From NCBI RefSeq assembly GCF_023705585.1, contig NZ_BOQE01000001.1:2450710-2514709 (forward strand): DNA of 64,000 bases, given 5' to 3'. Shown one piece after another: positions 1 through 64,000 of the stretch. Numbering within the stretch: the stretch's first letter is position 1; each line of letters opens with the position of its first letter. This DNA is from Collibacillus ludicampi. Lineage in GTDB: Bacteria > Bacillota > Bacilli > Tumebacillales > BOQE01. Made by a program: the position numbers and the translations under genes. Below the pieces are notes generated by a model. It ran no database searches. It saw nothing but the letters and a program-made list of their open reading frames with translations, and was not told where the DNA came from.

Positions 1-1
1 T

Positions 2-151
2 CCCCACCGTCTGATGGTTATGGATTATCGCGAGATTACCGACGCCATAAAAGCACGCGAAGGAGAGCGGGCACAGAATGCAATGGGTATCTATTTGCAA
101 CGGGTGAAAGAGGCGATTGATTCAAGCAAGAAACGACAGGGTAGCAAGTGA
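2..151 (+). CDS. C-terminal end of a GntR/FadR-type (FCD domain) transcriptional regulator, partial
   Basis: Only the last 49 codons are in the window; the reading frame is open from base 2 to the TGA at 149-151. The translated end has the helix pattern of the FCD ligand-binding domain of FadR-subfamily GntR regulators: HRLMVMDYREITDAIKAR followed by an Ala/Met helix and a Leu-Gln-Arg-Val helix. The effector cannot be told. A strong hairpin terminator starts on the stop codon. The family call rests on the C-terminal helices alone. Confidence 0.6.
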   Translation, partial: PHRLMVMDYREITDAIKAREGERAQNAMGIYLQRVKEAIDSSKKRQGSK

Positions 152-179
152 AAGACCGGGTTACCACTACCCGGTCTTT
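151..179. terminator. Bidirectional intrinsic terminator
   Basis: A perfect 10-bp inverted repeat, AAAGACCGGG (151-160) and CCCGGTCTTT (170-179), separates the convergent GntR fragment and the glycosyltransferase. The arms supply T-rich ends on both strands. Confidence 0.8.
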
Positions 180-183
180 CCTC

Positions 184-1221
184 TTATTGTTTGCAGCCTC
201 CACAGATTACCTCAACCTCTGCACAAGCTTCACGATACAATGATTCGAATTGATTGATCTCGTTTTCAACTGAATAAAATGTTTCGACGGTCAGGCGTCC
301 CGCTTCGCCAAGGCGCGCACGCAACTCGCTATCAAGAATTAGTGTTCTTGCTTTTTCAGCAAGTTCGTCGGCATCACGGAAGAGCAAACCGTTTTTCCCA
401 TCTTCTATCAGATCAATATTTCCGGGTACGTGTGAAGCGAGAACAGGCTTACGCAAAGACATCGCTTCAAGCAAGGCATGTGAGAGGCCCTCTGACTTCG
501 ATGTATTCATGACGACATCGGAGACTTTCATCAATGCGGGCATCTCTTCATGAGGAACCTCGCCCAAATATTTCATCCATTCGCTTTCCGCAAGTTTTGT
601 CTCCAGCAGTGAAAAGAGTTTCTCATCCATCCGTGGGCCGGCGAGGACGAAACGGATTTGCGGAAACTCTTTATGAATGCTGCTTAGTGGTTCATAAGCA
701 AACAAAGGGTCTTTCACGGGCCGAATCCCTGCCGGAAGCAGAAAGATGAAATCATCTTGTCCGAAGCCGTACTCTTCACGGCTTTTCGTTGATCCCTGAG
801 GGAGATCTACCCCAAGATTGATGACGACTGCTTTTCCTGCAACTTCCGGTAAAGCTTCGATCAATTCGTTCCGCGCGGAATGTGTTAAAACGATGATCCT
901 TGAGGCATAGTGAAGTACATCAAGCATCATTTCATGGGTATCCGCCTGATAAAAATATTCATTCACATCCGTTCCCGTAATCGTCAGTATCATGGGTTTA
1001 TGCAACCGCTTCAGATCAGGCAGCACACGACAGCCCGTGCGATATGCATTATAGACATGAACAAGATCGGCTTGAGCAAAATCGTTTTCCGTGACTTGAT
1101 CGGCATTGACAATATGAATGCGGATCCCGCGTGGCGCCAAACCGCGCTTCAATCGATGGGAGTACGTGACGTTGCCGCCTGATGCGGGTTGCCCTGGGGG
1201 AAGGATCAAAAGAACGTTCAT
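184..1221 (-). CDS. Glycosyltransferase family 4 (GT-B fold) protein
   Basis: A 345-residue cytosolic or membrane-associated glycosyltransferase. The N-terminus has the GT-B start (MNVLLILPPGQPASGGNVTY, with the GG acceptor loop). The C-terminal half carries the family-4 nucleotide-sugar site: SDVVMNTSKSEGLSHALLEA, where the Glu and the following helix bind the donor, then GNIDLIEDGKNGLLF. It is likely to transfer a sugar to a small molecule, lipid or wall polymer; neither donor nor acceptor can be read from sequence. The start ATG at 1221 is preceded by AACGAGG at close spacing. The gene stands alone, convergent with the upstream regulator. The last residues (CGGCKQ) contain two cysteines, unusual for the family. 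Confidence 0.85.
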   Translation of the reverse strand: MNVLLILPPGQPASGGNVTYSHRLKRGLAPRGIRIHIVNADQVTENDFAQADLVHVYNAYRTGCRVLPDLKRLHKPMILTITGTDVNEYFYQADTHEMMLDVLHYASRIIVLTHSARNELIEALPEVAGKAVVINLGVDLPQGSTKSREEYGFGQDDFIFLLPAGIRPVKDPLFAYEPLSSIHKEFPQIRFVLAGPRMDEKLFSLLETKLAESEWMKYLGEVPHEEMPALMKVSDVVMNTSKSEGLSHALLEAMSLRKPVLASHVPGNIDLIEDGKNGLLFRDADELAEKARTLILDSELRARLGEAGRLTVETFYSVENEINQFESLYREACAEVEVICGGCKQ

Positions 1222-1383
1222 ATAACCTCGTTCCTTTCCATGAAAAACCTTGAAAATGATCGGGGTGTACCCTCTGAATCATCAGAGAAAAACTTCATCC
1301 ATGTTCTTCTCTTGCTGTCAAAAAGACAAGAATGTTATCATGATCAACAGACAGGCCATCAAGCACGATGAGGGGGGAATACG

Positions 1384-1605
1384 ATGGCACAGCAAAGTCC
1401 GATGCCCGCAAAATTTCGAGTGATGTTTTTCATTCTCGCGCTCAGCGTGATGTCTTGCTTTGCAGCCGTTGGGATCATGTTCTCGGAACAACGTTATCCG
1501 CTTGTTCTTCTGTTTTTATTTCTCGGGTTGATGCTTGCTGGTTTCGGCTTCATGACTCGCAAGAAACTTTTGTTGCGGCTGGTAGGACCCAAGCCCAAAA
1601 AATAA
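1384..1605 (+). CDS. Small two-TM membrane protein, YlaF/DUF5325-like
   Basis: A 73-residue protein with two hydrophobic segments (about residues 12-32 and 38-56) joined by a short loop (SEQRYP) and a basic C-terminus (RKK...KPKK), predicting both ends in the cytoplasm. The layout and the SE-R-P-L-L-L-F pattern resemble the YlaF/DUF5325 family of Bacilli, which has no known function. A strong ribosome site (AGGGGGG, 6 nt before ATG) supports the start. The 187 nt to the next gene hold no clear gene. Confidence 0.7.
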   Translation: MAQQSPMPAKFRVMFFILALSVMSCFAAVGIMFSEQRYPLVLLFLFLGLMLAGFGFMTRKKLLLRLVGPKPKK

Positions 1606-1792
1606 AGGAAGAAAATTGGGGGAGCCTTTTCATGGGTTTCCCCATGCTGTTTGTAGCCGGTCTGACGTTATCCATACGCCTAATGTACGTACTTTATTGC
1701 TTAATCATGTATTGCGGCATTCTTATTGAAGATGATTGTCTCGTTGTATCGGAGTTTTGTCAAGGGATTTGCTGTGATAGGGAGGCGGTCGG

Positions 1793-2497
1793 ATGGAAGA
1801 ACGGAAACGTTTAATCTTCATTGTCGACGACGATGAAACCGTTCGTATGATCATGGAACGTTATTTACAAGCGGAGGGGTTTAGGGTACAAACGTTTGCT
1901 CTGGCAGAAGATGCCCTGGAGGCCTGGGAGCGGGAAGCGCCCGATATGTTCATCATCGATATCATGATGCCTGGAGTCGACGGATATGAGTTGTGCCGAA
2001 GGATTCGAGCCAGAAGCATGGTTCCCATCATCATGGTATCCGCGAAAGATGATGAGGTTGATAAAATTGTAGGTTTGGAATTGGGATCCGATGATTATCT
2101 TTCCAAACCGTTTTCCCCGCGTGAACTGGTGGTGCGCGTGAAAACGATGTTCCGTCGAATCGACGCCATGTTATCGGGAAAAGTTGAAACTGAAAAACAG
2201 CCGGTTTTGCAGATCGGAGATTTGAAATTGTATCTGGACGAACGAAGAATTACGAAAGAGGATACGGAGATTTCGCTCACAACAAAAGAGTATGACCTCT
2301 TCTCCTACCTTGCCACCAATCGAAACAAGGCATTTACACGTGAACAGTTACTCAATCAAGTATGGGGGTATGATTATATCGGCGACGAGCGGGCCATCGA
2401 TGATCTCGTAAAGCGACTTCGAAAAAAATTAAGAGCTGCCGACTCATCCGTTGAAATCAAAACGGTGTGGGGTTATGGATATAAGTTGGAAGGGTAA
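1793..2497 (+). CDS. OmpR/PhoB-family response regulator
   Basis: A 234-residue response regulator. The receiver domain spans about 6-120, with acidic residues D12-D14, phosphoacceptor D56 in FIIDIMMPG, and K105 in SKPFSP. A winged-helix DNA-binding domain follows (about 135-232) with LTTKEYDLFSYLA and VWGYGYKLEG. It would be phosphorylated by the histidine kinase encoded directly downstream (start codon 1 nt after this stop) and then bind tandem DNA repeats. A GGGAGG site precedes the ATG. The two genes are clearly co-transcribed; the regulated targets are unknown. Confidence 0.93.
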   Translation: MEERKRLIFIVDDDETVRMIMERYLQAEGFRVQTFALAEDALEAWEREAPDMFIIDIMMPGVDGYELCRRIRARSMVPIIMVSAKDDEVDKIVGLELGSDDYLSKPFSPRELVVRVKTMFRRIDAMLSGKVETEKQPVLQIGDLKLYLDERRITKEDTEISLTTKEYDLFSYLATNRNKAFTREQLLNQVWGYDYIGDERAIDDLVKRLRKKLRAADSSVEIKTVWGYGYKLEG

Positions 2498-2498
2498 A

Positions 2499-3860
2499 AT
2501 GATGAAAAAGACGATCGGAAAAAAACTGGTTTATACGTATTTACTGTTGATCATCTTTACTCTCTCCGTTTCTGGCACATTATTCTATGCCATGATCAAA
2601 CAATTCTTGGTCAATGAAGCGATGCGGACATTGCATACGGAAGCAAACAATTTGGTTAAAGTGTTCGGCAGTTCGGGTGTAGATGAACTGCCGATACGCA
2701 GAAAGGTGTTGTCGCTGATTATTGAAAGCGACTATTTGATCGTGGATAAAAGCGATCAAAGGATCGTGCAGTCAGGAAGGAATATTCCTAAGGGAATACG
2801 CTTTCCTGTGGAATTGAAAGACGTTTTCATAAACGGTGAAGAAATGGAAGGAATGAGCGTATTCAGAGGAGAAGACATCGTGTATGTCGCTTTGCCCATG
2901 TATTCGGAAAAAACGGGACAAGTGACGCGTGCGCTCGTTTTGTTGACGGATCTGCAACAAATTCGCAGCTCCACTCAAAACATCCTTTTCGTGTTACTCA
3001 AAGGTTTTTCCATTACTCTTCCCATCATGTTTGTGATTGCTTATGTGATGATGCGGTCACTCACGCGTCCGTTACAGGTTTTGCGTCAGGCGGTTGGCCG
3101 ATTGGCGAACCGCGATTTTACCCCACCTGAAATCGTGAGAAGCGGTGATGAACTGGAAGCTCTCTCTCGTGAATTCAGAAGGATGACGTTTGCGCTCAAG
3201 CATTACGATGAAGCGCAACGGCGATTTCTACAAAATGCTTCCCATGAGTTAAAAACCCCGTTGATGGCTATTCAGGGCTATGCGGAAGGAATACGCGACG
3301 GTATCTTTCGTGATGAAGAAGCCGACAAAGGGCTAGAAGTCATCACGAGAGAGAGCAAGCGTCTGAAAAAGATTGTGGATGAATTAATCTACTTATCCAA
3401 ATTGGAAACGATGGACGATATGTACGATCGGAAACCGGAAGATCTCAAGGAAATCATTCAGGAATGCGCAATAGGAGTGGAGAGTATCGCGCGGCAAAAA
3501 GGCGTGCATATCACGACACAAACAGAGGAATGTCCGGCCTTGTTGCTGGATCGGGATAAAATCTCTCAGGCGATCATAAACTTATTGGCTAACGGAATCC
3601 GGCACGCCCGCCAAACGGTAGCCATTCGCTTATCTCGTTTACCGCATGGGATCCGCATTACGATCGAAGATGATGGACCAGGTTTACGTGAAGAAGATAT
3701 GAATCGCATATTTGAACGTTTCTTTCATGGAGATACCGGGGATACCGGTCTTGGACTGGCCATCACGCGTGCCATCATCGAAAAAAGCGGGGGGACGATC
3801 ACCGCGGGAAATCGTGAAGAAGGAGGAGCGGTGTTTGCTATCGAGTTTCTGAACATCTAG
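2499..3860 (+). CDS. Two-component sensor histidine kinase (HAMP-HisKA-HATPase_c)
   Basis: 453 residues from the ATG at 2499, chosen because GGAAGGG lies just upstream in the end of the regulator gene; an in-frame ATG at 2451 inside that gene is less likely. TM1 (about 9-31), an extracytoplasmic sensor of about 140 residues, TM2 (about 163-187), HAMP linker, HisKA with the phosphoacceptor H249 in NASHELKTPL, then an ATPase domain with N-box NLLANGIRHA, DDGPGL and GDTGLGLAI. The sensor loop resembles no ligand family I recognise. It forms a pair with the preceding response regulator. Confidence 0.93.
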   Translation: MMKKTIGKKLVYTYLLLIIFTLSVSGTLFYAMIKQFLVNEAMRTLHTEANNLVKVFGSSGVDELPIRRKVLSLIIESDYLIVDKSDQRIVQSGRNIPKGIRFPVELKDVFINGEEMEGMSVFRGEDIVYVALPMYSEKTGQVTRALVLLTDLQQIRSSTQNILFVLLKGFSITLPIMFVIAYVMMRSLTRPLQVLRQAVGRLANRDFTPPEIVRSGDELEALSREFRRMTFALKHYDEAQRRFLQNASHELKTPLMAIQGYAEGIRDGIFRDEEADKGLEVITRESKRLKKIVDELIYLSKLETMDDMYDRKPEDLKEIIQECAIGVESIARQKGVHITTQTEECPALLLDRDKISQAIINLLANGIRHARQTVAIRLSRLPHGIRITIEDDGPGLREEDMNRIFERFFHGDTGDTGLGLAITRAIIEKSGGTITAGNREEGGAVFAIEFLNI

Positions 3861-3896
3861 GAAAGTCGAAGCCTTACTTACATGGGAGTGCTGAAC

Positions 3897-5006
3897 ATGG
3901 ACAAAAATGGAGCGAAACAGAGCGGACGGGATGCGATGAAGCGATATCTCTTACAAGTGCTGGAGGTTGTTATCTTACTGATATTCGTAGCAATCGCGGG
4001 TTTTCTTTTTGCGAAAACACTCGATTATACGATGCCATTTGTCCTTGGACTCGTATTCGCCCTGCTGTTAAATCCGATCGTCGTGTTTCTTGAACGGCGG
4101 GGCTTTAAGCGATCGCTCGCGATTCTCACCTCTATGGTAATCACTTTTGGAGTTCTTTTCGCCTTGCTCAGTTATACGATTGTGAAAATCGCGCAGGAAG
4201 TCTTCCTCTTGACGGAGGTTATTCCTTCGTTTGTGAATCGAGTAAGCGATTGGATGACTTCCCGTTCAACGCAGAGCCAATTTTTACTCGGGCAATTGCC
4301 TCCGCAGATCGTCGATTCGATCAATAAGTCTTCTCTCGAGATTCTTGATAAGATCAAGATGGCTGCGATGTCAGTCTTGACGGAGATCATGCACGTGTTT
4401 GCCGCACTCCCCGAGTGGATCGTTATCATCGTTATCGGTTTGATCGCCGCTTATTTCTTTCTTAACGGGAAGGAAAAAATCATTAAAAATCTATGTGCGA
4501 TTTTGCCTCCTACGTGGGATTCTAAAATCTCCATAGTCTTACGGGATGTCAATCGTGCATTTATCGGCTTGATACGTGCGGAAGGGATTTTGCTTGCGAT
4601 TACGATCGTATTTGCTGTTGTCGGCCTTCTGCTGTTGCAAGTGAATTATGCCATTACCTTAGGCGTAATCATTGGTATCGCCGGTTTTGTACCTGTTGTA
4701 GGCACCGGGTTGATCATCATCCCCTGGGCAGGGTATGAATTCTTTCTCGGGGATTTATGGATGGCGGTGAAATTGTTGACGCTGCAAGCATTGATCGTTG
4801 TCGTGCGTCACGTAATCGAGCCGAAGATCTTTGCGGAAAACGTCGGTTTGGATACATTGTCGACTTTGTTTGCGATGTATGTAGGTTTGCGGGGGTTCGG
4901 GGTCATCGGATTGTTCCTTGGACCGATCATCCTCATTGGTATCCGATCACTTTTGCGTGCCCGTATTTTTGCCGACATCGTTCCAAGTGACAAAATCATC
5001 GAATGA
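3897..5006 (+). CDS. AI-2E family transporter / YtvI-like permease
   Basis: A polytopic inner-membrane protein of 369 residues with about eight hydrophobic segments and the AI-2E transporter (PF01594) signatures: the N-terminal PFVLGLVFALLLNPIVVFLERRG block and the C-terminal glycine-rich G-I-A-G-F-V-P-V-V-G-T and RHVIEPKIFAENVGLDTL blocks. Length and layout fit the YtvI sporulation-associated branch of Bacilli; the transported substrate is unknown. GGGAG at 3884 favours the ATG at 3897 over the one at 3882. The HesB-like gene follows after 20 nt, probably in the same transcript. Confidence 0.85.
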   Translation: MDKNGAKQSGRDAMKRYLLQVLEVVILLIFVAIAGFLFAKTLDYTMPFVLGLVFALLLNPIVVFLERRGFKRSLAILTSMVITFGVLFALLSYTIVKIAQEVFLLTEVIPSFVNRVSDWMTSRSTQSQFLLGQLPPQIVDSINKSSLEILDKIKMAAMSVLTEIMHVFAALPEWIVIIVIGLIAAYFFLNGKEKIIKNLCAILPPTWDSKISIVLRDVNRAFIGLIRAEGILLAITIVFAVVGLLLLQVNYAITLGVIIGIAGFVPVVGTGLIIIPWAGYEFFLGDLWMAVKLLTLQALIVVVRHVIEPKIFAENVGLDTLSTLFAMYVGLRGFGVIGLFLGPIILIGIRSLLRARIFADIVPSDKIIE

Positions 5007-5026
5007 GAAAAAGGAGGGAAGTGGCA

Positions 5027-5338
5027 ATGACCGTTCATGTAACGGAACGTGCAAAAAAATCGCTGGAACACTGGCTGTCTCCGGAGCAACCGGTTGTATA
5101 CTTGCGCGTAATGATGATCATGGAAGGCGGTTGAAGCGCCACGATGACATATGATTTGGTTCTGGATGAACCAAGACCGGATGATGATATTTTCGATTAC
5201 GGCCCCATACATGTGGTCGTAGACCGCGCTTCGCGAATCTATATGGATGACACCGTCACCATCGACTACGATGAGGAAAAAGGCGGGTATGTATTGAAAA
5301 GTCCGAGTCAAATCATCCCGGGGGTATTCAGGTTATAG
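5027..5338 (+). CDS. HesB/IscA-like protein, probable selenoprotein with in-frame TGA (Sec36)
   Basis: One frame runs from the ATG at 5027 (AGGAGGG 8 nt upstream) to TAG 5336-5338, interrupted only by TGA at 5132-5134. Read through, it gives a 103-residue A-type iron-sulfur/HesB fold protein: strand-helix start VTERAKKSLEHWL, the GG-x-SATMTYDLVLDEP motif, then VVVDRASRIYMDD and GGYVLKSP. The TGA sits exactly at the first conserved Cys of the GGCSG motif. The C-terminal CxC of true IscA is absent, as in other HesB-like paralogues. A hairpin 28 nt after the TGA fits a bacterial SECIS. HesB-like selenoproteins are an established family; that this gene is one is inference. The alternative is a nonsense pseudogene, but a mutation landing on the one catalytic Cys with a SECIS behind it would be a striking coincidence. 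The 3' part (from 5161) comes from the integrated element. Confidence 0.75.
5156..5174 (+). promoter_or_regulatory. Candidate bacterial SECIS element
   Basis: A perfect 7-bp stem TTGGTTC / GAACCAA closes a 5-nt loop TGGAT. The apical loop begins 28 nt after the TGA, and its second base is G. Bacterial SECIS elements need a short stem, an apical loop with G in the first two positions, and a UGA-to-loop distance of roughly 16-37 nt; all are met. The stem is coding, so its bases are also constrained by the protein. Confidence 0.6.
5161..5338 (+). repeat. Left direct repeat (attL side), element-borne 3' end of the HesB-like gene
   Basis: It aligns without gaps to 23991-24168. The first roughly 135 bp differ at one base (5203 C versus T), then differences accumulate toward the stop codon (SPSQ versus SPGQ, FRL versus FFL). 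Similarity starts abruptly at 5161, so the crossover should lie near the left edge. The copy next to the integrase is then the element's own and keeps the protein intact. Confidence 0.9.
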
Positions 5339-5456
5339 AAGACGAATGGTAAAGTTCTCTTCGTTAAAAATGGGCAGAACTTTATTACTCGTATACGTGA
5401 ACGTTATCATAATGACTTCCTTCTCCATGTAAAAATGGAAAAAGGAGGTCTTTATT

Positions 5457-6495
5457 TTGGATAAACGAAAAGGTCGTAAGGCAATAAGACAGAGACAAAC
5501 GGTAGTGTATAATAGCCCAAAATACACTTTGGATCAGGCGTTTAATCTTTATACTCACGCCAAAGTGACGGAAGGTTTAAGAGAGAGCACACTCAAAGAT
5601 CACAAAAGAATGTTTGATTATTTTATGCGTTGGCTAGAAAAGTCTCATCATGAAATTCAATATGTGGATGAAATAACTACAAGTCTTTTGCGAGAATATG
5701 TGTATTACATGTTGAACGATCAACAATTATACGAGGGACGAATACACAAACCAAAGGTATCGAAAGTGGGATTAGGTAATCAGACGGTTAATTTACGCAT
5801 TACCAAGCTGAAAGCGTTTTTCAATTTCTTAGTGAATGAAAACATCATATCTGATAATCCTGCGGAAAAAATAAAACGGCTGCGTGTAGAAGAGGATACA
5901 ATCGGAGCATTTACAGATGAGCAAATTGATTTACTGCTTGCGCAACCTGATCGTAGAAATTTTGCTCAGAATCGTGACTACGTATTAATGCGCTTTCTTC
6001 TTGAGTCTGGCTGCCGTATCAATGAGGTCTTATCTCTGAAAATATCGAACATCGATTTTCAAACACGACTTATCACATTGCCCGGATCACAAAATAAGAA
6101 TCGTAGAACGAGAGTCATTCCAATATCAAAAGACATGGTTAGGTTATTGATGGAATTAATCGCAGAAAATAAGACGTATTTTCCTGATACGGAATATGTA
6201 TTTTTAACAAATTACGGTGAACCTATTTCACAAAGAACGATTGGGCGAAAAATTCAAGAGTACGGTAAAAAAGCCGGTATAGCGAATCAGGTGCGTTGTT
6301 CACCGCACACTTTTCGTCATACATTCGCCAAAAACTTCCTTATGGCAGGTGGCGATATTATCGCCTTACAACGCATTCTAGGTCATAGCACAATGGATAT
6401 GGCGCAAATATGTACAGCATACGCCTGATGATTTATTGGCATCGCATGATCGTTACGTCATGAACTTGAAGATGAAACATAAAAAACGCTTATAG
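5457..6495 (+). pseudogene. Tyrosine recombinase/integrase, frameshifted at the catalytic tyrosine
   Basis: TTG start at 5457 behind AAGGAGGT. The N-terminal SAM-like core-binding domain (about 20-130) and catalytic domain are clear: Arg in ESGCRINEVL, HTFRHTF (H-x-x-R) and LGHSTMDMAQI. At about 6407-6412 the frame breaks: the open frame ends in ICTAYA-TGA (stop 6428). Adding two bases (ATAT to ATATAT) gives QIYVQHTPDD and a normal tail ending at 6495. The missing bases fall on the codon for the nucleophilic Tyr. It is either a real inactivation that traps the element or a read error in a TA run. Confidence 0.85.
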
Positions 6496-6523
6496 ATCAT
6501 ATTCACCAGATCATCTCATTATC

Positions 6524-6546
6524 ACCGCCGTTTGGCGGTATTTTTG
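6524..6546 (+). terminator. Intrinsic terminator of the integrase gene
   Basis: ACCGCC (6524-6529) pairs with GGCGGT (6534-6539) around a GTTT loop, followed by A and TTTTT. Confidence 0.85.
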
Positions 6547-6603
6547 CTTTTCAAGCAGGATAATACCCACCTTTACAGCGAATGAATTTGTGAGGTGGGG
6601 TTC

Positions 6604-6795
6604 GTGAAATGTAGGTTAAAGGAGATACTTGAGGAACGTGGCATCAAACAAAAATGGCTATGTGAACGCACTGGTGTTGGAGTTTCACACATGAGTCGAA
6701 TCATAGGTGGAAAGATGATTCCAACACTCGAAGTTGCTTTTAAAATAGCCGCAGCATTAGGATTGACCGTTCATGATATTTGGGAGCCTGATTAG
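6604..6795 (+). CDS. Small Cro/CI-type (XRE) HTH regulator
   Basis: About 63 residues, almost entirely one helix-turn-helix domain: LKEILEERGIKQKWLCERTG then VGVSHMSRIIGGKMIPTLE and an IAAALGLTVHDIWEP closing helix. It probably controls element excision or replication genes. The GTG at 6604 is preferred because the GAGGTGGGG ribosome site overlaps the alternative GTG at 6595. A terminator overlaps the stop codon. Confidence 0.85.
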   Translation: MKCRLKEILEERGIKQKWLCERTGVGVSHMSRIIGGKMIPTLEVAFKIAAALGLTVHDIWEPD

Positions 6796-6804
6796 GCTCT
6801 TTTT
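6784..6804 (+). terminator. Intrinsic terminator after the XRE regulator
   Basis: GAGCCT (6784-6789), GATT loop, AGGCTC (6794-6799), then TTTTT. The stem includes the gene's stop codon. Confidence 0.85.
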
Positions 6805-7028
6805 CATTTGTATGAATTTTTTATTGTATAGACATGCAATTATGGCAAGCACATTGGCGTATACCTTAACCATCATCACGTAACGAATCCCCTTTTCCCT
6901 TTTTCCCACACATTGTACTCGTCCACGCATGTACTTCCCACGTCACACCTGACTTTGCGATGCGGATTCTGATCCTGTTAGATTCAGCGCTGATTCGAGG
7001 CGGATTCAACAAAAGGAGATGATTGTCC

Positions 7029-7235
7029 ATGAACCCGATTTTCTTCTTCAAACTCGAAGAAATGGCACAAAAACTCGTTCAGTATTACATCGATAAGGGG
7101 TACTCTACCGGAAAAGCTGTGCGCCTTGCTCGCGACGTGTTCGACCAAGCGATAAGCAAGTTTTTTGATCTTGGATATGCCGTCGTTCATGATGGATTTC
7201 TTCATATCCTCCAAGCAATTGGGGGTATGTTCTAA
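7029..7235 (+). CDS. Small hypothetical protein, first gene of the FtsK/relaxation cluster
   Basis: 68 residues, mostly amphipathic helix (LEEMAQKLVQYYIDKGYSTG, then ARDVFDQAISKFFDLGYAVV). No family recognised. AGGAG at 7013 is about 11 nt before this ATG; a TTG at 7023 is a second possible start. It is the first of a string of tiny overlapping genes that ends with the FtsK-like ATPase, so it may belong to the same DNA-processing module. Confidence 0.65.
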   Translation: MNPIFFFKLEEMAQKLVQYYIDKGYSTGKAVRLARDVFDQAISKFFDLGYAVVHDGFLHILQAIGGMF

Positions 7236-7354
7236 TGCCTATTTGGCCAGGACTTGTTTTCATCGGTGCGCTTGAAATGCTGAAAGACGAAGCGACAGCA
7301 AATGCGTTTTTTCACGGAGTTGGCTATCTGATTCGCTTGGCTATTGGGGGATGA
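7235..7354 (+). CDS. Tiny hydrophobic protein (39 aa)
   Basis: The ATG overlaps the preceding stop (TAATG), indicating translational coupling. The 39 residues have a hydrophobic start (MPIWPGLVFIGALEML) and end (FFHGVGYLIRLAIGG) flanking a short charged stretch. It could be a membrane or holin-like peptide; no family recognised. Supported by tight packing rather than by similarity. Confidence 0.5.
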   Translation: MPIWPGLVFIGALEMLKDEATANAFFHGVGYLIRLAIGG

Positions 7355-7357
7355 CAC

Positions 7358-7486
7358 ATGAACATCGTCCAAATCATCGGCCTGATACTACTGAGCATGT
7401 CCACCGGTGGATGGATCGAGAACGAGCGAATGACGCGTCAAGTTCACCACCAAGAAGAGGAGGTGTACGGTGATGGGCGCGATTAA
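7358..7486 (+). CDS. Tiny single-TM protein (42 aa)
   Basis: ATG 3 nt after the previous stop. One hydrophobic N-terminal segment (NIVQIIGLILLSMSTGGW) and a charged tail (ENERMTRQVHHQEEE). The tail codes over the ribosome site and start of the next gene (overlap 7473-7486). Function unknown; membrane location is likely. Confidence 0.5.
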   Translation: MNIVQIIGLILLSMSTGGWIENERMTRQVHHQEEEVYGDGRD

Positions 7487-7652
7487 ATATCCTGGCGAAC
7501 CACCGAATCAAAGCATTGTGCTGAATTTGCTTGATATGACAGCGAATCACCAACGTAAAACGATTGTTGTCGTGTTGTTGATTGGTGCGTGGTTCATTTT
7601 CAAGGGTGCGGACATATTAGCTCATTGGGTGGATCGATGGTTTTGGTTCTGA
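7473..7652 (+). CDS. Small single-TM membrane protein (59 aa)
   Basis: ATG at 7473, preceded by AGGAGGTG at about 7458. A polar N-terminus (MGAIKYPGEPPNQS), then one membrane span (TIVVVLLIGAWFIFKGADIL) and an aromatic end (WVDRWFWF). It overlaps the FtsK-like gene downstream by 16 nt, suggesting coupled synthesis and possibly a membrane partner for that ATPase. No family recognised. Confidence 0.6.
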   Translation: MGAIKYPGEPPNQSIVLNLLDMTANHQRKTIVVVLLIGAWFIFKGADILAHWVDRWFWF

Positions 7653-8803
7653 GCGTGAATGAGTATAAGCGACGTGTTGATTACGTTTTGAATCTATGTC
7701 TCAAGCACCCCATAGAAGCCCGCAAATGGCGCTGTGTTGACGTGAAGAAGACGCGATACATGGTTCAACTGACGTATGAGATACCGAGTAAATACTCAGC
7801 GCACGACGTACAAAAGCAGATTGATGCACTTGTGGCGACGTGTGGCGCTGATATCGAAATCGTTGATTATGCTGGCCGGGTTGGTATACGTATCTGCATC
7901 GAAGACTTGCCGAATAAAATCGACGTAGACCACGCCCTAATCGATAAAATGAAGGGTATGGATGTGTTGTTAGGGTATGACCGGAATCGAACTCCCATCA
8001 TCCATACATTCAAGCATCCGCATATGATCATCGCTGGTGAGCCTGGATTCGGAAAAACGGAATTGTTGTTCTTCATCCTTTACCAATGGATCAAGCGCCT
8101 CACACCGAATGACCTCGAAATACACGTTATCGACCTCAAAGGTACATCATTCATCCCATTCATCGGAATCCCTCATCTCCACCCCATCGCAACCGATCTC
8201 GATAAGGCATACGAAACCGTAAAACGAGTGTATGACATCATGATCGACCGACGTGATAAGGTGCTTGAACGAGGTGACAAACAGCTTTTGCGACAACTCG
8301 CACGCAAAAAGCATCTACTCGTTATCGACGAGGCAGGAGTCATAGCACCAAAATTATGGGCCGGTGACGAGAGGAAGACGTGTCAGAAGATCGATGGATA
8401 CTTATCGCAATTGCTCATGGTTGGCCGTGAATTAGGGATACACGTCTTCTATTGCCTACAATACCCGCACAGCGACTATGTGAATCCGCAAATTCGCGCC
8501 TGTGCAGGTGGAAGGCTCTCGTTTCATCTTAGCAAGCCGGAGTTTTCAGAAGTCGTGATAGGCGAACCAGGGGCAGAGAAACTATCCACACCAGGACGTG
8601 CGATATACAAGACGAATAAATCGATTACGATACATGTTCCGTACATGCACGATCTCGAAAAACGTTTGGAGGCGATGAAATGTGACGCGAGAAGAACGAT
8701 GCGAAACGGTGCTACATGCGTTGAAGATAATGCCGATCATGTCCACCGATCAAATCAGTCGTTTCTTTCACTTCGACCGCTACCCGTCCAAACGCGCGAG
8801 TGA
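7637..8803 (+). CDS. FtsK/HerA-type DNA-translocating ATPase
   Basis: 388 residues from the ATG at 7637. Walker A GEPGFGKTE near residue 133 and Walker B HLLVIDEAG near 233; between them IHVIDLKGTSFIPF, typical of FtsK/SpoIIIE and conjugation coupling ATPases. There is no N-terminal membrane anchor, so the small TM proteins just upstream could supply one. In Gram-positive mobile elements an FtsK-like protein commonly sits beside the relaxation or replication protein and moves or loads element DNA. The replication-relaxation gene overlaps its end by 122 nt, showing tight coupling. The exact start is uncertain. Confidence 0.85.
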   Translation: MVLVLSVNEYKRRVDYVLNLCLKHPIEARKWRCVDVKKTRYMVQLTYEIPSKYSAHDVQKQIDALVATCGADIEIVDYAGRVGIRICIEDLPNKIDVDHALIDKMKGMDVLLGYDRNRTPIIHTFKHPHMIIAGEPGFGKTELLFFILYQWIKRLTPNDLEIHVIDLKGTSFIPFIGIPHLHPIATDLDKAYETVKRVYDIMIDRRDKVLERGDKQLLRQLARKKHLLVIDEAGVIAPKLWAGDERKTCQKIDGYLSQLLMVGRELGIHVFYCLQYPHSDYVNPQIRACAGGRLSFHLSKPEFSEVVIGEPGAEKLSTPGRAIYKTNKSITIHVPYMHDLEKRLEAMKCDARRTMRNGATCVEDNADHVHRSNQSFLSLRPLPVQTRE

Positions 8804-9326
8804 GGCGCTTGTGCATTTGCAGCGTGAAAAGTTAGTAGAGGGACAGAGCCGGGCGGTCGGCCAGTACAAGGTTTGGCGCTTGACGAAAAAGGCCCGCGAA
8901 CTTCTCGGCGTTAAAAGGCGTCCTGTTCCGTTTACAGTGCAACTTGATCATTGGCTTGCGCTTGCTGATGCGTACACGACATTGAAATTAGCCGGTGGAT
9001 TGCGCTATTTTATTCCGGAGTTGCGCGAGAAGATACCAGGAACGGATCGGATGTATTGTGGCGACGCATACGTGCATTTTCGTGATATGCAATTTCTGCT
9101 CGAAGTGCAGCGCACGCCTAAATCAAAAGAGGACTGGCGTGAAAAATGGGAACGGTTGCTCGAATGGGATCGCAAGGGAGGAGTTAAGCAAGCGAGTTTT
9201 CAGTGTTTATATAGAGAACCGATCAATCCAAGCGTCGTTGTTGTGACGTCACAAACGTATGATGTGGTGTCAGGCGGATTGATTGTACCGATTACGATAG
9301 TGAAAGATATACGAGAGTTAATATAA
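8682..9326 (+). CDS. Replication-relaxation family protein
   Basis: 214 residues, GTG start behind GGAGG (8668). An N-terminal winged helix (TVLHALKIMPIMSTDQISRF then SKRASEALVHLQREKLV) is followed by a nuclease-like region, YCGDAYVHFRDMQFLLEVQR, with D-x-n-E-V-Q resembling a PD-(D/E)XK core. This layout fits the replication-relaxation family (PF13814) of Gram-positive mobile elements. It overlaps the FtsK-like gene and likely acts on the element origin. The nuclease reading is inference. Confidence 0.75.
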   Translation: MTREERCETVLHALKIMPIMSTDQISRFFHFDRYPSKRASEALVHLQREKLVEGQSRAVGQYKVWRLTKKARELLGVKRRPVPFTVQLDHWLALADAYTTLKLAGGLRYFIPELREKIPGTDRMYCGDAYVHFRDMQFLLEVQRTPKSKEDWREKWERLLEWDRKGGVKQASFQCLYREPINPSVVVVTSQTYDVVSGGLIVPITIVKDIRELI

Positions 9327-9918
9327 TACTCACATTTCTTTAACATAAATTAAGTATTTAGTTGTTACAATTAAATCTGGTATGACGGCATTGCGGGTAA
9401 TCACAGCCATACGGCCCCCGCCACAATCTCCTTAACAATTCAACCGCTCACATATCATCGTGAGCGGCCTTTTTTTACATACATCTATCAGTTAATAAAT
9501 CTTAACAGATAGTCAATGTAGACTATACATTCATCAACTACAATAAGTATGGCGACGACAGTTCAACAACAACTCTCTCCGCTCTTCACATCACGTCAGA
9601 GGCACGCTAAAAATGCGTGTCTCTTCTATTTAACACTTATTTACAGTCCTATTATCGTTAAAGCGCAGTCGTTATGACCGCGCATCATCAGGGGGTAGAA
9701 TGAAACATGTTGCCCAGTGTGCAATGGGGTAAGGGTGATATGTGTACAGTGTACATGACAAATGCGGAATAAGTATGTAATTCGATTTACACAAAATAAA
9801 CAAAACACTCAAGCGTGTGGTCATTGTATAACGGAGGTATATACCAATTGTTCTGGCGGGAACTGATTAAAGCTGCAATCACATTAAAAACCACGCCTAA
9901 AGTGACGTGGTTTGTTTT
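9327..9918. other. Non-coding stretch with hairpins and a short palindrome
   Basis: I see no gene. It holds an intrinsic terminator for the upstream cluster (CCGCTCAC 9444-9451 / GTGAGCGG 9460-9467, then a T run), a second hairpin GAGGCACGC / GCGTGTCTC near 9600-9626 with a T-rich tail, and the operator-like palindrome TGTACA-G-TGTACA at 9743-9755. It could contain a transfer or control site, but nothing proves it. Confidence 0.5.
9444..9478 (+). terminator. Intrinsic terminator after the replication-relaxation gene
   Basis: Perfect 8-bp stem CCGCTCAC / GTGAGCGG with an 8-nt loop, followed by CC and eight Ts. Confidence 0.85.
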
Positions 9919-9919
9919 T
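9889..9919. terminator. Terminator-like hairpin at the end of the lipoprotein gene
   Basis: AACCACG (9889-9895) pairs with CGTGGTT (9906-9912). T runs flank it on both strands, so it can serve the minus-strand lipoprotein gene. Confidence 0.7.
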
Positions 9920-10740
9920 TATTTTGCTGCAGGTACATCAAAAGTGTACGGATTGAAATTAGTTTCGAAATCATCGGTATGTGCGCTGAGAGTGAGTTTC
10001 AATGGTTTATCCGGGGAAAGTCCTTTGAATACAATTACACCACTTGCAGATACTCCAGGCAACAGATCGCTTGGAATCTCTTTGTACGTTTCTTTGGCAT
10101 CAATTTCATGATCACTAATCTTTGAATCCAATTGCTGTCCATCTTGAACTGCTTTAGCTTCAACTACGAAAAAATAAGCTTTATTTTGAGTACCGTTCTT
10201 GATTGTTAAATATACTCTTTGTTCATCCTTTGCAAAATCAATTTTATTTACGGTTAAACTTAGACCGTGTTGATCCAACGTTTTATCGACTTGAAGGCTT
10301 TTGATTGTCGGTGATAGCACACTCAAAGGATCGACTTTCTTCACAGATTCAAGCTGTATTACTGGAGCAGAAATTTTTGCACCAAATGCATTAGTGCCTT
10401 CCATCACACCTTGAACTTTTCCTGTAACTTCTACAAAGTCATTTTCATTGATATCCGCGTTTTTACCGTTGACATTTACGACTACATTATGATCATCAAC
10501 TTGCATTTGAAAAGCGGTCATATCACCAATATTTTTAGTACCGATAAACACTTTGCCTTGCAATGTGGCTTCAGCACCCTTAAACTGATTTGCATCCTGT
10601 AAGAATTGAGCCTTATTTGCTTCCGTAACCTTTGGAGCATTAGAAGAACTAGTTGTTGCGTTACTTCCCCCACAACCTGTCATACTCAGAACAATTGTAG
10701 TAATGATGATTCCTGTTCCTACCTTACCCCATTTTCTCAT
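9919..10740 (-). CDS. Secreted lipoprotein with OB-fold-like and DUF4352-like domains
   Basis: 273 residues from the ATG at 10740 (GGAG 9 nt upstream). A lipoprotein signal peptide with lipobox SMTGC, then a Ser/Thr/Asn-rich linker. Residues about 35-130 look like an OB-fold (FKGAEATLQGKVFIGTKNIG, NENDFVEVTGKVQG), and about 140-270 like the DUF4352 immunoglobulin-like domain (LDQHGLSLTVNKIDF, VYLTIKNGTQNKAYF). It would be anchored on the outer face of the membrane. As element cargo it could act in surface exclusion or attachment, but that is speculation. Confidence 0.8.
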   Translation of the reverse strand: MRKWGKVGTGIIITTIVLSMTGCGGSNATTSSSNAPKVTEANKAQFLQDANQFKGAEATLQGKVFIGTKNIGDMTAFQMQVDDHNVVVNVNGKNADINENDFVEVTGKVQGVMEGTNAFGAKISAPVIQLESVKKVDPLSVLSPTIKSLQVDKTLDQHGLSLTVNKIDFAKDEQRVYLTIKNGTQNKAYFFVVEAKAVQDGQQLDSKISDHEIDAKETYKEIPSDLLPGVSASGVIVFKGLSPDKPLKLTLSAHTDDFETNFNPYTFDVPAAK

Positions 10741-10887
10741 TACAACCAACTCCTTATAATATGTAGAGAAATAAAATAACAAACAGATAAGTTAGATAGT
10801 TATGGATATTATACTATATTTTTCATTCAGTTATTAAAAAATTGTCGTTGTTTCAATATCAACAACACTTTTTTAAGCCAAAAATTA

Positions 10888-10914
10888 ACCACTCACGTTC
10901 GGTATGCGAGTGGT
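10888..10914 (-). terminator. Hairpin terminator downstream of the small-protein pair
   Basis: ACCACTC / GAGTGGT, 7-bp stem. On the minus strand it is followed by a T-rich stretch, placing it at the end of the 10934-11410 genes. Confidence 0.6.
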
Positions 10915-10933
10915 CATTATTTATAACTTTAAA

Positions 10934-11173
10934 TTAGATGTGATCAAAACTTATACTCGACAACATATTTCCTACAAAGTGCACCAATTTTTTTGTATTT
11001 TGGACGTGAGTGTCAGGCACATTGCTATCCGCTGCGAGTTCATAATACACCTCAAACGTCTGGACGAAAAGTTCGGCCAATTCGGCATAGTGAAGCAATC
11101 TCGTATCGTTCCGTAATTGAGGATCGACTTGTCCAATTGGCTGGATAAGTTCGTCGTTGTAATGGATGTTCAT
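10934..11173 (-). CDS. Small hypothetical protein, paralogue of its neighbour
   Basis: 79 residues; ATG at 11173 with AAGGAG 8 nt upstream. It shares the pattern NDE-I-x(6)-P-L-R-D...E-LA...Y-x-ELAAD-N...K-LV with the gene at 11189-11410, so the two arose by tandem duplication. Helical, acidic and soluble; no known family. Probably co-transcribed with the upstream copy. Confidence 0.65.
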   Translation of the reverse strand: MNIHYNDELIQPIGQVDPQLRNDTRLLHYAELAELFVQTFEVYYELAADSNVPDTHVQNTKKLVHFVGNMLSSISFDHI

Positions 11174-11188
11174 TATCACCACTCCTTC

Positions 11189-11410
11189 TTATATGGCTGT
11201 AGTCGCGCGGCCTACGGTTTTCGCAATACGCTCAACAAGTCTCTTCACGTGTAAAACAGAGTTGTCATCATTGCAATCAGCGGCTAGTTCAAGGTATGTG
11301 TTATACGAGTCCACCAAAATAGATGCAAGCTCCACACATCGATCTAGTTTGTCGTCTCTGCGAAGATTAGGTTCTGCTTGTCCGATCCATTCGTCGTTCA
11401 CCCGAATCAT
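11189..11410 (-). CDS. Small hypothetical protein, paralogue of 10934-11173
   Basis: 73 residues from the ATG at 11410, chosen because it aligns with the start of its paralogue and GGGG lies upstream; a longer frame begins at 11500. Conserved features: IRVNDEWIGQ, RDDKLDRCVELA, TYLELAADCN and VKRLVERI. The promoter region faces the divergent XRE gene at 11597, which may control both. Function unknown. Confidence 0.65.
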   Translation of the reverse strand: MIRVNDEWIGQAEPNLRRDDKLDRCVELASILVDSYNTYLELAADCNDDNSVLHVKRLVERIAKTVGRATTAI

Positions 11411-11463
11411 ACACGCACACCCCCATAGATCGTTTAGTTTTATAAATATTAGATTTAGTTTTC

Positions 11464-11532
11464 TAAACATATGATACAACTTGCTAATTATGCTAGTCAA
11501 GCAAAAAGTTTATTATTGCGAACATATGTTTA
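11464..11532. promoter_or_regulatory. Inverted operator-like pair between divergent genes
   Basis: TAAACATATG (11464-11473) and its exact reverse complement CATATGTTTA (11523-11532) lie 49 nt apart in the AT-rich gap. The right copy overlaps the -35 of the XRE gene, a plausible binding site for that small regulator. Confidence 0.45.
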
Positions 11533-11557
11533 CTTTGTTAAACTAAATGTTTATGAT
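11529..11557 (+). promoter_or_regulatory. Sigma-A-type promoter of the XRE gene
   Basis: TTTACT (11529-11534), 17-bp spacer, TATGAT (11552-11557), about 40 nt before the ATG. Confidence 0.55.
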
Positions 11558-11596
11558 ATTGTATTGATGGGAATCAACAAATGAGGGGTTGATTAT

Positions 11597-11806
11597 ATGT
11601 TTTCATATGCTCCATTGGCCGCAACATTACACAAAAAAGGGATTAGCCGAACAGAATTGAAAAGGATGATAGGGGCATCTTCTGCAACTATTGCTAAGAT
11701 CGCCAAGGATGAACCGGTTTCAATGAAGGTCTTAGATGATATATGTACAGCGCTGGAATGTGAGATACAAGACGTGATACAGCACGTGAAAACTAAAGAA
11801 CAATAA
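11597..11806 (+). CDS. Small XRE/YozG-like HTH regulator
   Basis: 69 residues made of one HTH_26-type domain: LAATLHKKGISRTELKRMIG, ASSATIAKIAKDEPVSMKVL, DDICTALECEIQDVI. GAGGGG precedes the ATG. It is divergent from the paralogous small-protein pair and probably represses its own promoter region, where an inverted repeat lies. Confidence 0.85.
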   Translation: MFSYAPLAATLHKKGISRTELKRMIGASSATIAKIAKDEPVSMKVLDDICTALECEIQDVIQHVKTKEQ

Positions 11807-11820
11807 ACGAGAGGGGAAAC

Positions 11821-11847
11821 GGTGTCACACAAGTGGCACCTTTATTT
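11821..11847 (+). terminator. Intrinsic terminator after the XRE gene
   Basis: GGTGTCAC (11821-11828), ACAA loop, GTGGCACC (11833-11840; one G-T pair), then TTTATTTATT. Confidence 0.8.
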
Positions 11848-12366
11848 ATTGGGTGAATTTGGTAATATATGGTAATTGTGATTGGACAAATCCGTACGAA
11901 ATCGCCGACATTTATAACTCACAAAATGCCGGAAATCCCAGTTGTGGCGCGGTTTCTCGGGTTTTTGGTGGTGCGTGAGTGTCCAATCGACTTTTTTCCG
12001 AAATCGGAAAATACTTTTTCGCGAGAATAGGAGAAGTCTCCTTCTTTAAGAAGGAGAGTTTTGCGCAACGTAAAAGAATACTCGAACACGTTGATCGTTG
12101 ATGTGACGCGGTTTTTGAGCGATTACGTGTTACGCCAGCGTAACATGATTGTGTATGTGGTGGATAGGGGTGTAAGTTCAAGTTACACCCTTTTTGTTTG
12201 GTGGATATGGAGTAATGTTTCGCACAAAAGTGTGTAAAAGCGAAACTCTGCCGCCCGCTCGAACGGTTGCGCCAGAACCTCCGCACATGAAAAAGACGTG
12301 ACCACTCGATCACGCCTTCTTTATAGGGTTAGGACGTATAGGATACACGAATATTTTATCACAAAT
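11848..12366. other. Hairpin-dense non-coding region
   Basis: No convincing gene. Dyads include GATTGGACA (11880-11888) with TGTCCAATC (11980-11988), TTTTCCGA-AA-TCGGAAAA (about 11993-12010), CTCCTTCTT-T-AAGAAGGAG (about 12037-12056), TGTTACGC-CA-GCGTAACA (12128-12145), and a terminator-like hairpin GGTGTAA...TTACACC with a T run near 12169-12195. Such density suits a transfer or single-strand origin, a res site for the adjacent serine recombinase, or a small RNA. Confidence 0.45.
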
Positions 12367-12921
12367 TCACGCCTGCCGTTCCTTCAACGCTCGATACAAC
12401 GTTGCTTTTGTAACGCCGGTCATTTCGGTTATTTCTGATACAGTATATTGCTGCGTGTCGTACAACTTTATTGCCTTCTCGATCTTCTTTTGATCCGTTT
12501 TCGGTCGGCCACCAACACGCCCACGTGCTCGTGCTGCTTCTAATCCCGCTTTGGTACGTTCGATAATGACATTTCGTTCAAATTCAGCAAATACCGCAAG
12601 CATACCAAACAATGCTTTTCCCGCAGCTGTCGTTGTATCAATCTTGTCATTCAAGCTCACAAATTCCGCGCCTTTTTTCTGAATCTCGTCCAATGTCATG
12701 ATGAGTTTTACTGTAGAACGTGCAAGTCGATCTAGTTTGTAGACGACTAATATATCACCTTCTCTAAGATTATCTAATGCACGCTCCAACTCTGGTCTAT
12801 CGTCCTTTGCACCGCTCTCCTTCTCTGTATAGATGCGCTCACATCCTGCCTCTTTTAACGCATCGATTTGCATATCCAATGATTGATCGACCGTTGATAC
12901 CCGCGCATATCCGATTCTCAT
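12367..12921 (-). CDS. Small serine recombinase (resolvase/invertase family)
   Basis: 184 residues with the full resolvase layout: catalytic Ser9 in GYARVS, LDRLARS, the E-helix MLAVFAEFERNVIIERTKAG, and a C-terminal HTH (YTVSEITEMTGVTKATLYRA). It probably resolves multimers of the excised element or inverts a segment; the hairpin-rich gap directly downstream may contain its site. A tyrosine integrase handles chromosomal insertion, so a resolution role is more likely. GGAGACGG precedes the ATG on the minus strand. Confidence 0.92.
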   Translation of the reverse strand: MRIGYARVSTVDQSLDMQIDALKEAGCERIYTEKESGAKDDRPELERALDNLREGDILVVYKLDRLARSTVKLIMTLDEIQKKGAEFVSLNDKIDTTTAAGKALFGMLAVFAEFERNVIIERTKAGLEAARARGRVGGRPKTDQKKIEKAIKLYDTQQYTVSEITEMTGVTKATLYRALKERQA

Positions 12922-13417
12922 ATGTACCGTCTCCTTTACAATTGGTTCGCTTAACCATATTGTATCATAAACGTACTTTTTTGCAACATAGATTTTGAGA
13001 CGGGTTTTGGAACGGATTTTAAGCGAGAGAACCGCATAATTTGATGTGTCTCAGAAACGTGTCATATACGATGGTTTTTGAAACGATAAAATGTACGTAT
13101 CGTGCGTGATAAGATCATTCGTTTCGTGTGTAGTAGGGTGGACTGTTCATCATCGTCCCTGTAGCCTGCCCATTCGTCCTGTTTATGTTGATTATCCCGA
13201 TGCGAATATGAGACATTACAGAAAAAATGTGTTTCGCCGTGAAACACGCGCACAAGCCTATCCAGGCGATAAATTTATGTATCACAACATCACTTCCAAA
13301 TTTTTACACATCAAACTTATACATGCGCTACCGATTTTCAAATCACCAATATATCGTATATACTATTTTTATTATTATATATTTTTTGAAAAAACGATGA
13401 AACGGGAGGGATGGATA
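12922..13417. other. AT-rich non-coding region upstream of the small-gene trio
   Basis: I see no gene. It has a perfect hairpin GTGTTTC-GCCGT-GAAACAC at 13229-13247, and very AT-rich DNA at 13350-13395 just before the 13418 gene that probably holds its promoter. One frame stays open across part of it (13091-13417), but it has no ribosome site and unlikely composition. Confidence 0.4.
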
Positions 13418-13573
13418 ATGGTTGCAGAAGATGATGATTTTATTATCACATACGGAGAAAGTGATGAACCGTACGATGAAGAAAAATTACGACGCGCATT
13501 AGAGTTCGTGTTACAAATAATGATGGAATATTATGAAAAGAAGAAGGGCAATGAATCGGAGGGGCTGAAATGA
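13418..13573 (+). CDS. Small acidic protein (51 aa), first of a tandem paralogous pair
   Basis: ATG at 13418 behind GGGAGG. Starts EDDDFIITYGESDEPYDEEK and continues with helix RRALEFVLQIMMEYYEKKKG. The next gene repeats the pattern ED-x-FII...S-x(6)-EKxRRA-E...M-EYEK. The stop overlaps the next start (ATGA). No known family. Confidence 0.7.
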   Translation: MVAEDDDFIITYGESDEPYDEEKLRRALEFVLQIMMEYYEKKKGNESEGLK

Positions 13574-13722
13574 TCGTGGAAGACGGGGAGTTTATTATAG
13601 AGTTCGTAAGGAGCGAGGATCAGTCTGAAGAAAAAAAGAGACGAGCAATAGAATGTGCATTTGAAATGATAATGGAGATTTACGAAAAGTATGAAACTAA
13701 GGAAAAATCCAATAGGAGTTGA
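13570..13722 (+). CDS. Small acidic protein (50 aa), second paralogue
   Basis: The ATG overlaps the previous stop, giving translational coupling. The sequence (IVEDGEFIIEFVRSEDQSEE, then RRAIECAFEMIMEIYEKY) is clearly a diverged copy of the preceding protein. Function unknown; the pair may form a heterodimer. Confidence 0.68.
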   Translation: MIVEDGEFIIEFVRSEDQSEEKKRRAIECAFEMIMEIYEKYETKEKSNRS

Positions 13723-13727
13723 GTGAA

Positions 13728-13913
13728 ATGGCGGCTAAACGGGGAAGAAAATCACATGATTTTAAGATAATAGAAATATCTGGAAGTGATAAATCATTCG
13801 ATGAACTATGTATGGAAAACAAATGGTTATTCGAGCTTACATTGGCATATGCACGGAAATTGAAGAGTGATAAGCATAACAACGGAGATGAAGAAAAGAA
13901 AACCGACTCGTGA
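13728..13913 (+). CDS. Small hypothetical protein (61 aa)
   Basis: ATG at 13728, AGGAG 10 nt upstream, 5 nt after the previous gene. Basic start (MAAKRGRKSHDFKIIE) and a helix (ELCMENKWLFELTLAYARKL). No family recognised. The terminator begins inside its last codons. Confidence 0.65.
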   Translation: MAAKRGRKSHDFKIIEISGSDKSFDELCMENKWLFELTLAYARKLKSDKHNNGDEEKKTDS

Positions 13914-13927
13914 AGTCGGCTTTTTTT
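13903..13927 (+). terminator. Intrinsic terminator of the small-gene trio
   Basis: CCGACT (13903-13908), CGTGA loop, AGTCGG (13914-13919), then C and seven Ts. Confidence 0.85.
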
Positions 13928-13929
13928 GC

Positions 13930-14541
13930 TTATTCAACTACTCCGTGCTTGTTGATTCTCAATCGTTTTCGCTCATCGTCATTGATTCCAGCTACATTTT
14001 TACGTGCGATATTGAAGACCTCCAAGAACTTGTCGCGTTCGGCCTTCACTTCTTCATATTCACGATGCAACTTTTCCAATTGCCTCTTCAATTCATCGCG
14101 TTCACGAGTCACTTCGTCCAATTGTTTCTGTAGCCGTTCTGCATTCGAATCGACGATCTCAACGTTGCGCAAGAAACGAATCAATTCTCGCTGAGTCATT
14201 CGGATCGGTTCATCAGGATCATCTTTTTGTTGTCTTGATACGATAGGCAAATTGCGATTAATTTTGATACGCCTACGTTCTTCTAATGTACGATTCGCTC
14301 GTGCTTGTGCTCCTTGTGCTTTTGCAATTTCGTATTGTGCCGCGTATTTTTCACTGAGGATCGTGTTCCACTTTAGTCGGCAACTGGCCACTGATCTGAG
14401 TCCATTGCTCTCCTCAGAGAACTTTTCACACGCCTCCGTTACTGTACCGCCAGAAGCGACCGTTTCAAGCACCACTTCGGCCAAACGGTCAAACTCTTCT
14501 TCCGTCCAATCTACACGAGGGCCGCCTGGATTACCTGCCAT
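13930..14541 (-). CDS. RsfA-like regulator (Myb-like domain plus coiled coil) carried on the element
   Basis: 203 residues. The N-terminal Myb/SANT-like helix set (DWTEEEFDRLAEVVLETVAS, TEACEKFSE, SCRLKWNTILSEKY) is followed by a long coiled coil (about 120-180: VDSNAERLQKQLDEVTRERD and onward). This is the layout of RsfA/YlbO prespore regulators, like the chromosomal gene at 41945-42562. GGGAG precedes the ATG. On a mobile element it may link element behaviour to sporulation, or simply regulate element genes. Confidence 0.75.
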   Translation of the reverse strand: MAGNPGGPRVDWTEEEFDRLAEVVLETVASGGTVTEACEKFSEESNGLRSVASCRLKWNTILSEKYAAQYEIAKAQGAQARANRTLEERRRIKINRNLPIVSRQQKDDPDEPIRMTQRELIRFLRNVEIVDSNAERLQKQLDEVTRERDELKRQLEKLHREYEEVKAERDKFLEVFNIARKNVAGINDDERKRLRINKHGVVE

Positions 14542-14710
14542 GTATTATACACTCCCGTTTAGGTTTTATATCTATTGTACCAAACTATATCACGATAATA
14601 AACACCTATCAATTATATCAAAATATATTATTGACTAAATGATATTATTGATATAGTATAAAGACAGGGACATGATACGAAAAAATTCGAAGGGAAAGGC
14701 GGTAACGTTA

Positions 14711-15043
14711 ATGTCAAACATACGTTTTAATCAAATCGAGGAGCAGTTTAAACAACTCGAAAAGCAAATGGCTTATTACGAATATTGCCGTCAAAAAACT
14801 ATAGAGGACTTAGAACGAAGAAAAAAAGCATTCAAAGATCCTGAATGTCAAAAGATATATCACCAGCTCATTGAATATTGCGGCGGTGAAAAAGTTGTAC
14901 GACCAGGTATAAGGGGGCGTGCAAAACAGTTGGCCATAAATTGCTTCTTAAAAAACCACCCCCCTGATTTTGATGCTTTCTTTGAGTCTGTAAAAATAGC
15001 AAACGAAAAAATCAAAAAATACAAAAAACAAAAAGTTAAGTAA
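14711..15043 (+). CDS. Hypothetical coiled-coil protein
   Basis: 110 residues from the ATG at 14711 (upstream frame open from 14672). An N-terminal coiled coil (QIEEQFKQLEKQMAYYEYCR), two Cys-containing helices (YHQLIEYCGGEKVV) and a Lys-rich tail (KKYKKQKVK) suggest DNA or RNA binding. It precedes the sigma-like gene by 15 nt. No family recognised. Confidence 0.6.
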   Translation: MSNIRFNQIEEQFKQLEKQMAYYEYCRQKTIEDLERRKKAFKDPECQKIYHQLIEYCGGEKVVRPGIRGRAKQLAINCFLKNHPPDFDAFFESVKIANEKIKKYKKQKVK

Positions 15044-15058
15044 AAGGAAGGTGAAACT

Positions 15059-15832
15059 GTGGCTCAGGAATACGTATTTTCAAAAGGTTATGAGCAAGCA
15101 AGAGCACAATTCAGGCGTTACGTTACAACAATGCGAAAAATGGTCGTGGAACGCAAAAAACAGAATAATCCTGTGCCACTCCGCGAACGCAAGCGTATGA
15201 TTGAGGCATTAATCGACGCATGGGATCAAGCGTTTATCGATTACAAGGTTAAGGTATGGCCGCCACGATATTGGCTCGATGTACTATATGAGGTGCTTGA
15301 TTACAACTACGCTGGTAGTAGAAATCCTAGAAAGCTCGGTCAAAAGAACGCGTACCAAACTATACGTCAAGAAGAGCGTATGTATGAAACAATATATCCC
15401 TACAACCCACGATACATAAGTAGCCCTCTAGAATCACCTGATGACGATGAAATGAACTATGACGATGAAGACGATGAAAAATTAGTTCCTGCGTATGCGC
15501 AACGAATGGGATTGTTTAAATTCAACTATTCATCAATTGATCCTCGCTCGATAGAGAAATATTCATGTGAATCAATCGTCATCGTACTCGAACACTATGA
15601 CGAACTCAATTACAGAGCTATCTGGCGCGGTGATCATGTTGCTCTGGATATCCTGATCGATATTCGGAACGCACTTCAACAACTAACCGTAAAGCAACGT
15701 CTGTGTCTGGAATTGCACTATCTGCACGATTACACGTTTGTTGATATTGCAAAGAAATTGGGAGTGAGTGACGAGGCAGTACGTAAAAACACTGATGCAG
15801 CGATAAGAAAAATGTCCAAAATATTAAATTGA
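15059..15832 (+). CDS. Sigma-70 region 4-like transcription factor (phage late-activator type)
   Basis: 257 residues, GTG start behind GGAAGG. The last 60 residues are a clear sigma region 4 HTH: LTVKQRLCLELHYLHDYTFV, DIAKKLGVSDEAVRKNTDAA. The N-terminal part has no sigma region 2, only helices and an acidic linker, as in ArpU/Xpf-type phage late regulators. It probably activates the downstream block ending in the primase and tape-measure genes. No other sigma-like gene is seen on the element. Confidence 0.75.
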   Translation: MAQEYVFSKGYEQARAQFRRYVTTMRKMVVERKKQNNPVPLRERKRMIEALIDAWDQAFIDYKVKVWPPRYWLDVLYEVLDYNYAGSRNPRKLGQKNAYQTIRQEERMYETIYPYNPRYISSPLESPDDDEMNYDDEDDEKLVPAYAQRMGLFKFNYSSIDPRSIEKYSCESIVIVLEHYDELNYRAIWRGDHVALDILIDIRNALQQLTVKQRLCLELHYLHDYTFVDIAKKLGVSDEAVRKNTDAAIRKMSKILN

Positions 15833-16076
15833 TACTTTATATTATATGTTAATTATGGTATAATAAAAAATTTTATTAAATATAGGTTGGTTTTAGCGCG
15901 AATAAGTGGACTAATATATAGGCGCAGGTCATCCATGCGCTACCACTCCATACCTTTCTCTTTGTCGTATGTAGCTTGTCTATATACGGAAAATAGGGTC
16001 GCGTCTCGTCAACGCGGGCTCTTATTTTTTCGGAGGTTTGTTAACACTGTCTACATCTTGAAAGGGGGTGATTCAA

Positions 16077-16301
16077 ATGCAAATCCAGCCAGAAACCTTT
16101 CGCTTTCTCAGACAGATGCTTGGAATAAGCGTTCGTGAATTTGCGAAAGCGGTTGGATACAGTCACAGTTACGTTGCGATGATCGAAACAGGGGAACGTC
16201 GTATGAGTGAAGAAGCACGCCGTCGATTTTTGAAGTTTTACATTGACTTTATCGACGCTGCTATGGATTGGCAACATGATTATTCAACTATTTCGAATTA
16301 A
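16077..16301 (+). CDS. XRE-family HTH regulator
   Basis: 74 residues. HTH with FRFLRQMLGISVREFAKAVG, YSHSYVAMIETGERRMSEEA and a helical end (RRFLKFYIDFIDAAMDW). The ATG at 16077 sits 9 nt after AAGGGGG; an in-frame GTG at 16068 overlaps that site. It heads a tightly spaced run of genes up to the primase. The 244 nt before it hold only a weak CGCGT/ACGCG terminator hairpin. Confidence 0.82.
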   Translation: MQIQPETFRFLRQMLGISVREFAKAVGYSHSYVAMIETGERRMSEEARRRFLKFYIDFIDAAMDWQHDYSTISN

Positions 16302-16314
16302 AGGAGAGATGATT

Positions 16315-16641
16315 ATGACTGATAAGGAATTTGCACAAAAACAATTGCTCAAAAAGCTCATTGAAACTGCAGACGAGTATCGGAAGCTAACACGCGAAAT
16401 CGAGGAGCTGAAAAAGACAACTCACTCAAAGTCTAGCACCACAAACGAACACATGGCTGACAAGATCGTTGAGAACGTGTCGAACTGGCAACGTGACCAG
16501 CAGTTGATGACGCGCTCGTTCCAGGGATATACCTTGGCAAAAGAAGAGCCGGTCAACGAATACATCACAAAAATGACGTTCGTAAAATCCGAATTTCACT
16601 CCAACAAAGCGGCGGCGCTTGATAAACCATGGAAGATTTAG
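16315..16641 (+). CDS. Hypothetical coiled-coil protein
   Basis: 108 residues from the ATG at 16315 behind AAGGAGAG. An N-terminal coiled coil (KKLIETADEYRKLTREIEEL), a linker rich in Ser/Thr and a C-terminal region (RSFQGYTLAKEEPVNEYITK). Possibly a DNA-replication accessory protein by position. No family recognised. Confidence 0.65.
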   Translation: MTDKEFAQKQLLKKLIETADEYRKLTREIEELKKTTHSKSSTTNEHMADKIVENVSNWQRDQQLMTRSFQGYTLAKEEPVNEYITKMTFVKSEFHSNKAAALDKPWKI

Positions 16642-16659
16642 AGACGGAGGGAATGAACA

Positions 16660-16998
16660 ATGAAAGTATATATGCATCGACCATACACCAAGCTTCCAAT
16701 GGATGAAAACAGGTACTATACCCTTTATTACAACGGCAAACAAATTAAGTTCTATTGCATCAACGATAATACAGTTCAGGTCGAAGAACTTGAACACATT
16801 CAAGCGCTGCTGGATCAAGGATTTATCGTAACGCATATCGATCCATACGACACAACTGGAACTCAATACCGGCTAATCAATCTCAGATCGCTTTCATTTT
16901 CACGTGACGAAGACGCCGAAGCATTGTTGCGTGAATTAGCCGACTGGAAACTAATCGGCGTACGTCAACTTCAAGCGCTCTATTACAAGGAGGGATGA
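16660..16998 (+). CDS. Hypothetical protein upstream of the primase
   Basis: 112 residues; GGAGGGAA before ATG. Mixed alpha/beta with many aromatic residues (YYTLYYNGKQIKFYCI) and a C-terminal helix (DAEALLRELADWKLIGVRQL). Spaced 5 nt from the next gene. No family recognised. Confidence 0.65.
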   Translation: MKVYMHRPYTKLPMDENRYYTLYYNGKQIKFYCINDNTVQVEELEHIQALLDQGFIVTHIDPYDTTGTQYRLINLRSLSFSRDEDAEALLRELADWKLIGVRQLQALYYKEG

Positions 16999-17003
16999 TA
17001 TAG

Positions 17004-17321
17004 ATGCAAGTAGTTTTACGAAACCAAGAACTTGCAGGTATGTGCGTTGCTTGGCATGGTACTTATCCATTCGACGCGAACGGGGTGGTGACGTGCTCGC
17101 ATTTGGATGACATTGTGATGCTGGTTAAAGAGAAAGGATGCAAACCAATCCAAATCGTTGATGGAGGCGATGAGAAGATGAATTATCATATGGTGGATTT
17201 CGACAAGGTATTGAAACAAGGCGATGATCATTTACTGGAAGAGCTGAAAAGGCTGCACAATGAACACTGGAAGCCGTTTATCGCGAAAGATAAGGTTGTA
17301 TTGTTCTTTAAACAAGGCTGA
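17004..17321 (+). CDS. Hypothetical protein before the primase gene
   Basis: 105 residues; GGAGGG precedes the ATG. Has WHGTYPFDANGVVTCSHLDD and an acidic helix (DDHLLEELKRLHNEHW). No family recognised. A strong terminator follows, so the primase has its own promoter or depends on read-through. Confidence 0.65.
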   Translation: MQVVLRNQELAGMCVAWHGTYPFDANGVVTCSHLDDIVMLVKEKGCKPIQIVDGGDEKMNYHMVDFDKVLKQGDDHLLEELKRLHNEHWKPFIAKDKVVLFFKQG

Positions 17322-17342
17322 TCCTTCGCGATCAGCTTTTCT
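17317..17342 (+). terminator. Intrinsic terminator before the primase gene
   Basis: GCTGATC (17317-17323), CTTCGC loop, GATCAGC (17330-17336), TTTTCTC. Confidence 0.85.
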
Positions 17343-17369
17343 CTACTACATACGACGGGAGGGAGAAGG

Positions 17370-18830
17370 ATGGAGGCAAACAAAAAACACTCTATGCCAG
17401 AAGAGTGTTTAGATGATGCGAACTATTCATTTAAAAATATTATAATACAAATCGAGCCGATTGTAAAGGCGTTTCACCTATCAGACGTAGGAAATGCTGA
17501 GCGTTTAGCATACTATCATGGCGATAAATTGCGATACTGTCATAGCACTGGCAAATGGCTGTACTGGACAGGCAAACGGTGGCAAATAGATAGTGGGGGA
17601 ACAGAAGTGTATCGTCTGGCCAAAGAAACGGTGCGGAATATCTACCGTGAAGCTGCATTGACTGACGATACTGATACACGTCAAAAGATCTCTAAACATG
17701 CGATTCAATCAGAGAAAGCATCATCAATTCGAGAAATGATTGCGTTGGCGCAAAATGAAGGAGATATACCAATCCACGCCTATGAATTAGACGCGGATCA
17801 ATGGCTATTGAACGTAGAGAACGGAACAATCGACTTGCGCACAGGCAAATTAAGACCGCATTCACGCAAGGACTTGATCACCAAACTCGTTCATACGGAG
17901 TACGATCCAAACGCACAATGTCCGACATGGGAAGCGTTTTTGTGGCGCATCATGAACGGGAACCAGGAATTGATACGTTTCCTACAGAAAGCGGTCGGTT
18001 ATGCGCTCACCGGTGACGTATCTGAACAGGTTATGTTTTTCCTATACGGATACACCGGCAAAAACGGCAAATCCACGTTCCTGAACACGATACGCGAATT
18101 GTTGGACGACTACTCAATCACCATGCAGCCAGACTCGTTCATGGTCAAGCAATCGGATCGCATCTCAAACGATATCGCACGTCTCAAAGGGGTACGTTTC
18201 GTATCCACTATCGAGGGTGAAGAGGGAAAACGTTTGGCCGAATCACTCATCAAGCAATTAACCGGCGGCGATACCATTTCAGCGCGATTCCTGCACCGTG
18301 AATACTTCGATTTCAAACCTACGCACAAGATATTTTTCGCAACCAATCACAAACCGTCGATTCGTGGAACGGACGATGCAATCTGGCGTCGTATTCGCTT
18401 GATACCGTTCGATGTAATAATTCCAGAGCACGAACGCGATCCTAAACTACCGGAAAAATTACGCGCTGAATGGTCAGGTATATTGCGTTGGGCCGTGGAA
18501 GGGTGCTTGCTGTGGCAACGCGAGGGGTTAGGTGTTCCTGGCGCAGTGGTCGAAGCAACGCAAGAATATCGCGAAGAAATGGACGTTATCGGCGCGTTTT
18601 TGGCTGATAAATGCGTCATCGGATCGGGTTATAAAACGCATTCGTCCGAACTGTACGAGGAATACAAAACGTGGTGCGCTGATAATGGCGAATACCAAAT
18701 GACGCAATCAATGTTTGGACGAAAGTTGAAAGAACGGGGATTCGAGAACGTTAAATCTAATGGATATAAAGTTTGGAAAGATATCGGCTTAGCACGAAAT
18801 ATACCCGTCCCCTTTGCGCGTATATCGTAG
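17370..18830 (+). CDS. P4/D5-family primase-helicase (replication protein)
   Basis: 486 residues; GGAGGGAG before ATG. The region 90-210 matches D5_N (DADQWLLNVENGTIDLRTGK). The SF3-type helicase follows: Walker A GYTGKNGKST near 228-237, EGEEG as the Walker B region, and sensor/Arg-finger block FFATNHKPSIRGTDDAIWRR. A C-terminal winged helix (SMFGRKLKERGFENVKSNGY) closes it. The N-terminal prim-pol domain of full P4 alpha proteins is missing, so it is a helicase/initiator that needs another primase. Iteron-like repeats begin on its stop codon, pointing to origin binding nearby. Confidence 0.9.
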   Translation: MEANKKHSMPEECLDDANYSFKNIIIQIEPIVKAFHLSDVGNAERLAYYHGDKLRYCHSTGKWLYWTGKRWQIDSGGTEVYRLAKETVRNIYREAALTDDTDTRQKISKHAIQSEKASSIREMIALAQNEGDIPIHAYELDADQWLLNVENGTIDLRTGKLRPHSRKDLITKLVHTEYDPNAQCPTWEAFLWRIMNGNQELIRFLQKAVGYALTGDVSEQVMFFLYGYTGKNGKSTFLNTIRELLDDYSITMQPDSFMVKQSDRISNDIARLKGVRFVSTIEGEEGKRLAESLIKQLTGGDTISARFLHREYFDFKPTHKIFFATNHKPSIRGTDDAIWRRIRLIPFDVIIPEHERDPKLPEKLRAEWSGILRWAVEGCLLWQREGLGVPGAVVEATQEYREEMDVIGAFLADKCVIGSGYKTHSSELYEEYKTWCADNGEYQMTQSMFGRKLKERGFENVKSNGYKVWKDIGLARNIPVPFARIS

Positions 18831-18955
18831 GGACAGTTTCAGGGACACAGGGATGGTTTGATCGCATTTTTCCCTTTTTCTCTATAAATTTTTTATTTGT
18901 ATATGAAAAACGGAAATTTTAATCCAAACTGTCCCTATCGTCCCTAAACCATCCC
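18830..18955. other. Candidate replication origin: inverted iteron clusters around an AT-rich core
   Basis: The left cluster has GGGACAGTTT (18830-18839), AGGGACAC (18841-18848) and GGGATGGTTT (18850-18859). The right cluster has the same boxes on the other strand: AAACTGTCCC (18926-18935), CGTCCCT (18939-18945) and AAACCATCCC (18946-18955). Between them lie about 65 bp rich in A and T with T and A tracts. Repeats plus AT-rich core next to the initiator gene is the usual origin layout. Confidence 0.6.
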
Positions 18956-19020
18956 CTATTCACACGTCGCTCAATATTGGGCGGCTTATTTATTTTCGTG
19001 CGTGGATTGGAGGTGATTTA

Positions 19021-19245
19021 ATGCGCAACGAAATCTGGCGATTGAATAGTGATTATCTCGCAGCCTACACAGAAGATCCCGATGTATGGCGTAAAATCAA
19101 ACGATCATACGGATTCAAAGTGATGGCTGAATACTACCGCAACGGAAAACTGTTCGCGATGCAATATGTCGTACCGAACGAGAAGAAACGTTCCATTCGT
19201 CATCTTCTCGGCGTGAATGTGACGTGCGATAAAACGGCTGTGTAG
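19021..19245 (+). CDS. Small hypothetical protein (74 aa)
   Basis: ATG behind GGAGGTG. Basic, with WRLNSDYLAAYTEDPDVWRK and IKRSYGFKVMAEYYRNGKLF; it looks like a small nucleic-acid-associated protein. No family recognised. Two perfect small hairpins follow (GGTAAT-TAT-ATTACC and CCCCGT...ACGGGG, 19254-19294). Confidence 0.65.
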   Translation: MRNEIWRLNSDYLAAYTEDPDVWRKIKRSYGFKVMAEYYRNGKLFAMQYVVPNEKKRSIRHLLGVNVTCDKTAV

Positions 19246-19347
19246 TTTAGGTAAGGTAATTATATTACCCCCGTTTGAAAAATCGCTCTACGGGGCTGAT
19301 TTCGCGAAAATCGTACCAAATATGCACTATTTTATCGACGTGGAGAG

Positions 19348-19614
19348 ATGCTTGTGCGTATTGCGCTTGCGGTGAAGCTGAGTACCGTCAATGACGCTCA
19401 CGTTGCATTGATTCGCCTGGTGGAATTGGGGAGCGGTTGGGTGATATCCGAAATGTGTCGCACATTCAGATGTCCGATAAGTTTCGCATATCGACGTGCT
19501 ATTGAATCGGGAATGGCCGAGGCGAGATTGTTGGGTGTTGAGCGCTTGCTAGTGGACGTGACGACAGACGAGCATCCTGAACTCGAAACGCTCGGCGTTG
19601 AACGTCTCGCTTGA
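19348..19614 (+). CDS. Hypothetical protein (88 aa) upstream of the tape-measure gene
   Basis: ATG at 19348 or GTG at 19354 (GGAGAG is better spaced for the GTG). Two repeats of LLGVERL / TLGVERL at the C-terminus and a central helix pair (VISEMCRTFRCPISFAYRRA) that could be an HTH. Its position fits a tail-assembly gene, but there is no sequence proof. Confidence 0.55.
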   Translation: MLVRIALAVKLSTVNDAHVALIRLVELGSGWVISEMCRTFRCPISFAYRRAIESGMAEARLLGVERLLVDVTTDEHPELETLGVERLA

Positions 19615-19648
19615 AAGGGGGTGATGTACAACGGTCATTCGCTATCAG

Positions 19649-19930
19649 ATGCATTGGTTCGATGGCCACTGGAACGCTGATGTCGCGTTGGTTGATTCCA
19701 ACGAAACAATTGACACGTTCACGCTGCATCATCTGGCAGACAAATTGAATCCGGCGATTGAAACCGCGCAGATGCACGCATCGCTGAAGGCGTGGCAAAT
19801 GGGTTATCGCAGTTGTCGTCATGATGTGGATGTGCGTGGATTTGAAGTTTGTTATTTGATTCGTGATTTTTGGGAGGCTGAATTGGATGATCAGACAAAC
19901 TATTATTCCGCAACATGGACAGGATGGTGA
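19649..19930 (+). CDS. Hypothetical protein (93 aa) before the tape-measure gene
   Basis: Open frame ending 5 nt before the tape-measure ATG. The AAAGGGGGTG ribosome site (about 19614-19623) lies 26-28 nt ahead of this ATG, so a non-standard upstream start such as ATT at 19637 may be used. Rich in His, Asp and Trp (HWFDGHWNADVALVDS, SATWTGW). No family recognised. Confidence 0.5.
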   Translation: MHWFDGHWNADVALVDSNETIDTFTLHHLADKLNPAIETAQMHASLKAWQMGYRSCRHDVDVRGFEVCYLIRDFWEAELDDQTNYYSATWTGW

Positions 19931-19935
19931 TATAG

Positions 19936-22400
19936 ATGGCAGCAAGCGCATACTCACTTGAAATAATGATTCGGGCCGTGGATCAGTTTACGGCGCCCAT
20001 ACGAGCAATGCAATCACAAATCTCAACTTTTCAACGATCTATATCCGAAACGACAAAACAAGTTGAGCAACTTAGCAAACGGTTTTCCCAAATTGGAAAA
20101 GTTCCTTTTGGCGGTGGGGGGCTAACATCTGAAACAACGAAACAGGTCGATCAGTTAAGTAAGCGTCTAACCGATATTAACAGATTGGCTGCCGGCAGCG
20201 GTCTACTATTTGGCGGTTCAATGTTAGCTAATGCGATGGCCGAGAATGTTAAACAGGCAGGTGACTTCCTAACCACTCTCACAATGATTCAAGACACGGT
20301 TGGTGCTACAGCCGACCAAATAAAACAAATCCAAAATGTGATTCAGCAAACAAGTGGGAAGACAATATTTAGTGTTCAAGACACGGCTGAAATCGCCAAG
20401 AGGCTCAGTAGTTCAGGTCTGGATGCGCAACAAATTACGCAAACATTGCCTATTTTTACGCAATACGCAGAGGTACAAAAGTTGGGTAAAGGTACGTCAC
20501 CAGACGAAGCCGTTACACAGGCCATATCGAGTGCGCACATGGTAGGTGCTTATACACCAAAGGAACTCTTGAGTTTCCTAGATAAGTATAATAAAGCCAC
20601 GTTCATGACTCCTGGTTCATCATCGGAATTTGCCGACACGTTCAAGTACTTGGCTCCATCGATGCAAGCATTGCATGCGTCTACAGATGACACTTTGTTA
20701 TTAGCGGCGTTATCGAATCGACTCGGTATATTGGGTTCGATGGCAGGCACGAACGCGAGCGACATGATATTGAGAAGTATTAGTGGCCTGTTCGGTGGTC
20801 GTGGAAAAACGCCAAGCGCACAAATGCGCGGATTACATGCATTAGGACTCGATAACACAATCTTCGATAAAAGCGGAAACTTCTTAGGCGTTGCGAATTT
20901 GGTTGCGCAATTGCAGAGGGCCAGTCAAGGTCGCAGTCCGACTGAATTAGCAAAATATTACAAGGATATATTCGGCATGCAAGGTTTAAGGATCGCGCAA
21001 TTACTCTCGTCTGAACGTGGTCAGGATGCGCTACAGTCGATTGTCAAACAAATGCAAAATATGAAGTCGATTTCTCAGATGCAAGAAGACACCAATAAAT
21101 CACCGCTTGGACAGATACAACAGCTACAGACGAACCTACAAAATCTAAAATTGAATGTGTTCATCCAAATGGCGCAATTGTTGAATCCGATATTGCAATA
21201 CTTGAATCAAATCGTAAGCAAAATTCAAGTGTTTGCGGATCAACATCCGAAGATTATGAAATATGTAGCGGCATTTGTCGCAATCACGGGCGGTCTATTG
21301 GCTTTATCCGCTGCTGTTGCCGGTGTGATAGTTTTATTCGGAACGCTTGGAGTTGGTGGATTAGCTGCAGTTGGCGTTATTACTGCTTTTGCCGTTGTCG
21401 CGACACTCATAATCAAATATTGGGGGCCGATCAAGTCGTTTTTCGTCAACTTATGGAACGGCGTAAAATCCACGACTCAATCAGCGTGGCAAGCGATTTG
21501 GGGCGCGATTGGGCCTGCGGTAATGTCTATCTGGCGCACAATCTTCAGCGCTTGCACACAGATAATAGCATTCTGGCGTACAATTTGGCCGATGTTAAAA
21601 CAAATCATAATGTTTGTATGGCCAGCAATTAAGGATTACATTGCGTTCCAATTATTATCAGGACAATTGGAGCCGTTATATGGGCAACGCTGAAAGCGGT
21701 ATGGCCGATTATTGTTGCTGACGTTAAATTTGCATGGACGATGATCAAAAATGTAACACAGCTTACATGGGATATTGTATCAGGCATCATCGTGGTCGGA
21801 CTTGATTTATTGACCGGTCATTGGTCAAAAGCATGGACAGACATAAAATCATATGTCGGCAAAATTTGGCTGGATATCAAAACTGTGGTGTCTGATGGCT
21901 GGAACGGCATCGTCCAACTCGCATCAACTTGGTATTCTACCGCACTAAGTTGGGGCAAGAACGTGGTGCAAGGTATCATCGATGGTATTGTTTCGCTGGC
22001 AAGTAATCTGGCTAGTACTGTAGCAGATTTGGCGGATAGATATATCGTGCAACCATTCAAACATGCGGCTGGTATTAATTCGCCAAGTCGTGTGATGGCT
22101 GAACAAGGTAGATATCTACTTCTGGGCTTACATCAAGGTATGACGGATCAGTATCATCTCAATTTGATTGAACGCGCATCCAACCAGCTTGTTAATGCTG
22201 CCGTACCCGATACATTTGATCGGTACGGGTATGGTGGTTACGGTGGTGGTGACGTTCATTTTCACGGCGACATCATAATCCAAGGAGCCAATAAAGACGC
22301 TAAGCAACTGGCCGATGAGCTAATGCGCGAACTCGGTGTGCGCACACGCACCAACAACATGTCGCGACCAATTGGGCCGAACAGGTTGGTGTTCAATTAA
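19936..22400 (+). pseudogene. Phage tail tape-measure protein, split by a frameshift
   Basis: The first frame (19936-21693) has the tape-measure N-terminus (FTAPIRAMQSQISTFQRSIS, a coiled region), a TP901-type core (GNFLGVANLVAQLQRAS and NPILQYLNQIVSKIQVF) and hydrophobic spans. It ends in LEPLYGQR. Between about 21645 and 21660 the reading passes to another frame, which continues without an own start (IGAVIWATLKAVWPIIVADV) to 22400 with HFHGDIIIQGANKDAKQLAD. One missing base near 21650 would join them into a protein of about 820 residues. It would set tail length, yet no other tail, capsid or packaging genes are present. Real decay and read error are both possible. Confidence 0.82.
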
Positions 22401-22405
22401 AGGAG

Positions 22406-22693
22406 GTGTCACGTGCGCAGTTAATAATTGAATTGCTGCGCACGATCACTCCCGATCATTATTTTTTTAAAAAGAAGGTGAATACTTTGCAAAATGTTGA
22501 TTTATCAAAATACAGAGTCATCAAGATTGGTAAATGTACATTTCTCTCCCCAAAAGATGCACCTCCGATCACAGACTTTTTAGAGGAAGAGTTTAAACGT
22601 ATACACTATAAGAAGTACAAAGAAGAAATTGAGATAAAAATTAAAGCGAAAAAATTATATCCAGATATTTTTGGAAGAAGCAGTATCGATTAA
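22406..22693 (+). CDS. Small hypothetical protein after the tape-measure gene
   Basis: The frame opens with GTG at 22406, on top of the AAAGGAGG site. A TTG at 22487 has a better placed AAGAAGG and would give 68 residues (LQNVDLSKYRVIKIGKCTF...). Lys-rich C-terminal half (EEIEIKIKAKKLYP). No family recognised. The terminator structure follows. Confidence 0.55.
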   Translation: MSRAQLIIELLRTITPDHYFFKKKVNTLQNVDLSKYRVIKIGKCTFLSPKDAPPITDFLEEEFKRIHYKKYKEEIEIKIKAKKLYPDIFGRSSID

Positions 22694-22719
22694 TTTAACG
22701 ACATTCTTTATGCAATAAA

Positions 22720-22800
22720 AAAGCGATAGTTAGTTAAAACTACCGCAAGAGTGTGGGTATATTGTTGTTGCACACTTTGATTTTATCACATTATCGCTTT
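22720..22800. terminator. Nested hairpins, bidirectional terminator
   Basis: AAAGCGATA (22720-22728) pairs with TATCGCTTT (22792-22800) and encloses AGTGTG (22750-22755) / CACACT (22771-22776) followed by TTGATTTT. It lies between the plus-strand block and the convergent cargo gene. Confidence 0.6.
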
Positions 22801-22937
22801 ATATTGATATAACGTTTGTGCGTATTTTGTGAATTTTTGTCGAATTATAGGTGAAGTACTTAATAAGACTATATTTGTTCGCGGAAAATAAGATGCTTTA
22901 TCAATTGTTTAACTATCTATTTCCTTTAGTTTTAAAC

Positions 22938-23576
22938 TCAATAGTATATAACTATATTAATAAAATCTTCTGATTCACCATACAAACGCCAATTAACTCG
23001 TAAATCACTGTTTCTAGTTCGAACAGAAAACTCACCATCTTTAGGTGAGTAAATTGTTCTTATACTTGACACTCCTTCTCCATTGGGGCAATCCAGAAAT
23101 GGAAGTAATTTAAGTCTATCTCTGTTCGGTGGTGGATTTTGTCCACTCCTTTGGCCAAGATGTAACAATTCATTCCACCCTAGTAAAGGTGACCAAGCAG
23201 CAATAAAGGCTCTTTTACCTTTATTACCGCTGGCAAATTCATTACACAGCCAATCGAAGTCGTCTTGAAATGCCTCACTCCAGACCTTTTTCTGTTTTCC
23301 AGTACCACCATACCAATATCTCCAGTATTTAACCTCAATTCTAAAATCCTTGTAATCAATCATTATGTCTTGACCTTTTGCTTTTAGACTATTCGATGAA
23401 TAACGAACCATTTGTCTAAATGGGCCGCCTAGTCTATAGACAATATCCGCCTCGCAAAGATTGTTAATTGCATAATTCGTTTTTTCTCTAATATCCATAT
23501 TGCTGACTAACAAATTAAATTCATCAATAATAATCCTACAATTTGAATCAAAATAATCCAAAATCAATATTATCAC
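22938..23576 (-). CDS. Putative PD-(D/E)XK-type nuclease or defence-like cargo protein
   Basis: Up to 212 residues; the start is uncertain (GTG at 23576, or TTG slightly inside, no strong ribosome site). The central segment GQDIMIDYKDFRIEVKYWR has the D-x(n)-E-x-K arrangement of a PD-(D/E)XK nuclease, preceded by a helix with conserved Arg and Ser (FRQMVRYSSNSLKAK). An Asp/Trp-rich region follows (FQDDFDWLCNEFASGNKGKR, AFIAAWSPLLGWNELLHLGQ). AT-richer than its neighbours, on the opposite strand, and in the cargo position by the right end. A restriction or anti-phage role is inference; no named family recognised. Confidence 0.6.
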   Translation of the reverse strand: MIILILDYFDSNCRIIIDEFNLLVSNMDIREKTNYAINNLCEADIVYRLGGPFRQMVRYSSNSLKAKGQDIMIDYKDFRIEVKYWRYWYGGTGKQKKVWSEAFQDDFDWLCNEFASGNKGKRAFIAAWSPLLGWNELLHLGQRSGQNPPPNRDRLKLLPFLDCPNGEGVSSIRTIYSPKDGEFSVRTRNSDLRVNWRLYGESEDFINIVIYY

Positions 23577-23990
23577 CCAATCTCTTTATTTTTTACTTGA
23601 ATTAATATTACATACTTTTAACTGGTTAGGCAATCGATTCCTATTAGCGATTCACGTATCGCAACAAATGATTGTTTCAACTTTAACTAGTTTGCTCCAC
23701 TCACGCAAAGAGTCGCTGATGATATGTGTAGGCACTGAATAAGGGCGTTCAAGACGAGCGCCCCGTTTTAATTTATTTCGATTTATACACGCATTGATAT
23801 TGGAGTGTAACAAGTCGAGTGAATTTTAGAACAATTGGATTTCAATTTTTATAACGGTATAATAGTGGTTGAATGGAGAACGTTCGGAGTCATTGATAAC
23901 TTTACTATGCGAGTAATGATTGAAAATCGCGAAAAGCCTTAAGTAGTGCGGAATATTCGTTCGCATACTGCCCATTTTTAACAAGTTATA
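23577..23990. other. Right-end non-coding region of the element
   Basis: I see no gene. A TATAAT-like box (GGTATAATAG at about 23857-23866) sits in AT-rich DNA. The stretch ends abruptly at the right direct repeat (23991). It probably holds the integrase arm-binding sites, but I cannot identify them. Confidence 0.4.
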
Positions 23991-24168
23991 TCTGGATGAA
24001 CCAAGACCGGATGATGATATTTTCGATTACGGTCCCATACATGTGGTCGTAGACCGCGCTTCGCGAATCTATATGGATGACACCGTCACCATCGACTACG
24101 ATGAGGAAAAAGGCGGGTATGTATTGAAAAGTCCGGGACAGATTATCCCGGGGGTATTCTTTTTGTAA
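23991..24168 (+). repeat. Right direct repeat (attR side), displaced original 3' end of the HesB-like gene
   Basis: Same reading frame as 5161-5338, ending in TAA at 24166-24168. It lacks the 5' half of the gene, the TGA codon and the left arm of the SECIS stem. It is a gene remnant left by the integration, and the likely host original. Confidence 0.9.
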
Positions 24169-24241
24169 TTTCCCGTCAGAACTTTATGCCTACTTGGAAA
24201 CACTCATGTTTTCAGTTTAGGACAGCAAAGTAAAAAACCTT

Positions 24242-24270
24242 TTGACAATTGATTTAATCCACGTTATTAT
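24242..24270 (+). promoter_or_regulatory. Sigma-A-type promoter of the ABC importer/dioxygenase operon
   Basis: TTGACA (24242-24247), 17-bp spacer, TATTAT (24265-24270). A transcript would start near 24277, leaving a leader of about 197 nt. Confidence 0.7.
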
Positions 24271-24322
24271 ATATATCAGGGTTAACAAATCGGAATATAT
24301 ATATTAAACCGACCGGACAACT

Positions 24323-24426
24323 GGAGGTCTTTACTTACGCAATAGTGAAGCAAAAAATTCGACGGTATTAATGATCGTCGAAGTTTGCCAACTCATAGTT
24401 GCGAGTAAAGATCTCTTTTTTATTTT
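24323..24426 (+). promoter_or_regulatory. Structured leader with intrinsic terminator (attenuator candidate)
   Basis: A 12-bp base stem (GAGGTCTTTACT near 24324, AGTAAAGATCTC near 24403-24414) encloses GCAAA/TTTGC, the perfect hairpin TTCGACG/CGTCGAA and CAACT-CAT-AGTTG. It is followed by TTTTTTATTTT. The terminator lies between promoter and first gene, so expression must depend on antitermination or read-through. It matches no riboswitch class I know (not S-box, T-box, ykkC or preQ1 by eye). Confidence 0.55.
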
Positions 24427-24473
24427 GTAAATTATGATTTTGAATGTAAATATTCAATACAAGTGAAGGGGGA

Positions 24474-25283
24474 ATGAATACATTGTTTAGGAAAAAGGTG
24501 TTTCTGATTCTTGAACAAATTACTGCCAGAGGAGTTTCCGTTATTACTGTAGTTTTTCTTTTATTTCTATGGACATTGATTACCAATTTGAAATGGATTG
24601 ACCCACTTTTCTTGCCTACTCCCCAATCAGTCTGGGCTGCATTTTTAGAACTTTTACATGAAGGATATAAAGGTTCTCCCTTAGGTACGCATATCATAAC
24701 CAGTCTTTATCGGTTATTTCTGTCATTATTTTATGCTTGTGTCACTGCCATCCCGCTTGGAATTCTTTGTGGGTATTCAAAATATATACGTGCAATTTTT
24801 GATCCCATTATTGAATTTTATAGACCTCTTCCTCCATTGGCATATTACGCATTACTTGTTTTGTGGTTTGGGATCGATGATAAATCAAAAGTTGCCCTTT
24901 TATTTCTTAGTGCTTTTCCACCACTTTTTATTGCAACTGTATATAGTGTGCAGAGAACTCCGCTTGACCGAATCCATGCAGCCTTATCATTAGGAGCATC
25001 AAAGTGGAAGGTTTTGAGCCATGTCATATTTCCCGGATGTCTTCCGGATATAATCACGGGGCTTCGTACTGCGATTGGAGTAACCTATTCAACGTTGGTT
25101 GCTGCTGAAATGGTGGCTGCAACTTCAGGTATAGGGTGGATGGTGTTAGACGCTAGTAAATTTCTACGAAGCGATATTATTTTTGTGGGAATCATTTTAA
25201 TGGGATTCATAGCAATGCTTATGGATGGCCTCATCAGATGGATCCAACGTTATAAGTTTCCATGGGTTGGGATCCAGGATTGA
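24474..25283 (+). CDS. ABC transporter permease, SsuC/TauC-like
   Basis: 269 residues with about six TM spans and the BPD_transp_1 EAA loop (AALSLGASKWKVLSHVIFPG). The N-terminal cytosolic part and PTPQSVWAAFLELL are typical of nitrate/sulfonate/taurine importers. The ATG at 24474 has AAGGGGG almost touching it; TTG at 24483 is better spaced. First gene of a four-gene operon with binding protein, ATPase and dioxygenase. Confidence 0.88.
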   Translation: MNTLFRKKVFLILEQITARGVSVITVVFLLFLWTLITNLKWIDPLFLPTPQSVWAAFLELLHEGYKGSPLGTHIITSLYRLFLSLFYACVTAIPLGILCGYSKYIRAIFDPIIEFYRPLPPLAYYALLVLWFGIDDKSKVALLFLSAFPPLFIATVYSVQRTPLDRIHAALSLGASKWKVLSHVIFPGCLPDIITGLRTAIGVTYSTLVAAEMVAATSGIGWMVLDASKFLRSDIIFVGIILMGFIAMLMDGLIRWIQRYKFPWVGIQD

Positions 25284-25307
25284 CTTTAATCAATGGGGGT
25301 AAGTCAA

Positions 25308-26360
25308 ATGCATACTTGGAGAAAGTTCAGATTATTTTTCATTACTTTACTTGCTTTTATTTTTACTTTTACTACAGCATGTTCGAATCAGAAAACGACA
25401 TCTGACAGTAGCGCACGCTCTTCTTCAACGGATGCTATCCCGAAAGAAATTCGCATAGGTTATCAAGTATCACCAAGTGGGGAGCTTTTGGCTAAGGCAC
25501 TAGGTCTCTTGGAAAAGAAATACCCGAATGTAAAAGTGAATTGGATTAAATTTGATTCAGGACGAGATGTAAATACCGCTATGGCGAGCGGCAGCATTGA
25601 TTTTGGCAATGTCGGAACCCCTCCTGCCGCGATAGGAATCGCTAAAGGATTACCTTATCAGGTCTATTATGTACATGACATCATAGGTGAAAGCGAGGCA
25701 TTAGTTGTTAAAAATAGTTCGGGAATTAAATCATTAGCAGATCTTAAGGGGAAGAAGATAGCAACAACGTTTAGCTCAACATCGCATTATAGTTTATTAG
25801 GCGCCCTAAAAACTGTAGGGATTGACCCCGACAAAGGGGATATAAAACTTCTTGATATGCAAGCACCAGATATCTTTGCTGCCTGGAAAAGAAATGATAT
25901 CGACGGAGCATATATCTGGCAACCAACACAAGAGAAACTCGTAAATGATGGGGGACATGTCATAACCTCTTCTAAAGAATTGGCAGAAAAAGGGGTGGTT
26001 ACAGCAGATTTAGGAATTGTTCATAAAGATTTTGTTAAAAAATATCCGGAATTCGTAAAGGAATATATTTCCGTTTTAAATGAAGCTGTTCATTATTATT
26101 ACAATAACCCTGAACAGTCCGCTCAACTACTCTCCAAGGAGTTAGAGCTCTCTCCGGAGGATAGCTTAAAAACAATGAAACAAATCATATGGTTAGATGA
26201 ATCGCAGCAGAAAAAATATTTATTACAGTCGGATAATAATGACGAATTGGGAAAAATTTTAAAGGATACAGGCGATTTTATGGTAAAACAAAAGGCAATA
26301 CCATCAGCCCCGGATTTAGCTGTGTATCAAAATGCTTTACTGAGTAATGTCTATCATTGA
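25308..26360 (+). CDS. ABC transporter substrate-binding lipoprotein, sulfonate/taurine type
   Basis: 350 residues from the ATG at 25308 (GGGGGT upstream). Lipoprotein signal with lipobox TTAC, then a SsuA/TauA-type fold: IRIGYQVSPSGELLAKALGL, GSIDFGNVGTPPAAIGIAKG, and LADLKGKKIATTFSSTSHYS. It captures the substrate outside and delivers it to the permease. The likely ligand is an aliphatic sulfonate or taurine, because a TauD-type enzyme is in the operon. Confidence 0.9.
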   Translation: MHTWRKFRLFFITLLAFIFTFTTACSNQKTTSDSSARSSSTDAIPKEIRIGYQVSPSGELLAKALGLLEKKYPNVKVNWIKFDSGRDVNTAMASGSIDFGNVGTPPAAIGIAKGLPYQVYYVHDIIGESEALVVKNSSGIKSLADLKGKKIATTFSSTSHYSLLGALKTVGIDPDKGDIKLLDMQAPDIFAAWKRNDIDGAYIWQPTQEKLVNDGGHVITSSKELAEKGVVTADLGIVHKDFVKKYPEFVKEYISVLNEAVHYYYNNPEQSAQLLSKELELSPEDSLKTMKQIIWLDESQQKKYLLQSDNNDELGKILKDTGDFMVKQKAIPSAPDLAVYQNALLSNVYH

Positions 26361-26385
26361 TCAGTAAAAATAGGTGGTGGTATTC

Positions 26386-27225
26386 ATGTTGTCATCTGTA
26401 ACTTCGCATACTGCGTCTGCAATCAGTTGCCCGGTTATTGAAGTGAGAAATCTAAATTTATATTACAAGAGTAAAAATAAACAAGTACATGCTTTAGATT
26501 CAATCAATCTCCAATTAAATCAGAATGATTTTTTATGCGTGTTGGGATCGTCAGGATGTGGCAAATCATCACTCTTACATGTACTGGCTGGGTTTCGCAA
26601 ACCTACTACCGGTGAGGTGCTCATTGATGGAAAGAAGCATTTGAGACCGAATTCCGAAGTGGGAGTGGTATTTCAACATCACAACCTTTTTCCGTGGCTT
26701 TCAATCGAACAAAATGTTGCGTTCGGATTGAAAATGAAAGCCATTCCAAGAGTGGAACGAAAGAAGCTTGTTTCATACTATCTTAAATTGGTTGGTTTGG
26801 AATCATCATCAAAGATGTGGCCACATCAGCTTTCTGAAGGTATGAAACAAAGAGCATCCATTGCTCGAACACTTGCTACTGATCCCAAGGTAATTTTAAT
26901 GGATGAGCCTTTTAGTGCTCTTGATGCATTAACACGAAGATCGATGCAGAACCATCTGCGTGAGATCTGGAAAAAAACAAGAAAATCTGTTTTTTTTATA
27001 ACTCATGATGTCGAAGAAGCGTTGTTATTAGGAACACGAATTGTAGTCATGCATCCCAATCCCGGGAAAATAGTGCTCGATATATCAAATCCACTAACAC
27101 AACAGGATAAATCTGTTCATGAAATGGAAAAGTCAAAGGAATTTAATCATTTACGGGATTATTTACTTTCCGTAATTAGTAAAGGAAGTAATGAAACAGT
27201 GGCCTTCACGAAATTTGACTCATAA
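26386..27225 (+). CDS. ABC transporter ATP-binding protein, SsuB/TauB-like
   Basis: 279 residues from the ATG at 26386 (AGGTGGTG upstream). Walker A GSSGCGKSS, Q-loop VFQHHNLFPWLS, signature LSEGMKQRASIARTLA (LSEGM instead of LSGGQ, as in this subfamily), Walker B VILMDEPFSALD, H-loop FITHDVEEALLLG. Energises import by the two preceding products. Confidence 0.92.
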   Translation: MLSSVTSHTASAISCPVIEVRNLNLYYKSKNKQVHALDSINLQLNQNDFLCVLGSSGCGKSSLLHVLAGFRKPTTGEVLIDGKKHLRPNSEVGVVFQHHNLFPWLSIEQNVAFGLKMKAIPRVERKKLVSYYLKLVGLESSSKMWPHQLSEGMKQRASIARTLATDPKVILMDEPFSALDALTRRSMQNHLREIWKKTRKSVFFITHDVEEALLLGTRIVVMHPNPGKIVLDISNPLTQQDKSVHEMEKSKEFNHLRDYLLSVISKGSNETVAFTKFDS

Positions 27226-27255
27226 AAGTATTCAAACTTGAAAGGAGAATGCCAG

Positions 27256-28185
27256 ATGTCTAAATATACGATTGATCCAACTCGTCCTTTGAATATTCCT
27301 TATCGAAATCGTTATACGGGTACTCGTATCCTACGTCGTTTTCCAGAAGGTGTGGAGGAGAAACCTTACACATTGTTTCAAGTCAAGCCGTTGGGACCGC
27401 TCATTGGTGCTGAGATTGTCGGTGTCGATTTGCGAGATTCTATCACTTCCGAAGTAAAGGAAGAATTGAACCGAGCTCTGTTAGAGTGGAAGGTCATTTT
27501 TTTTCGCGACCAAAAAATTTCAAGTGAACAACTAGTAGCGTTTGCTCGGCTTTGGGGAGAGTTAGAGAAGCATCCTTTCCTTCCGGAGGGGAATTCTCCA
27601 GAAATTGTTCGTTTCGCCAAAGATAAAAATTCTAAGGGATTTGAGAACATTTGGCATAACGATGTAACATTTCGTTTAACACCTGCTCGTGCTGCTATCT
27701 TACGGGTTATTGAAGTTCCTGAACTCGGCGGAGATACGTTATGGGCTGATACCGCGGCAGCGTACGATAATTTGCCTGAGGAGATAAAAGAACGCATCGA
27801 TGGTCTTACTGCCATTCATGACTTTACCCATGTATTTGGTCATTCATTGACACCAGATGAGTTGGCATTCTGGCAAGCTGAATTTCCAATTGCGGAGCAT
27901 CCTGTTGTCATTAAACATCCTGTTACTGGAAGAAAAACTTTATTTGTAAACCCTGACTTCACGGCCCGAATTGTTGGTCTTGATTTGGAGGAAAGTGAGA
28001 ATCTTCTCCAGTATCTTTTTCAACAAGTTCACATACCTGAGTATCAAGTTCGCTTTAAATGGGAAGCAAATTCCATTGCTTTCTGGGACAATTTCGCGAC
28101 TCAACATTACGCGGTTGCTGATTACTACCCAAATCGCAGATTGGGTGAGCGCGTTGCGATTGTTGGTGAACGTCCCTCTAATTAG
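27256..28185 (+). CDS. TauD/TfdA-family Fe(II)/2-oxoglutarate dioxygenase
   Basis: 309 residues from the ATG at 27256 behind AAAGGAGA. Iron ligands HND (His134, Asp136) and the distal His284 in DNFATQHYAV; the 2-oxoglutarate Arg lies in PNRRLGERVAI. Other TauD signatures: GAEIVGVDLRD, FFRDQKIS, LGGDTLWADTAAAYD. It probably hydroxylates the imported sulfonate so that sulfite is released. The exact substrate (taurine or another compound) is not fixed by sequence. A strong terminator follows. Confidence 0.92.
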   Translation: MSKYTIDPTRPLNIPYRNRYTGTRILRRFPEGVEEKPYTLFQVKPLGPLIGAEIVGVDLRDSITSEVKEELNRALLEWKVIFFRDQKISSEQLVAFARLWGELEKHPFLPEGNSPEIVRFAKDKNSKGFENIWHNDVTFRLTPARAAILRVIEVPELGGDTLWADTAAAYDNLPEEIKERIDGLTAIHDFTHVFGHSLTPDELAFWQAEFPIAEHPVVIKHPVTGRKTLFVNPDFTARIVGLDLEESENLLQYLFQQVHIPEYQVRFKWEANSIAFWDNFATQHYAVADYYPNRRLGERVAIVGERPSN

Positions 28186-28265
28186 GAGATAGGAATTATT
28201 TTAGAAGATTTACTACATTGAACTTGATCATGTAAGGTTTTTATAAAATAACGATTCGATAATGG

Positions 28266-28288
28266 GAGCAGCAGTGCTGCTCTTTTTA
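28266..28288 (+). terminator. Terminator of the importer/dioxygenase operon
   Basis: GAGCAGCA (28266-28273), G, TGCTGCTC (28275-28282), then TTTTT. Confidence 0.85.
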
Positions 28289-28351
28289 TATGTGTGTAAG
28301 CCGACATTATAATCCCCAATATAGCCAGAATAAAATTACCCATCTGTCATC

Positions 28352-28633
28352 CTATCCGAACTTGTTTATGTCCAACACTCGGTTTAAAAGACTGACCGAT
28401 TGAATTAACGCTTGTTTCCCCCGGCGGCTCAAGCGTTTGATCGCGTACTCGCGCCTCATGGCAGTCGACTTGTCAGGACATGTCTCAATGTAACGAAGCC
28501 GAACTGGGCGTCGACCGCGGGTGTATTTCGCTCCTTCCCCTTTGTTATGCTCATCCAGTCGCTTTACAATGTCAACCGCATAGCCGGTATACAGCGTTCC
28601 ATCCCGGCATTCAATTATATACACGTAAGGCAT
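28352..28633 (-). CDS. GIY-YIG domain protein, YhbQ/UPF0213-like
   Basis: 93 residues from the ATG at 28633 (GGGAGAG upstream). Complete GIY-YIG core: YVYIIECRDGTLYTGYAVDI, VKRLDEHNKGEGAKYTRGRR (catalytic Arg region) and RREYAIKRLSRRGKQALI. Matches the small single-domain bacterial GIY-YIG proteins, some of which cleave damaged or structured DNA. Stand-alone gene. Confidence 0.93.
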   Translation of the reverse strand: MPYVYIIECRDGTLYTGYAVDIVKRLDEHNKGEGAKYTRGRRPVRLRYIETCPDKSTAMRREYAIKRLSRRGKQALIQSVSLLNRVLDINKFG

Positions 28634-28960
28634 GATACTCTCCCGTATCGGTTTTTGATAGAAATATAACACGAATAGATCCTTAATGCCAAATGAAAGA
28701 AGAATAGATACATGAGAACGTTAACAACGAAATCCAGTCATAATGAATTCGTCCACAAACCTCCTGCAAATTGAATACTTGTTTACAGGTGATTTTTCCA
28801 AGAAAATTAAGCGGTTTAAGAGAAAAAGACTTTAAATTCAACTAATGGAATGATAACTTGTATATTGAAGATCATTGTATTTTCTTAAATCAATTAAATG
28901 GAATGAATGTTGATATGATAGATCGTGTGAAATGGTATTGGGAAAGGATTCGATCGTGTC

Positions 28961-29803
28961 ATGTGGTTGTTGGCTGCACTGAGTACCACCTTTTGTTTCG
29001 GAGTTAATAATACGTTGTTTAAATGGGGCACTACACGAAAACTCTCCAAGGAATGGATTCAATTTTTCTTTTATCTTGTGGCCTTTCTACTTGTTTTGTT
29101 GTACGGCGTTTTCCGTCATGCCCTTCATCCGAACTACTTGGCCCTTCTGATGGGGGGATTGACCGGAATACTCAACGCCAACGGAAATCTGCAAATGACG
29201 AAGGCTTTCGAGAAGGGACCGGCAAGTATTACCTCAACATTGATCGCGATGAATTCTGTGGTCGTAGTCTTGGCGACAGCGCTGTTTTTCCCCGAATCCA
29301 TACCTATGATTCATTGGTTGGGTATTGTCATTATGATTGTTTCGGCAATTGTCGTTCAGTATCAGCCGGGCAATAAAACCCGGTTCGAGTATAAACCCTG
29401 GTTGCTGCGTTGTACATTTTCTCTCGTATCCATTGGTTCCGTTGGTGTTTTGCTTAAAGTTGCCGCTTATAAGCAAATCAACTTTATCGACATGCTATTT
29501 TTTATGTATGGCGGGGGTTTAATGTTTTTAAGTGTTCTTGTCCGAGGAGAAATTATGCGACTCACCGCACATAAGACAGAGATTAAAGTCGCAACCATTG
29601 TGGGATTTTTGAGTACTATCGGCTTTGGCTGCTATCTTTTCGCTTTGAAAACCGGACCTGCCAGTATCGTTTTCCCGATCATCAGTTTGAATTGCCTAGT
29701 TGTTATGATATCCGGACTCTTTTTATTCAAGGAACGTTTAAGAACCTATCAATTAATCGGAATGGCAACTGCGCTGTTGGGACTCGTTTTAACAAAAATA
29801 TAA
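28961..29803 (+). CDS. EamA-family drug/metabolite transporter
   Basis: 280 residues, ten hydrophobic segments in two EamA repeats. The first repeat runs WLLAALSTTFCFGVNNTLFK...; the second ends GLFLFKERLRTYQLIGMATA, the usual family ending. Substrate unknown. AAAGGA lies 12 nt before the ATG. A terminator follows directly. Confidence 0.88.
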   Translation: MWLLAALSTTFCFGVNNTLFKWGTTRKLSKEWIQFFFYLVAFLLVLLYGVFRHALHPNYLALLMGGLTGILNANGNLQMTKAFEKGPASITSTLIAMNSVVVVLATALFFPESIPMIHWLGIVIMIVSAIVVQYQPGNKTRFEYKPWLLRCTFSLVSIGSVGVLLKVAAYKQINFIDMLFFMYGGGLMFLSVLVRGEIMRLTAHKTEIKVATIVGFLSTIGFGCYLFALKTGPASIVFPIISLNCLVVMISGLFLFKERLRTYQLIGMATALLGLVLTKI

Positions 29804-29809
29804 AAGGGG

Positions 29810-29831
29810 GGCACTTTTTGAGTGCCTTTTT
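29810..29831 (+). terminator. Intrinsic terminator of the EamA gene
   Basis: GGCACT (29810-29815), TTTTG loop, AGTGCC (29821-29826), then TTTTT. Confidence 0.85.
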
Positions 29832-29878
29832 GTTTTGCTTCTCTTAAAATATTCATATAAAGAGAAGGGGGAAACACC

Positions 29879-30322
29879 TTGCAACGCATTCTAAGAGGCC
29901 ATCATATACTATGTGTTCACGGTTTTCAAGGAATGGGATACAGTCCGGAATTTGTAAAAAACATGACGGAAATTGTAGAAGAGATCCGCAATAACCAAAT
30001 GAACTTTCCAATCCAGGTAATCAGTGGTCTGGATGATGTATGTGACAAGTGCCCGAATAAAGGTGACGGCTTTTGTAAAGCCTTCGATGATCATGTAAAA
30101 GAACTGGATCAAAGAATTATGGAACATATTGGACTTACACACGGTGATCTCTTTGATAAAGCGAAGCTGTTACGATTAACAGCAGAAAAAGTAGAACCCG
30201 ATGATCTTGACGTACTATGTGCGGGTTGCTCTTGGTTAAGCTATGGTGTTTGTAAAGAAGGAATTAAGAAATTAAAGAAAGAGTATAAAGAGAAGGCATC
30301 ACAAGAAGAAGAACAATCTTAA
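29879..30322 (+). CDS. DUF1284 family protein, cysteine-rich
   Basis: 147 residues, TTG start behind AAGGGGG. Family start RGHHILCVHGFQGMGYSPEF. Cys clusters (DVCDKCPNKGDGFCK and LCAGCSWLSYGVC) suggest an iron-sulfur or zinc site. DUF1284 proteins have no settled role. Charged C-terminal tail (EYKEKASQEEEQS). Confidence 0.85.
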   Translation: MQRILRGHHILCVHGFQGMGYSPEFVKNMTEIVEEIRNNQMNFPIQVISGLDDVCDKCPNKGDGFCKAFDDHVKELDQRIMEHIGLTHGDLFDKAKLLRLTAEKVEPDDLDVLCAGCSWLSYGVCKEGIKKLKKEYKEKASQEEEQS

Positions 30323-30327
30323 AAAAT

Positions 30328-30486
30328 ATGGCAGTTCGAAAAGAAGAACTTCAGAACCTAATTGACCAAATGAACGAAGCTGACCGAAAAACCGTACGAG
30401 ACTTTATGTTGTATTTGATTGACCGTTCTGAGAAGAAGCCCGACTGCTTTCTGATTTACTTTCATATCAAATCAAACATTCATTAA
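30328..30486 (+). CDS. Small helical protein (52 aa), possibly truncated
   Basis: ATG 6 nt after the DUF1284 stop, no clear ribosome site. The first 36 residues (KEELQNLIDQMNEADRKTVR, DFMLYLIDRSEKK) form the helix pair seen at the start of small antitoxin-like proteins of Bacilli; the rest looks random, so the gene may be cut by a frameshift. Weakly supported. Confidence 0.4.
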   Translation: MAVRKEELQNLIDQMNEADRKTVRDFMLYLIDRSEKKPDCFLIYFHIKSNIH

Positions 30487-30606
30487 CTGGGATTCATACT
30501 GGAGGAGCGAGCTTTTTGACTGCTCCTCATTACTTATATGTATTTATCATATGAGTCCCCATAGATAAACAGTAATGTACCCCTATTTTTTTCGAGATGG
30601 TCTCTT

Positions 30607-31773
30607 TCAATCATTATTCAATTTTTCTTTCTCTTGCTCTCCCTTGCATGAAACGATCACCAATTGTCCCAGTAAGGTTACTAATACAAGACAGCCGGCA
30701 GCATACGGAAGTTGGGAAGGCGCCAATCCAGCTAGCATAACAGTCCCCCCAAGAGCGGAACCTATCGCACTACCTAAATAATTAGCGGAACTGTTTAAAG
30801 CAACTGCAACTGCTCCATGATTCGGTTGTAAGCGAAGTAATTCATGTTGTTGTGGGGCTTGCGAGGCCCAACCCATCGCCCCCCATATAACGAAAGGCAG
30901 GAATGCTAGCATAGGAAATTTAAGTCCCAATGGTAGGCTGAACATGGCAAAAGCCATTATCGCTAGAATACCGGCCATGAGCAAGTCGGGTCGTCCCGTC
31001 CGATCAATCAGAGTGCCAATGGAAAAGCTCCCGACTACGCCACCAATACCCCATGCCCACAGATAGGGTGTGATGATATTGATGTCTTGCAGGTTATGCA
31101 AGATTGTTGCGATATACGTATAGAGACCCAAGCTTGCGATGCTGGTCATAAAAGTGATACCAACGGTTGCTGAAACCCTTCCATTGGTCATCATTGCAAC
31201 CCGTTGACGCAGTGATGGTGGCGCCGAAGCTGGAAAGTTTGGAAACCAGAGAACGATCCCAATCATGGCGATTAAACCCAGTGCAGTGATCAACCAGAGA
31301 GTCCCGTGCCAACCTAGATGTTCAGCAATGATCAATCCAAGTGGAACCCCTATTACCGTACCCATGCTCATGCCGCCTAGCGTAATACCAAGGGCACGGC
31401 CGCGTTTCTGTTTGGAAACGAGGGATGCAGCAGCTGCAGCGGCCAACGGTGAATAAAGCCCAGCTCCGATGCCTGCAACTGCACGAGCCATAAGCAGCAA
31501 GGAGTAACTCGAGGCTAGTGCACTAGCCCCATTTCCTACTGAGAAAACAGCGAGTGCCAGTACTAAAATCCTGCGCACTGGTTTTCCAGCTAACAATGTT
31601 GCAAAAACTGGAGCTGCCAGTGCATAACAAAGGGTGAAGACGCTAACCGCTTGTCCCGTTTGGGAAGCGCTTATTTTGAACATTGCCCCGATATCAGGCA
31701 ATAAACCGGCCACCACATAGGCATCGAACCCAAGAGCGAACATGCCTATAGTGAGGAGAAGAACTTTTCGCAT
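30607..31773 (-). CDS. MFS efflux transporter (DHA1/AraJ-like)
   Basis: 388 residues with 12 TM segments. MFS motif A is degenerate (AGKPVRRILVL); motif C-like MSMGTVIGVPLGLIIAEHLG and motif D-like LLPDIGAMFKISASQTGQAV are seen. Typical of drug or sugar efflux proteins. GGGGG precedes the ATG. It is divergent from a LysR-type gene, the usual arrangement for a regulator controlling the pump. Confidence 0.9.
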   Translation of the reverse strand: MRKVLLLTIGMFALGFDAYVVAGLLPDIGAMFKISASQTGQAVSVFTLCYALAAPVFATLLAGKPVRRILVLALAVFSVGNGASALASSYSLLLMARAVAGIGAGLYSPLAAAAAASLVSKQKRGRALGITLGGMSMGTVIGVPLGLIIAEHLGWHGTLWLITALGLIAMIGIVLWFPNFPASAPPSLRQRVAMMTNGRVSATVGITFMTSIASLGLYTYIATILHNLQDINIITPYLWAWGIGGVVGSFSIGTLIDRTGRPDLLMAGILAIMAFAMFSLPLGLKFPMLAFLPFVIWGAMGWASQAPQQHELLRLQPNHGAVAVALNSSANYLGSAIGSALGGTVMLAGLAPSQLPYAAGCLVLVTLLGQLVIVSCKGEQEKEKLNND

Positions 31774-32000
31774 GGTAACCCCCTTATTTTTGTATAATAT
31801 GTGGTTTTGATGAATGCACAGCTAAGGTGTTCTCAACGATTTCGATGTTCGAGAATTCACGATTGATCCAACCCATCAATCGATTTGTTATAATTAAATG
31901 AGCTTCAACATTTGAAAGATTACCAGAATGTTAAGACAAACGGAACTATCGTTATGTTAGAAGGGTATAACAATTGATTATACCGATTGGAGTGAAACAG

Positions 32001-32877
32001 ATGAATGTAGAGTGGTTGCAGTTTTGTTGAAGCCGCTCAGCAAAAAAGCTTGTCTAAAGCCGCTAAAGCACGCAATCTTTCCCAACCAGCATTAAGCAAA
32101 CATATACGTAATCTGGAACATGATCTTGATATTGTATTGTTTTATAGAACGTCTACCGGTATTGAACTGACGGAGGCTGGCGAACGTTTTTACAATCGAA
32201 TTGTGCCTATCCTCGCTGAACTTAGCGCGATTCGCCAAGAGTTAAGACAATTTCGCCGAACTACTCCAATAGCTATAGGGAGTCTGCCTAGTCTGGCAAC
32301 TTATTATTTACCTCAGAGGATCAAAGGACTTCGGCTATTAGATCGCCCCATGACATTAATGATTCAAAACACTTCGGGGGAACTCATACAATCATTGCTG
32401 GAAGGAAGACTCGATGCAGTCTTTATTGATACATTGTATATCCGGGAGTCGTTGTGGAGTTGTGAATTGTTTACGGAGTCATATTATGCGGTGTTTCCTT
32501 TACACCATCGTTTTCGTTCGCGAAAATCTGTTGAGCTTGCCGAATTGTGCGAAGAACCACTGATCGTTCATCAAGCCCCTTGCGATACAAGGAAGCATAT
32601 TATCGAACAGATGGAATCGCTGGGTCACAAGCCTAACATCATCAGTGAGGTAGCTTTTGGTGACTTTATCCTTGGAGCAGTAGCGGCTGGAATGGGGATA
32701 ACGATTATCCCTGAATTGATGGCTAAGCATATCGGTCATCTCCCGTTGTTCGCTCTCCCAATTACTAATTTTGGTAGGAATAGATCGATTTCTATAGCTA
32801 CCCGTAGTCGTAAACTTGGATCGCAATTATATGAATTTATATCAACATCGGTTGAATCTCCATCTACTCAGTCATGA
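32001..32877 (+). pseudogene. LysR-type regulator, frameshifted in codon 8
   Basis: The ATG at 32001 (GGAG upstream) begins MNVEWLQF and meets a stop after nine codons. Two added bases after codon 7 restore WLQxFVEAAQQKSLSKAAKA and the normal protein of about 292 residues: HTH (LSKAAKARNLSQPALSKHIR), then the two-lobed effector domain (GSLPSLATYYLPQRIKGLRL, and GAVAAGMGITIIPELMAKHI). The break near 32019-32027 may be real or a read error in a T run. If real, control of the divergent MFS gene is lost unless an internal start is used. Confidence 0.8.
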
Positions 32878-32943
32878 CGCAGAATTACTCGATCCTCAAG
32901 TTAAAGGAGATGATAGTCATGAATTGAACGTATCGAAAACCCG

Positions 32944-33013
32944 TTGACAAAATATGTGTATTAAGGATATAGTACACTTAAAGTGTATGAACTACTTAGT
33001 ACATACACTTTAA
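32944..33013 (+). promoter_or_regulatory. Promoter with 36-bp palindromic operator, first copy
   Basis: TTGACA (32944-32949), 18-bp spacer, TATAGT (32968-32973). Directly downstream, two 16-bp arms (32978-32993 and 32998-33013) match as reverse complements except one base, around ACTT. The same promoter and left arm recur at 35077-35140. A YtrA-type GntR repressor is encoded nearby and is the likely ligand. Confidence 0.75.
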
Positions 33014-33078
33014 ATCTGGATTGTTTTGGTTTTCATCACAAACTGCATAAGGCATGGAAAGTAAGGAGGAAACAAAAT

Positions 33079-33780
33079 TTGATCAAAGTCCGAGATTTAT
33101 CATTTGAATTCCGTATCGGGAAAAGAGGAAAGGAAAAACAAATCCCTGTTCTCAAAGAAATCTCCCTGGATGTGAAAAAAGGGGAGATTGTGACTCTGGT
33201 CGGCCGCAGCGGTTCCGGGAAATCAACCCTGTTACATTTGCTGAGCGGTTATCTGCATCCTACAAAAGGTCGTATTGAAATTAACGGCACGCCGGTCGAG
33301 AAATTTTCGGAAAAACAGTGGGCCGATTTTCGCTTGCAAAACATCGGGTTTATCTTCCAGAACTTTCAGCTGATTCCCTCCATGACCGCATTTAAGAATG
33401 TGGAGCTCCCGCTGGTATTAAAAGGAGTGCCAGAAAAAGAGCGGCAGTCTCGTGTCCATCAAATGTTCACACAGGTTGGATTGGAAGATTTCTTGGATTA
33501 TTACCCCAGTGAATTATCTGGAGGGCAGCAGCAGCGAATCAGTATTGCGAGAGCACTCGTGATGAATCCTCCCTTGCTTTTGGCTGATGAGCCGACAGGA
33601 AGTCTTGATAGCGAAACGGAAGCGGATTTGTTGAATCTTATTCAATCTCTTAACAGGGACAAGGGAATTACGTTTTTAATCATCACCCATGATCAAAATG
33701 TCGCAAAAATCGGTCATCGAACCTTGGTTCTTAAAGATGGAAAACTGGCACAGGAGGAGAATTATGCGTTTACGGGATAA
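33079..33780 (+). CDS. ABC transporter ATP-binding protein, YtrE/MacB-like
   Basis: 233 residues from TTG at 33079, chosen because AAGGAGG lies 9 nt upstream; the longer frame from 32983 would start inside the operator. Walker A GRSGSGKST, signature LSGGQQQRISIARALV, Walker B LLLADEPTGSLD, H-loop IITHDQNVAKI. Length and type match YtrE of the ytr operon. Its permease gene overlaps its end. Confidence 0.9.
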   Translation: MIKVRDLSFEFRIGKRGKEKQIPVLKEISLDVKKGEIVTLVGRSGSGKSTLLHLLSGYLHPTKGRIEINGTPVEKFSEKQWADFRLQNIGFIFQNFQLIPSMTAFKNVELPLVLKGVPEKERQSRVHQMFTQVGLEDFLDYYPSELSGGQQQRISIARALVMNPPLLLADEPTGSLDSETEADLLNLIQSLNRDKGITFLIITHDQNVAKIGHRTLVLKDGKLAQEENYAFTG

Positions 33781-35068
33781 ATTTCGATTTGTGAGGCAAA
33801 ACGCAAGAAAGAACGGACTCCGAATGTTCATGACCATCCTGGCAACCGCCATGGGGTGTGCATTCCTGATCCTTTTGGCTTCAGTCGGTTACGGAATCCA
33901 GAAAACCGCCAAAGATAAAGTGCTCGAAAGGGGAGCCGTAACAGAAATCAACATTTTCGGCAAGAAACAAACGGAGGGCCAAGGGGACCCGAGAATGCGT
34001 GATTCGGATCTTGCCAAGCTTGAAAAATTGGAACATGTAAAGGTCATTACAAAGCGAAATACCATACAGAACGGACTCCAGGTGCTGATAGACGGTGAAA
34101 AATACGGGACCCAGGGAATCGTCATCGACCCTGCAGCAGAGAAAAAAGCGGGAATGGAACTTGCGAAAGGACGGTTTCCCGAACGAGCAGGTGAAGTTCT
34201 GGTAGGGAGCGATTTTACAAAACAAATGGGCCCCGAATCAAAAGATACAGGGTACAAGGGAGAACTCGTCGGAAAGACCATCAAATTAAAAATCACACAG
34301 CAGTTTGCGGATGGTGTAAAAGAAGGAGAATTTTCGGCGACGATTGTCGGCGTTCTGAAGGCGCCTGCCCGCGAATGGATTTTGGACCCGAATCTTTACA
34401 TGGGTACGGATTTGTTGACCCAAATTGAGGCATTCACCAAAACACCTTTTGGAATGATGAATGATCCCATGCGCAAGATTGACTCCGAAAACATGAAGGG
34501 CACCTACAGCGAAGTGAAAGTCTATGTCGATACAGCCGAAAACGCAAAAGAAGTATCCAGGCATATCAAAGATATGGGATATTATGCCCATTCTCCTCTC
34601 GATGAACTAGAGGAAATCGATAAGGTGTTTCTGTTTGTCAAAATCGGGTTGGTGCTTGTCGGAGCCTTTGCGGTCCTGATCGCCTCCATCGGAATTTTTA
34701 ACACGATGACAATGGCGGTCACGGAAAGATCGCAGGAAATCGGCATCATGAAAGCCATAGGGGCCAACCCCAAAACGATTCGCTCCGTCTTTTTGCTGGA
34801 AAGCAGTTTCATTGGATTGTTTGGAGCCTTTATCGGGGTTACGGCCGCTTATGTCATCGGTTTTCTTGCCAATCAACTTGTGCCTGTGATTATGAGACAT
34901 TTTATGGGCACAGGAGAAATGAAGGGCTTCGTCGTTTCTTATATACCGCTCTCACTCGTTCTGGTGTCAGTCAGTATCTCCGTTGGTGTCGCCATTCTGT
35001 CAGGAGTGCGGCCGGCGAAAAGAGCCACTGAGGTCGATGTATTGAAAGCGCTGCGGCGGGATATCTAA
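33764..35068 (+). CDS. ABC transporter permease, YtrF/MacB-like (FtsX domain)
   Basis: 434 residues from the ATG at 33764 behind GGAGGAG, overlapping the ATPase gene by 17 nt. One N-terminal TM, a large extracytoplasmic MacB-PCD domain (about 45-270), then three C-terminal TMs with the FtsX core IASIGIFNTMTMAVTERSQE and IGIMKAIGANPKTIRSVFLL. These do mechanotransmission rather than classical transport. With the ATPase it corresponds to YtrEF, linked in Bacillus to cell-wall stress. Confidence 0.9.
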   Translation: MRLRDKFRFVRQNARKNGLRMFMTILATAMGCAFLILLASVGYGIQKTAKDKVLERGAVTEINIFGKKQTEGQGDPRMRDSDLAKLEKLEHVKVITKRNTIQNGLQVLIDGEKYGTQGIVIDPAAEKKAGMELAKGRFPERAGEVLVGSDFTKQMGPESKDTGYKGELVGKTIKLKITQQFADGVKEGEFSATIVGVLKAPAREWILDPNLYMGTDLLTQIEAFTKTPFGMMNDPMRKIDSENMKGTYSEVKVYVDTAENAKEVSRHIKDMGYYAHSPLDELEEIDKVFLFVKIGLVLVGAFAVLIASIGIFNTMTMAVTERSQEIGIMKAIGANPKTIRSVFLLESSFIGLFGAFIGVTAAYVIGFLANQLVPVIMRHFMGTGEMKGFVVSYIPLSLVLVSVSISVGVAILSGVRPAKRATEVDVLKALRRDI

Positions 35069-35076
35069 CAAGAATC

Positions 35077-35146
35077 TTGACAGAATATGTGTATTAAGGA
35101 TATAGTACACTTAAAGTGTATGAACTATTTAGTACATACACCGTGT
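35077..35146 (+). promoter_or_regulatory. Promoter with palindromic operator, second copy
   Basis: TTGACA (35077-35082), 18-bp spacer, TATAGT (35101-35106), left arm 35111-35126 identical to the first copy, ATTT spacer, right arm 35131-35141 (shorter than in the first copy, diverging after CACC). It drives the GntR-led unit, so the regulator likely represses itself and the YtrEF-like pair. Confidence 0.75.
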
Positions 35147-35190
35147 TGCTGGATCAGACTTGGTAAGAAAGGGACTTAGGAGATGGGTAA

Positions 35191-35568
35191 ATGAACGTTT
35201 CGTTTAACAACCGCGAGCCGGTATATCTGCAGGTTGTCCGGTATTTTAAAGAAGAGATCGCATCAGGCAAATTGGCAGCAGGCCAAGAGATTCCATCCCG
35301 CAGGGAATTGGCAGGCCTTCTCAAGATTAATCCCAATACGGTACAACGGGCTTACAAGGAAATGGAGGAGCAGAAGTTGATTACGACGGAAGGGAATTCC
35401 CCCAGTCGGATTACGGAAGATGAACGGATTCTGAAATCGGTACGGGAGGAACTTATTCGGGAAGCAGTTGACGCATTTGTAGAATCTGTCAAGAAAATTG
35501 AGGTGCCCTTAGATGAACTGCTTCACCTTGTGAAAGAAAAATATGAATTGGAACGTGCCAAAGAGTAG
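35191..35568 (+). CDS. GntR-family regulator, YtrA subfamily
   Basis: 125 residues; AGGAGATG before ATG. Winged helix with PVYLQVVRYFKEEIASGKLA, GQEIPSRRELAGLLKINPNT and VQRAYKEMEEQKLITTEGN, then a short helical dimerisation tail as in YtrA (no large effector domain). It heads the operon with the YtrB-like ATPase and permease; the palindrome in its promoter and at 32978 is the probable binding site. Confidence 0.92.
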   Translation: MNVSFNNREPVYLQVVRYFKEEIASGKLAAGQEIPSRRELAGLLKINPNTVQRAYKEMEEQKLITTEGNSPSRITEDERILKSVREELIREAVDAFVESVKKIEVPLDELLHLVKEKYELERAKE

Positions 35569-35621
35569 TTCATGCTTACGAAGAAGGTTTTGCAGGTGCA
35601 AAACTCTAAGGAGGTCGCTGT

Positions 35622-36311
35622 ATGATCGAAGTGAATCGGGTCAGTAAGAGATACGGAAGAAAAAGAGTGCTGGACGAAGTCTCGTTCACTGCAGAGAAAG
35701 GCCAAATCACTTGCTTGGTCGGCATTAATGGGGTGGGCAAGTCCACTCTCATGAAAGCGATCATGGGACTCACTCCGGTGAATAGCGGTCAAATTCTGAT
35801 CGACGGTCAGCCGGTCGATCAGCGGATGTACGAGAAAGTCGTCTTCATTCCGGATACCCTGACGATGCCTTCCCAAATGAGAATTGGGGAAGCGATGCAA
35901 TTCATGCAGGATTTCTATTCGAATTGGAACGGGAAGCGTGCGCAGGAGTTATTATCCTTTTTCAAGCTAAGAGAAAGGGATCGGATCGGAGATTTATCCA
36001 AAGGGAATGCAGCAAAAGCCAATTTACTGCTCGGTTTGTCTATTAATGCGGATTATTTACTCATGGACGAACCTTTTTCTGGGATCGATGTTTTCAGCAG
36101 AGAGCAAATCGCCAATGTGTTTACTAGTCATTTGATTGAGGATCGTGGTGTCATCATTACCACGCACGAGATTCATGATATCGAACATTTGATCGATAAG
36201 GTCGTCATGCTCGACCACGGTCGGGTACTAAAGGAATTTAACATTGAGGACGTGCGTTTGAATGAAGGTAAGTCTGTCTTAGATGTTATGAGAGAGGTGT
36301 ATCAGAATTGA
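35622..36311 (+). CDS. ABC transporter ATP-binding protein, YtrB-like
   Basis: 229 residues; AAGGAGG before ATG. Walker A GINGVGKST, degenerate signature LSKGNAAKANLLLGLS (LSKGN for LSGGQ), Walker B YLLMDEPFSGID, H-loop IITTHEIHDIEHL. The degenerate signature is normal for ABC-2 exporter ATPases of the YtrB type. Partner of the permease that overlaps its stop codon. Confidence 0.9.
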   Translation: MIEVNRVSKRYGRKRVLDEVSFTAEKGQITCLVGINGVGKSTLMKAIMGLTPVNSGQILIDGQPVDQRMYEKVVFIPDTLTMPSQMRIGEAMQFMQDFYSNWNGKRAQELLSFFKLRERDRIGDLSKGNAAKANLLLGLSINADYLLMDEPFSGIDVFSREQIANVFTSHLIEDRGVIITTHEIHDIEHLIDKVVMLDHGRVLKEFNIEDVRLNEGKSVLDVMREVYQN

Positions 36312-37141
36312 ACCGTTATTGGAAGCTTCTTAATTGGGAAATGAATCGGTTTGCAAAATTCTATGGCGTATTATGGCTTGTGACCCTGCTTTCACAGTTT
36401 ACCGGTATTTTTCTATATGCCAATGCTTTCATGAACCGGGTTCATGCTACTATTCAAGATAGTTCTTTATCAGAAGCCGAATATGCAACTCATTTTGAAA
36501 CAGCCAGCTTTGAAAGCTTCAGCAAATCCTTTTGGTTTGTCGCGCCTATCGCCCTGTGTATTGCAACGCTCTTGTTGTATGTTTTCCTGATTTGGTATCG
36601 AGAATGGTTCGGGAAGAGTACCTTCATCTATCGGCTCCTCATGCTTCCAACATCAAGGATGAATGTTTACTTGGCCAAGACCAGCGCTATTTTCCTGTTT
36701 GTTTTGGGACTGGTTGCTTTTCAACTGCTGATTCTTATACCGGAAATTCAGTTGTTCAATTATATAATTCCTAGTGAATTAAGAGATAGCGTATCCGTTG
36801 CACAACTGATAAGAGATCACCCGTTGATGAATATTCTCATCCCACAGTATTTTATTCAATTTATCCTTTATTACGGTGCAGGTTTGATGGGAGTGATTGT
36901 TGTTTTTACGGCGATTTTGCTGGAACGAAGCTTTAAACTCAAAGGAATGTTGGCAGGCGTCATTTATGGAGTTACAGTGGGCTTTGTATTGTTTCTTCCA
37001 ATATTGATTTCAGTAGAATGGTATCCGGATTTCTTTTATCCCAGTGAAATTGTCATGATGGAGATAGCTGCCGGACTCTTGATTATCTGCAGTTCACTGT
37101 GGTTCAGTTTTTACTTGCTGCGAAAAAAGATAACCGTCTGA
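36308..37141 (+). CDS. ABC-2-type permease subunit
   Basis: 277 residues, TTG start overlapping the ATPase stop (TTGA). Six TM segments with a large loop after the first (about 45-75), as in YtrC/YtrD. No signature beyond the membrane topology; its role comes from position. Works with the YtrB-like ATPase. Confidence 0.8.
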   Translation: MNRYWKLLNWEMNRFAKFYGVLWLVTLLSQFTGIFLYANAFMNRVHATIQDSSLSEAEYATHFETASFESFSKSFWFVAPIALCIATLLLYVFLIWYREWFGKSTFIYRLLMLPTSRMNVYLAKTSAIFLFVLGLVAFQLLILIPEIQLFNYIIPSELRDSVSVAQLIRDHPLMNILIPQYFIQFILYYGAGLMGVIVVFTAILLERSFKLKGMLAGVIYGVTVGFVLFLPILISVEWYPDFFYPSEIVMMEIAAGLLIICSSLWFSFYLLRKKITV

Positions 37142-37154
37142 GGAGGAGTAACGA

Positions 37155-38369
37155 GTGAAACGTTATTGGAAACTGGCCGTGCTTATTCCCCTTATTGTTC
37201 TGTGCATAGGCACTTTTTACACAGATGCATCCGGCAGCAATCATCCAGAATTTTTTCTTAAAGCGAAGGAAGGAAATGAGCAAGAAGCTTCAAGAGTCTT
37301 ACTTCAAGCTCGTTATAAGTCTGATACGGTCTCCATCAGTACGAAGGGGAGTGAATATCAAAGCGAACAGTCTTTTTGGAAGTCATTGGACTCTGATTAC
37401 TATGACTCGAATGGGCTTAAGGATTTGGCAAAAGAATATCCTCAATTCATGAGGGGTAAACGTTACCCGAATGCTTTCTACATAGATGATCGCGTAATCG
37501 GGTACGCGAATATCGATTCACCACCCGACTTTTGGAAAGGGCAACCAGACTTCATCATCAAAGTCTCTCTCTACGACAAGAAGCAGAAAGACAGTTCATC
37601 CTTTGAGGTTCGTGTGCCGAAGAGGAATGTATACAGTTTTATTCACTTGTATAATGTACACATAAGCGGGCAGACTATGAAACTGTTTACGTTTAATTAT
37701 GTTAAGAATGGGCATACGGAAGTTCATCTGTATACATTAGATCTGGACAAGAAGAATTTGATGACGGATCAGACAATTTTACCTTCTCGTTCTTCGGACG
37801 CAAACAGTTTGGATGATATACGTGAAGTCAGTGAAACGAATGATTTGAAACAACAAAGTGACTATACCGTTTTTCAAGTGAATCATCACAAAATAGGATC
37901 GACTACAGAATCGTCGGAATCCTCAAAAACTGAGGATACTAGGGAACTGCTTGTTTATGACATAAAGAGAGGCAAGCTGTCGAAAATCGAAAGTGACTCA
38001 ATAGATGAGCTTTTAAAAGAAACATCTGCGCTTGAGATCAATCAGACTGGGGACGATCTGTTCTTGATATCCAAGGATAACCCGAAGGGACTGCGAGTAA
38101 TCCGATATAATCTGGCTGATCAGAAGATCAGCAGCGATCTTACAATCGCGTTTAAGGATATTCAAGTGAATAAGGGAGCGGTTAGTTTTTCAAAAATCGA
38201 GAATAACCGATTGTACATGTTGGTTACCACAAATAAGGATCGTTTAGCTGTACCTACGGTGGTGATTGCTGAGCTGAACACCGGGAGGATTGTCTATCAG
38301 GGAGTCGTATCCCGGAAAGACGATAAAGATTTGGGGAATCTGCAGATATTAACCCTATCCCTCAAGTAA
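37155..38369 (+). CDS. Exported protein of unknown function in the ytr-type operon
   Basis: 404 residues; GGAGGAG before GTG. N-terminal signal or anchor (WKLAVLIPLIVLCIGTFY), then a long extracytoplasmic part with repeated beta-strand blocks (VHISGQTMKLFTFNYV, DLFLISKDNPKGLRVIRYNL, ENNRLYMLVTTNKDRLAVPT) that suggest a beta-propeller-like sensor. Probably the extracytoplasmic partner of the permease. No family recognised. A terminator follows. Confidence 0.7.
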   Translation: MKRYWKLAVLIPLIVLCIGTFYTDASGSNHPEFFLKAKEGNEQEASRVLLQARYKSDTVSISTKGSEYQSEQSFWKSLDSDYYDSNGLKDLAKEYPQFMRGKRYPNAFYIDDRVIGYANIDSPPDFWKGQPDFIIKVSLYDKKQKDSSSFEVRVPKRNVYSFIHLYNVHISGQTMKLFTFNYVKNGHTEVHLYTLDLDKKNLMTDQTILPSRSSDANSLDDIREVSETNDLKQQSDYTVFQVNHHKIGSTTESSESSKTEDTRELLVYDIKRGKLSKIESDSIDELLKETSALEINQTGDDLFLISKDNPKGLRVIRYNLADQKISSDLTIAFKDIQVNKGAVSFSKIENNRLYMLVTTNKDRLAVPTVVIAELNTGRIVYQGVVSRKDDKDLGNLQILTLSLK

Positions 38370-38384
38370 AGAGGAATAACTGAA

Positions 38385-38429
38385 AGAACCTTCATTCCGC
38401 TTTTCTAGTGGTTTTGAAGGTTCTTTTTG
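38385..38429 (+). terminator. Terminator of the ytr-type operon
   Basis: AGAACCTTCA (38385-38394) / TGAAGGTTCT (38415-38424), perfect 10-bp stem, then TTTTT. Confidence 0.85.
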
Positions 38430-38496
38430 ATTCAGGATTAAAATACAAGGGGGATGTGATTCCTATGCGTGCAATTTTAAACACATATAAACACCC

Positions 38497-38540
38497 CTTA
38501 AAGGAGTTTATTCACTCAAGACTTCTGCGACTCCTTTAAG
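38497..38540 (-). terminator. Hairpin downstream of fabI
   Basis: CTTAAAGGAGT (38497-38507) and ACTCCTTTAAG (38530-38540), perfect 11-bp stem, 11 nt after the fabI stop. The T run on the minus strand is weak. Confidence 0.55.
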
Positions 38541-38550
38541 AGGTATTTGA

Positions 38551-39321
38551 TTACAATCCAAGAATGTTGTAACCGGCGTCTACATGAATGATCTCTCCTG
38601 TGATTCCAGAGGAAAGATCGGAAATGAGAAACAGTGCGGTGTTGCCCACTTCCTCAGGTGTCACACCCCGTCGCAACGGAGCTTTTTCTTCAACGATGTG
38701 CAACATATTGGTGAAATCGCGAATCCCCCGCGCTGCCAAGGTCATAATCGGTCCCGCAGAAATGGCGTTCACGCGAATGTTTTCGGGTCCCAGATCATTG
38801 GCAAGGTATTTTACGCATGCATCTAGAGAAGCCTTGGCGACTCCCATCATGTTATAACCGGGAACGACTCTCTCGCCCCCGAGATATGTCATCGTAAGAA
38901 TGGACCCGCCTTCTTTCATCAACGGGCGAGCCTTGCGTGCAACCGCGACGAGGGAATATGCAGAGATGTCTTGTGCCAACGCATACCCGTCACGGGAAGT
39001 ATCGACGAATTTTCCCGACAGATCTTCTTTATTGGCAAAAGCGAGGGAATGCACCAAACCGTGCAGCGTGCCAAATTCTTTTTCCAATGTCGAAAACGCT
39101 TGTTCGATTTCTTCATCTTTGGTTACATCGCAAGGTATGGTGATCGCGTTCGGGATATCTTTCACCAGTTCTTTGATACGCCGTTCGATTTTCTCACCTT
39201 GATATGTAAACGCGAGACGCGCTCCAGCACCGTGAAGGGCTTTGGCAATGCCCCAGGCGATGCTTCTCTCGTTCGCCACACCCATAATCAAGATATTTTT
39301 GCCGCTCAATACTTTTTGCAT
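38551..39321 (-). CDS. fabI: Enoyl-[ACP] reductase (NADH), FabI
   Basis: 256 residues (261 if a GTG at 39336 is used; AAAGGAG lies against that GTG, while the ATG at 39321 aligns with other FabI starts). Atypical SDR with GVANERSIAWGIAKALHGAG, PCDVTKDEEIEQAF, catalytic Tyr-x6-Lys in YNMMGVAKASLDA, and NAISAGPIMTLAARGI for the substrate lid. It reduces trans-2-enoyl-ACP in the last step of fatty-acid elongation. Stand-alone gene; a second enoyl reductase (FabL) is 1.7 kb away. Confidence 0.96.
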   Translation of the reverse strand: MQKVLSGKNILIMGVANERSIAWGIAKALHGAGARLAFTYQGEKIERRIKELVKDIPNAITIPCDVTKDEEIEQAFSTLEKEFGTLHGLVHSLAFANKEDLSGKFVDTSRDGYALAQDISAYSLVAVARKARPLMKEGGSILTMTYLGGERVVPGYNMMGVAKASLDACVKYLANDLGPENIRVNAISAGPIMTLAARGIRDFTNMLHIVEEKAPLRRGVTPEEVGNTALFLISDLSSGITGEIIHVDAGYNILGL

Positions 39322-39461
39322 AGATGAGTTGTCCACTCCTTTCCTGAATCTACATCTATTGTCTCATAGAAACCACCAATGGTACAAGTGTGGGAATCCG
39401 TCTAAAGCGATCAAACAAAAGAAACCACCGATCCGCTTAATCGAACAGGTGGTTTCTCTGT

Positions 39462-40283
39462 CTACGCACTCACGCGCAGGCGATGTACAGTGATCTCGGG
39501 GCGGGAATTCAGCCGCACATTCAGTCCAGACTGCCCCAATCCCTCTGAGATATAGATCGTCCGTCCATTGACTCGATGGAGTCCTTTGATGATCTTGTAT
39601 TTCGGAAGTTCTCCCATCGGGCACAGTTTAAAAGCGAATGGAATATTGAATTGGCCGCCGTGCAGGTGACCGGAAAGCATATAATCGACTTCATGATGCT
39701 CTTCAAGATCTAAGATTGTGTTCGGATCATGTGCGAGCACGAGATTGATGCCTTTTTTTGGTACATTTTCGAATGAACGGGGGATATCGCTCTTGCCGAG
39801 GCAGTAATCATCGATTCCGATAAGGTTCAACGGTGTACCGTCTATATCAATGGTTATCGATTCGTTTCTGAGTACTTTGCAAGCGGTCGATTCAATAGCT
39901 GCTTGCAAGTCATCAATCCGCTCTCCCAAATAGTGATCATGGTTGCCGAATACACAGTAAACGCCGAAGCGAGGTTTCACTTCTTGAATCTTTTGTAAAT
40001 ATTTTATAAGCTTTTTAATATTATGGTAACGATCGAGATAATCACCTGTTAATACAACGAGATCAGGGTGCGTAGGAAGGATCAATTCTTTGAGGCGGTC
40101 AGGTGTAATCGAAATCCGTTCCATGTGCAAATCTGAAAGTTGCAAAACACGGAGATCATCGATTTTCCCATCCTTACCACGGATATGAATATCCACTTCA
40201 CGAAGAATCGGGCGAAACGTGTTTCTGTAACTATAGAGTAAAAGCAACGCGATCGCTCCCGACACGATCAAGAAATAAAACAT
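39462..40283 (-). CDS. Membrane-anchored metallophosphoesterase, YkuE-like
   Basis: 273 residues from the ATG at 40283. N-terminal membrane anchor (FYFLIVSGAIALLLLYSY), then the calcineurin-like core: LQLSDLHME, LTGDYLDR, FGNHDHYLGERID, and SGHLHGGQFNIPF, giving all metal ligands. Family members act on phospholipid or other phosphoesters at the membrane. A TTG at 40313 is a possible longer start. Confidence 0.9.
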   Translation of the reverse strand: MFYFLIVSGAIALLLLYSYRNTFRPILREVDIHIRGKDGKIDDLRVLQLSDLHMERISITPDRLKELILPTHPDLVVLTGDYLDRYHNIKKLIKYLQKIQEVKPRFGVYCVFGNHDHYLGERIDDLQAAIESTACKVLRNESITIDIDGTPLNLIGIDDYCLGKSDIPRSFENVPKKGINLVLAHDPNTILDLEEHHEVDYMLSGHLHGGQFNIPFAFKLCPMGELPKYKIIKGLHRVNGRTIYISEGLGQSGLNVRLNSRPEITVHRLRVSA

Positions 40284-40387
40284 CTCCTCACCACCGTACT
40301 CGAATGATGTCAACTGATCCTATCTTACTTTGATATCTATAAGGGTTTCATTATAAAATTATTGGGAATGAATTGGAGGAGACTTAC

Positions 40388-40903
40388 GTGCATGATTTCG
40401 TAACAGTGGTATCTGTAAAGCATGACGGGTCTGCACATCGACTGTGGAAAAAAGGACCGGTGGTTTGCAAGAAGCCGCTGGTTGTTCGTGTAGACTCGGG
40501 TGAACATGTAGTGGAAGCGGACGGACGAGAATGGTCAAGTCCTTTTCCCGTCTTTCTTTGGTTTCATCCCGACGCATGGTTTAATGTGATTATTTTATGT
40601 AAAAAAGACGGAACGGGTTATTACTGCAATATCGCATCACCGCCAATCTTTTATGAGAAGGAAAACCGTTATGAATTTGTGGATTATGATCTCGATGTAA
40701 TTGTAGAAATGGACGGTTCGTATCAAGTGGTGGATCGCGAAGAGTACAATGAACATGTGAAGAAATTCGCGTATCCACCGGACGTGCGAAGCAAAGTGAA
40801 TGAGGGGTTAACGGAACTGCTTTCATTGTTGGAGCAGAATCGGGAGCCGTTCACTCGCGCATATCGAGAAACCCTTTTCACTCTGGGGAAATCTAGAATA
40901 TAG
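40388..40903 (+). CDS. DUF402 family nucleoside di/triphosphatase-like protein
   Basis: 171 residues from GTG at 40388 (GGAGGAG upstream). DUF402 features: VRVDSGEHVVEADGREWSSP, FNVIILCKKDGTGYYCNIAS, YDLDVIVEMDGSYQVVDREE, and a helical tail. Related proteins in Bacillus and Staphylococcus hydrolyse nucleoside tri- and diphosphates with Mn2+ or Co2+. Single gene. Confidence 0.85.
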   Translation: MHDFVTVVSVKHDGSAHRLWKKGPVVCKKPLVVRVDSGEHVVEADGREWSSPFPVFLWFHPDAWFNVIILCKKDGTGYYCNIASPPIFYEKENRYEFVDYDLDVIVEMDGSYQVVDREEYNEHVKKFAYPPDVRSKVNEGLTELLSLLEQNREPFTRAYRETLFTLGKSRI

Positions 40904-40962
40904 CAAACGACTGGCTGCAGACATTTTTAAAACCAAGAAAGGAATTTGGCGGCAGCTTATGA

Positions 40963-41832
<870 letters not shown>

Positions 41833-41907
41833 TGTTTATGGAAAAACGTCAGCGTTCGTTGAATAAAATTGCTTGAAGAGGCTATGCTATCGGCATAGAA
41901 CCGAATA

Positions 41908-41945
41908 GATACAAGCCACCCCAAAGTTACGGGGTGGCTTGTATC
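41908..41945. terminator. Strong bidirectional terminator between fabL and the RsfA-like gene
   Basis: A perfect 15-bp stem, starting GATACAAGCCACCCC at 41908 and ending at 41945, with an 8-nt loop. Confidence 0.85.
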
Positions 41946-42562
41946 TATTCATTCACTCGTTCCAAGTTTCCGTTTTTTTCGGAGCGATATCGACTTTTTT
42001 CATCGTCAAGTTCTTCAAGATTTAATAGATGGCGGGCCCTTTTCATGATCGCCAACAACGTTTTTGAATCTTCGTTGAGTTGTTCCGCTTCCGCAAGAAA
42101 GGAAGAATTGGATGATGAACGGTATTTTTCGATTTGTTCGTTGAGATGGTGGATCGTCTGTTCGAGTTCTTGCACTTTATTTTCAAGTTCGCGATTTTGC
42201 TCCACTAGATTGTGGTAAGTACGTTCATGTTGTTTCAAAGCGCGGATAATACCGTCCAACGAAGAATCTTCCAGCTCTTGCGGCCACACGCGTCGGCGCG
42301 GTACGTGGCTGTTCATTTGAATGCGTTGTTTCTTTTCTTGTTTCGCCTGTTTGATTTCATTTTCGTAATATCTTCGCACCACACCGTTCCACCGATACCC
42401 GCAGGCGGCAGGTGTTCGGCCCAACAGACTAGCCGCTTCCACGAAGGCATTGAGTTGTGTACTGCCCTCTCGAATATGTCGAAGCACAATTTCAGCCAGT
42501 TTGTTATCATCTTCGGCTGTCCATGCATCTGAGCGTGTTGTCCAACGTTCAATCGTTTCCAT
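41945..42562 (-). CDS. RsfA-family prespore-type transcriptional regulator
   Basis: 205 residues from the ATG at 42562 behind GGAGG; the frame further upstream is not coding. Myb-like N-terminal helices ([40 protein letters not shown]), a linker with RRRVWPQEL, and a coiled coil (about 115-165). In Bacillus, RsfA modulates prespore sigma-F genes. Its neighbour is a spore protein gene. A distant relative lies on the integrated element (13930-14541). Confidence 0.88.
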
Positions 42563-42778
42563 GTAAATTCCCTCCAAACTAAATTTCCATACTATCTGTA
42601 TGTCCCTAAATTGGGAGATTGATACATTCACTGCGAAAATATGATCTATCTTATACCTATGATGATATGTAACTATTCTGTTACTATTTCCAAACATTTC
42701 ATCGCATTATTATTTACGGCGCGGTGATACTAGTCATACAACTTCATATCAACCCACTATAAGAAAGGAGAATGCAAA

Positions 42779-42997
42779 ATGGCACTTGGTCAAAAGCGTA
42801 ACACTCCTGTAGTACGTGAGGCATCTCGCGCGTTAGATCAACTGAAGTATGAAGTCGCTCAAGAATTGGGGATTCAGCCACCGGAAGACGGTTATTGGGG
42901 TACCATGACAACCCGTGATACCGGGGCAATCGGGGGTAACATTACTCGTAAACTGGTAGCACTGGCTGAACAACAACTCTCTGGTCAAAGCCGTTAA
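42779..42997 (+). CDS. Alpha/beta-type small acid-soluble spore protein (SASP)
   Basis: 72 residues; AAAGGAG before ATG. Typical SASP blocks: ALDQLKYEVAQELGI (with the germination-protease site after E-V-A) and GYWGTMTTRDTGAIGGNITR, VALAEQQL. It coats spore DNA and shields it from UV and heat. Expression is expected in the forespore. Terminator directly after. Confidence 0.96.
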   Translation: MALGQKRNTPVVREASRALDQLKYEVAQELGIQPPEDGYWGTMTTRDTGAIGGNITRKLVALAEQQLSGQSR

Positions 42998-43018
42998 TAG
43001 AAATACGATATAAAGGTG

Positions 43019-43047
43019 AAAGGTCCTCTGGTTGCAGAGGACCTTTC
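43019..43047 (+). terminator. Terminator of the SASP gene
   Basis: AGGTCCTCTG (43021-43030), GTTG loop, CAGAGGACCT (43035-43044), flanked by A and T residues. Confidence 0.85.
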
Positions 43048-43085
43048 ATTGTATAATCATCGCAAAAAGACAGAAGGGATTCGAT

Positions 43086-43883
43086 ATGGCAAAAGGGCTC
43101 ATCGCTATTGATCTCGACGGGACGGCTTTGGATTCGCAACAGAAGATTTCCGACCGTACCAAGCGGGCGCTGCGGGATGCGCGCGCTTCCGGGTATGAAG
43201 TCGTCATTGCGACGGGAAGGCCCCCGCGATCGAGTATTACATATCATCGGGAACTCGGCTTGGACGGACCGATCGTCACGTTTAACGGAGCGTTTGTTCA
43301 TCATGAAAATAAGCCTGATTTTCACTATCATGTACCTCTTGACCGATTGAAGACACTCGAGCTTCTGGAAGAGTGCCGTCGATTTCGGGTACATAATATT
43401 ATGATGGAAATCAAGGATAAATTTTATGTATGGAAGAGGGATGAAATCACTGATTTTCTTTCATATGGGGATACCCCTGCCGCAATAGGTTCCATTGAAG
43501 AGCAATTGTCGGATCATCCGACCGTTTTGTTGGTTCGAACGCCCCTTGAGTACGTTCACCCCTTTATGCAGCAGGTAGGACAGCGTTTTGGTAAGGATGT
43601 GGAATTGCGTTATTGGGGCGACTATTTTCAAGTGATCGAGGTGAAACGGTCCGGCATATCGAAAGTTACCGGTTTGTCACATATCGCCCAAATCATGGGA
43701 ATTACGCGAGAGCAGGTGATCGCTTTCGGCGACTCGGCAAATGATCTGGAAATGATCGAATGGGCGGGACTTGGAGTCGCAATGGGGAATGCACCGGATG
43801 AATTGAAAAAAAGGGCGGATGATGTAACGGAGACGAATGAACAGGATGGTGTCGCAGCTTTTCTGGAAAAGTTGATCTTGTAA
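43086..43883 (+). CDS. HAD-superfamily Cof-type phosphatase
   Basis: 265 residues from the ATG at 43086 (AAGGG upstream). HAD motif I AIDLDGTALDS, motif II IATGR, the C2 cap (about 85-190), motif III Lys in KRSGISKVTGL, and motif IV FGDSANDLEMIEWAG. Cof-type enzymes dephosphorylate sugar phosphates, flavins or pyridoxal phosphate; the substrate here is unknown. Confidence 0.92.
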   Translation: MAKGLIAIDLDGTALDSQQKISDRTKRALRDARASGYEVVIATGRPPRSSITYHRELGLDGPIVTFNGAFVHHENKPDFHYHVPLDRLKTLELLEECRRFRVHNIMMEIKDKFYVWKRDEITDFLSYGDTPAAIGSIEEQLSDHPTVLLVRTPLEYVHPFMQQVGQRFGKDVELRYWGDYFQVIEVKRSGISKVTGLSHIAQIMGITREQVIAFGDSANDLEMIEWAGLGVAMGNAPDELKKRADDVTETNEQDGVAAFLEKLIL

Positions 43884-43958
43884 GATGAGGTCGGTGACCA
43901 CGCTCTCTTTCCGTGAATAGCCTATGGAGAGACCTTTTTACGGGGGGAGTGTGACTCC

Positions 43959-44441
43959 ATGTATCCCTATTTCGGTTATGCGTATCCATACAGAACTCCA
44001 GACGTCACGTCTTGGAAAAAATACATTAAAAATAATGAACGGTTTCTATCTTTATTGAACGAATCCATACGTGATGAGCGAATGGCTCAACAATTTTATG
44101 GTGAGTTGTTTCAGTTTGCCATCACGCCTTTCGAACGCTCGATGATTCAACACGCATTTGTCGATGAACGGAAACATGAACAAATGTTGTTACAAGTGTA
44201 TCGCAATTTGGAAGGAAGAGATCCAGAATTGCCCCATGTTCGTGCACCTGAGGTGCGCGAGTTTACGGAAGGTGTGAAAAAGGCATTCCTTGATGAATTA
44301 GAAGCCCAAGAAACCTACAGAGAGATGATGCTCCTGGTTTCTGGGGAAGCATATGCATTGCGCGATTATTTGTTTGAGATTTGGAGTGACGAAGTGGAAC
44401 ATGCCCAGCGTTTTACCTATATACGTGCGGAACGGACATAA
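43959..44441 (+). CDS. Ferritin-like di-iron protein
   Basis: 160 residues; GGGGGAG before ATG. Four-helix bundle with repeated Glu/His ligands: SIRDERMAQQFYGELF, HAFVDERKHEQMLLQV, FLDELEAQETYREMM and WSDEVEHAQRFTYI, two E-x-x-H pairs and matching Glu residues. Similar proteins of spore formers may act in iron or peroxide handling. Tyr/Pro-rich N-terminus (YPYFGYAYPY). Confidence 0.85.
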   Translation: MYPYFGYAYPYRTPDVTSWKKYIKNNERFLSLLNESIRDERMAQQFYGELFQFAITPFERSMIQHAFVDERKHEQMLLQVYRNLEGRDPELPHVRAPEVREFTEGVKKAFLDELEAQETYREMMLLVSGEAYALRDYLFEIWSDEVEHAQRFTYIRAERT

Positions 44442-44651
44442 GACGATGATATGAACCGTTTATTCATATTCTACGAAGGGGCATCCTTGAAACCTGTGAT
44501 GGGGAGGGATGGCCCATTTATTTTGGGCAGATATGCAATTCAAAAATGAATTTTTAATACAAAATTGTATTCTTGCGTGCTGCACAGATTTTATTAAGCA
44601 TGTAGAATGATTAAAGAGGGTGACAATTCAGAAATAAATAAAAGGAGGGTT

Positions 44652-46043
44652 ATGGAAAATATGACTGTACATCCAGAAAAGGAATGGAATGAAGCAGAAG
44701 CGATTCTCCATTCTTTACAAGATGACATAATGGTGACGAACGTGGACGGGGTTATATTAAGAACAAGTGAAACGACCGGGAAGATTTACGGGGTCGAAAC
44801 GGACGAACTTATCGGAAAATCGGTCTATGAACTGGAAAAAGAAGGACTCTTCACTCCCATTGTTACGCCCATGGTATTAAAAGAAAAAAAGAAAGTGACA
44901 TGTATCCAGACGACGAAAAGAGGAAAAAAGCTGATTGTTACCGGCATTCCGGTCTTCAATCCTCAGGGAGAATTGGTTCGGATTGTGAGCTATTCTCACG
45001 ATATAACAGAACTGATGAATTTGAAGGAATATTTGCGCGCAATGGAGGAAGATATGGAACGAGTGAAGAGTGAGTTAATTATGCTTCGGGATAAACATGC
45101 ATTTGCAGACGGAATCATCGCTAACAGTGCTTCGATGAAGAAAGTGCTTGATGTCTCGACTCGGGTTGCGGAAGTGGATGTCAATGTCCTCTTATTAGGA
45201 GAGTCGGGCGTTGGAAAATCACATCTGGCCAAGTTCATCCATAATAGAAGTCCTCGGTGTAAGGGACCCTTTATTGAGGTGAACTGTGGAGCCATTCCTG
45301 ATTCCTTATTTGAGGCAGAATTTTTCGGATATGAAGCAGGCGCCTTTACTGGAGCCAGTCGGCACGGAAAAATCGGACTGGCTGAGCTGGCAGAGGGAGG
45401 GACTTTATTTTTGGACGAAATCGGTGAATTATCCATCTTAAACCAGGTAAAACTATTAAAATTTATTCAAGAGAAGCGGTTTTATCGTGTAGGGGGAACC
45501 AAAATACGCGAAGTGGATTTTCGGTTAATCGCTGCCACCAATCAGGATCTTACTACAGCCATCAAGGAGAAAAAATTCAGGGAGGATCTCTATTTTCGTT
45601 TGAATGTGGTACCCATCACCGTTCCTCCACTACGCGAACGGCCGGAAGATATCTTACCGCTGATCGAATACTTTTTAAAGTATTTCTCAGAGAAATACAA
45701 CCGTACGAAAACTCTCGACGGTGCAGTGATACAAAAGCTCGTGTACTATACATGGACGGGGAACGTACGTGAATTGATGAACGTGATAGAACAACTCGTA
45801 GTGATGTCTTCATCATCTCTCATTACCGTCGAAAATCTCCCGAGTCATATAAGAGCTCCCTATGATTCACTTTCCTTTGGGGAAGAAGATCATCGAACGT
45901 TGCCTGAGATTTTGGCGAATGTGGAAAGACAGGTGCTAACAAGAGCGAGAAAACGTTATAAAACTACGTTTGAAATCGCCAAAGCCCTAGGGATTAGCCA
46001 GCCATCTGTGGTCAGAAAAATGAAAAAACATAAAATAAAATGA
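44652..46043 (+). CDS. Sigma-54-dependent activator with PAS domain, RocR/BkdR-like
   Basis: 463 residues from the ATG at 44652 (AGGAGG close upstream; 44661 also possible). PAS domain about 10-125, a coiled linker, then the AAA+ domain: Walker A GESGVGKS (183-190), GAFTGA (230-235, contacts sigma-54), Walker B GTLFLDEIGE, and R-finger region FREDLYFRLNVVPITVPPLR. C-terminal Fis-type HTH (FEIAKALGISQPSVVRKMKK). A sigma-54 promoter lies 3 nt after its stop, so it likely activates the aminotransferase operon; the PAS domain would sense the inducer. Confidence 0.95.
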   Translation: MENMTVHPEKEWNEAEAILHSLQDDIMVTNVDGVILRTSETTGKIYGVETDELIGKSVYELEKEGLFTPIVTPMVLKEKKKVTCIQTTKRGKKLIVTGIPVFNPQGELVRIVSYSHDITELMNLKEYLRAMEEDMERVKSELIMLRDKHAFADGIIANSASMKKVLDVSTRVAEVDVNVLLLGESGVGKSHLAKFIHNRSPRCKGPFIEVNCGAIPDSLFEAEFFGYEAGAFTGASRHGKIGLAELAEGGTLFLDEIGELSILNQVKLLKFIQEKRFYRVGGTKIREVDFRLIAATNQDLTTAIKEKKFREDLYFRLNVVPITVPPLRERPEDILPLIEYFLKYFSEKYNRTKTLDGAVIQKLVYYTWTGNVRELMNVIEQLVVMSSSSLITVENLPSHIRAPYDSLSFGEEDHRTLPEILANVERQVLTRARKRYKTTFEIAKALGISQPSVVRKMKKHKIK

Positions 46044-46045
46044 AT

Positions 46046-46062
46046 TTGGCATGTGATTTGCA
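46046..46062 (+). promoter_or_regulatory. Sigma-54 (SigL) -24/-12 promoter
   Basis: TTGGCATG, 4-nt spacer TGAT, TTGC. The GG (46048-46049) and GC (46060-46061) are exactly 12 nt apart, as required. It lies 44 nt before the aminotransferase start. Confidence 0.9.
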
Positions 46063-46105
46063 ATAGTATTGGGGTGAACAAACGGGAAAGAAAGGTTGAT
46101 GCTAG

Positions 46106-47440
46106 GTGGATAACTGGGAGCACTTAATGAAGCGCATGCCAGAGCTTCTGGCGCCGAGTATGGCGAAAGATCATCCGAACCTTCCGGTCGTGAAAGCGGA
46201 AGGTTGCTATTATTACGGGGTGGATGGACGGAAGTATCTGGATTTTACCTCCGGAATCGCTGTGACGAATACAGGTCATCGTCATCCAAAGGTAGTCGAA
46301 GCCATCAAACAAGCGACCGACCAGTTGCTGCACGGTCCATCCGGAGTCGTTATGTATGATTCCATTCTTCGATTGGCGGAGGAACTGGTCACTATCATGC
46401 CCAAGGGGTTAGACTGTTTCTTTTTCGCAAATAGCGGTACAGAAGCTGTGGAAGGGGCGATCAAATTAGCCAAGCATGTGACGAGAAGACCCTATGTCCT
46501 ATCATTTACCGGTTGTTTTCACGGTCGGTCGATGGGAGCGCTGAGCGTGAGTACCTCCAAGAGCAAATACAGGAGATTTCTGCAGCCGGGAGGTTTAACG
46601 TATCAAATTCCCTATGCCAATCCAAGAGAATGTCCCCCGGGGCAGAGTCCTGAACAATATTGTGCACAGAAGTTAGAAAAAGATCTAACAGCTCTGTTCA
46701 ATCATCAGGTGACTCCGGAAGAAGTGGCTTGCATGATCCTTGAACCTGTTCAGGGAGAAGGGGGATATATCGTTCCGCCAAGGGAATGGTTGAAGAAAGT
46801 GAGAGAGATTTGTGATCGGTATGATATTTTACTGATCTTTGATGAGGTACAAACGGGCTTCGGGAGAACTGGAGACTGGTTTGCCGCACAAACATTCGGC
46901 GTTACTCCGGATATTATGGCGATCGCCAAGGGAATCGCATCAGGACTGCCACTCAGTGCCACAGTCTCTTCAAAAGAATTGATGAAACGCTGGCCGCTTG
47001 GCAGCCACGGTACGACTTTTGGAGGAAATCCGCTGGCGTGTTCAGCCGCTTTGGCAACGATTCAGGTAATAAAAGAAGAGCGACTGATCGAAAATGCAAG
47101 AAACATGGGACGATATGCCCGCAATCAATTGGAGGATATCAAGAGAAAACATCCTACCATCGGTGATGTTCGCTCAATAGGACTGATGATTGGAATTGAA
47201 ATTGTTGATCCTTACACCGGAGAACCGAACGGAAAAGGGTTGTTAAACATTTTAAATAAATGTTTGGAGAAGGGGGTTCTCTTCTATTTGTGTGGCAATC
47301 GTGGAGAAGTCATACGTATGATTCCACCATTAACCGTGAGCAAAGAACAAATCGACGAGGGGCTTCACATCCTCGACGAGGCTCTCAAAGAGTACGAAGC
47401 GGAAGTCGGTATTACAGGTACTACTCGTATTACCTGCTGA
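46106..47440 (+). CDS. Class III aminotransferase (4-aminobutyrate-type)
   Basis: 444 residues (GTG at 46106; ATG at 46127 behind GGGAG would remove 7). PLP fold type [52 protein letters not shown], and the PLP Lys in [12 protein letters not shown]. Closest in pattern to GabT/ornithine-type enzymes. With the ureohydrolase next to it, the likely substrates are 4-aminobutyrate or putrescine released from a guanidino compound. Under sigma-54 control. Confidence 0.9.
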
Positions 47441-47455
47441 GGAGGAAGAGGAAAC

Positions 47456-48433
47456 ATGTATCAACCAAAAGATGCTTCAAAATCTCCACGTTTCTGCGGT
47501 GTACGAACATTTATGCGGTTAGAACACATTCAGACAACACAAGATGTAGACTTTGTCGTCATCGGTGTCCCTTTTGATACGGGTGCGACCAACCGTACGG
47601 GTCAACGCGGAGGTCCGCAACATATTCGCAATGCTTCCATCCTTCTGCGTCCGTATAACCCTGACCAAGATATTCAGATTTTTCAGTTTTGCTCAGGGAT
47701 TGATTATGGAGATATCGATGTGGTTCCAGGAAACATTCATAAGACATACGAAAACATCGAGAGGGAACTCACCAAGATTCTAGAGGGAAATATTACTCCT
47801 GTCATTCTGGGAGGGGATCATTCGATTTCATTAGGCAATTTACGGGCTTTTGCCAAAAAATTTGGTCCTGTTTCCCTAATCCATTTTGATTCGCACAGTG
47901 ATACGTGGGACCACTATTACGGTGAAAAGTATATGCATGGAACTCCGTTCCGCCGGGCGGTAGAAGAAGGATTGCTAGACGTGGATCATTCCATTCAAAT
48001 CGGTATGCGCGGCCCTCTGTACGGCCCTGAGGATATAAGGGAAGCGAGAGATCTTGGATTCGAAGTAATTCCGATGTCAGAAGTAAGGAAGATCGGTTAC
48101 GCGGAGGTCTTGCGGCGTATTCATCTGCGTGTTGCCGATCGTCCTGCCTTCGTTTCATTTGACATCGATTTTGTCGATCCGGCTTATGCTCCCGGTACAG
48201 GAACACCCGAAGTGTGCGGGCCGACAAGCTATGAAGCGATCGAACTGGTTCGGGGACTACATGGACTCAATCTCGTGGGATTTGATTTGGTTGAAGTACT
48301 GCCGAATTATGACCATGGAGAAATAACCGGCGGACTCGCGGCGGCAATCGCATATGAAATGATCACTTTAATCGCGATGAAGAAACGAGATGATCAGAAT
48401 CAAGCGATATTGACGAACCATGTGAAAGCGTAA
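47456..48433 (+). CDS. Ureohydrolase (agmatinase/guanidinobutyrase family)
   Basis: 325 residues; GGAGGAAG before ATG. All Mn ligands present: GGDHS, HFDSHSDTWDHY (H-x-D-x-H-x-x-x-D type) and SFDIDFVDPAYAPGTGTPE. Splits a guanidino group into urea plus an amine. Agmatine or 4-guanidinobutyrate are the best candidates because the operon also has a GABA-type aminotransferase. Substrate cannot be decided from the sequence. Confidence 0.92.
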   Translation: MYQPKDASKSPRFCGVRTFMRLEHIQTTQDVDFVVIGVPFDTGATNRTGQRGGPQHIRNASILLRPYNPDQDIQIFQFCSGIDYGDIDVVPGNIHKTYENIERELTKILEGNITPVILGGDHSISLGNLRAFAKKFGPVSLIHFDSHSDTWDHYYGEKYMHGTPFRRAVEEGLLDVDHSIQIGMRGPLYGPEDIREARDLGFEVIPMSEVRKIGYAEVLRRIHLRVADRPAFVSFDIDFVDPAYAPGTGTPEVCGPTSYEAIELVRGLHGLNLVGFDLVEVLPNYDHGEITGGLAAAIAYEMITLIAMKKRDDQNQAILTNHVKA

Positions 48434-48486
48434 GAAAGAGGATGTGACGTTTTGGTAGACTAAAAAACTTAGAGGGGGTATCACTC

Positions 48487-49890
48487 ATGAATCTACTTGA
48501 TACCGGTATGATCATTCTGTATTTTTCCGTTATGATTGCGATCGGTGTAATAGGCTCTAAAAGAGCGAAAACATCGGAAGACTTTGCATTGGCGGGAAGA
48601 AATCTTGGGTTTTTTATGTATCTTGGCTGTCTTTGCGCAGTCATTCTTGGGGGAGCGTCCACCATCGGCACAGCCAGACTGGGTTATGAATTTGGCATTT
48701 CCGGAATGTGGTTTGTGACCATGATCGGCCTCGGAATCATGTGTCTCGGTCTCTTTTTCATTCATCGGATTTCCGGGTTTAAAGTGACGACAATCAGTGA
48801 ATTGTTGGGAAAACGCTACAATGAAAATACGAGATTGATTAGCGCTTGTGTCGCAGCGATCTATGCATTGATGGTTTCAGTCACTCAAGTGATCGGGATG
48901 GGCTCGATTATCCACGCGGTGCTGGGGTGGGATAATACGTCATCAAAGTTGATCGGCGGTGGAATCGTCCTGTTTTATACCATTCTTGGCGGTATGTGGA
49001 GCGTTACGATGACTGACATTATTCAGTTTATGATCAAGACGGTCGGAATTTTTTTCATCATGCTCCCTCTAAGCTTGGTGCATGCGGGAGGATTGGGGGG
49101 GCTTGTTACTAAGCTGCCGGAGCATTATTTTGATCTTTCGAGTATGGGTATAGGCAAAATTTTTCAATATTTCTTGCTTTACACACTAGGGATGGTTGTC
49201 TCACAGGATATCTGGCAACGGATCTTCACGGCGAAAACCACGAAAATTTCACGAGTTGGTGCCGTTAGCGCGGGAATTTACGGCATAGCGTACGCATTAG
49301 CGTTGAGTTTGATCGGTATGTGTGCACTTGTCGTTCTTCCAACAGTAAAAGAAACACAAAATGTATTTGCCAATATGGCACTAACGATCCTTCCTTCAGG
49401 TTTGCTGGGAATTGTTCTTGCCAGTGTATGTTCCGCACTCATGTCTACAGCTTCCGGAACACTGTTGGCATCTTCTACGTTAATCACACATGATATTATG
49501 AAGCATTTCTGGTTTAAAAATTTAGAGGAGAAGCGTTTCATCTTGCTTTCCAGGGTGATCACCTGTCTGGTGGGCTTTCTTGCAATCACATTTGCGATCT
49601 GGATTCAAGATGTGCTAGTGGCGCTTGATGTCGCATATGCCATTTTAACGGGAGCGATTTTTGTTCCTGTTGTGATTGGATTCTATTGGAAAAAAGCGAC
49701 TGCAAAAGCAGGATTTTATTCTATCATCATTGGGGCGATCGTTGTACTGGCAGGGCTGGCGATCGAAGGTATCAGCGCTACTACTCCTATCATTTACGGA
49801 ATGGTCACCAGTTTTCTTGTCATAATCATGGCTTCCTATATGACCCAATCAAAAACGGATTCACCGTTTGAAGTAACGATGTCGGATTAA
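48487..49890 (+). CDS. Sodium:solute symporter (SSS family)
   Basis: 467 residues, about 13 TM segments. Family blocks: FALAGRNLGFFMYLGCLCAV, TISELLGKRYNENTRL, VSQDIWQRIFTAKTTK, SALMSTASGTLLASSTLI. Likely imports the substrate of the ureohydrolase with Na+. Last gene of the sigma-54 operon. AGAGGGGG before ATG. Confidence 0.92.
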   Translation: MNLLDTGMIILYFSVMIAIGVIGSKRAKTSEDFALAGRNLGFFMYLGCLCAVILGGASTIGTARLGYEFGISGMWFVTMIGLGIMCLGLFFIHRISGFKVTTISELLGKRYNENTRLISACVAAIYALMVSVTQVIGMGSIIHAVLGWDNTSSKLIGGGIVLFYTILGGMWSVTMTDIIQFMIKTVGIFFIMLPLSLVHAGGLGGLVTKLPEHYFDLSSMGIGKIFQYFLLYTLGMVVSQDIWQRIFTAKTTKISRVGAVSAGIYGIAYALALSLIGMCALVVLPTVKETQNVFANMALTILPSGLLGIVLASVCSALMSTASGTLLASSTLITHDIMKHFWFKNLEEKRFILLSRVITCLVGFLAITFAIWIQDVLVALDVAYAILTGAIFVPVVIGFYWKKATAKAGFYSIIIGAIVVLAGLAIEGISATTPIIYGMVTSFLVIIMASYMTQSKTDSPFEVTMSD

Positions 49891-49891
49891 G

Positions 49892-49916
49892 GGAGGGGGT
49901 TCGCCTCCTTTTTTTT
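49892..49916 (+). terminator. Terminator of the sigma-54 operon
   Basis: GGAGG (49892-49896) / CCTCC (49904-49908) followed by eight Ts. Confidence 0.8.
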
Positions 49917-49950
49917 GCAATTAAGACTTTTCGCCATGCATAGATGCTGT

Positions 49951-50001
49951 TATAGTATAAGTAAGCATAAAGTAAACCTTAATGGAAATGGGGTTAACAA
50001 T
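49951..50001 (+). promoter_or_regulatory. Biotin operon promoter with BirA-type operator
   Basis: A -10 box TATAGT (49951-49956) has only a weak -35. Downstream, AGTAAACC (49971-49978) and GGTTAACA (49992-49999) are imperfect dyad arms separated by 13 nt, the arm sequence and spacing known for the Bacillus bio operator (GTTAACC...GGTTAAC). Biotinyl-AMP-bound BirA should repress here. Confidence 0.7.
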
Positions 50002-50847
50002 TTGGGTGCCGTATTTAGTGTGCGTATGCGTGCCTCACAAGAGTCTATGCACATCTCCGGCGGAGAGAGGTTGGCCGAAGAAGAACGAGTCAGGGAAATC
50101 GCCCATTCTCTCATTGAAAGGGCACTCACCCATGAGAGAGGGGGACCCGATAGCATTCATCTCACGATCGATAAAATGGATCGATCCGACATTCAATCCA
50201 TTGCTGCTTTACCGATTTCGACGATCCCCGTGAGAGACGTTCATGAAGGATATGCAGCCGCACAGCGGAAGTTGGTGGAAGCGGGGATTCCTTCTGCGAT
50301 CGCCGCACATGCAATCGATCTATTAAAAAAGGGCCCCGGCCCTCAAGGAACCGTCATGAGAGGTGCCGTACTCATGGACGTACAAACGGGAGAACGATTG
50401 GAACCTGACATTGCAAGAGGCGTTCGGGTCAGCCGCTTCGACTGGAAAGAAGAGACCTTGCGATCATGGATGGACGAAGTTTCATCTTTCGGCTTCAATC
50501 GTTCACGCATCTGGGAAGCGATCGCGCTTGCCAGCAAAGTGGCTGCCGCACCAGGGGTCCTTGCAGAAATATGCTGGTCGGATGATCCCAGCTATGTGAC
50601 GGGATATGTAAGCTCTCCGTCGCTCGGTTATGTGCGCATTCCTCATTTGAAGGAGAAAGGGGATCCCGTAGGAGGACGTATTTTCTTCGTTGACCGGCAA
50701 CAAACGGATATTTCCACACTCATTCACTATTTGGAAAAACAGGCGGTTTGGATCGACCAGCTTCCTGAGAATCTAATTATACCATCACCACAGGAAATAG
50801 CCGTTGGTGTCATTCATGGAACAGATGAAAGAACAGGAAAAGATTAA
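50002..50847 (+). CDS. bioW: 6-carboxyhexanoate-CoA ligase (pimeloyl-CoA synthetase), BioW
   Basis: 282 residues from TTG at 50002, chosen by alignment (FSVRMRAS...HISGGERL near the BioW N-terminus). Blocks: [57 protein letters not shown]. Activates pimelate to pimeloyl-CoA, the start substrate of BioF. First gene of the bio operon; the BirA-type operator overlaps the leader. Confidence 0.95.
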
Positions 50848-50870
50848 TGGTTACAGAAGGAGGAAGAAAC

Positions 50871-52268
50871 ATGGCGCTTCTGTCCTATAAAGAATTGGCG
50901 GAAAAAAACAAGAAGTATCTCTGGCATCCGTTTACTCAGATGAAAGATTATTTGGCGGATGATCCCGTAATTATCGAGAGCGGACAAGGGCGAAAATTGC
51001 GTGATGTGCAAGGGAATGAGTATTGGGATGGTGTTTCGTCGATTTGGTTGAATGTGCACGGGCACCGGGTACCCGAATTGGATCAGGCGATACGTGACCA
51101 ACTGGATAAGATCGCCCACTCCACACTACTCGGTCAAGCGAATGTGCCGGCGATCTTGTTGGCGGAACAACTTGTGGCGATTGCACCTGAAGGACTGACG
51201 AAAGTATTTTACTCCGATTCCGGAGCGGAAGCGGTAGAGATCGCCATTAAAATGGCGTATCAGTATTGGCAACATAAAGGACGGCCGGAGAAAAACAAAT
51301 TTCTCACGATGAAAGAGGCTTATCATGGAGACACGATCGGGTCGGTCTCGGTCGGGGCGATCGAATTGTATCATCAAGCGTTCTCTCATCTTCTCTTCCC
51401 GACAGAAAAGGTTCCCTATCCGCATACATATCGAAGCCCGTTTGGTGACACCCCCGAAGCAGTTCTGAAAGGGTCTTTGCAGGAAGTGGAAAAGGTATTG
51501 CAGGAAAAAGCGGGTACCCTTGCAGCTGTGATCGTGGAACCGGTCGTTCAGGGAGCAAGCGGCATCATCGTTATGCCGGACGGTTATATGAAAGGGCTGC
51601 GCGAGTTGTGCACCCGCTATGATGTGCTCTTGATTGCTGATGAAGTGGCAACAGGATTCGGACGAACCGGAAAAATGTTCGCATGCGAACATGACGGCAT
51701 TACACCGGATCTGATGACGGTTGCCAAAGGAATCACCGGCGGCTATCTACCCGTGGCGGCTACGTTAACAACAGAGAAGATTTATGAAGCGTTTTTAGGT
51801 GACTTCGCGGAGAAGAAGACATTTTTCCACGGTCATTCGTATACGGGTAACCAGTTGGGGTGTGCGGTCGCACTTGCCAATCTTGAACTCTTCCGCAAAC
51901 GGGATTTGGTCAATGATGTCGCACGCAAAAGCTTGTATGTGCAAGAAAGACTCGAAACATTTAAAGAGTTTACGCACGTCGGTGACATCAGACAAAAAGG
52001 ATTGATGATCGGTATCGAATTGGTCAGGGATAAAGTCACAAAGGAACCTTTCGCTTGGGAAGAGCGAATCGGTGTCAAGGTGTGCCGCCGTGCGCGCGAA
52101 CTGGGTATGCTCATCCGCCCGTTGGGCAACGTGGTCGTATTCATGCCTCCGCTAGGTTCTACACGTGAGGAACTCGACCAAATGCTCGATATTTTGTATC
52201 AAGCGATTCACGATGTCACAGAAAAAGAGGTAGCAAAACGTCATGGAACGGTTGCGACACGAGCTTGA
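50871..52268 (+). CDS. bioA: Adenosylmethionine-8-amino-7-oxononanoate aminotransferase, BioA
   Basis: 465 residues from the ATG at 50871 behind AGGAGG. Signature [10 protein letters not shown] at the N-terminus, [10 protein letters not shown]-type [47 protein letters not shown] and PLP Lys in [15 protein letters not shown]. Transfers the amino group from SAM to 8-amino-7-oxononanoate (KAPA) to give 7,8-diaminopelargonate (DAPA). Overlaps bioF by 26 nt. Confidence 0.96.
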
Positions 52269-53412
52269 GAGCATCCGAAATAAGGGACTGTACCGCCGGT
52301 TGCGCAGGATGGAAAGCGCGGCGAGCACCAGGGTAATTGTCGATGGACGCGAGATGCTCATGTGTGCGTCCAACAATTATTTGGGGCTTGCAGATGATCA
52401 CCGCCTGATTGAAGCAGCCATCGAGGCGATTCGCAAATATGGTACCGGTTCTTCCGGGTCGCGCTTAACGACGGGGAATACCGCTTTGCACGAACAGTTG
52501 GAAGAGAGAATTGCCCGTTTTAAAGGTACGGAAGCGGCAATTGTTTTCAACACAGGATACATGGCAAACGTGGCGGCGATGACAGCACTTGCCACTGCGG
52601 GAGACGTAATTTTCTCGGATGAATGGAACCATGCGAGTTTGATCGACGGTTGCCGCCTTTCGAAAGCGGATGTGGTGATCTACCGCCATGCGGATCTTAA
52701 AGACCTTGAAGAAAAACTGATGCGCTATCGCTCCGGCAAGCGGAACTTGATTGTAACAGACGGTGTTTTTTCGATGGATGGCGATATCGCAAATCTTCCG
52801 GGGATCGTGGAGTTGGCCGAACGATACGGGGCGTGGGTGATGGTGGATGATGCGCATGCGACGGGTGTCTTGGGACGTCGCGGCGCAGGGACGGTCGAAC
52901 ATTTCGATTTGCACGGACGGGTACACATCCAAATGGGAACTTTATCGAAAGCGGTCGGGGCGGAAGGCGGTTACATCGCTGGTACGCACGAATTAATCGA
53001 ATATTTACGGAACTGTGCCCGACCGTTTATCTTTTCCACTGCACTTTCCCCCGGTGTGATCGGTACGGCTCTGACCGCTATTGATTTGATTGAAAACGAG
53101 CCGGAACGACGCGCTCGCTTGTCCTTGATCAGCAAGAGAGTAAGGGAAGAGCTGATAGAGATGGGCTTTCGGGTCATGTCGGGAGAGACACCGATTCTTC
53201 CGATTTTGATCGGAGAAGCGGAGAGAGCGGTTGAGTTTTCCCATCACTTGGAAGAACAAGGGGTTTTTGCCCCGGCCATACGTCCTCCCTCCGTACCGCA
53301 GGGGACATCACGTATTCGCCTGACGCTCATGGCCACACATACCGATGAAGACGTGAGAGACATTCTCGGCGCTTTTGCGAGAATCGGTCAGAAGATGGGA
53401 GTGATAAGATGA
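52243..53412 (+). CDS. bioF: 8-amino-7-oxononanoate synthase, BioF
   Basis: 389 residues. Alpha-oxoamine synthase with [50 protein letters not shown] and PLP Lys in [17 protein letters not shown]. Condenses pimeloyl-CoA with alanine. Start inside the bioA end, stop overlapping bioD by 4 nt. Confidence 0.96.
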
Positions 53413-54125
53413 ACGGATTCTTTGTAACCGCAACCGATACGGAAGTGGGCAAGACTCTGGTCACCGGGGGATTGGCTGGAGCGCTCAGGAAAAAGGGGCT
53501 CGATATCGGTGTGTATAAACCGGTACAGAGCGGTCATCTGACACACCAACCGGAAGGTGACGCGGCACGGTTAAAAAGGCTGTCGGGAGTCGATGATCCG
53601 CTTGAGGAGATTTGTCCTTATTCATTCAGCGAACCTGTGGCCCCGCGATTGGCGATTCAACGCTCACAAAAACAGGTACGGTCTCATGATGTGATTGCCG
53701 GTTACGAACGTCTGAAACGAAAGCACAGGTACCTTCTTGTAGAGGGGGCGGGAGGAATCGCAGTGCCTTATGTAGAGGACGCGTTGGTTGTCGATATTGC
53801 TAAAACGCTGGCTTTACCTTTGCTTGTGGTGGCAAGACCGGATCTCGGGACGGTAAACCATACGGTTTTGACGATTGAATATGCCCGTTCGCGGGGACTT
53901 CAAGTGGCCGGTGTAATCCTTTCCGGCTGTGGACGAAGGCAGCCCATCAGTCTGTCGGAATCACATAATCCCGGGATGATCGAAGAACTTGCAAATGTGC
54001 GGGTTCTTGGAAAAGTTCCTTGGTTGGGGGACCGACCGGACGAATCCAGGATTGTAGAGGCGATTGAGGAACATGTTGATTTGAAATCGATTCAAGAGGT
54101 ATTGATAGGGGGAGAAAAAGAATGA
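53409..54125 (+). CDS. bioD: Dethiobiotin synthetase, BioD
   Basis: 238 residues. P-loop TATDTEVGKTLVTGG, YKPVQSG, VEGAGGIAVPY. ATP-dependent carboxylation closing the ureido ring of dethiobiotin. ATGA overlaps on both sides show translational coupling with bioF and bioB. Confidence 0.95.
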   Translation: MNGFFVTATDTEVGKTLVTGGLAGALRKKGLDIGVYKPVQSGHLTHQPEGDAARLKRLSGVDDPLEEICPYSFSEPVAPRLAIQRSQKQVRSHDVIAGYERLKRKHRYLLVEGAGGIAVPYVEDALVVDIAKTLALPLLVVARPDLGTVNHTVLTIEYARSRGLQVAGVILSGCGRRQPISLSESHNPGMIEELANVRVLGKVPWLGDRPDESRIVEAIEEHVDLKSIQEVLIGGEKE

Positions 54126-55120
54126 CACAAATGACGAAAACGATGGATTGGAAAGAACTTGCATCTCGCGTGATTGAAGGATATGAAGTGACCCGCGATG
54201 AGGCGTTGGCAATCTTGCAGGAAGAGGATGACCGGGTGCTTGAACTCTTACAAGCCGCTTTTCTCATCCGCAAGAAATATTACGGGAAAAAAGTGAAGTT
54301 AAACATGATCATCAACGCGAAATCAGGATTGTGTCCTGAAGATTGCGGATATTGTTCACAATCGATCGTATCAACCGCTCCGATTGAAAAATATGCACTT
54401 CTTTCAAAAGAATCAATCCTGGCGGGGGCACAGGAAGCGATCAAAAGAAAAGCGGGCACCTATTGCATCGTGGCTTCCGGCCGCAAGCCGACAGACAAGG
54501 AAATCGACCAGATCGTGGAAGCGGTCAAAGAAATCCGGGAAACGACACAATTGAAAATCTGTTGTTGCTTGGGACTGTTAAGTCCTGAACACGCGGAGAA
54601 GCTCGCGGCTGCGGGAGTGCATCGCTACAACCATAATTTGAATACCAGCCAGGAAAACTATGAAAATATTTGTTCGACCCACACCTATGATGATCGGGTC
54701 GAAACGGTGAAGACGGCAAAAGCGGCAGGTATATCCCCTTGCTCAGGCGCCATCTTTGGGATGGGCGAAACAGATGAAGGAGCGGTCGATATCGCCTTTT
54801 CACTGAAGGAACTGGATGCCGATTCGATTCCCTGCAACTTCCTCAATCCGATTGAGGGTACGCCTTTGGAAGGAACTCGGAAACTCACGCCTGTTAAATG
54901 TTTGAAATTGCTTGCCATGATGCGTTTTGTCAATCCTACAAAAGAAATCCGCATTTCTGGCGGGCGCGAAGTGAATTTACGTCATTTACAAGCGATGGGA
55001 TTATATGCGGCCAATTCCATTTTCGTTGGAGACTATTTGACGACAGCCGGACAAGAACCGGTTGCAGATTGGCAAATGATCGAGGATCTGGGGTTTGAAA
55101 TTGAAGAATGCGCGCTTTGA
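54122..55120 (+). CDS. bioB: Biotin synthase, BioB (radical SAM)
   Basis: 332 residues. Radical-SAM cluster C71-x3-C75-x2-C78 in GLCPEDCGYCSQS, YCIVASGRKPT, and Cys residues of the second cluster (CCCLGLL; SPCSGAIFGMGETDEG). Inserts sulfur into dethiobiotin. Its end overlaps the FabZ-like gene by 26 nt. Confidence 0.96.
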   Translation: MTQMTKTMDWKELASRVIEGYEVTRDEALAILQEEDDRVLELLQAAFLIRKKYYGKKVKLNMIINAKSGLCPEDCGYCSQSIVSTAPIEKYALLSKESILAGAQEAIKRKAGTYCIVASGRKPTDKEIDQIVEAVKEIRETTQLKICCCLGLLSPEHAEKLAAAGVHRYNHNLNTSQENYENICSTHTYDDRVETVKTAKAAGISPCSGAIFGMGETDEGAVDIAFSLKELDADSIPCNFLNPIEGTPLEGTRKLTPVKCLKLLAMMRFVNPTKEIRISGGREVNLRHLQAMGLYAANSIFVGDYLTTAGQEPVADWQMIEDLGFEIEECAL

Positions 55121-55532
55121 GATCGAAAGGGTGTTAGCCCACAGACCTCCTTTTCTCTTTGTGGATCAGATTGAGTCATGCGAGCCGGCAATCCGAGCAA
55201 CTGGGATTTCCGGCCGTATTCGTGAAAAACTCGAGGTCCTCGGTTGGCGAGTTCCTTTTGTGCCGTCTTGGTATTTGCTTGAGTTGATGGCACAGGTAGG
55301 TGCTGTGGCCACATTATCAAATCGAAACGGCTGCGAGAAAACTCTCATGACAGGAATTGATCATTTTCATTATGTCAAACTCGTAGACATCGAACAGGTA
55401 TTGAGGGCGGAAGTAGAGATCTTGTCTTTTCGGTACGGTATGGGAAAAAGGAGAGGGCGAGTGTTTTCCGGTGATGACTTGATAGCGGAAGCTACGATTC
55501 GATTTGCTGTGATAACGGGGGATGCATGTTGA
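55095..55532 (+). CDS. FabZ-like (hotdog) dehydratase lacking the catalytic His
   Basis: 145 residues, TTG start at 55095 or 55101, inside the bioB end. It keeps AHRPPFLFVDQIESCEP and the helix SWYLLELMAQVGAVATLSNR (the Glu of the FabZ motif is kept), but the catalytic His of the usual GHFPGxPVMPG segment is replaced (LGWRVPFVPSWY). The fold is hotdog; normal dehydratase activity is doubtful. In operon position after bioB, it starts a FAS-like trio. Confidence 0.75.
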   Translation: MKLKNARFEIERVLAHRPPFLFVDQIESCEPAIRATGISGRIREKLEVLGWRVPFVPSWYLLELMAQVGAVATLSNRNGCEKTLMTGIDHFHYVKLVDIEQVLRAEVEILSFRYGMGKRRGRVFSGDDLIAEATIRFAVITGDAC

Positions 55533-56258
55533 AGGTGGCCATCGTTACAGGGGGATCGCGCGGCATCGGTCGTTCCTGTGTTTTCAGTCTGCTCAAACGC
55601 GGTTATGAAGTCGGATTTTTATATCAGAGCGATTCAGAGGCTGCCCGTTCTACGGTGAAAGAAGGTCGGGAACGATTTGGACGGGCGCCAATCGATTTCC
55701 GGGCGAATGTAGCCAAAGCGGAGGAAGTATCCGCTTGTGTTCAAGTGATGTATGCAAAGTTTGGCCGAATTGATCTTCTCATCAATAATGCTGCCATTCA
55801 CTGCGATAAACTCCTTGTACACTTGTCTCCTGATGAGTTCGGCAGGGTGATCGATATCAATGTAAAAGGTATCTTTCAAATGACCCGCTTCGTTTTGCCG
55901 ATCATGATGAAACAAAGACTGGGGACTATCGTCAACGTAGGTTCGATCGTTGGTCGCGAGGGAAGGATCGGGCAAAGTGCATACGCCGCAAGCAAAGCGG
56001 CTTTGCTCGGTTTTACGCAAGCGGTAGCGGCAGAAGCGGCCCCTTTCGGTATCAAGATCAATTCCTGGGCTAACCGATACAGGGATGACACGACAGATGA
56101 CGGAGAAAGCGAAGCGTCAAACACTGGAATGCATTCTGATTGCAAGGATGCAACGATCGGATGAAGTGGCGGAAGCGATGATCGAATGGCTTGGAGATAC
56201 AACGAATCCCGTAACGGGGCAAATCGTTTCCTGGGATTCGAGGATTTCTCGGTGGTAG
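55526..56258 (+). pseudogene. FabG-like 3-oxoacyl-ACP reductase with an 8-nt deletion
   Basis: The ATG overlaps the FabZ-like stop. SDR blocks [41 protein letters not shown] (Ser-Tyr-Lys catalytic set). At the expected INSVAPG the sequence reads AAT TCC TGG: eight bases missing near 56065. The downstream frame continues correctly (PGLTDTGMTRQMTEKAKRQ, then AEAMIEWLGD, TGQIVSWD) to TAG 56256-56258. The 8-nt size makes a simple read error less likely than a real deletion. The truncated product ends after 212 residues. Confidence 0.85.
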
Positions 56259-56274
56259 GACAGGAGTGGACAGC

Positions 56275-57485
56275 ATGACAGTCGACCGTGAAATATGGAT
56301 AACCGGTTTAGGCGCGATCACTCCGATCGGATGTGGAGCCGATTTCTTTCCAGCTCTTTGCCAAGGAAAAAATGGAGTGGGCCCGCTGACACGTTTTGAT
56401 ACGACAGATTTTCCGACGCGTATCGGAGCGGTTGTGAACGAACCGTTTCTCATGAGTGATCTGGAAAAGCCTTTGGCCATTCGCTTTGCTTTGGCGGCAA
56501 GCGCGATCGCCTGGCAAGATGCGGGGCTTGGCAAAGATCGGGTCGATCCGTTGCGGGTTGGGGTGATTTTGGGAACGTCCCGCGGCCTGATTGCAACATT
56601 AGAACAGAGAATCGCCGAATTCATCCAGACGGGAACATGGATGGACAGACTTTTTTTTCCGCACTTCGGTTCCGCCTCCATTACGCAGGAGGTGGCGGCC
56701 CATTTTGGAGCGCGAGGTCCCGTCGAGACGATTTCAGCCGCCTGCGCTTCCTCCGCCATGGCCATCGGAGAGGCGGTTCAATGGATTCGGCGGGGACTTG
56801 CCGACATCGTCATAACCGGTGGAACCGAAGCACCGTTTTCTCCTGCGTGTTTGCAGGTGTTTGTTCGTCAAAGGCGATGTCGACGCGCAATCATGATCCG
56901 GAACGGACCAGTCGCCCTTTTGATCGGGAACGGGACGGATATGTGATGGGGGAAGGGGCCGGGATCATGATTCTTGAGTCGGCAGAGCATGCCCGGGCAC
57001 GTGGAGCGCATGCGTATGGACGGGTGGCCGGTTTCGCGGCAACCAGTGACGCGTACCATATCACACAGCCGCACGGAGAAGGGATGGCGCGGGCCATACG
57101 GCTCTCCCTCAAAGAGGCCGATCTTTCCCCCGGTGATATCGGCTATATCAATGCACACGGAACATCCACACCACTGAACGATTATTGGGAAACGTGGGCA
57201 ATCAAAGAGGCTTTCGGCGTTCACGCTTACCGGATTCCCGTATCTTCGACGAAATCAATGACCGGCCACTTATTAGGCGCTGCAGGAGCGGTCGAAGCGA
57301 TCGCAACCATTTTGGCCATGAATGAAGGTATTTTGCCCCCAACCATGAACTTGGAACATCAGGATCCCATGTGCGATCTCGATTATATTCCTCTGCGATC
57401 ACGGCGGGGAAGGGTTGAAGCGGCAATGTCTCTTTCACTCGGGTTTGGGGGACATAATGCAGCAGTTATATTTGCGAGTATATAG
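56275..57485 (+). pseudogene. FabF-like 3-oxoacyl-ACP synthase, frameshifted
   Basis: AGGAG before the ATG at 56275. First part: WITGLGAITPIGCGAD, catalytic Cys in [27 protein letters not shown]. Near 56848-56852 one base is missing; the next frame continues [40 protein letters not shown], His in [11 protein letters not shown] and [13 protein letters not shown], to the stop at 57485. All three catalytic residues survive across the break. Condensing enzyme, last of the trio behind bioB. Confidence 0.87.
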
Positions 57486-57650
57486 GAAATGATATTTCAC
57501 TGAGCCATCTGTGTATAACGGATGCAAAGCAAATAATCACAGGAAAATGGGGATTGGCACTAGTCGCACGACTTGCAATTTTTCTCAAATTCATCTATGG
57601 TGAAGAGAGGAGTCAATTGAATGTAATCCATTCGAGAGGAGGATCTTTCA

Positions 57651-58010
57651 TTGGAAGCGGCAAAAACAATCTTGGCGTTAGGTAATAATTTGATGTATAC
57701 AGCTAGTATTCGTGATGTTGCAGCTCCGTTAGGCGGTATATTGATTACTGCCGAATCGATTGTAGAATTGAAAGATAAATTGGACACAGCACATCCGACT
57801 CTCCTCATCATCGATCTCTCGGCAGCCACTCCAGGATGGAAGGATCTTGTGGCTGAAGCGAAGAGGCGTGGGGTTTACGTAATCGCTTTCGGTCCTCATG
57901 TACAAGAGGAGCTTCGCAAAGAAGCGGAAGAAGCCGGTTGCGATAAAGTTTTTGTCAATTCGAAATTTAAATTGGAGCTGCCCAATTTACTGCCCACCTA
58001 TCTGAAATAA
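57651..58010 (+). CDS. Small receiver-like (CheY-fold) protein
   Basis: 119 residues, TTG start behind GAGGAGG. Rossmann-like pattern with Asp in LLIIDLSAATPGW, then KRRGVYVIAFGPHVQEEL and AGCDKVFVNSKFKLELPN. It resembles a receiver domain, but the acidic pocket at the N-terminus and the conserved Lys are not evident, so phosphorylation is doubtful. Alone in its transcript, with two terminators after it. Confidence 0.65.
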   Translation: MEAAKTILALGNNLMYTASIRDVAAPLGGILITAESIVELKDKLDTAHPTLLIIDLSAATPGWKDLVAEAKRRGVYVIAFGPHVQEELRKEAEEAGCDKVFVNSKFKLELPNLLPTYLK

Positions 58011-58052
58011 GTGTTTGCAGAGAAAAATTGTCACAGATTTGCATACAAACAC

Positions 58053-58093
58053 GACAAACTCCCTACGCTTCTATGGAAACAAGGGAGTTTGTC
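58053..58093 (+). terminator. Hairpin after the receiver-like gene
   Basis: Perfect 12-bp stem GACAAACTCCCT (58053-58064) / AGGGAGTTTGTC (58082-58093); no T run directly after it, so a processing or bidirectional role is possible. Confidence 0.55.
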
Positions 58094-58104
58094 TGCAGTC
58101 TGAT

Positions 58105-58133
58105 AGCCTTGAAAATCAAGGCTTTTTGTTTTT
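58105..58133 (+). terminator. Intrinsic terminator
   Basis: AGCCTTGA (58105-58112), AAA, TCAAGGCT (58116-58123), then TTTTGTTTTT. Confidence 0.85.
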
Positions 58134-58448
58134 ATAAATATCCTGATTTAATCCACACCTTCGACGCTTGAGCGAACCGGTTAAGAGATCATCTCAATCG
58201 CTGAGGAGTGTTTTGTTTTAGATGGTGTATTCTCGAAAGCGCACACGTTCATCATGATGTATTTCTCTATTTGTTTATCGATCTTTTTGATGTTATGATG
58301 GGGATGGTTGGGAACAATAGGGGATTACATGAATCGCCAACCACCAATTGAGAGGTAGTTACCCATTCTGCTAGAGTCGCTATCAGCAATATTCGACCAC
58401 ACAGAAATGTGTGGTTTTTCATACAGATCTTCGGGGGGAGGATGCGGG
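58134..58448. other. Non-coding leader region of the dehydrogenase gene
   Basis: No gene seen. A hairpin ACCACACA-GAAA-TGTGTGGT followed by TTTTTC (58396-58419) lies just before the ribosome site (GGGGGGAGG) of the 58449 gene. It could attenuate or end upstream transcription. A TATGAT-type box near 58294 is a possible -10. Confidence 0.45.
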
Positions 58449-59399
58449 ATGGTTATCATCACGAGCTGTCCTATCAGTGAGCGGCATGTGAAAGCGATTC
58501 GTGAGATATCGCCTGTGATCGATCTCAGGGTATATCCGTCGATCGAGCAGGCACAAGAATCTTTTGCGGATGCGGAAGTTTTGATTACTTACGGGGAAGA
58601 CTTGACACCTGAGATCGTGAAAGAGATGAAACGGCTCAAATGGATACAGGTGTTTTCTGCAGGAATTGAGAAAATGCCCTTGCAACAACTGGAAGAGCAG
58701 CATGTTCTGGTGACGAACGCGCGCGGAATTCATCGCATCCCCTTGGCTGAACATGTGCTCGGGATGATGCTGGTATTTGCCCATCGCTTTCACGTGTTTT
58801 TCGATCTGCAGCGCACACATACATGGGATCGCTCTGTCCGCTTGGAAGAGCTTTATGGAAAAACGGTGGGGATCATCGGCGTGGGCGCCATCGGCTCGGC
58901 GATTGCGGAGAAAGCAAAAGCGTTTCAGATGCGGACAATGGGTGTCAATACGACAGGAAAATCTGTACCGTTTGTGGATGAAACATATCCGGTTCAAGAA
59001 ATGGACAGGGTGTTGGCAGAAAGCGATTATGTGGTCGTGATCGTAGCTTTAACGCCGGAGACAAAAGGATTCATCGGTGAACGTGAATTCAAGCAGATGA
59101 AGGAATCGGCCATTTTCATCAACGTATCTCGCGGTGCCGTTGTCGATGAATCCGCCCTGATTCGTGCGCTGAAAGAAGGGTGGATCGGTGGGGCGGCGCT
59201 CGATGTGTTTGTCGAGGAACCGCTTCCCCCCGAACATCCGCTTTGGAGCTTGCCAAACTGTGTGATTACGCCGCATATGTCCGGACGTTCGCCGAAATAC
59301 ATGGAACGTGCGCAAGAAATTTTTCGGCATAACTTGAATGTCTATTTACACGGAACGGGTGAGATGATCAACGTGATCGATCCCAAGAAGGGGTATTAA
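58449..59399 (+). CDS. D-2-hydroxyacid dehydrogenase (NAD(P)-dependent)
   Basis: 316 residues from the ATG at 58449 behind GGGGAGG. NAD-binding GIIGVGAIGSAIAEKAKAF, catalytic Arg in NVSRGAVVDE, Glu in VEEPLPPEHPLW and His in ITPHMSG. Family converts 2-oxo acids to D-2-hydroxy acids; substrate unknown. Followed after 5 nt by a glycosyltransferase. Confidence 0.92.
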   Translation: MVIITSCPISERHVKAIREISPVIDLRVYPSIEQAQESFADAEVLITYGEDLTPEIVKEMKRLKWIQVFSAGIEKMPLQQLEEQHVLVTNARGIHRIPLAEHVLGMMLVFAHRFHVFFDLQRTHTWDRSVRLEELYGKTVGIIGVGAIGSAIAEKAKAFQMRTMGVNTTGKSVPFVDETYPVQEMDRVLAESDYVVVIVALTPETKGFIGEREFKQMKESAIFINVSRGAVVDESALIRALKEGWIGGAALDVFVEEPLPPEHPLWSLPNCVITPHMSGRSPKYMERAQEIFRHNLNVYLHGTGEMINVIDPKKGY

Positions 59400-59404
59400 C
59401 TTCT

Positions 59405-60610
59405 ATGAAACGTATTTTGATGGTCTCATATTTTGCACCACCTCTTTTGTCGGCCGAATCGATCCTGGTGGCCAAGACATTGCCTTATCTGGCAGAGTAT
59501 TTCAAAATCGACTTGATCACAGTCGGGCCCGATCCCGAATATAAACGGGACGAACAATTGCTACACCATATGCAGCATGAAAATCTGCGCATTTTTCGTT
59601 ACAGAAACCCGAAGTTTTCCAACAAAATCTTGCGTCGTCTCTATGAAAAAGGGATCCGTAAAATCGTCGATGTGAATATCGCCTGGATGCGCAATGTTCT
59701 CGCCCAACATCACGGGAATGTGAATCTCGCCGATTATAGTCTGATCTACTCGCGTTCACAACCGGGAACGAGCCATCTCGTGGCACTTGAGTTTAAACGG
59801 CAGTTGGGGATTCCCTGGGTGGCTCAGTTTAGTGACCCTTGGGCACATAACCCATACCACTCTTCCAACCGTGTGGATGAAAGGCACGAGGAACGAGTGA
59901 TTCATGCGGCGGATCGTTATGTTTTCCCGACTGTCGAGATGTGCGACCTTGTAGCCGCTCATTACCGTTCATTGAACATCGGGGAACGTTCAAAAGTGAT
60001 TCCTCATTGTTATGATGCCTCTCTCTACTACTCACGTACGTCCAAAGAAAACGGGATCACTCTTGCGTATATCGGCGATTTTTATGGAATCCGTTCTCCG
60101 GAACCGTTGCTTAAGGCCCTTTCGATTATTCAGGAAAAAGAGCCGATTCTTTTGCAGAATGTACGCGTACGTGTGATCGGCAATGTGGAGTCGAAGTTTC
60201 GCGCTTTGATCGATACATACAAAGATCGGGTATCCGTTCCGATCGATTTGGTCGGACAAGTTCCCTATCTCCAAAGTTTGGAGAAGATGGCCGAGAGCGA
60301 TATTCTGCTCTTGATTGACGCCCCCAGTGATGTCAATCTGTTTCTGCCTTCTAAATTGATTGACTACTTTGGAGCAAGAAAGCCGATACTGGGAATTACG
60401 TCAACAAAAGGAACAGCGGGACAATTAGTCGGTGCATTCGGATTTCCGGTCATCGATCCTCTCGATGCGGAAGGCGTTGCAAACGGGCTCATGAAGATGA
60501 TCAAGGAGCTTCCCTCCTATCAAGAAAAAGCGCGTAACAACGTATATGATCGGTTTTCTGCGCAAGAGGTAGCGAGAGAATTTCGTGATCTGTTTGCTTC
60601 ACTGTTTTAG
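59405..60610 (+). CDS. Glycosyltransferase family 4 protein
   Basis: 401 residues; GGGGT before ATG. GT-B start RILMVSYFAPPLLSAESILV, linker VAQFSDPWAHNPYHSSNRVD and C-terminal donor site ESDILLLIDAPSDVNLFLPS, KLIDYFGARKPILG. Likely builds a surface polysaccharide. Shares a transcript with the dehydrogenase but no evident pathway. Confidence 0.88.
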   Translation: MKRILMVSYFAPPLLSAESILVAKTLPYLAEYFKIDLITVGPDPEYKRDEQLLHHMQHENLRIFRYRNPKFSNKILRRLYEKGIRKIVDVNIAWMRNVLAQHHGNVNLADYSLIYSRSQPGTSHLVALEFKRQLGIPWVAQFSDPWAHNPYHSSNRVDERHEERVIHAADRYVFPTVEMCDLVAAHYRSLNIGERSKVIPHCYDASLYYSRTSKENGITLAYIGDFYGIRSPEPLLKALSIIQEKEPILLQNVRVRVIGNVESKFRALIDTYKDRVSVPIDLVGQVPYLQSLEKMAESDILLLIDAPSDVNLFLPSKLIDYFGARKPILGITSTKGTAGQLVGAFGFPVIDPLDAEGVANGLMKMIKELPSYQEKARNNVYDRFSAQEVAREFRDLFASLF

Positions 60611-60676
60611 AGCCTCGTTGGGTTGAATCTGCACAAATCGATGGATGAAAAAATCGGGTAAACAGAGGTGAAAGAT

Positions 60677-61312
60677 TTGCAATTCGTTGGTTTCCAGGAA
60701 GCGGATTTCGATGTATTTGCTGTGGAAGGATTGGAACCGCGCATGGAAAGACTCAAAGCGACACTACGGCCCAAACTGCAGCAATTAGGGGAAGATCTGG
60801 CGCCTACACTCTCCGAACTGACTGGAGAAGAAATGTTTGCCCATGTGGCGAAGCATGCGCGCCGCGTCACCAATCCTCCAAAGGACAGTTGGGTCGCGTG
60901 GTCAAAATCGCCACGCGGTTATAAAATGTTCCCTCATTTTCAAATCGGTGCATGGTATACACATGCGTTTATCCAGTGGGGAATCATCTATGAATCGCAA
61001 ATGAAAGGGAATTTTGGCGAGAAACTGATGAATCATTTGACGGAGGTTCGTGCATCCTTGCCCGGTCACTATCATTGGTATCCTGATCATACCAACCCAA
61101 ACGGACTTGTCCATGCGGAAATGACCGACGCCGATTTTGAACGGATAGCGACACGCTTGACAAAACAGAAAAACGGCGAAGTGATGGTAGGAATCGTCGT
61201 ACCGCGCGAGGAAGCAGTACGGATGGATCCGGCAGACTTTGAACGGCTCGCCGTTGAGACGTTTCAGACGTTGACTCCTTTATATCGTTTGGCTTTCTCA
61301 CAGGTAGAGTAG
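60677..61312 (+). CDS. YktB/UPF0637 (DUF1054) protein
   Basis: 211 residues from TTG at 60677, the start with correct spacing from AGAGGTG and aligning with the family start (FVGFQEADFDVFAVEGLEPR). Conserved block NPPKDSWVAWSKSPRGYKMF PHF and HAFIQWGIIYES. Function unknown in the family. Confidence 0.9.
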   Translation: MQFVGFQEADFDVFAVEGLEPRMERLKATLRPKLQQLGEDLAPTLSELTGEEMFAHVAKHARRVTNPPKDSWVAWSKSPRGYKMFPHFQIGAWYTHAFIQWGIIYESQMKGNFGEKLMNHLTEVRASLPGHYHWYPDHTNPNGLVHAEMTDADFERIATRLTKQKNGEVMVGIVVPREEAVRMDPADFERLAVETFQTLTPLYRLAFSQVE

Positions 61313-61402
61313 AATGGGGCCGAGCGACAAGCTATGTTCTGTCGGGGTGAAGACTTTATATTAACTTCTGTAACGATGGAAGAAAGGTTTGGTGTTTACA
61401 GT

Positions 61403-61978
61403 ATGTTAAACCGGGAAGCAGCTTGGGCTCTTCTGAATGAATACACGACGAACCCGAGTCTCATTAAGCACGCATTGGCTGTTGAAGCTGCCATGCGTGC
61501 ATATGCGCGTAAGTTTGGTGAAGATGAAGAACTATGGGGTATCACGGGTCTTTTACATGATTTTGATTACGAAAAATACCCTACGCCGGAAGAACATCCA
61601 TTTGTGGGCAGCAAGATCCTTCGGGAAAAAGGTTATCCGGAAGAAATGATCCGAGCGATTCTTGGCCATGCGAATTATTCCGAAGTACCCCGTGATACTT
61701 TACTTGCAAAAGCCCTGTTCGCATGTGACGAATTGTCCGGATTTATCACAGCCGTCGCACTTGTCCGTCCTACCAAATCGATCTTTGATGTGGATGTCAA
61801 AGCGGTCAAAAAGAAATTGAAAGATAAAGCATTTGCGAAGGGAGTTAACCGGGAAGATGTAAAAAACGGACCGATCGAACTCGGTGTCGACATGGATGAG
61901 CATATCCAGTTCGTGATCGACGCGTTAAAAGAGCAGGCGGACGCACTAGGATTGCGCGGAGTTGCAGTGGAAGCATAA
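61403..61978 (+). CDS. HD-domain protein (putative phosphohydrolase)
   Basis: 192 residues from the ATG at 61403; an ATG at 61376 is possible, and neither has a strong ribosome site. HD core: SLIKHALAVEAAMRAYARKF, GLLHDFDYEKYPTPEEHPFV (the H-D pair), ILGHANY, ACDELSGFITAVALVRP. Small HD proteins hydrolyse phosphate esters or nucleotides. Confidence 0.88.
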   Translation: MLNREAAWALLNEYTTNPSLIKHALAVEAAMRAYARKFGEDEELWGITGLLHDFDYEKYPTPEEHPFVGSKILREKGYPEEMIRAILGHANYSEVPRDTLLAKALFACDELSGFITAVALVRPTKSIFDVDVKAVKKKLKDKAFAKGVNREDVKNGPIELGVDMDEHIQFVIDALKEQADALGLRGVAVEA

Positions 61979-61982
61979 GAAG

Positions 61983-62006
61983 GAGGGCCAAAAGGCTCTC
62001 TTTTTT
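61983..62006 (+). terminator. Intrinsic terminator of the HD gene
   Basis: GAGGGCC (61983-61989), AAAA, GGCTCTC (61994-62000), six Ts. Confidence 0.85.
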
Positions 62007-62253
62007 ATGGGCTGGAACAATTTTGCGAACTGCTCTAGGTAGCTCTTCGGAAAAGAGATTTAAATCTTAGCCTCGCATTCCATCTGTACAAGCAACGAAA
62101 TGGGTAACATGGGACATGTAGAAGGAATAATGGAAGCGAGCAAAATGGAATTCAACAGTTTTCCTGTTTTGTTAGAACGGGACAAGTGCATACAAAACTG
62201 ATATGATAAAGTCAAATATTTTTGAGATCTTCCAGGGAGAGAGTGAGTTTCGC

Positions 62254-62820
62254 ATGTCAGAAAATATAGAAATCCCTATTCGCGAGAAAAATATTGTGTT
62301 GATCGGATTTATGGGAGTGGGCAAAACGACGATTGGCAAACTGGTGGCGCAAAAACTTTACCGAGACTTTATTGATGTCGATGAAGAAATCGAAAAAATC
62401 TATAAAATACCGATCACGCAAATTTTTAAGGAATTGGGTGAAAAAGAATTTCGTAAATTCGAAAAGGAATTCATTGTAAACACTTGCAGCCAGACGAAAC
62501 TGAAGGTAATTTCTTTGGGGGGAGGAGCTTTCTTACATGAGGAAGTAAGAAATGTGTGTCTATCCAGATGTATCGTGATCTATCTTGATCTATCATGGGA
62601 ATCCTGGAAAGAGAGGTTGCCTTTAATCATAGACAGTCGCCCGGTACTGCAAAACAAGACTTTGGAAGAGATCGAAGAGATTTTTTTTAAAAGAAGAGAG
62701 GCATATGCCCTTCATAATTCAAAAATCTGCACGAATGATTTGCCACCTGAAACAGTGGCCGATTCAATCGTCGAATCCATAAAAATGGCTTGGGATCTTT
62801 ACCAACCGCATCGTGAATAA
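62254..62820 (+). CDS. aroK: Shikimate kinase
   Basis: 188 residues from the ATG at 62254 (an earlier in-frame ATG at 62203 is possible). Walker A GFMGVGKTT (18-26), DVDEEIEK for shikimate binding, SLGGGAF, and the lid Arg in DSRPVL. Phosphorylates shikimate in the chorismate pathway. No other aromatic genes are adjacent. Confidence 0.9.
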   Translation: MSENIEIPIREKNIVLIGFMGVGKTTIGKLVAQKLYRDFIDVDEEIEKIYKIPITQIFKELGEKEFRKFEKEFIVNTCSQTKLKVISLGGGAFLHEEVRNVCLSRCIVIYLDLSWESWKERLPLIIDSRPVLQNKTLEEIEEIFFKRREAYALHNSKICTNDLPPETVADSIVESIKMAWDLYQPHRE

Positions 62821-62965
62821 ATTTTGTGAAAAGCACCTCTCCGAGAGGCGACATGTGGCGGAATCCTTTCCATCAACAGCCCTTGATGGCTGTTTGAAAA
62901 TGGCTCAGGAAACCGCCGCTTTCCGTTTCATGAGAAATTGTTGAAGTTCCTGAGTAATTCTTCGG

Positions 62966-64000
62966 TTATATGTTCAGGGAGAAGTGTAACCAATAGGCAA
63001 AGCTTATGCCGATTAACATATAAAACAGGGCAAATGCGATGTTCCATTGGGTTATTCGATACGGGTTGACTTTTATTTCACTGGATAAAAGTGAAACCGA
63101 TACATTATATGGGCTATACATAACTGTCGCCAAGCTGCAAGAGATCAATACCAAAGCAAAAGAAAGCGAAGAGACCTGACTGAGAACGGGAGACAGGATT
63201 TTCACGAATAAAGTTAGGGAGACCAGCGGGTGGAAGCCGGCCAGGGCTGTGATGAAAAAATATACGCCGATTATAAGATAGAAAATGAACTTATGATTTA
63301 TAAAATGGGCGAGAAAGGATTGCAGAATCGAGATCCACTCCATATGGGCGATCATGTCAACAAAAAATCCTGCAGTTAAAAACATAAAGAAATAGTTGGA
63401 CAGATTATGGGTTTGTCGTTTCCAATGTGGAATCGTGAAGATCATATACCGCTTCCATTTTTTCATGATAAAAGCGATTGTAATTGAGAATGGAAGAATC
63501 ACAAGGACAACGGAAAACAAAAAACCAAAGCCGGTCATTCGATTCATGAGAGAAACGATTACGATGAAGAGAATGAAAATACCTATTAACTGAAACATCT
63601 TTCTTTTGATCTTGTTTCTTTTGTTAAGATGAAGGTCTGAACATTGGATGGCTAAATGACTGGATGGATCCATAGAAAACAGCAATCTGTTTAGAATCAT
63701 AAAAACGATAGAAAGAAGAAAGGTAAAAGGAAAAATTTTGTAATATGTTTCGTTTGTCGTGTCAATCGAGATACTGACGAGGACTTCAAAAGGACTCCAG
63801 GTTAAAGCGAGTGCGTAAGCTCTCAGAAGGCTTCTTGAATAAAAACGTCGAGTCATATCATCCGGAAAAGGATGTAATGAGAGAGACAGGGATTGAACCA
63901 AAAGGGGAATGGTTGCTATATTCAGGAAGATACCGAGTAGTTGGGTCACAAAGGCACTTCTTGTATAGAGTTGGGACAATTGTTTGGTTTTAAGCGTCAA
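62966..64000 (-). CDS. Polytopic membrane transporter-like protein, N-terminus outside window
   Basis: At least 344 residues, open to the right edge of the window, so the start is not seen. About ten hydrophobic segments in two halves around a basic loop (LNKRNKIKRKM). The segment YALALTWSPFEVLVSISIDT and the C-terminal ALVLISCSLATVMYSPYNVS have the re-entrant Ser/Pro loops of ion-transporter-superfamily carriers. Substrate and exact family not recognised. Confidence 0.65.
   Translation of the reverse strand: MTLKTKQLSQLYTRSAFVTQLLGIFLNIATIPLLVQSLSLSLHPFPDDMTRRFYSRSLLRAYALALTWSPFEVLVSISIDTTNETYYKIFPFTFLLSIVFMILNRLLFSMDPSSHLAIQCSDLHLNKRNKIKRKMFQLIGIFILFIVIVSLMNRMTGFGFLFSVVLVILPFSITIAFIMKKWKRYMIFTIPHWKRQTHNLSNYFFMFLTAGFFVDMIAHMEWISILQSFLAHFINHKFIFYLIIGVYFFITALAGFHPLVSLTLFVKILSPVLSQVSSLSFALVLISCSLATVMYSPYNVSVSLLSSEIKVNPYRITQWNIAFALFYMLIGISFAYWLHFSLNI

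Follow-up and report, generated by a model that had tools for sequence, protein, structure and literature searches.

tRNA genes are favoured sites of integration, and one explanation is that RNA function keeps their palindromes constant, offering integrases a dependable target. Genomic islands commonly restore their target genes, protein genes in some cases (PMC12884075), and in Islander attP sites centred on the anticodon form a main class (PMC4383910). In such Islander-type elements of the anticodon arm the integrase lies at attL, the gene is split and rebuilt from the element, a displaced 3′ fragment is left, and the repeat runs from the loop of a palindromic arm. All of these features recur in an element described here from Collibacillus ludicampi, within a stretch of 64,000 nucleotides (the window, meaning that whole stretch). 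The palindrome in the window differs, however, in being the predicted selenocysteine recoding signal (SECIS) of a protein-coding gene, and in having 9 rather than 7 nt between GGT and ACC.

Elements at tRNA-Sec in related bacteria also share a selenocysteine-related locus, a related integrase (36-46% identical) and restoration of the gene with the element in the window, but their target is a tRNA gene rather than a recoding signal, and they are not its sister group. The described HesB-like selenoprotein family (PMC1794560) resembles the invaded gene in being HesB/IscA-like, with selenocysteine and a downstream SECIS; unlike that family, the protein in the window falls below the curated cut-off of NF038090 (IscA_HesB_Se; 43.3 against 85 bits), and the accessible part of that paper describes no mobile element. 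A first-pass annotation of this DNA knew of no described element that targets a selenocysteine recoding site, and our literature search likewise returned none, a weak result as most subscription journals lay outside the search.

The selenoprotein gene and its hairpin

The invaded gene (5027-5338, + strand) has its ATG at 5027 and its TAG stop at 5336-5338, and encodes 103 amino acids when TGA is translated as U. It matches PF01521 over cut-off (E=5e-15) and misses that of NF038090, and is therefore filed only as HesB/IscA-like. The in-frame UGA codon (5132-5134, + strand), in the motif GGU, lies on the host side of the junction described below, and homologues with one in-frame TGA are present in related genomes.

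Downstream of the UGA lies the candidate SECIS hairpin TTGGTTC-TGGAT-GAACCAA (5156-5174, + strand), identified by its fold, by covariation and as the strongest dyad. As a 27-nt RNA it folds with -8.7 kcal/mol (z = -2.86); 21 nt separate the end of the UGA at 5134 from the start of the stem at 5156, and the loop, UGGAU, has a G early in it. The stem, with a TGGAT or TGGAC loop, recurs equally far from the UGA in 15 UGA-bearing genes (that of the window and 14 homologues), whereas the cysteine homologues checked likewise (such as L086, L089, L094 and L031) lack this arrangement. The five inner pairs hold almost throughout the 13 distinct sequences, three of which, including the one in the window, exchange T-A for C-G. 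The covariation score across these 13 is 0.199 against 0.137 when shuffled (0 of 500), a modest support, as these bases also code for the conserved LDEP motif and RNA and protein constraints overlap. In a longer sequence context the energy model prefers another pairing; the comparative data favour the simple hairpin. The genome also encodes tRNA-Sec and a full SelB (391 bits, over cut-off). A true SECIS is thus the very probable identity of this hairpin.

About 1.7 kb before the window lies another HesB-like gene (G000:C1:2448781-2449038, locus L046) whose reading frame contains a TGA (VPGUGG). Its TGA is followed by a hairpin, TTGACTC-TGGAT-GAGTCAA, with the same loop as that of the first gene. 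Elsewhere, a hesB selenoprotein gene (L028, G002:C85:173905-174009) is broken directly after the UGA and continues into unrelated repetitive sequence, which probably reflects gene decay rather than an element.

The repeat boundary and the integrated element

A repeat search of the window gave two direct copies of 169 nt on the + strand, at 5161-5329 (the attL side) and 23991-24159 (the attR side), which are identical at 164 of 169 positions (97%); all five differing bases fall in codons 59 and 94-96. When the two ends are aligned, identity begins at T5161; the base before it is T (5160) at the left end and A (23990) at the other. The palindrome is laid out as TTGGTTC at 5156-5162, the loop TGGAT at 5163-5167 and GAACCAA at 5168-5174. 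The alignment thus bears out the first-pass annotation, which had placed the start of the shared repeat at 5161, two bases before the SECIS loop; this edge is inside the hairpin and 28 nt after the in-frame UGA. It also precedes by 1 nt the seven central bases of the palindrome (5162-5168), the probable recombination core. Within the 312-nt gene the hairpin is the strongest inverted repeat, and 10% of shuffled genes hold an equally good one somewhere.

The arms of the hairpin had been assigned, left to the host and right to the element. This holds for 5156-5160, the only unambiguously host part of the left arm; the last two bases of that arm (TC) are within the shared repeat, and the element probably supplied the right arm, depending on the position of the crossover. 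The element would likewise have supplied the left copy, which spans the loop, the right arm and the gene's 3′ part, and with it the bases of the gene after about 5161. The right copy encodes amino acids 43-102 only, lacks the start region and the UGA, and would be the 3′ part that the host gene had originally, now displaced. At this far end TTATATC precedes TGGAT (23986-23992), as previously read, and the sequence ahead of the right copy is unrelated to the left flank. This arm, earlier described as degraded, is normal: it is the element's own attP arm, and the sequence ahead of the repeat at that end differs too in 12 of 12 elements at cysteine HesB/IscA genes and in the sharp-edged tRNA elements discussed below.

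Repeat spacing and gene content define a phage-like element at 5161-23990, a span of 18,830 bp from the start of one repeat copy to the start of the other. A tyrosine recombinase (integrase) gene adjoins its left end (5457-6428, + strand; PF00589, E=3e-35). This is followed by genes for an FtsK/SpoIIIE-like protein (7589-8803, + strand; PF01580, phrog_1358), a Replication-relaxation family protein (8682-9326, + strand; PF13814), a serine resolvase/invertase (12367-12921, - strand; PF00239, E=8e-49) and a D5-type primase/helicase (17370-18830, + strand; PF08706; phrog_1829, E=5e-149). Matches to tail tape-measure proteins (phrog_28, phrog_58) cover 19936-22400 (+ strand) in two ORFs, 19936-21693 and 21741-22400, probably a split gene, and a sigma-like gene also lies within the element. 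With direct repeats, one of which completes the target gene, and an integrase gene at its end, the element has the features of gene-restoring tyrosine-recombinase elements. Its cargo other than the integrase is hardly shared with related elements.

The integrase itself is not intact in the frame found in the window, which ends in LGHSTMDMAQICTAYA, ahead of the catalytic Tyr as placed by alignment with a relative (L134); relatives end in RKYVQ or RRYIQ. The element is therefore predicted to be grounded, and not mobile today, unless the frame breaks are sequencing errors or another enzyme acts. After the break, a remainder resembling the integrase C-terminus continues in another frame (6380-6480). 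The leader of the integrase gene (5397-5460) has a 78%-identical copy at G000:C1:3872813-3872876, where no related integrase lies; a second integrase at 3,872,813 was rejected, the only nearby tblastn match being an XerD-like gene about 10 kb away.

Integrase relatives and their target genes

The closest integrases found, 55-58% identical, lie directly after tRNA-Cys (G235, G401, G403) or tRNA-Ser (G403). The enzyme in the window forms one clade with these three tRNA-Cys integrases and one tRNA-Ser integrase (support 100/99), and is their sister, which gives it the kinship of the A-type group. It does not share their anticodon-arm attachment site: there is no tRNA in the window, and the site lies in a protein gene. 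Rfam likewise gave no match in the window or beside the integrases without a tRNA neighbour. More distant integrases occur at tRNA-Sec, -Arg, -Val, -Pro, -Ser and -Leu.

Five of these tRNA elements have sharp repeat edges, which fall 0-4 nt before the 7-nt anticodon loop: 3 nt for Cys (G235), 0 for Sec (G152), 3 and 4 for Arg (G302 and G153) and 0 for Val (G094). In these relatives the repeat extends from the loop of the hairpin through to the gene's 3′ end. It had been proposed that the hairpin in the window may itself be the recombinase core, and the same geometry in all five lends this indirect support. Several other related elements give uninformative edges: in three tRNA-Sec elements the repeat edges lie 7-11 nt out, and in G010, G012, G011 and G401 the repeat covers most or all of the tRNA; the repeats of the remaining elements are degenerate or very short, or none was found. 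GGT...ACC, the ending of the anticodon stems at the Cys, Sec, Arg and Ser sites, is shared by the SECIS. The spacing is 7 nt in the tRNA arms against 9 nt here, so that the register of the half-sites may differ, and a core motif common to all targets was dropped for this reason.

Twelve related integrases, 37-43% identical, lie directly after cysteine HesB/IscA genes (L135-L139, L143-L148 and L154, with L192-L203). All 12 genomes hold a truncated 3′ copy of that gene, in 11 of them 13-37 kb further along the same contig; most of the elements are 13-18 kb, and their hosts belong to the same class of bacteria. We found no paper describing them. They resemble the element in the window in having a related integrase and a restored gene, and mostly in size. 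They differ in having integrases of a separate clade (97/95 and 95/93), largely unrelated cargo and no selenocysteine or SECIS; in 11 of 12 the shared sequence starts at codons 85-88, whereas the junction in the window falls at the place of codon 45. HesB/IscA genes have thus been targets of the integrase family on at least two occasions, at different positions and once without a SECIS, which weakens the case for a selenium-specific mechanism. That both targets belong to this gene family is probably coincidence, or due to some other property of these genes.

Together, these comparisons make it likely that an integrase of the anticodon-arm type was retargeted onto the SECIS palindrome, which it would use as a DNA site and without any mechanism specific to selenium. 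In the model that we propose, a phage-like element would have entered the HesB/IscA-like selenoprotein gene by tyrosine-recombinase recombination within the SECIS-forming palindrome. The inverted repeat in the DNA would provide a pair of core half-sites that flank a short overlap, the role that the anticodon arm would have for the nearest integrase relatives. Because the element would bring its own copy of the gene from loop through stop codon, integration would rebuild the SECIS unchanged and the gene in full, with the host's displaced 3′ part remaining at the far end. The SECIS would thus serve as a DNA site held constant by strong constraint, and selenium recoding would be unaltered. We infer the exact crossover bases, from geometry, as well as half-site binding and a change of target away from a tRNA gene. 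HesB protein and profile searches of 14, 399 and 398 partly overlapping genomes gave this one instance of a SECIS target, and searches of viral contigs, phages, plasmids and the 398 further genomes for another element at a SECIS gave none; with one instance there is no independent second junction. On balance, we lean towards the wider view that the recoding signal serves as an attachment site, onto which an integrase of an anticodon-arm lineage has moved, which suggests that the DNA of conserved RNA hairpins in general, beyond tRNA genes alone, forms a pool of sites between which integrases can hop.

Among the side observations on tRNA targets are two partial tRNA-Sec copies, at G000:C1:2912346-2912422 (- strand) and 3293460-3293502 (+ strand) (loci L121 and L122), with mutually similar downstream sequence. 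They look like relics of past elements targeted to tRNA-Sec, one of them inverted relative to the intact tRNA-Sec at 2920584.

Effect on the gene and alternative readings

The empty site was reconstructed by joining the left flank to the right repeat copy, and encodes MTVHV...GGUSATMTYDLVLDEP...SPGQIIPGVFFL-stop; under the proposed model an empty site in other strains would read ...TTTGGTTCTGGATGAACCAAG... and then continue into a 3′ part like that of the right copy, which has GGA at codon 94 and ends in TTT TTG TAA. The integrated left end and the rejoined site are identical to position 5200, 40 nt past the junction, and have an identical fold, so that integration rebuilds both hairpin and gene. 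Each encodes a full selenoprotein, and the two proteins differ only at residues 94 and 102. The copies themselves differ at codons 59, 94, 95 and 96 inside the repeat and at codons 102-104 beyond its end. Most of these differences are silent, which fits an element copy picked up from another, still functional gene. The first-pass annotation had suggested that integration or excision could turn the SECIS, and hence the selenoprotein, on or off, as the position of the junction inside the hairpin and the broken hairpin at attR might indicate. On the identity of the integrated and rejoined sites we reject this: both have the hairpin and give a complete protein, with no difference in product between the states beyond the two residues, attR lacks the UGA and the 5′ part, and the integrase frame has no catalytic Tyr. 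As the element carries a copy of the rest of the gene, the recoding signal is rebuilt and not switched off, and we give a recoding switch next to no probability.

Ordinary gene restoration with the true crossover elsewhere in the repeat, the edge in the hairpin being a coincidence, is unlikely but deserves more weight. A nearly identical repeat of 169 nt leaves room for many sites, and its sequence alone would be compatible with a crossover further right, and the site at cysteine HesB genes in relatives is near codon 88 rather than at the hairpin. A single random boundary would fall 0-4 nt before the central 7 nt for 5 of about 282 starts, and so would come this near the loop in about 2% of cases. 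Against this, the repeat in the window starts at the strongest palindrome of the gene, and the sharp-edged relatives show repeats with the same course, from hairpin loop to 3′ end. The twelve integrases that follow cysteine HesB/IscA genes, with the 3′ ends of those genes duplicated, could suggest that the lineage targets this gene family as such and that the SECIS is incidental. This is highly improbable, and we reject common targeting by descent, given that the clade of these integrases is supported and separate from the integrase in the window and that 11 of 12 edges are at codons 85-88 and not at the place of codon 45. To an integrase lineage specialised in selenocysteine loci, both tRNA-Sec and SECIS, and tracking hosts that make selenoproteins, we assign a very small probability indeed. 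Five related integrases in the tree are at tRNA-Sec and that of the window is at a SECIS, but the tRNA-Sec integrases are scattered over the tree (three changes) and are not its sister group. The sister clade is at tRNA-Cys and tRNA-Ser, so that direct ancestry from tRNA-Sec-targeting elements is rejected; four members of the clade in the window's branch are thus already at non-selenium sites, and others are at Arg, Val, Pro, Leu and HesB-Cys.

If the integrase did move onto the SECIS palindrome, the SECIS would be a second, independent kind of constrained RNA palindrome used as a target, and an integrase at such a site with sister enzymes at anticodon arms supports the explanation by constrained palindromes, which can be tested with a few related integrases. 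The rebuilding of the SECIS of the invaded gene resembles the rebuilding of invaded tRNA genes by other elements. There is also a warning for annotators: a UGA-bearing selenoprotein gene whose 3′ part was brought by an element is easily called as two pseudogenes.

Outside the element, the window also holds a 78-nt direct repeat (32944-33021 and 35077-35154, 90% identical), each copy of which has an inverted repeat around AGTACACTTAAAGTGTA.

Follow-up and report, generated by a model that had tools for sequence, protein, structure and literature searches.

The window, i.e. the whole stretch of 64,000 nt that was analyzed, stems from the forward strand of Collibacillus ludicampi (GTDB lineage Bacteria; Bacillota; Bacilli; Tumebacillales; BOQE01; assembly GCF_023705585.1, contig NZ_BOQE01000001.1, positions 2,450,710-2,514,709), the genome of which comprises 4.09 Mb in 7 contigs and is 99.9% complete. 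Near the left end of the window, a gene for a HesB/IscA-like selenoprotein is followed by a tyrosine integrase gene and several phage-type genes, and a second copy of the 3' end of the selenoprotein gene is found on the far side of these genes. The features of the host gene and the repeats are the following:

5027-5338, + strand: HesB/IscA-like selenoprotein gene of 103 codons with an in-frame TGA (Sec); PF01521, 50 bits with X at the TGA
5132-5134, + strand: in-frame TGA, selenocysteine codon in GG-U-SAT; conserved in every close orthologue, with Sec machinery in the genome
5156-5174, + strand: predicted SECIS hairpin TTGGTTC-TGGAT-GAACCAA, 28 nt after the TGA and within published bSECIS constraints
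5161-5338, + strand: attL, left direct repeat, with identity from T5161 (edge of the spacer CTGGATG) to the stop codon
23991-24168, + strand: attR, right direct repeat, displaced original 3' end of the gene; it lacks the TGA and its 5' flank forms no SECIS

The two repeats are identical at 168 of 178 positions (94.4%) in a gap-free, base-by-base reading at an offset of 18,830 bp, leaving about 18.65 kb between the copies. Their longest exact run is 102 bp, far above chance, and a search of the whole genome locates the repeat in two places only, one for each copy. The 178-bp direct repeats of the preliminary description, said to bracket an element, were thereby found again independently. Mismatches are absent before position 5203 and lie mostly from 5306 onward. 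The protein tails read ...SQIIPGVFRL* in the left copy and ...GQIIPGVFFL* in the right copy; the FRL/FFL difference noted earlier is correct and is accompanied by an S/G change and a silent C/T difference at 5203.

The left copy continues the reading frame of the host gene, which is chromosomal in its 5' part up to about position 5161 and derived from the element beyond it. The right copy has a sharp start, without the 5' part of the gene, and is preceded by unrelated element DNA. Direct att repeats are present at both ends, and the 18.8-kb stretch that they delimit is a site-specific integrative element with a tyrosine integrase as its first gene. The new 3' end of the host gene is the left copy, carried in frame with its own stop codon as in a gene-restoring insertion; the former tail of the gene, displaced, is the right copy. 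Joined in silico, the outer flanks yield a continuous gene of 312 nt that contains one TGA. The earlier view, an element that replaces the end of a hesB-like gene and leaves it functional, is supported by relatives that have the gene without an integrase and by elements of related integrases that share this layout.

As to the comparison with empty sites suggested at that stage, six relatives of the order carry the hesB-Sec gene followed by a convergent fabI gene, without an integrase. One of these genomes (G004) has the same response regulator-kinase-PerM series upstream of hesB-Sec as the window. The right neighbor in the window is an ABC transporter gene instead of fabI, so that the chromosomal surroundings differ, too. 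The sites in the relatives are orthologous and not near-identical (39-59% protein identity).

Contents and state of the element

The following features were assigned between the repeats, the remainder consisting of many short unknown ORFs:

5359-5417, + strand: left-end inverted repeats, probable integrase arm sites, matching 23888-23985 in inverted orientation
5457-6428, + strand: tyrosine integrase with a broken 3' frame (PF00589, E 3e-35)
7589-8803, + strand: FtsK/SpoIIIE-like ATPase (PF01580, phrog_1358)
8682-9326, + strand: replication-relaxation-like replication initiation protein (PF13814, phrog_2190)
12367-12921, - strand: serine resolvase/invertase (PF00239, E 8e-49)
13930-14541, - strand: phage-type transcription regulator (phrog_16084)
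15059-15832, + strand: phage-type sigma factor (phrog_3512, PF08281)
17370-18830, + strand: D5/P4-family primase-helicase, C-terminal part only (phrog_1829 positions 310-755 of 772; PF08706; TIGR01613)
19936-22400, + strand: tail tape-measure gene in two frames, 19936-21693 and 21741-22400 (PF10145; phrog_28, phrog_58)
23888-23985, - strand: right-end inverted repeats, probable arm sites, matching the left end and ending 5 nt before the right repeat

The integrase gene adjoins the left att site, starting 119 bp past the stop codon of the left-copy gene. Its reading frame is lost between the conserved motifs GHSTMDM and RKYVQH: the integrases of relatives read GHSSMDMVRKYVQH, whereas RKYVQH is encoded here in another frame, as is the catalytic tyrosine (from about 6412 on). 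An intact catalytic set including this tyrosine, which is needed for present mobility and not for past insertion, is therefore missing. The break probably marks a relic or a sequencing error; unless it is the latter, the element looks unable to move by itself. Because the frame is broken before the catalytic tyrosine, the element is filed as a relic of a tyrosine-integrase element. No capsid/head, portal, terminase or complete tail genes were found in it, and it does not qualify as a complete temperate phage; apparently it is a decayed prophage or a composite element.

Outside the repeats, two pairs of inverted sequences face each other. The first consists of CTTCGTTAAAAATGGGCAG at 5359-5377 and CTTGTTAAAAATGGGCAG inverted at 23968-23985, and the second of 5384-5417 and 23888-23917. 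Similar pairs occur at similar distances in the elements inserted in iscA genes that are described below. These end sequences are probably the arm sites of the integrase, with the captured gene tail placed between the core and the left arm. The serine resolvase is 68% identical to one in an iscA element (G024).

The selenocysteine codon and the predicted SECIS

HesB-like proteins are an established selenoprotein family (PMC1794560), and the host protein shares the Fe-S_biosyn domain and the Sec at GG-U with it (PMC1794560; NF038090, TIGR01911), differing in that its gene is occupied by a mobile element. Its best NCBIfam match is NF038090 (IscA_HesB_Se) at 43 bits, below the cut-off of 85 bits, and it is a relative of this model and not a curated member. 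Orthologues from 10 genomes of the order (mostly 39-59% identity) have exactly one TGA at the same position, and this TGA recurs in orthologues of other families and many genera, down to 36% protein identity. Furthermore, the genome encodes the Sec machinery, with all components over curated cut-offs (SelA 618 bits, SelB 391, SelD 418, tRNA-Sec 67.8), and its SelD gene has an in-frame TGA of its own. Both marks of a HesB-like selenoprotein, a UGA kept in orthologues and Sec-decoding machinery in the genome, are present. Without knowledge of the Sec codon, 5027-5338 looks like a broken gene or a short ORF, and the preliminary description missed the in-frame TGA, the repeat start in the SECIS hairpin and the broken 3' end of the integrase frame.

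Bacterial SECIS (bSECIS) elements are expected to have a loop of 3-9 nt with a G in the first two loop positions, a stem of 4-16 bp, a distance of 16-37 nt from the UGA and an MFE of at most -7.5 (PMC13188914). The predicted hairpin, with its loop UGGAU, 7-bp stem, distance of 28 nt and -8.7 kcal/mol in a fold of 5132-5175, agrees with these values; when a longer segment is folded, this particular sequence takes an alternative hairpin as its MFE structure. An Rfam search gave no match. Among 16 sequences, codons 9-12 after the TGA (L-D-E after V/A) are nearly frozen at the nucleotide level, with CTG in 16/16 and GAT in 14/16, and the outer codons are paired, GTT with GAA (3/3) and GCT with GAG (13/13). 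The pair count is modest, with a double change in one pair only and 79% of cells paired. The covariation score of the pairing was reached by no shuffle, yet partners slid by +1 score higher.

As DNA, the hairpin is the dyad TTGGTT-CTGGATG-AACCAA. It is the only perfect dyad with 6-bp arms and a spacer of 5-9 in the present gene; the reconstructed empty-site gene adds one more, in its tail. The first base of the identity block is T5161, located at the inner edge of the left hairpin arm, and the next seven bases are the spacer CTGGATG. The present SECIS is thus half host and half element: the 5' arm is chromosomal, and the element supplies the loop, the 3' arm and everything that follows in the gene. 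On position alone, the chance of the repeat start falling in the hairpin is approximately 3-6%. Selenocysteine insertion presumably still works at this hybrid SECIS.

Integrase relatives and proposed attachment at the SECIS

Related integrases were searched for in 398 Bacilli genomes and the family of the best match, and the upstream sequence was inspected for targets. They lie at tRNA genes (Cys 3, Ser 1, Sec 3, Arg 4, Val 3, Leu 1) and at Cys-type iscA/erpA genes (12), and 5 had no target assigned. In a maximum-likelihood tree, the window integrase is sister, with support 100/99, to four integrases at tRNA-Cys/Ser genes. The 12 iscA/erpA integrases form one separate clade (95/94 and 92/94 in two maximum-likelihood trees). 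Since the hesB-Sec and iscA integrases belong to separate clades, insertion into these two HesB/IscA-family genes was reached independently, and a common origin of both insertions was rejected. In Bacilli, mobile elements land repeatedly in genes for A-type Fe-S carriers.

Both ends were found for nine iscA elements of 13-37 kb. The start of the repeat varies by no more than 8 nt around one set of codons (GG-FTI), and its end coincides with the stop codon in the majority of these elements; no consistent dyad was found at the iscA sites. The repeat of a tRNA-Sec element (G152) starts exactly at the anticodon loop, and that of a tRNA-Cys element (G235) starts 3 nt before the anticodon loop, in the anticodon arm. 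The repeats of two further elements (G400 and G402) cover whole tRNAs and locate no crossover. The tRNA-Cys anticodon arm (GGT-CTGCAAA-ACC) and the SECIS (GGTT-CTGGATG-AACC) show a suggestive resemblance, which extends over too few bases to serve as evidence.

Searches of 398 Bacilli, 398 phylum-level and 41 family genomes turned up a single SECIS-sited element. In three genomes (G001, G005, G009), SECIS matches occur in pairs at a distance of 9-13 kb; these look like two complete hesB-Sec paralogues and not like element repeats. In viral contigs, 73 stretches match the SECIS core pattern, which is about the chance level by a rough estimate, and hesB and integrase searches of these contigs gave nothing useful. 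An integrase search of genome contigs gave one distant match only, in a Nitrospirae bin.

With a probability of roughly three in four, these observations reflect the insertion of a prophage-like element, now decayed, by tyrosine-integrase recombination, with the SECIS stem-loop after the Sec UGA as the attB core. The crossover would take place at the 5' edge of the repeat, within the 7 bp (CTGGATG) that separate the arms TTGGTT and AACCAA. With the loop, the 3' arm and the remaining gene sequence brought in by attP, insertion would rebuild both the SECIS and the protein end. The integrase may recognize the SECIS dyad as other integrases use the anticodon arm, and its ancestor may itself have used a tRNA anticodon arm. 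We lean slightly toward the wider proposal that the SECIS works as an attachment site to which this lineage moved from tRNA anticodon arms, with the hybrid SECIS keeping UGA recoding.

A rival reading is an ordinary gene-restoring element in hesB, with a crossover anywhere in the repeat and a start in the SECIS that is due to coincidence or strong local conservation. In its favor, extended identity blocks of up to approximately 250 bp are normal and the core is not readable from such blocks alone (PMC10111431); moreover, the first difference between the two copies is at 5203, and most of the others lie at or beyond 5306. However, the 5' repeat edge is fixed in nine iscA elements and two tRNA elements with integrases of this family, in the tRNA cases at the anticodon arm, and by that rule the crossover in the 169-bp near-identical block would fall at its 5' edge, in the SECIS loop. 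In addition, an element would gain nothing from carrying hesB sequence that lies upstream of the crossover, and the repeat start coincides with the sole perfect dyad of its kind in the present gene. A crossover at an arbitrary place in the repeat is therefore considered unlikely.

Far less credible are two readings in which either the Sec codon or the att sites are denied. If the TGA were a real stop or a sequencing error, the gene would be a pseudogene without a SECIS, and the broken integrase and tape-measure frames do make assembly errors conceivable. The presence of the same TGA in orthologues of many genera argues against this, as do the full Sec machinery, the frozen hairpin codons and the established status of the family; judged by conservation, this reading appears refuted in practice. 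A tandem or partial (segmental) duplication of hesB, with the phage genes as later arrivals, would fit the closeness of the two copies in sequence. It is equally improbable given the sharp start of the right copy without the 5' part of the gene, the integrase adjoining the left copy, the inverted arm repeats at both ends and the related elements with the same anatomy.

Many elements are known to bring a substitute 3' end for the protein gene that they enter (PMC10111431; PMC12884075), and the use of a protein-gene target, previously called unusual, is not so in itself; the unusual feature is the precise location in a selenoprotein gene, at its SECIS. Gene-restoring prophages, such as those at icd (PMC10111431), likewise keep the gene functional by a replacement 3' end at attP, with blocks of up to approximately 250 bp, but the present element occupies a selenoprotein gene, with a block that begins in the SECIS. 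The Cys-type iscA/erpA elements of Bacilli resemble the present element in their related integrase (37-43% identity), PF01521 target, size of 13-37 kb and end layout. They differ in the separate integrase clade, a site at the GG-FTI codons near the C-terminus and the absence of Sec, and little gene content is common, with only the integrase broadly so. Tyrosine-integrase elements at tRNA genes (anticodon-arm sublocation, including tRNA-Sec/selC islands) share a repeat that starts in a dyad encoding a conserved RNA hairpin and a 3' end carried by the element, and the closest integrases sit at tRNA-Cys and tRNA-Ser genes. In contrast to these, the hairpin here is an mRNA recoding signal in a protein gene, and the RNA signal and the protein end are both restored.

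No report of a SECIS, selenoprotein, hesB, yutM or iscA gene as an attachment site was found in the open-licence literature, and as far as could be found there, the SECIS as an attachment site is new. If the SECIS-centered reading is true, the preference of integrases for conserved, dyad-symmetric RNA-coding DNA would cover an mRNA recoding signal in addition to tRNA genes. Insertion would then depend on the element bringing a functional half-SECIS, which links mobile DNA to UGA recoding, and the hybrid SECIS would offer a natural test of which half-SECIS sequences work.

Landing sites of related integrases

Cys-type iscA/erpA genes, encoding A-type Fe-S carriers without Sec, are a recurrent landing site in Bacilli for elements whose integrases are related to that of the window. 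Inspection of the region 5' of each integrase placed such a gene directly upstream of 12 of them (loci L051-L055, L059-L061, L063, L065, L066 and L074), representing at least six families of Bacilli, and the elements with both ends found have repeats of 69-105 bp at spacings of 13-37 kb. The tRNA-Sec gene (selC) is the site of related integrases in three genomes (L050, L056 and L062); at L056 (genome G152), the repeat of the 12.1-kb element starts at the anticodon loop.

Further integrase genes

At three loci (genome:contig:positions), two to three integrase genes lie consecutively on the same strand, an arrangement resembling recombinase trios:
G231:C59:4656-9814, L061 region
G156:C9:21925-26115
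G014:C1:2638953-2640576

The genome of the window itself (G000) encodes a further, 31% identical integrase (G000:C1:258709-259924) just downstream of a minus-strand tRNA-like gene, which probably marks a second integrated element.

Orphan ORF and hesB-Sec variants

Near the right end of the element lies a possible cargo gene, which gave no match to Pfam or the defence library and contains an IEVKYW motif reminiscent of nuclease folds:
22938-23576, minus strand, orphan ORF of 212 aa

At L207:13906-14340 (G002:C85), hesB-Sec is truncated immediately 3' of the UGA and followed by ~300 bp of unrelated DNA and then fabI; this may be a scar left when DNA was once inserted or lost close to the same SECIS. 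Three relatives each carry two apparent hesB-Sec paralogues, 9-13 kb apart:
G001:C1:1196359-1209617
G005:C6:21147-33175
G009:C3
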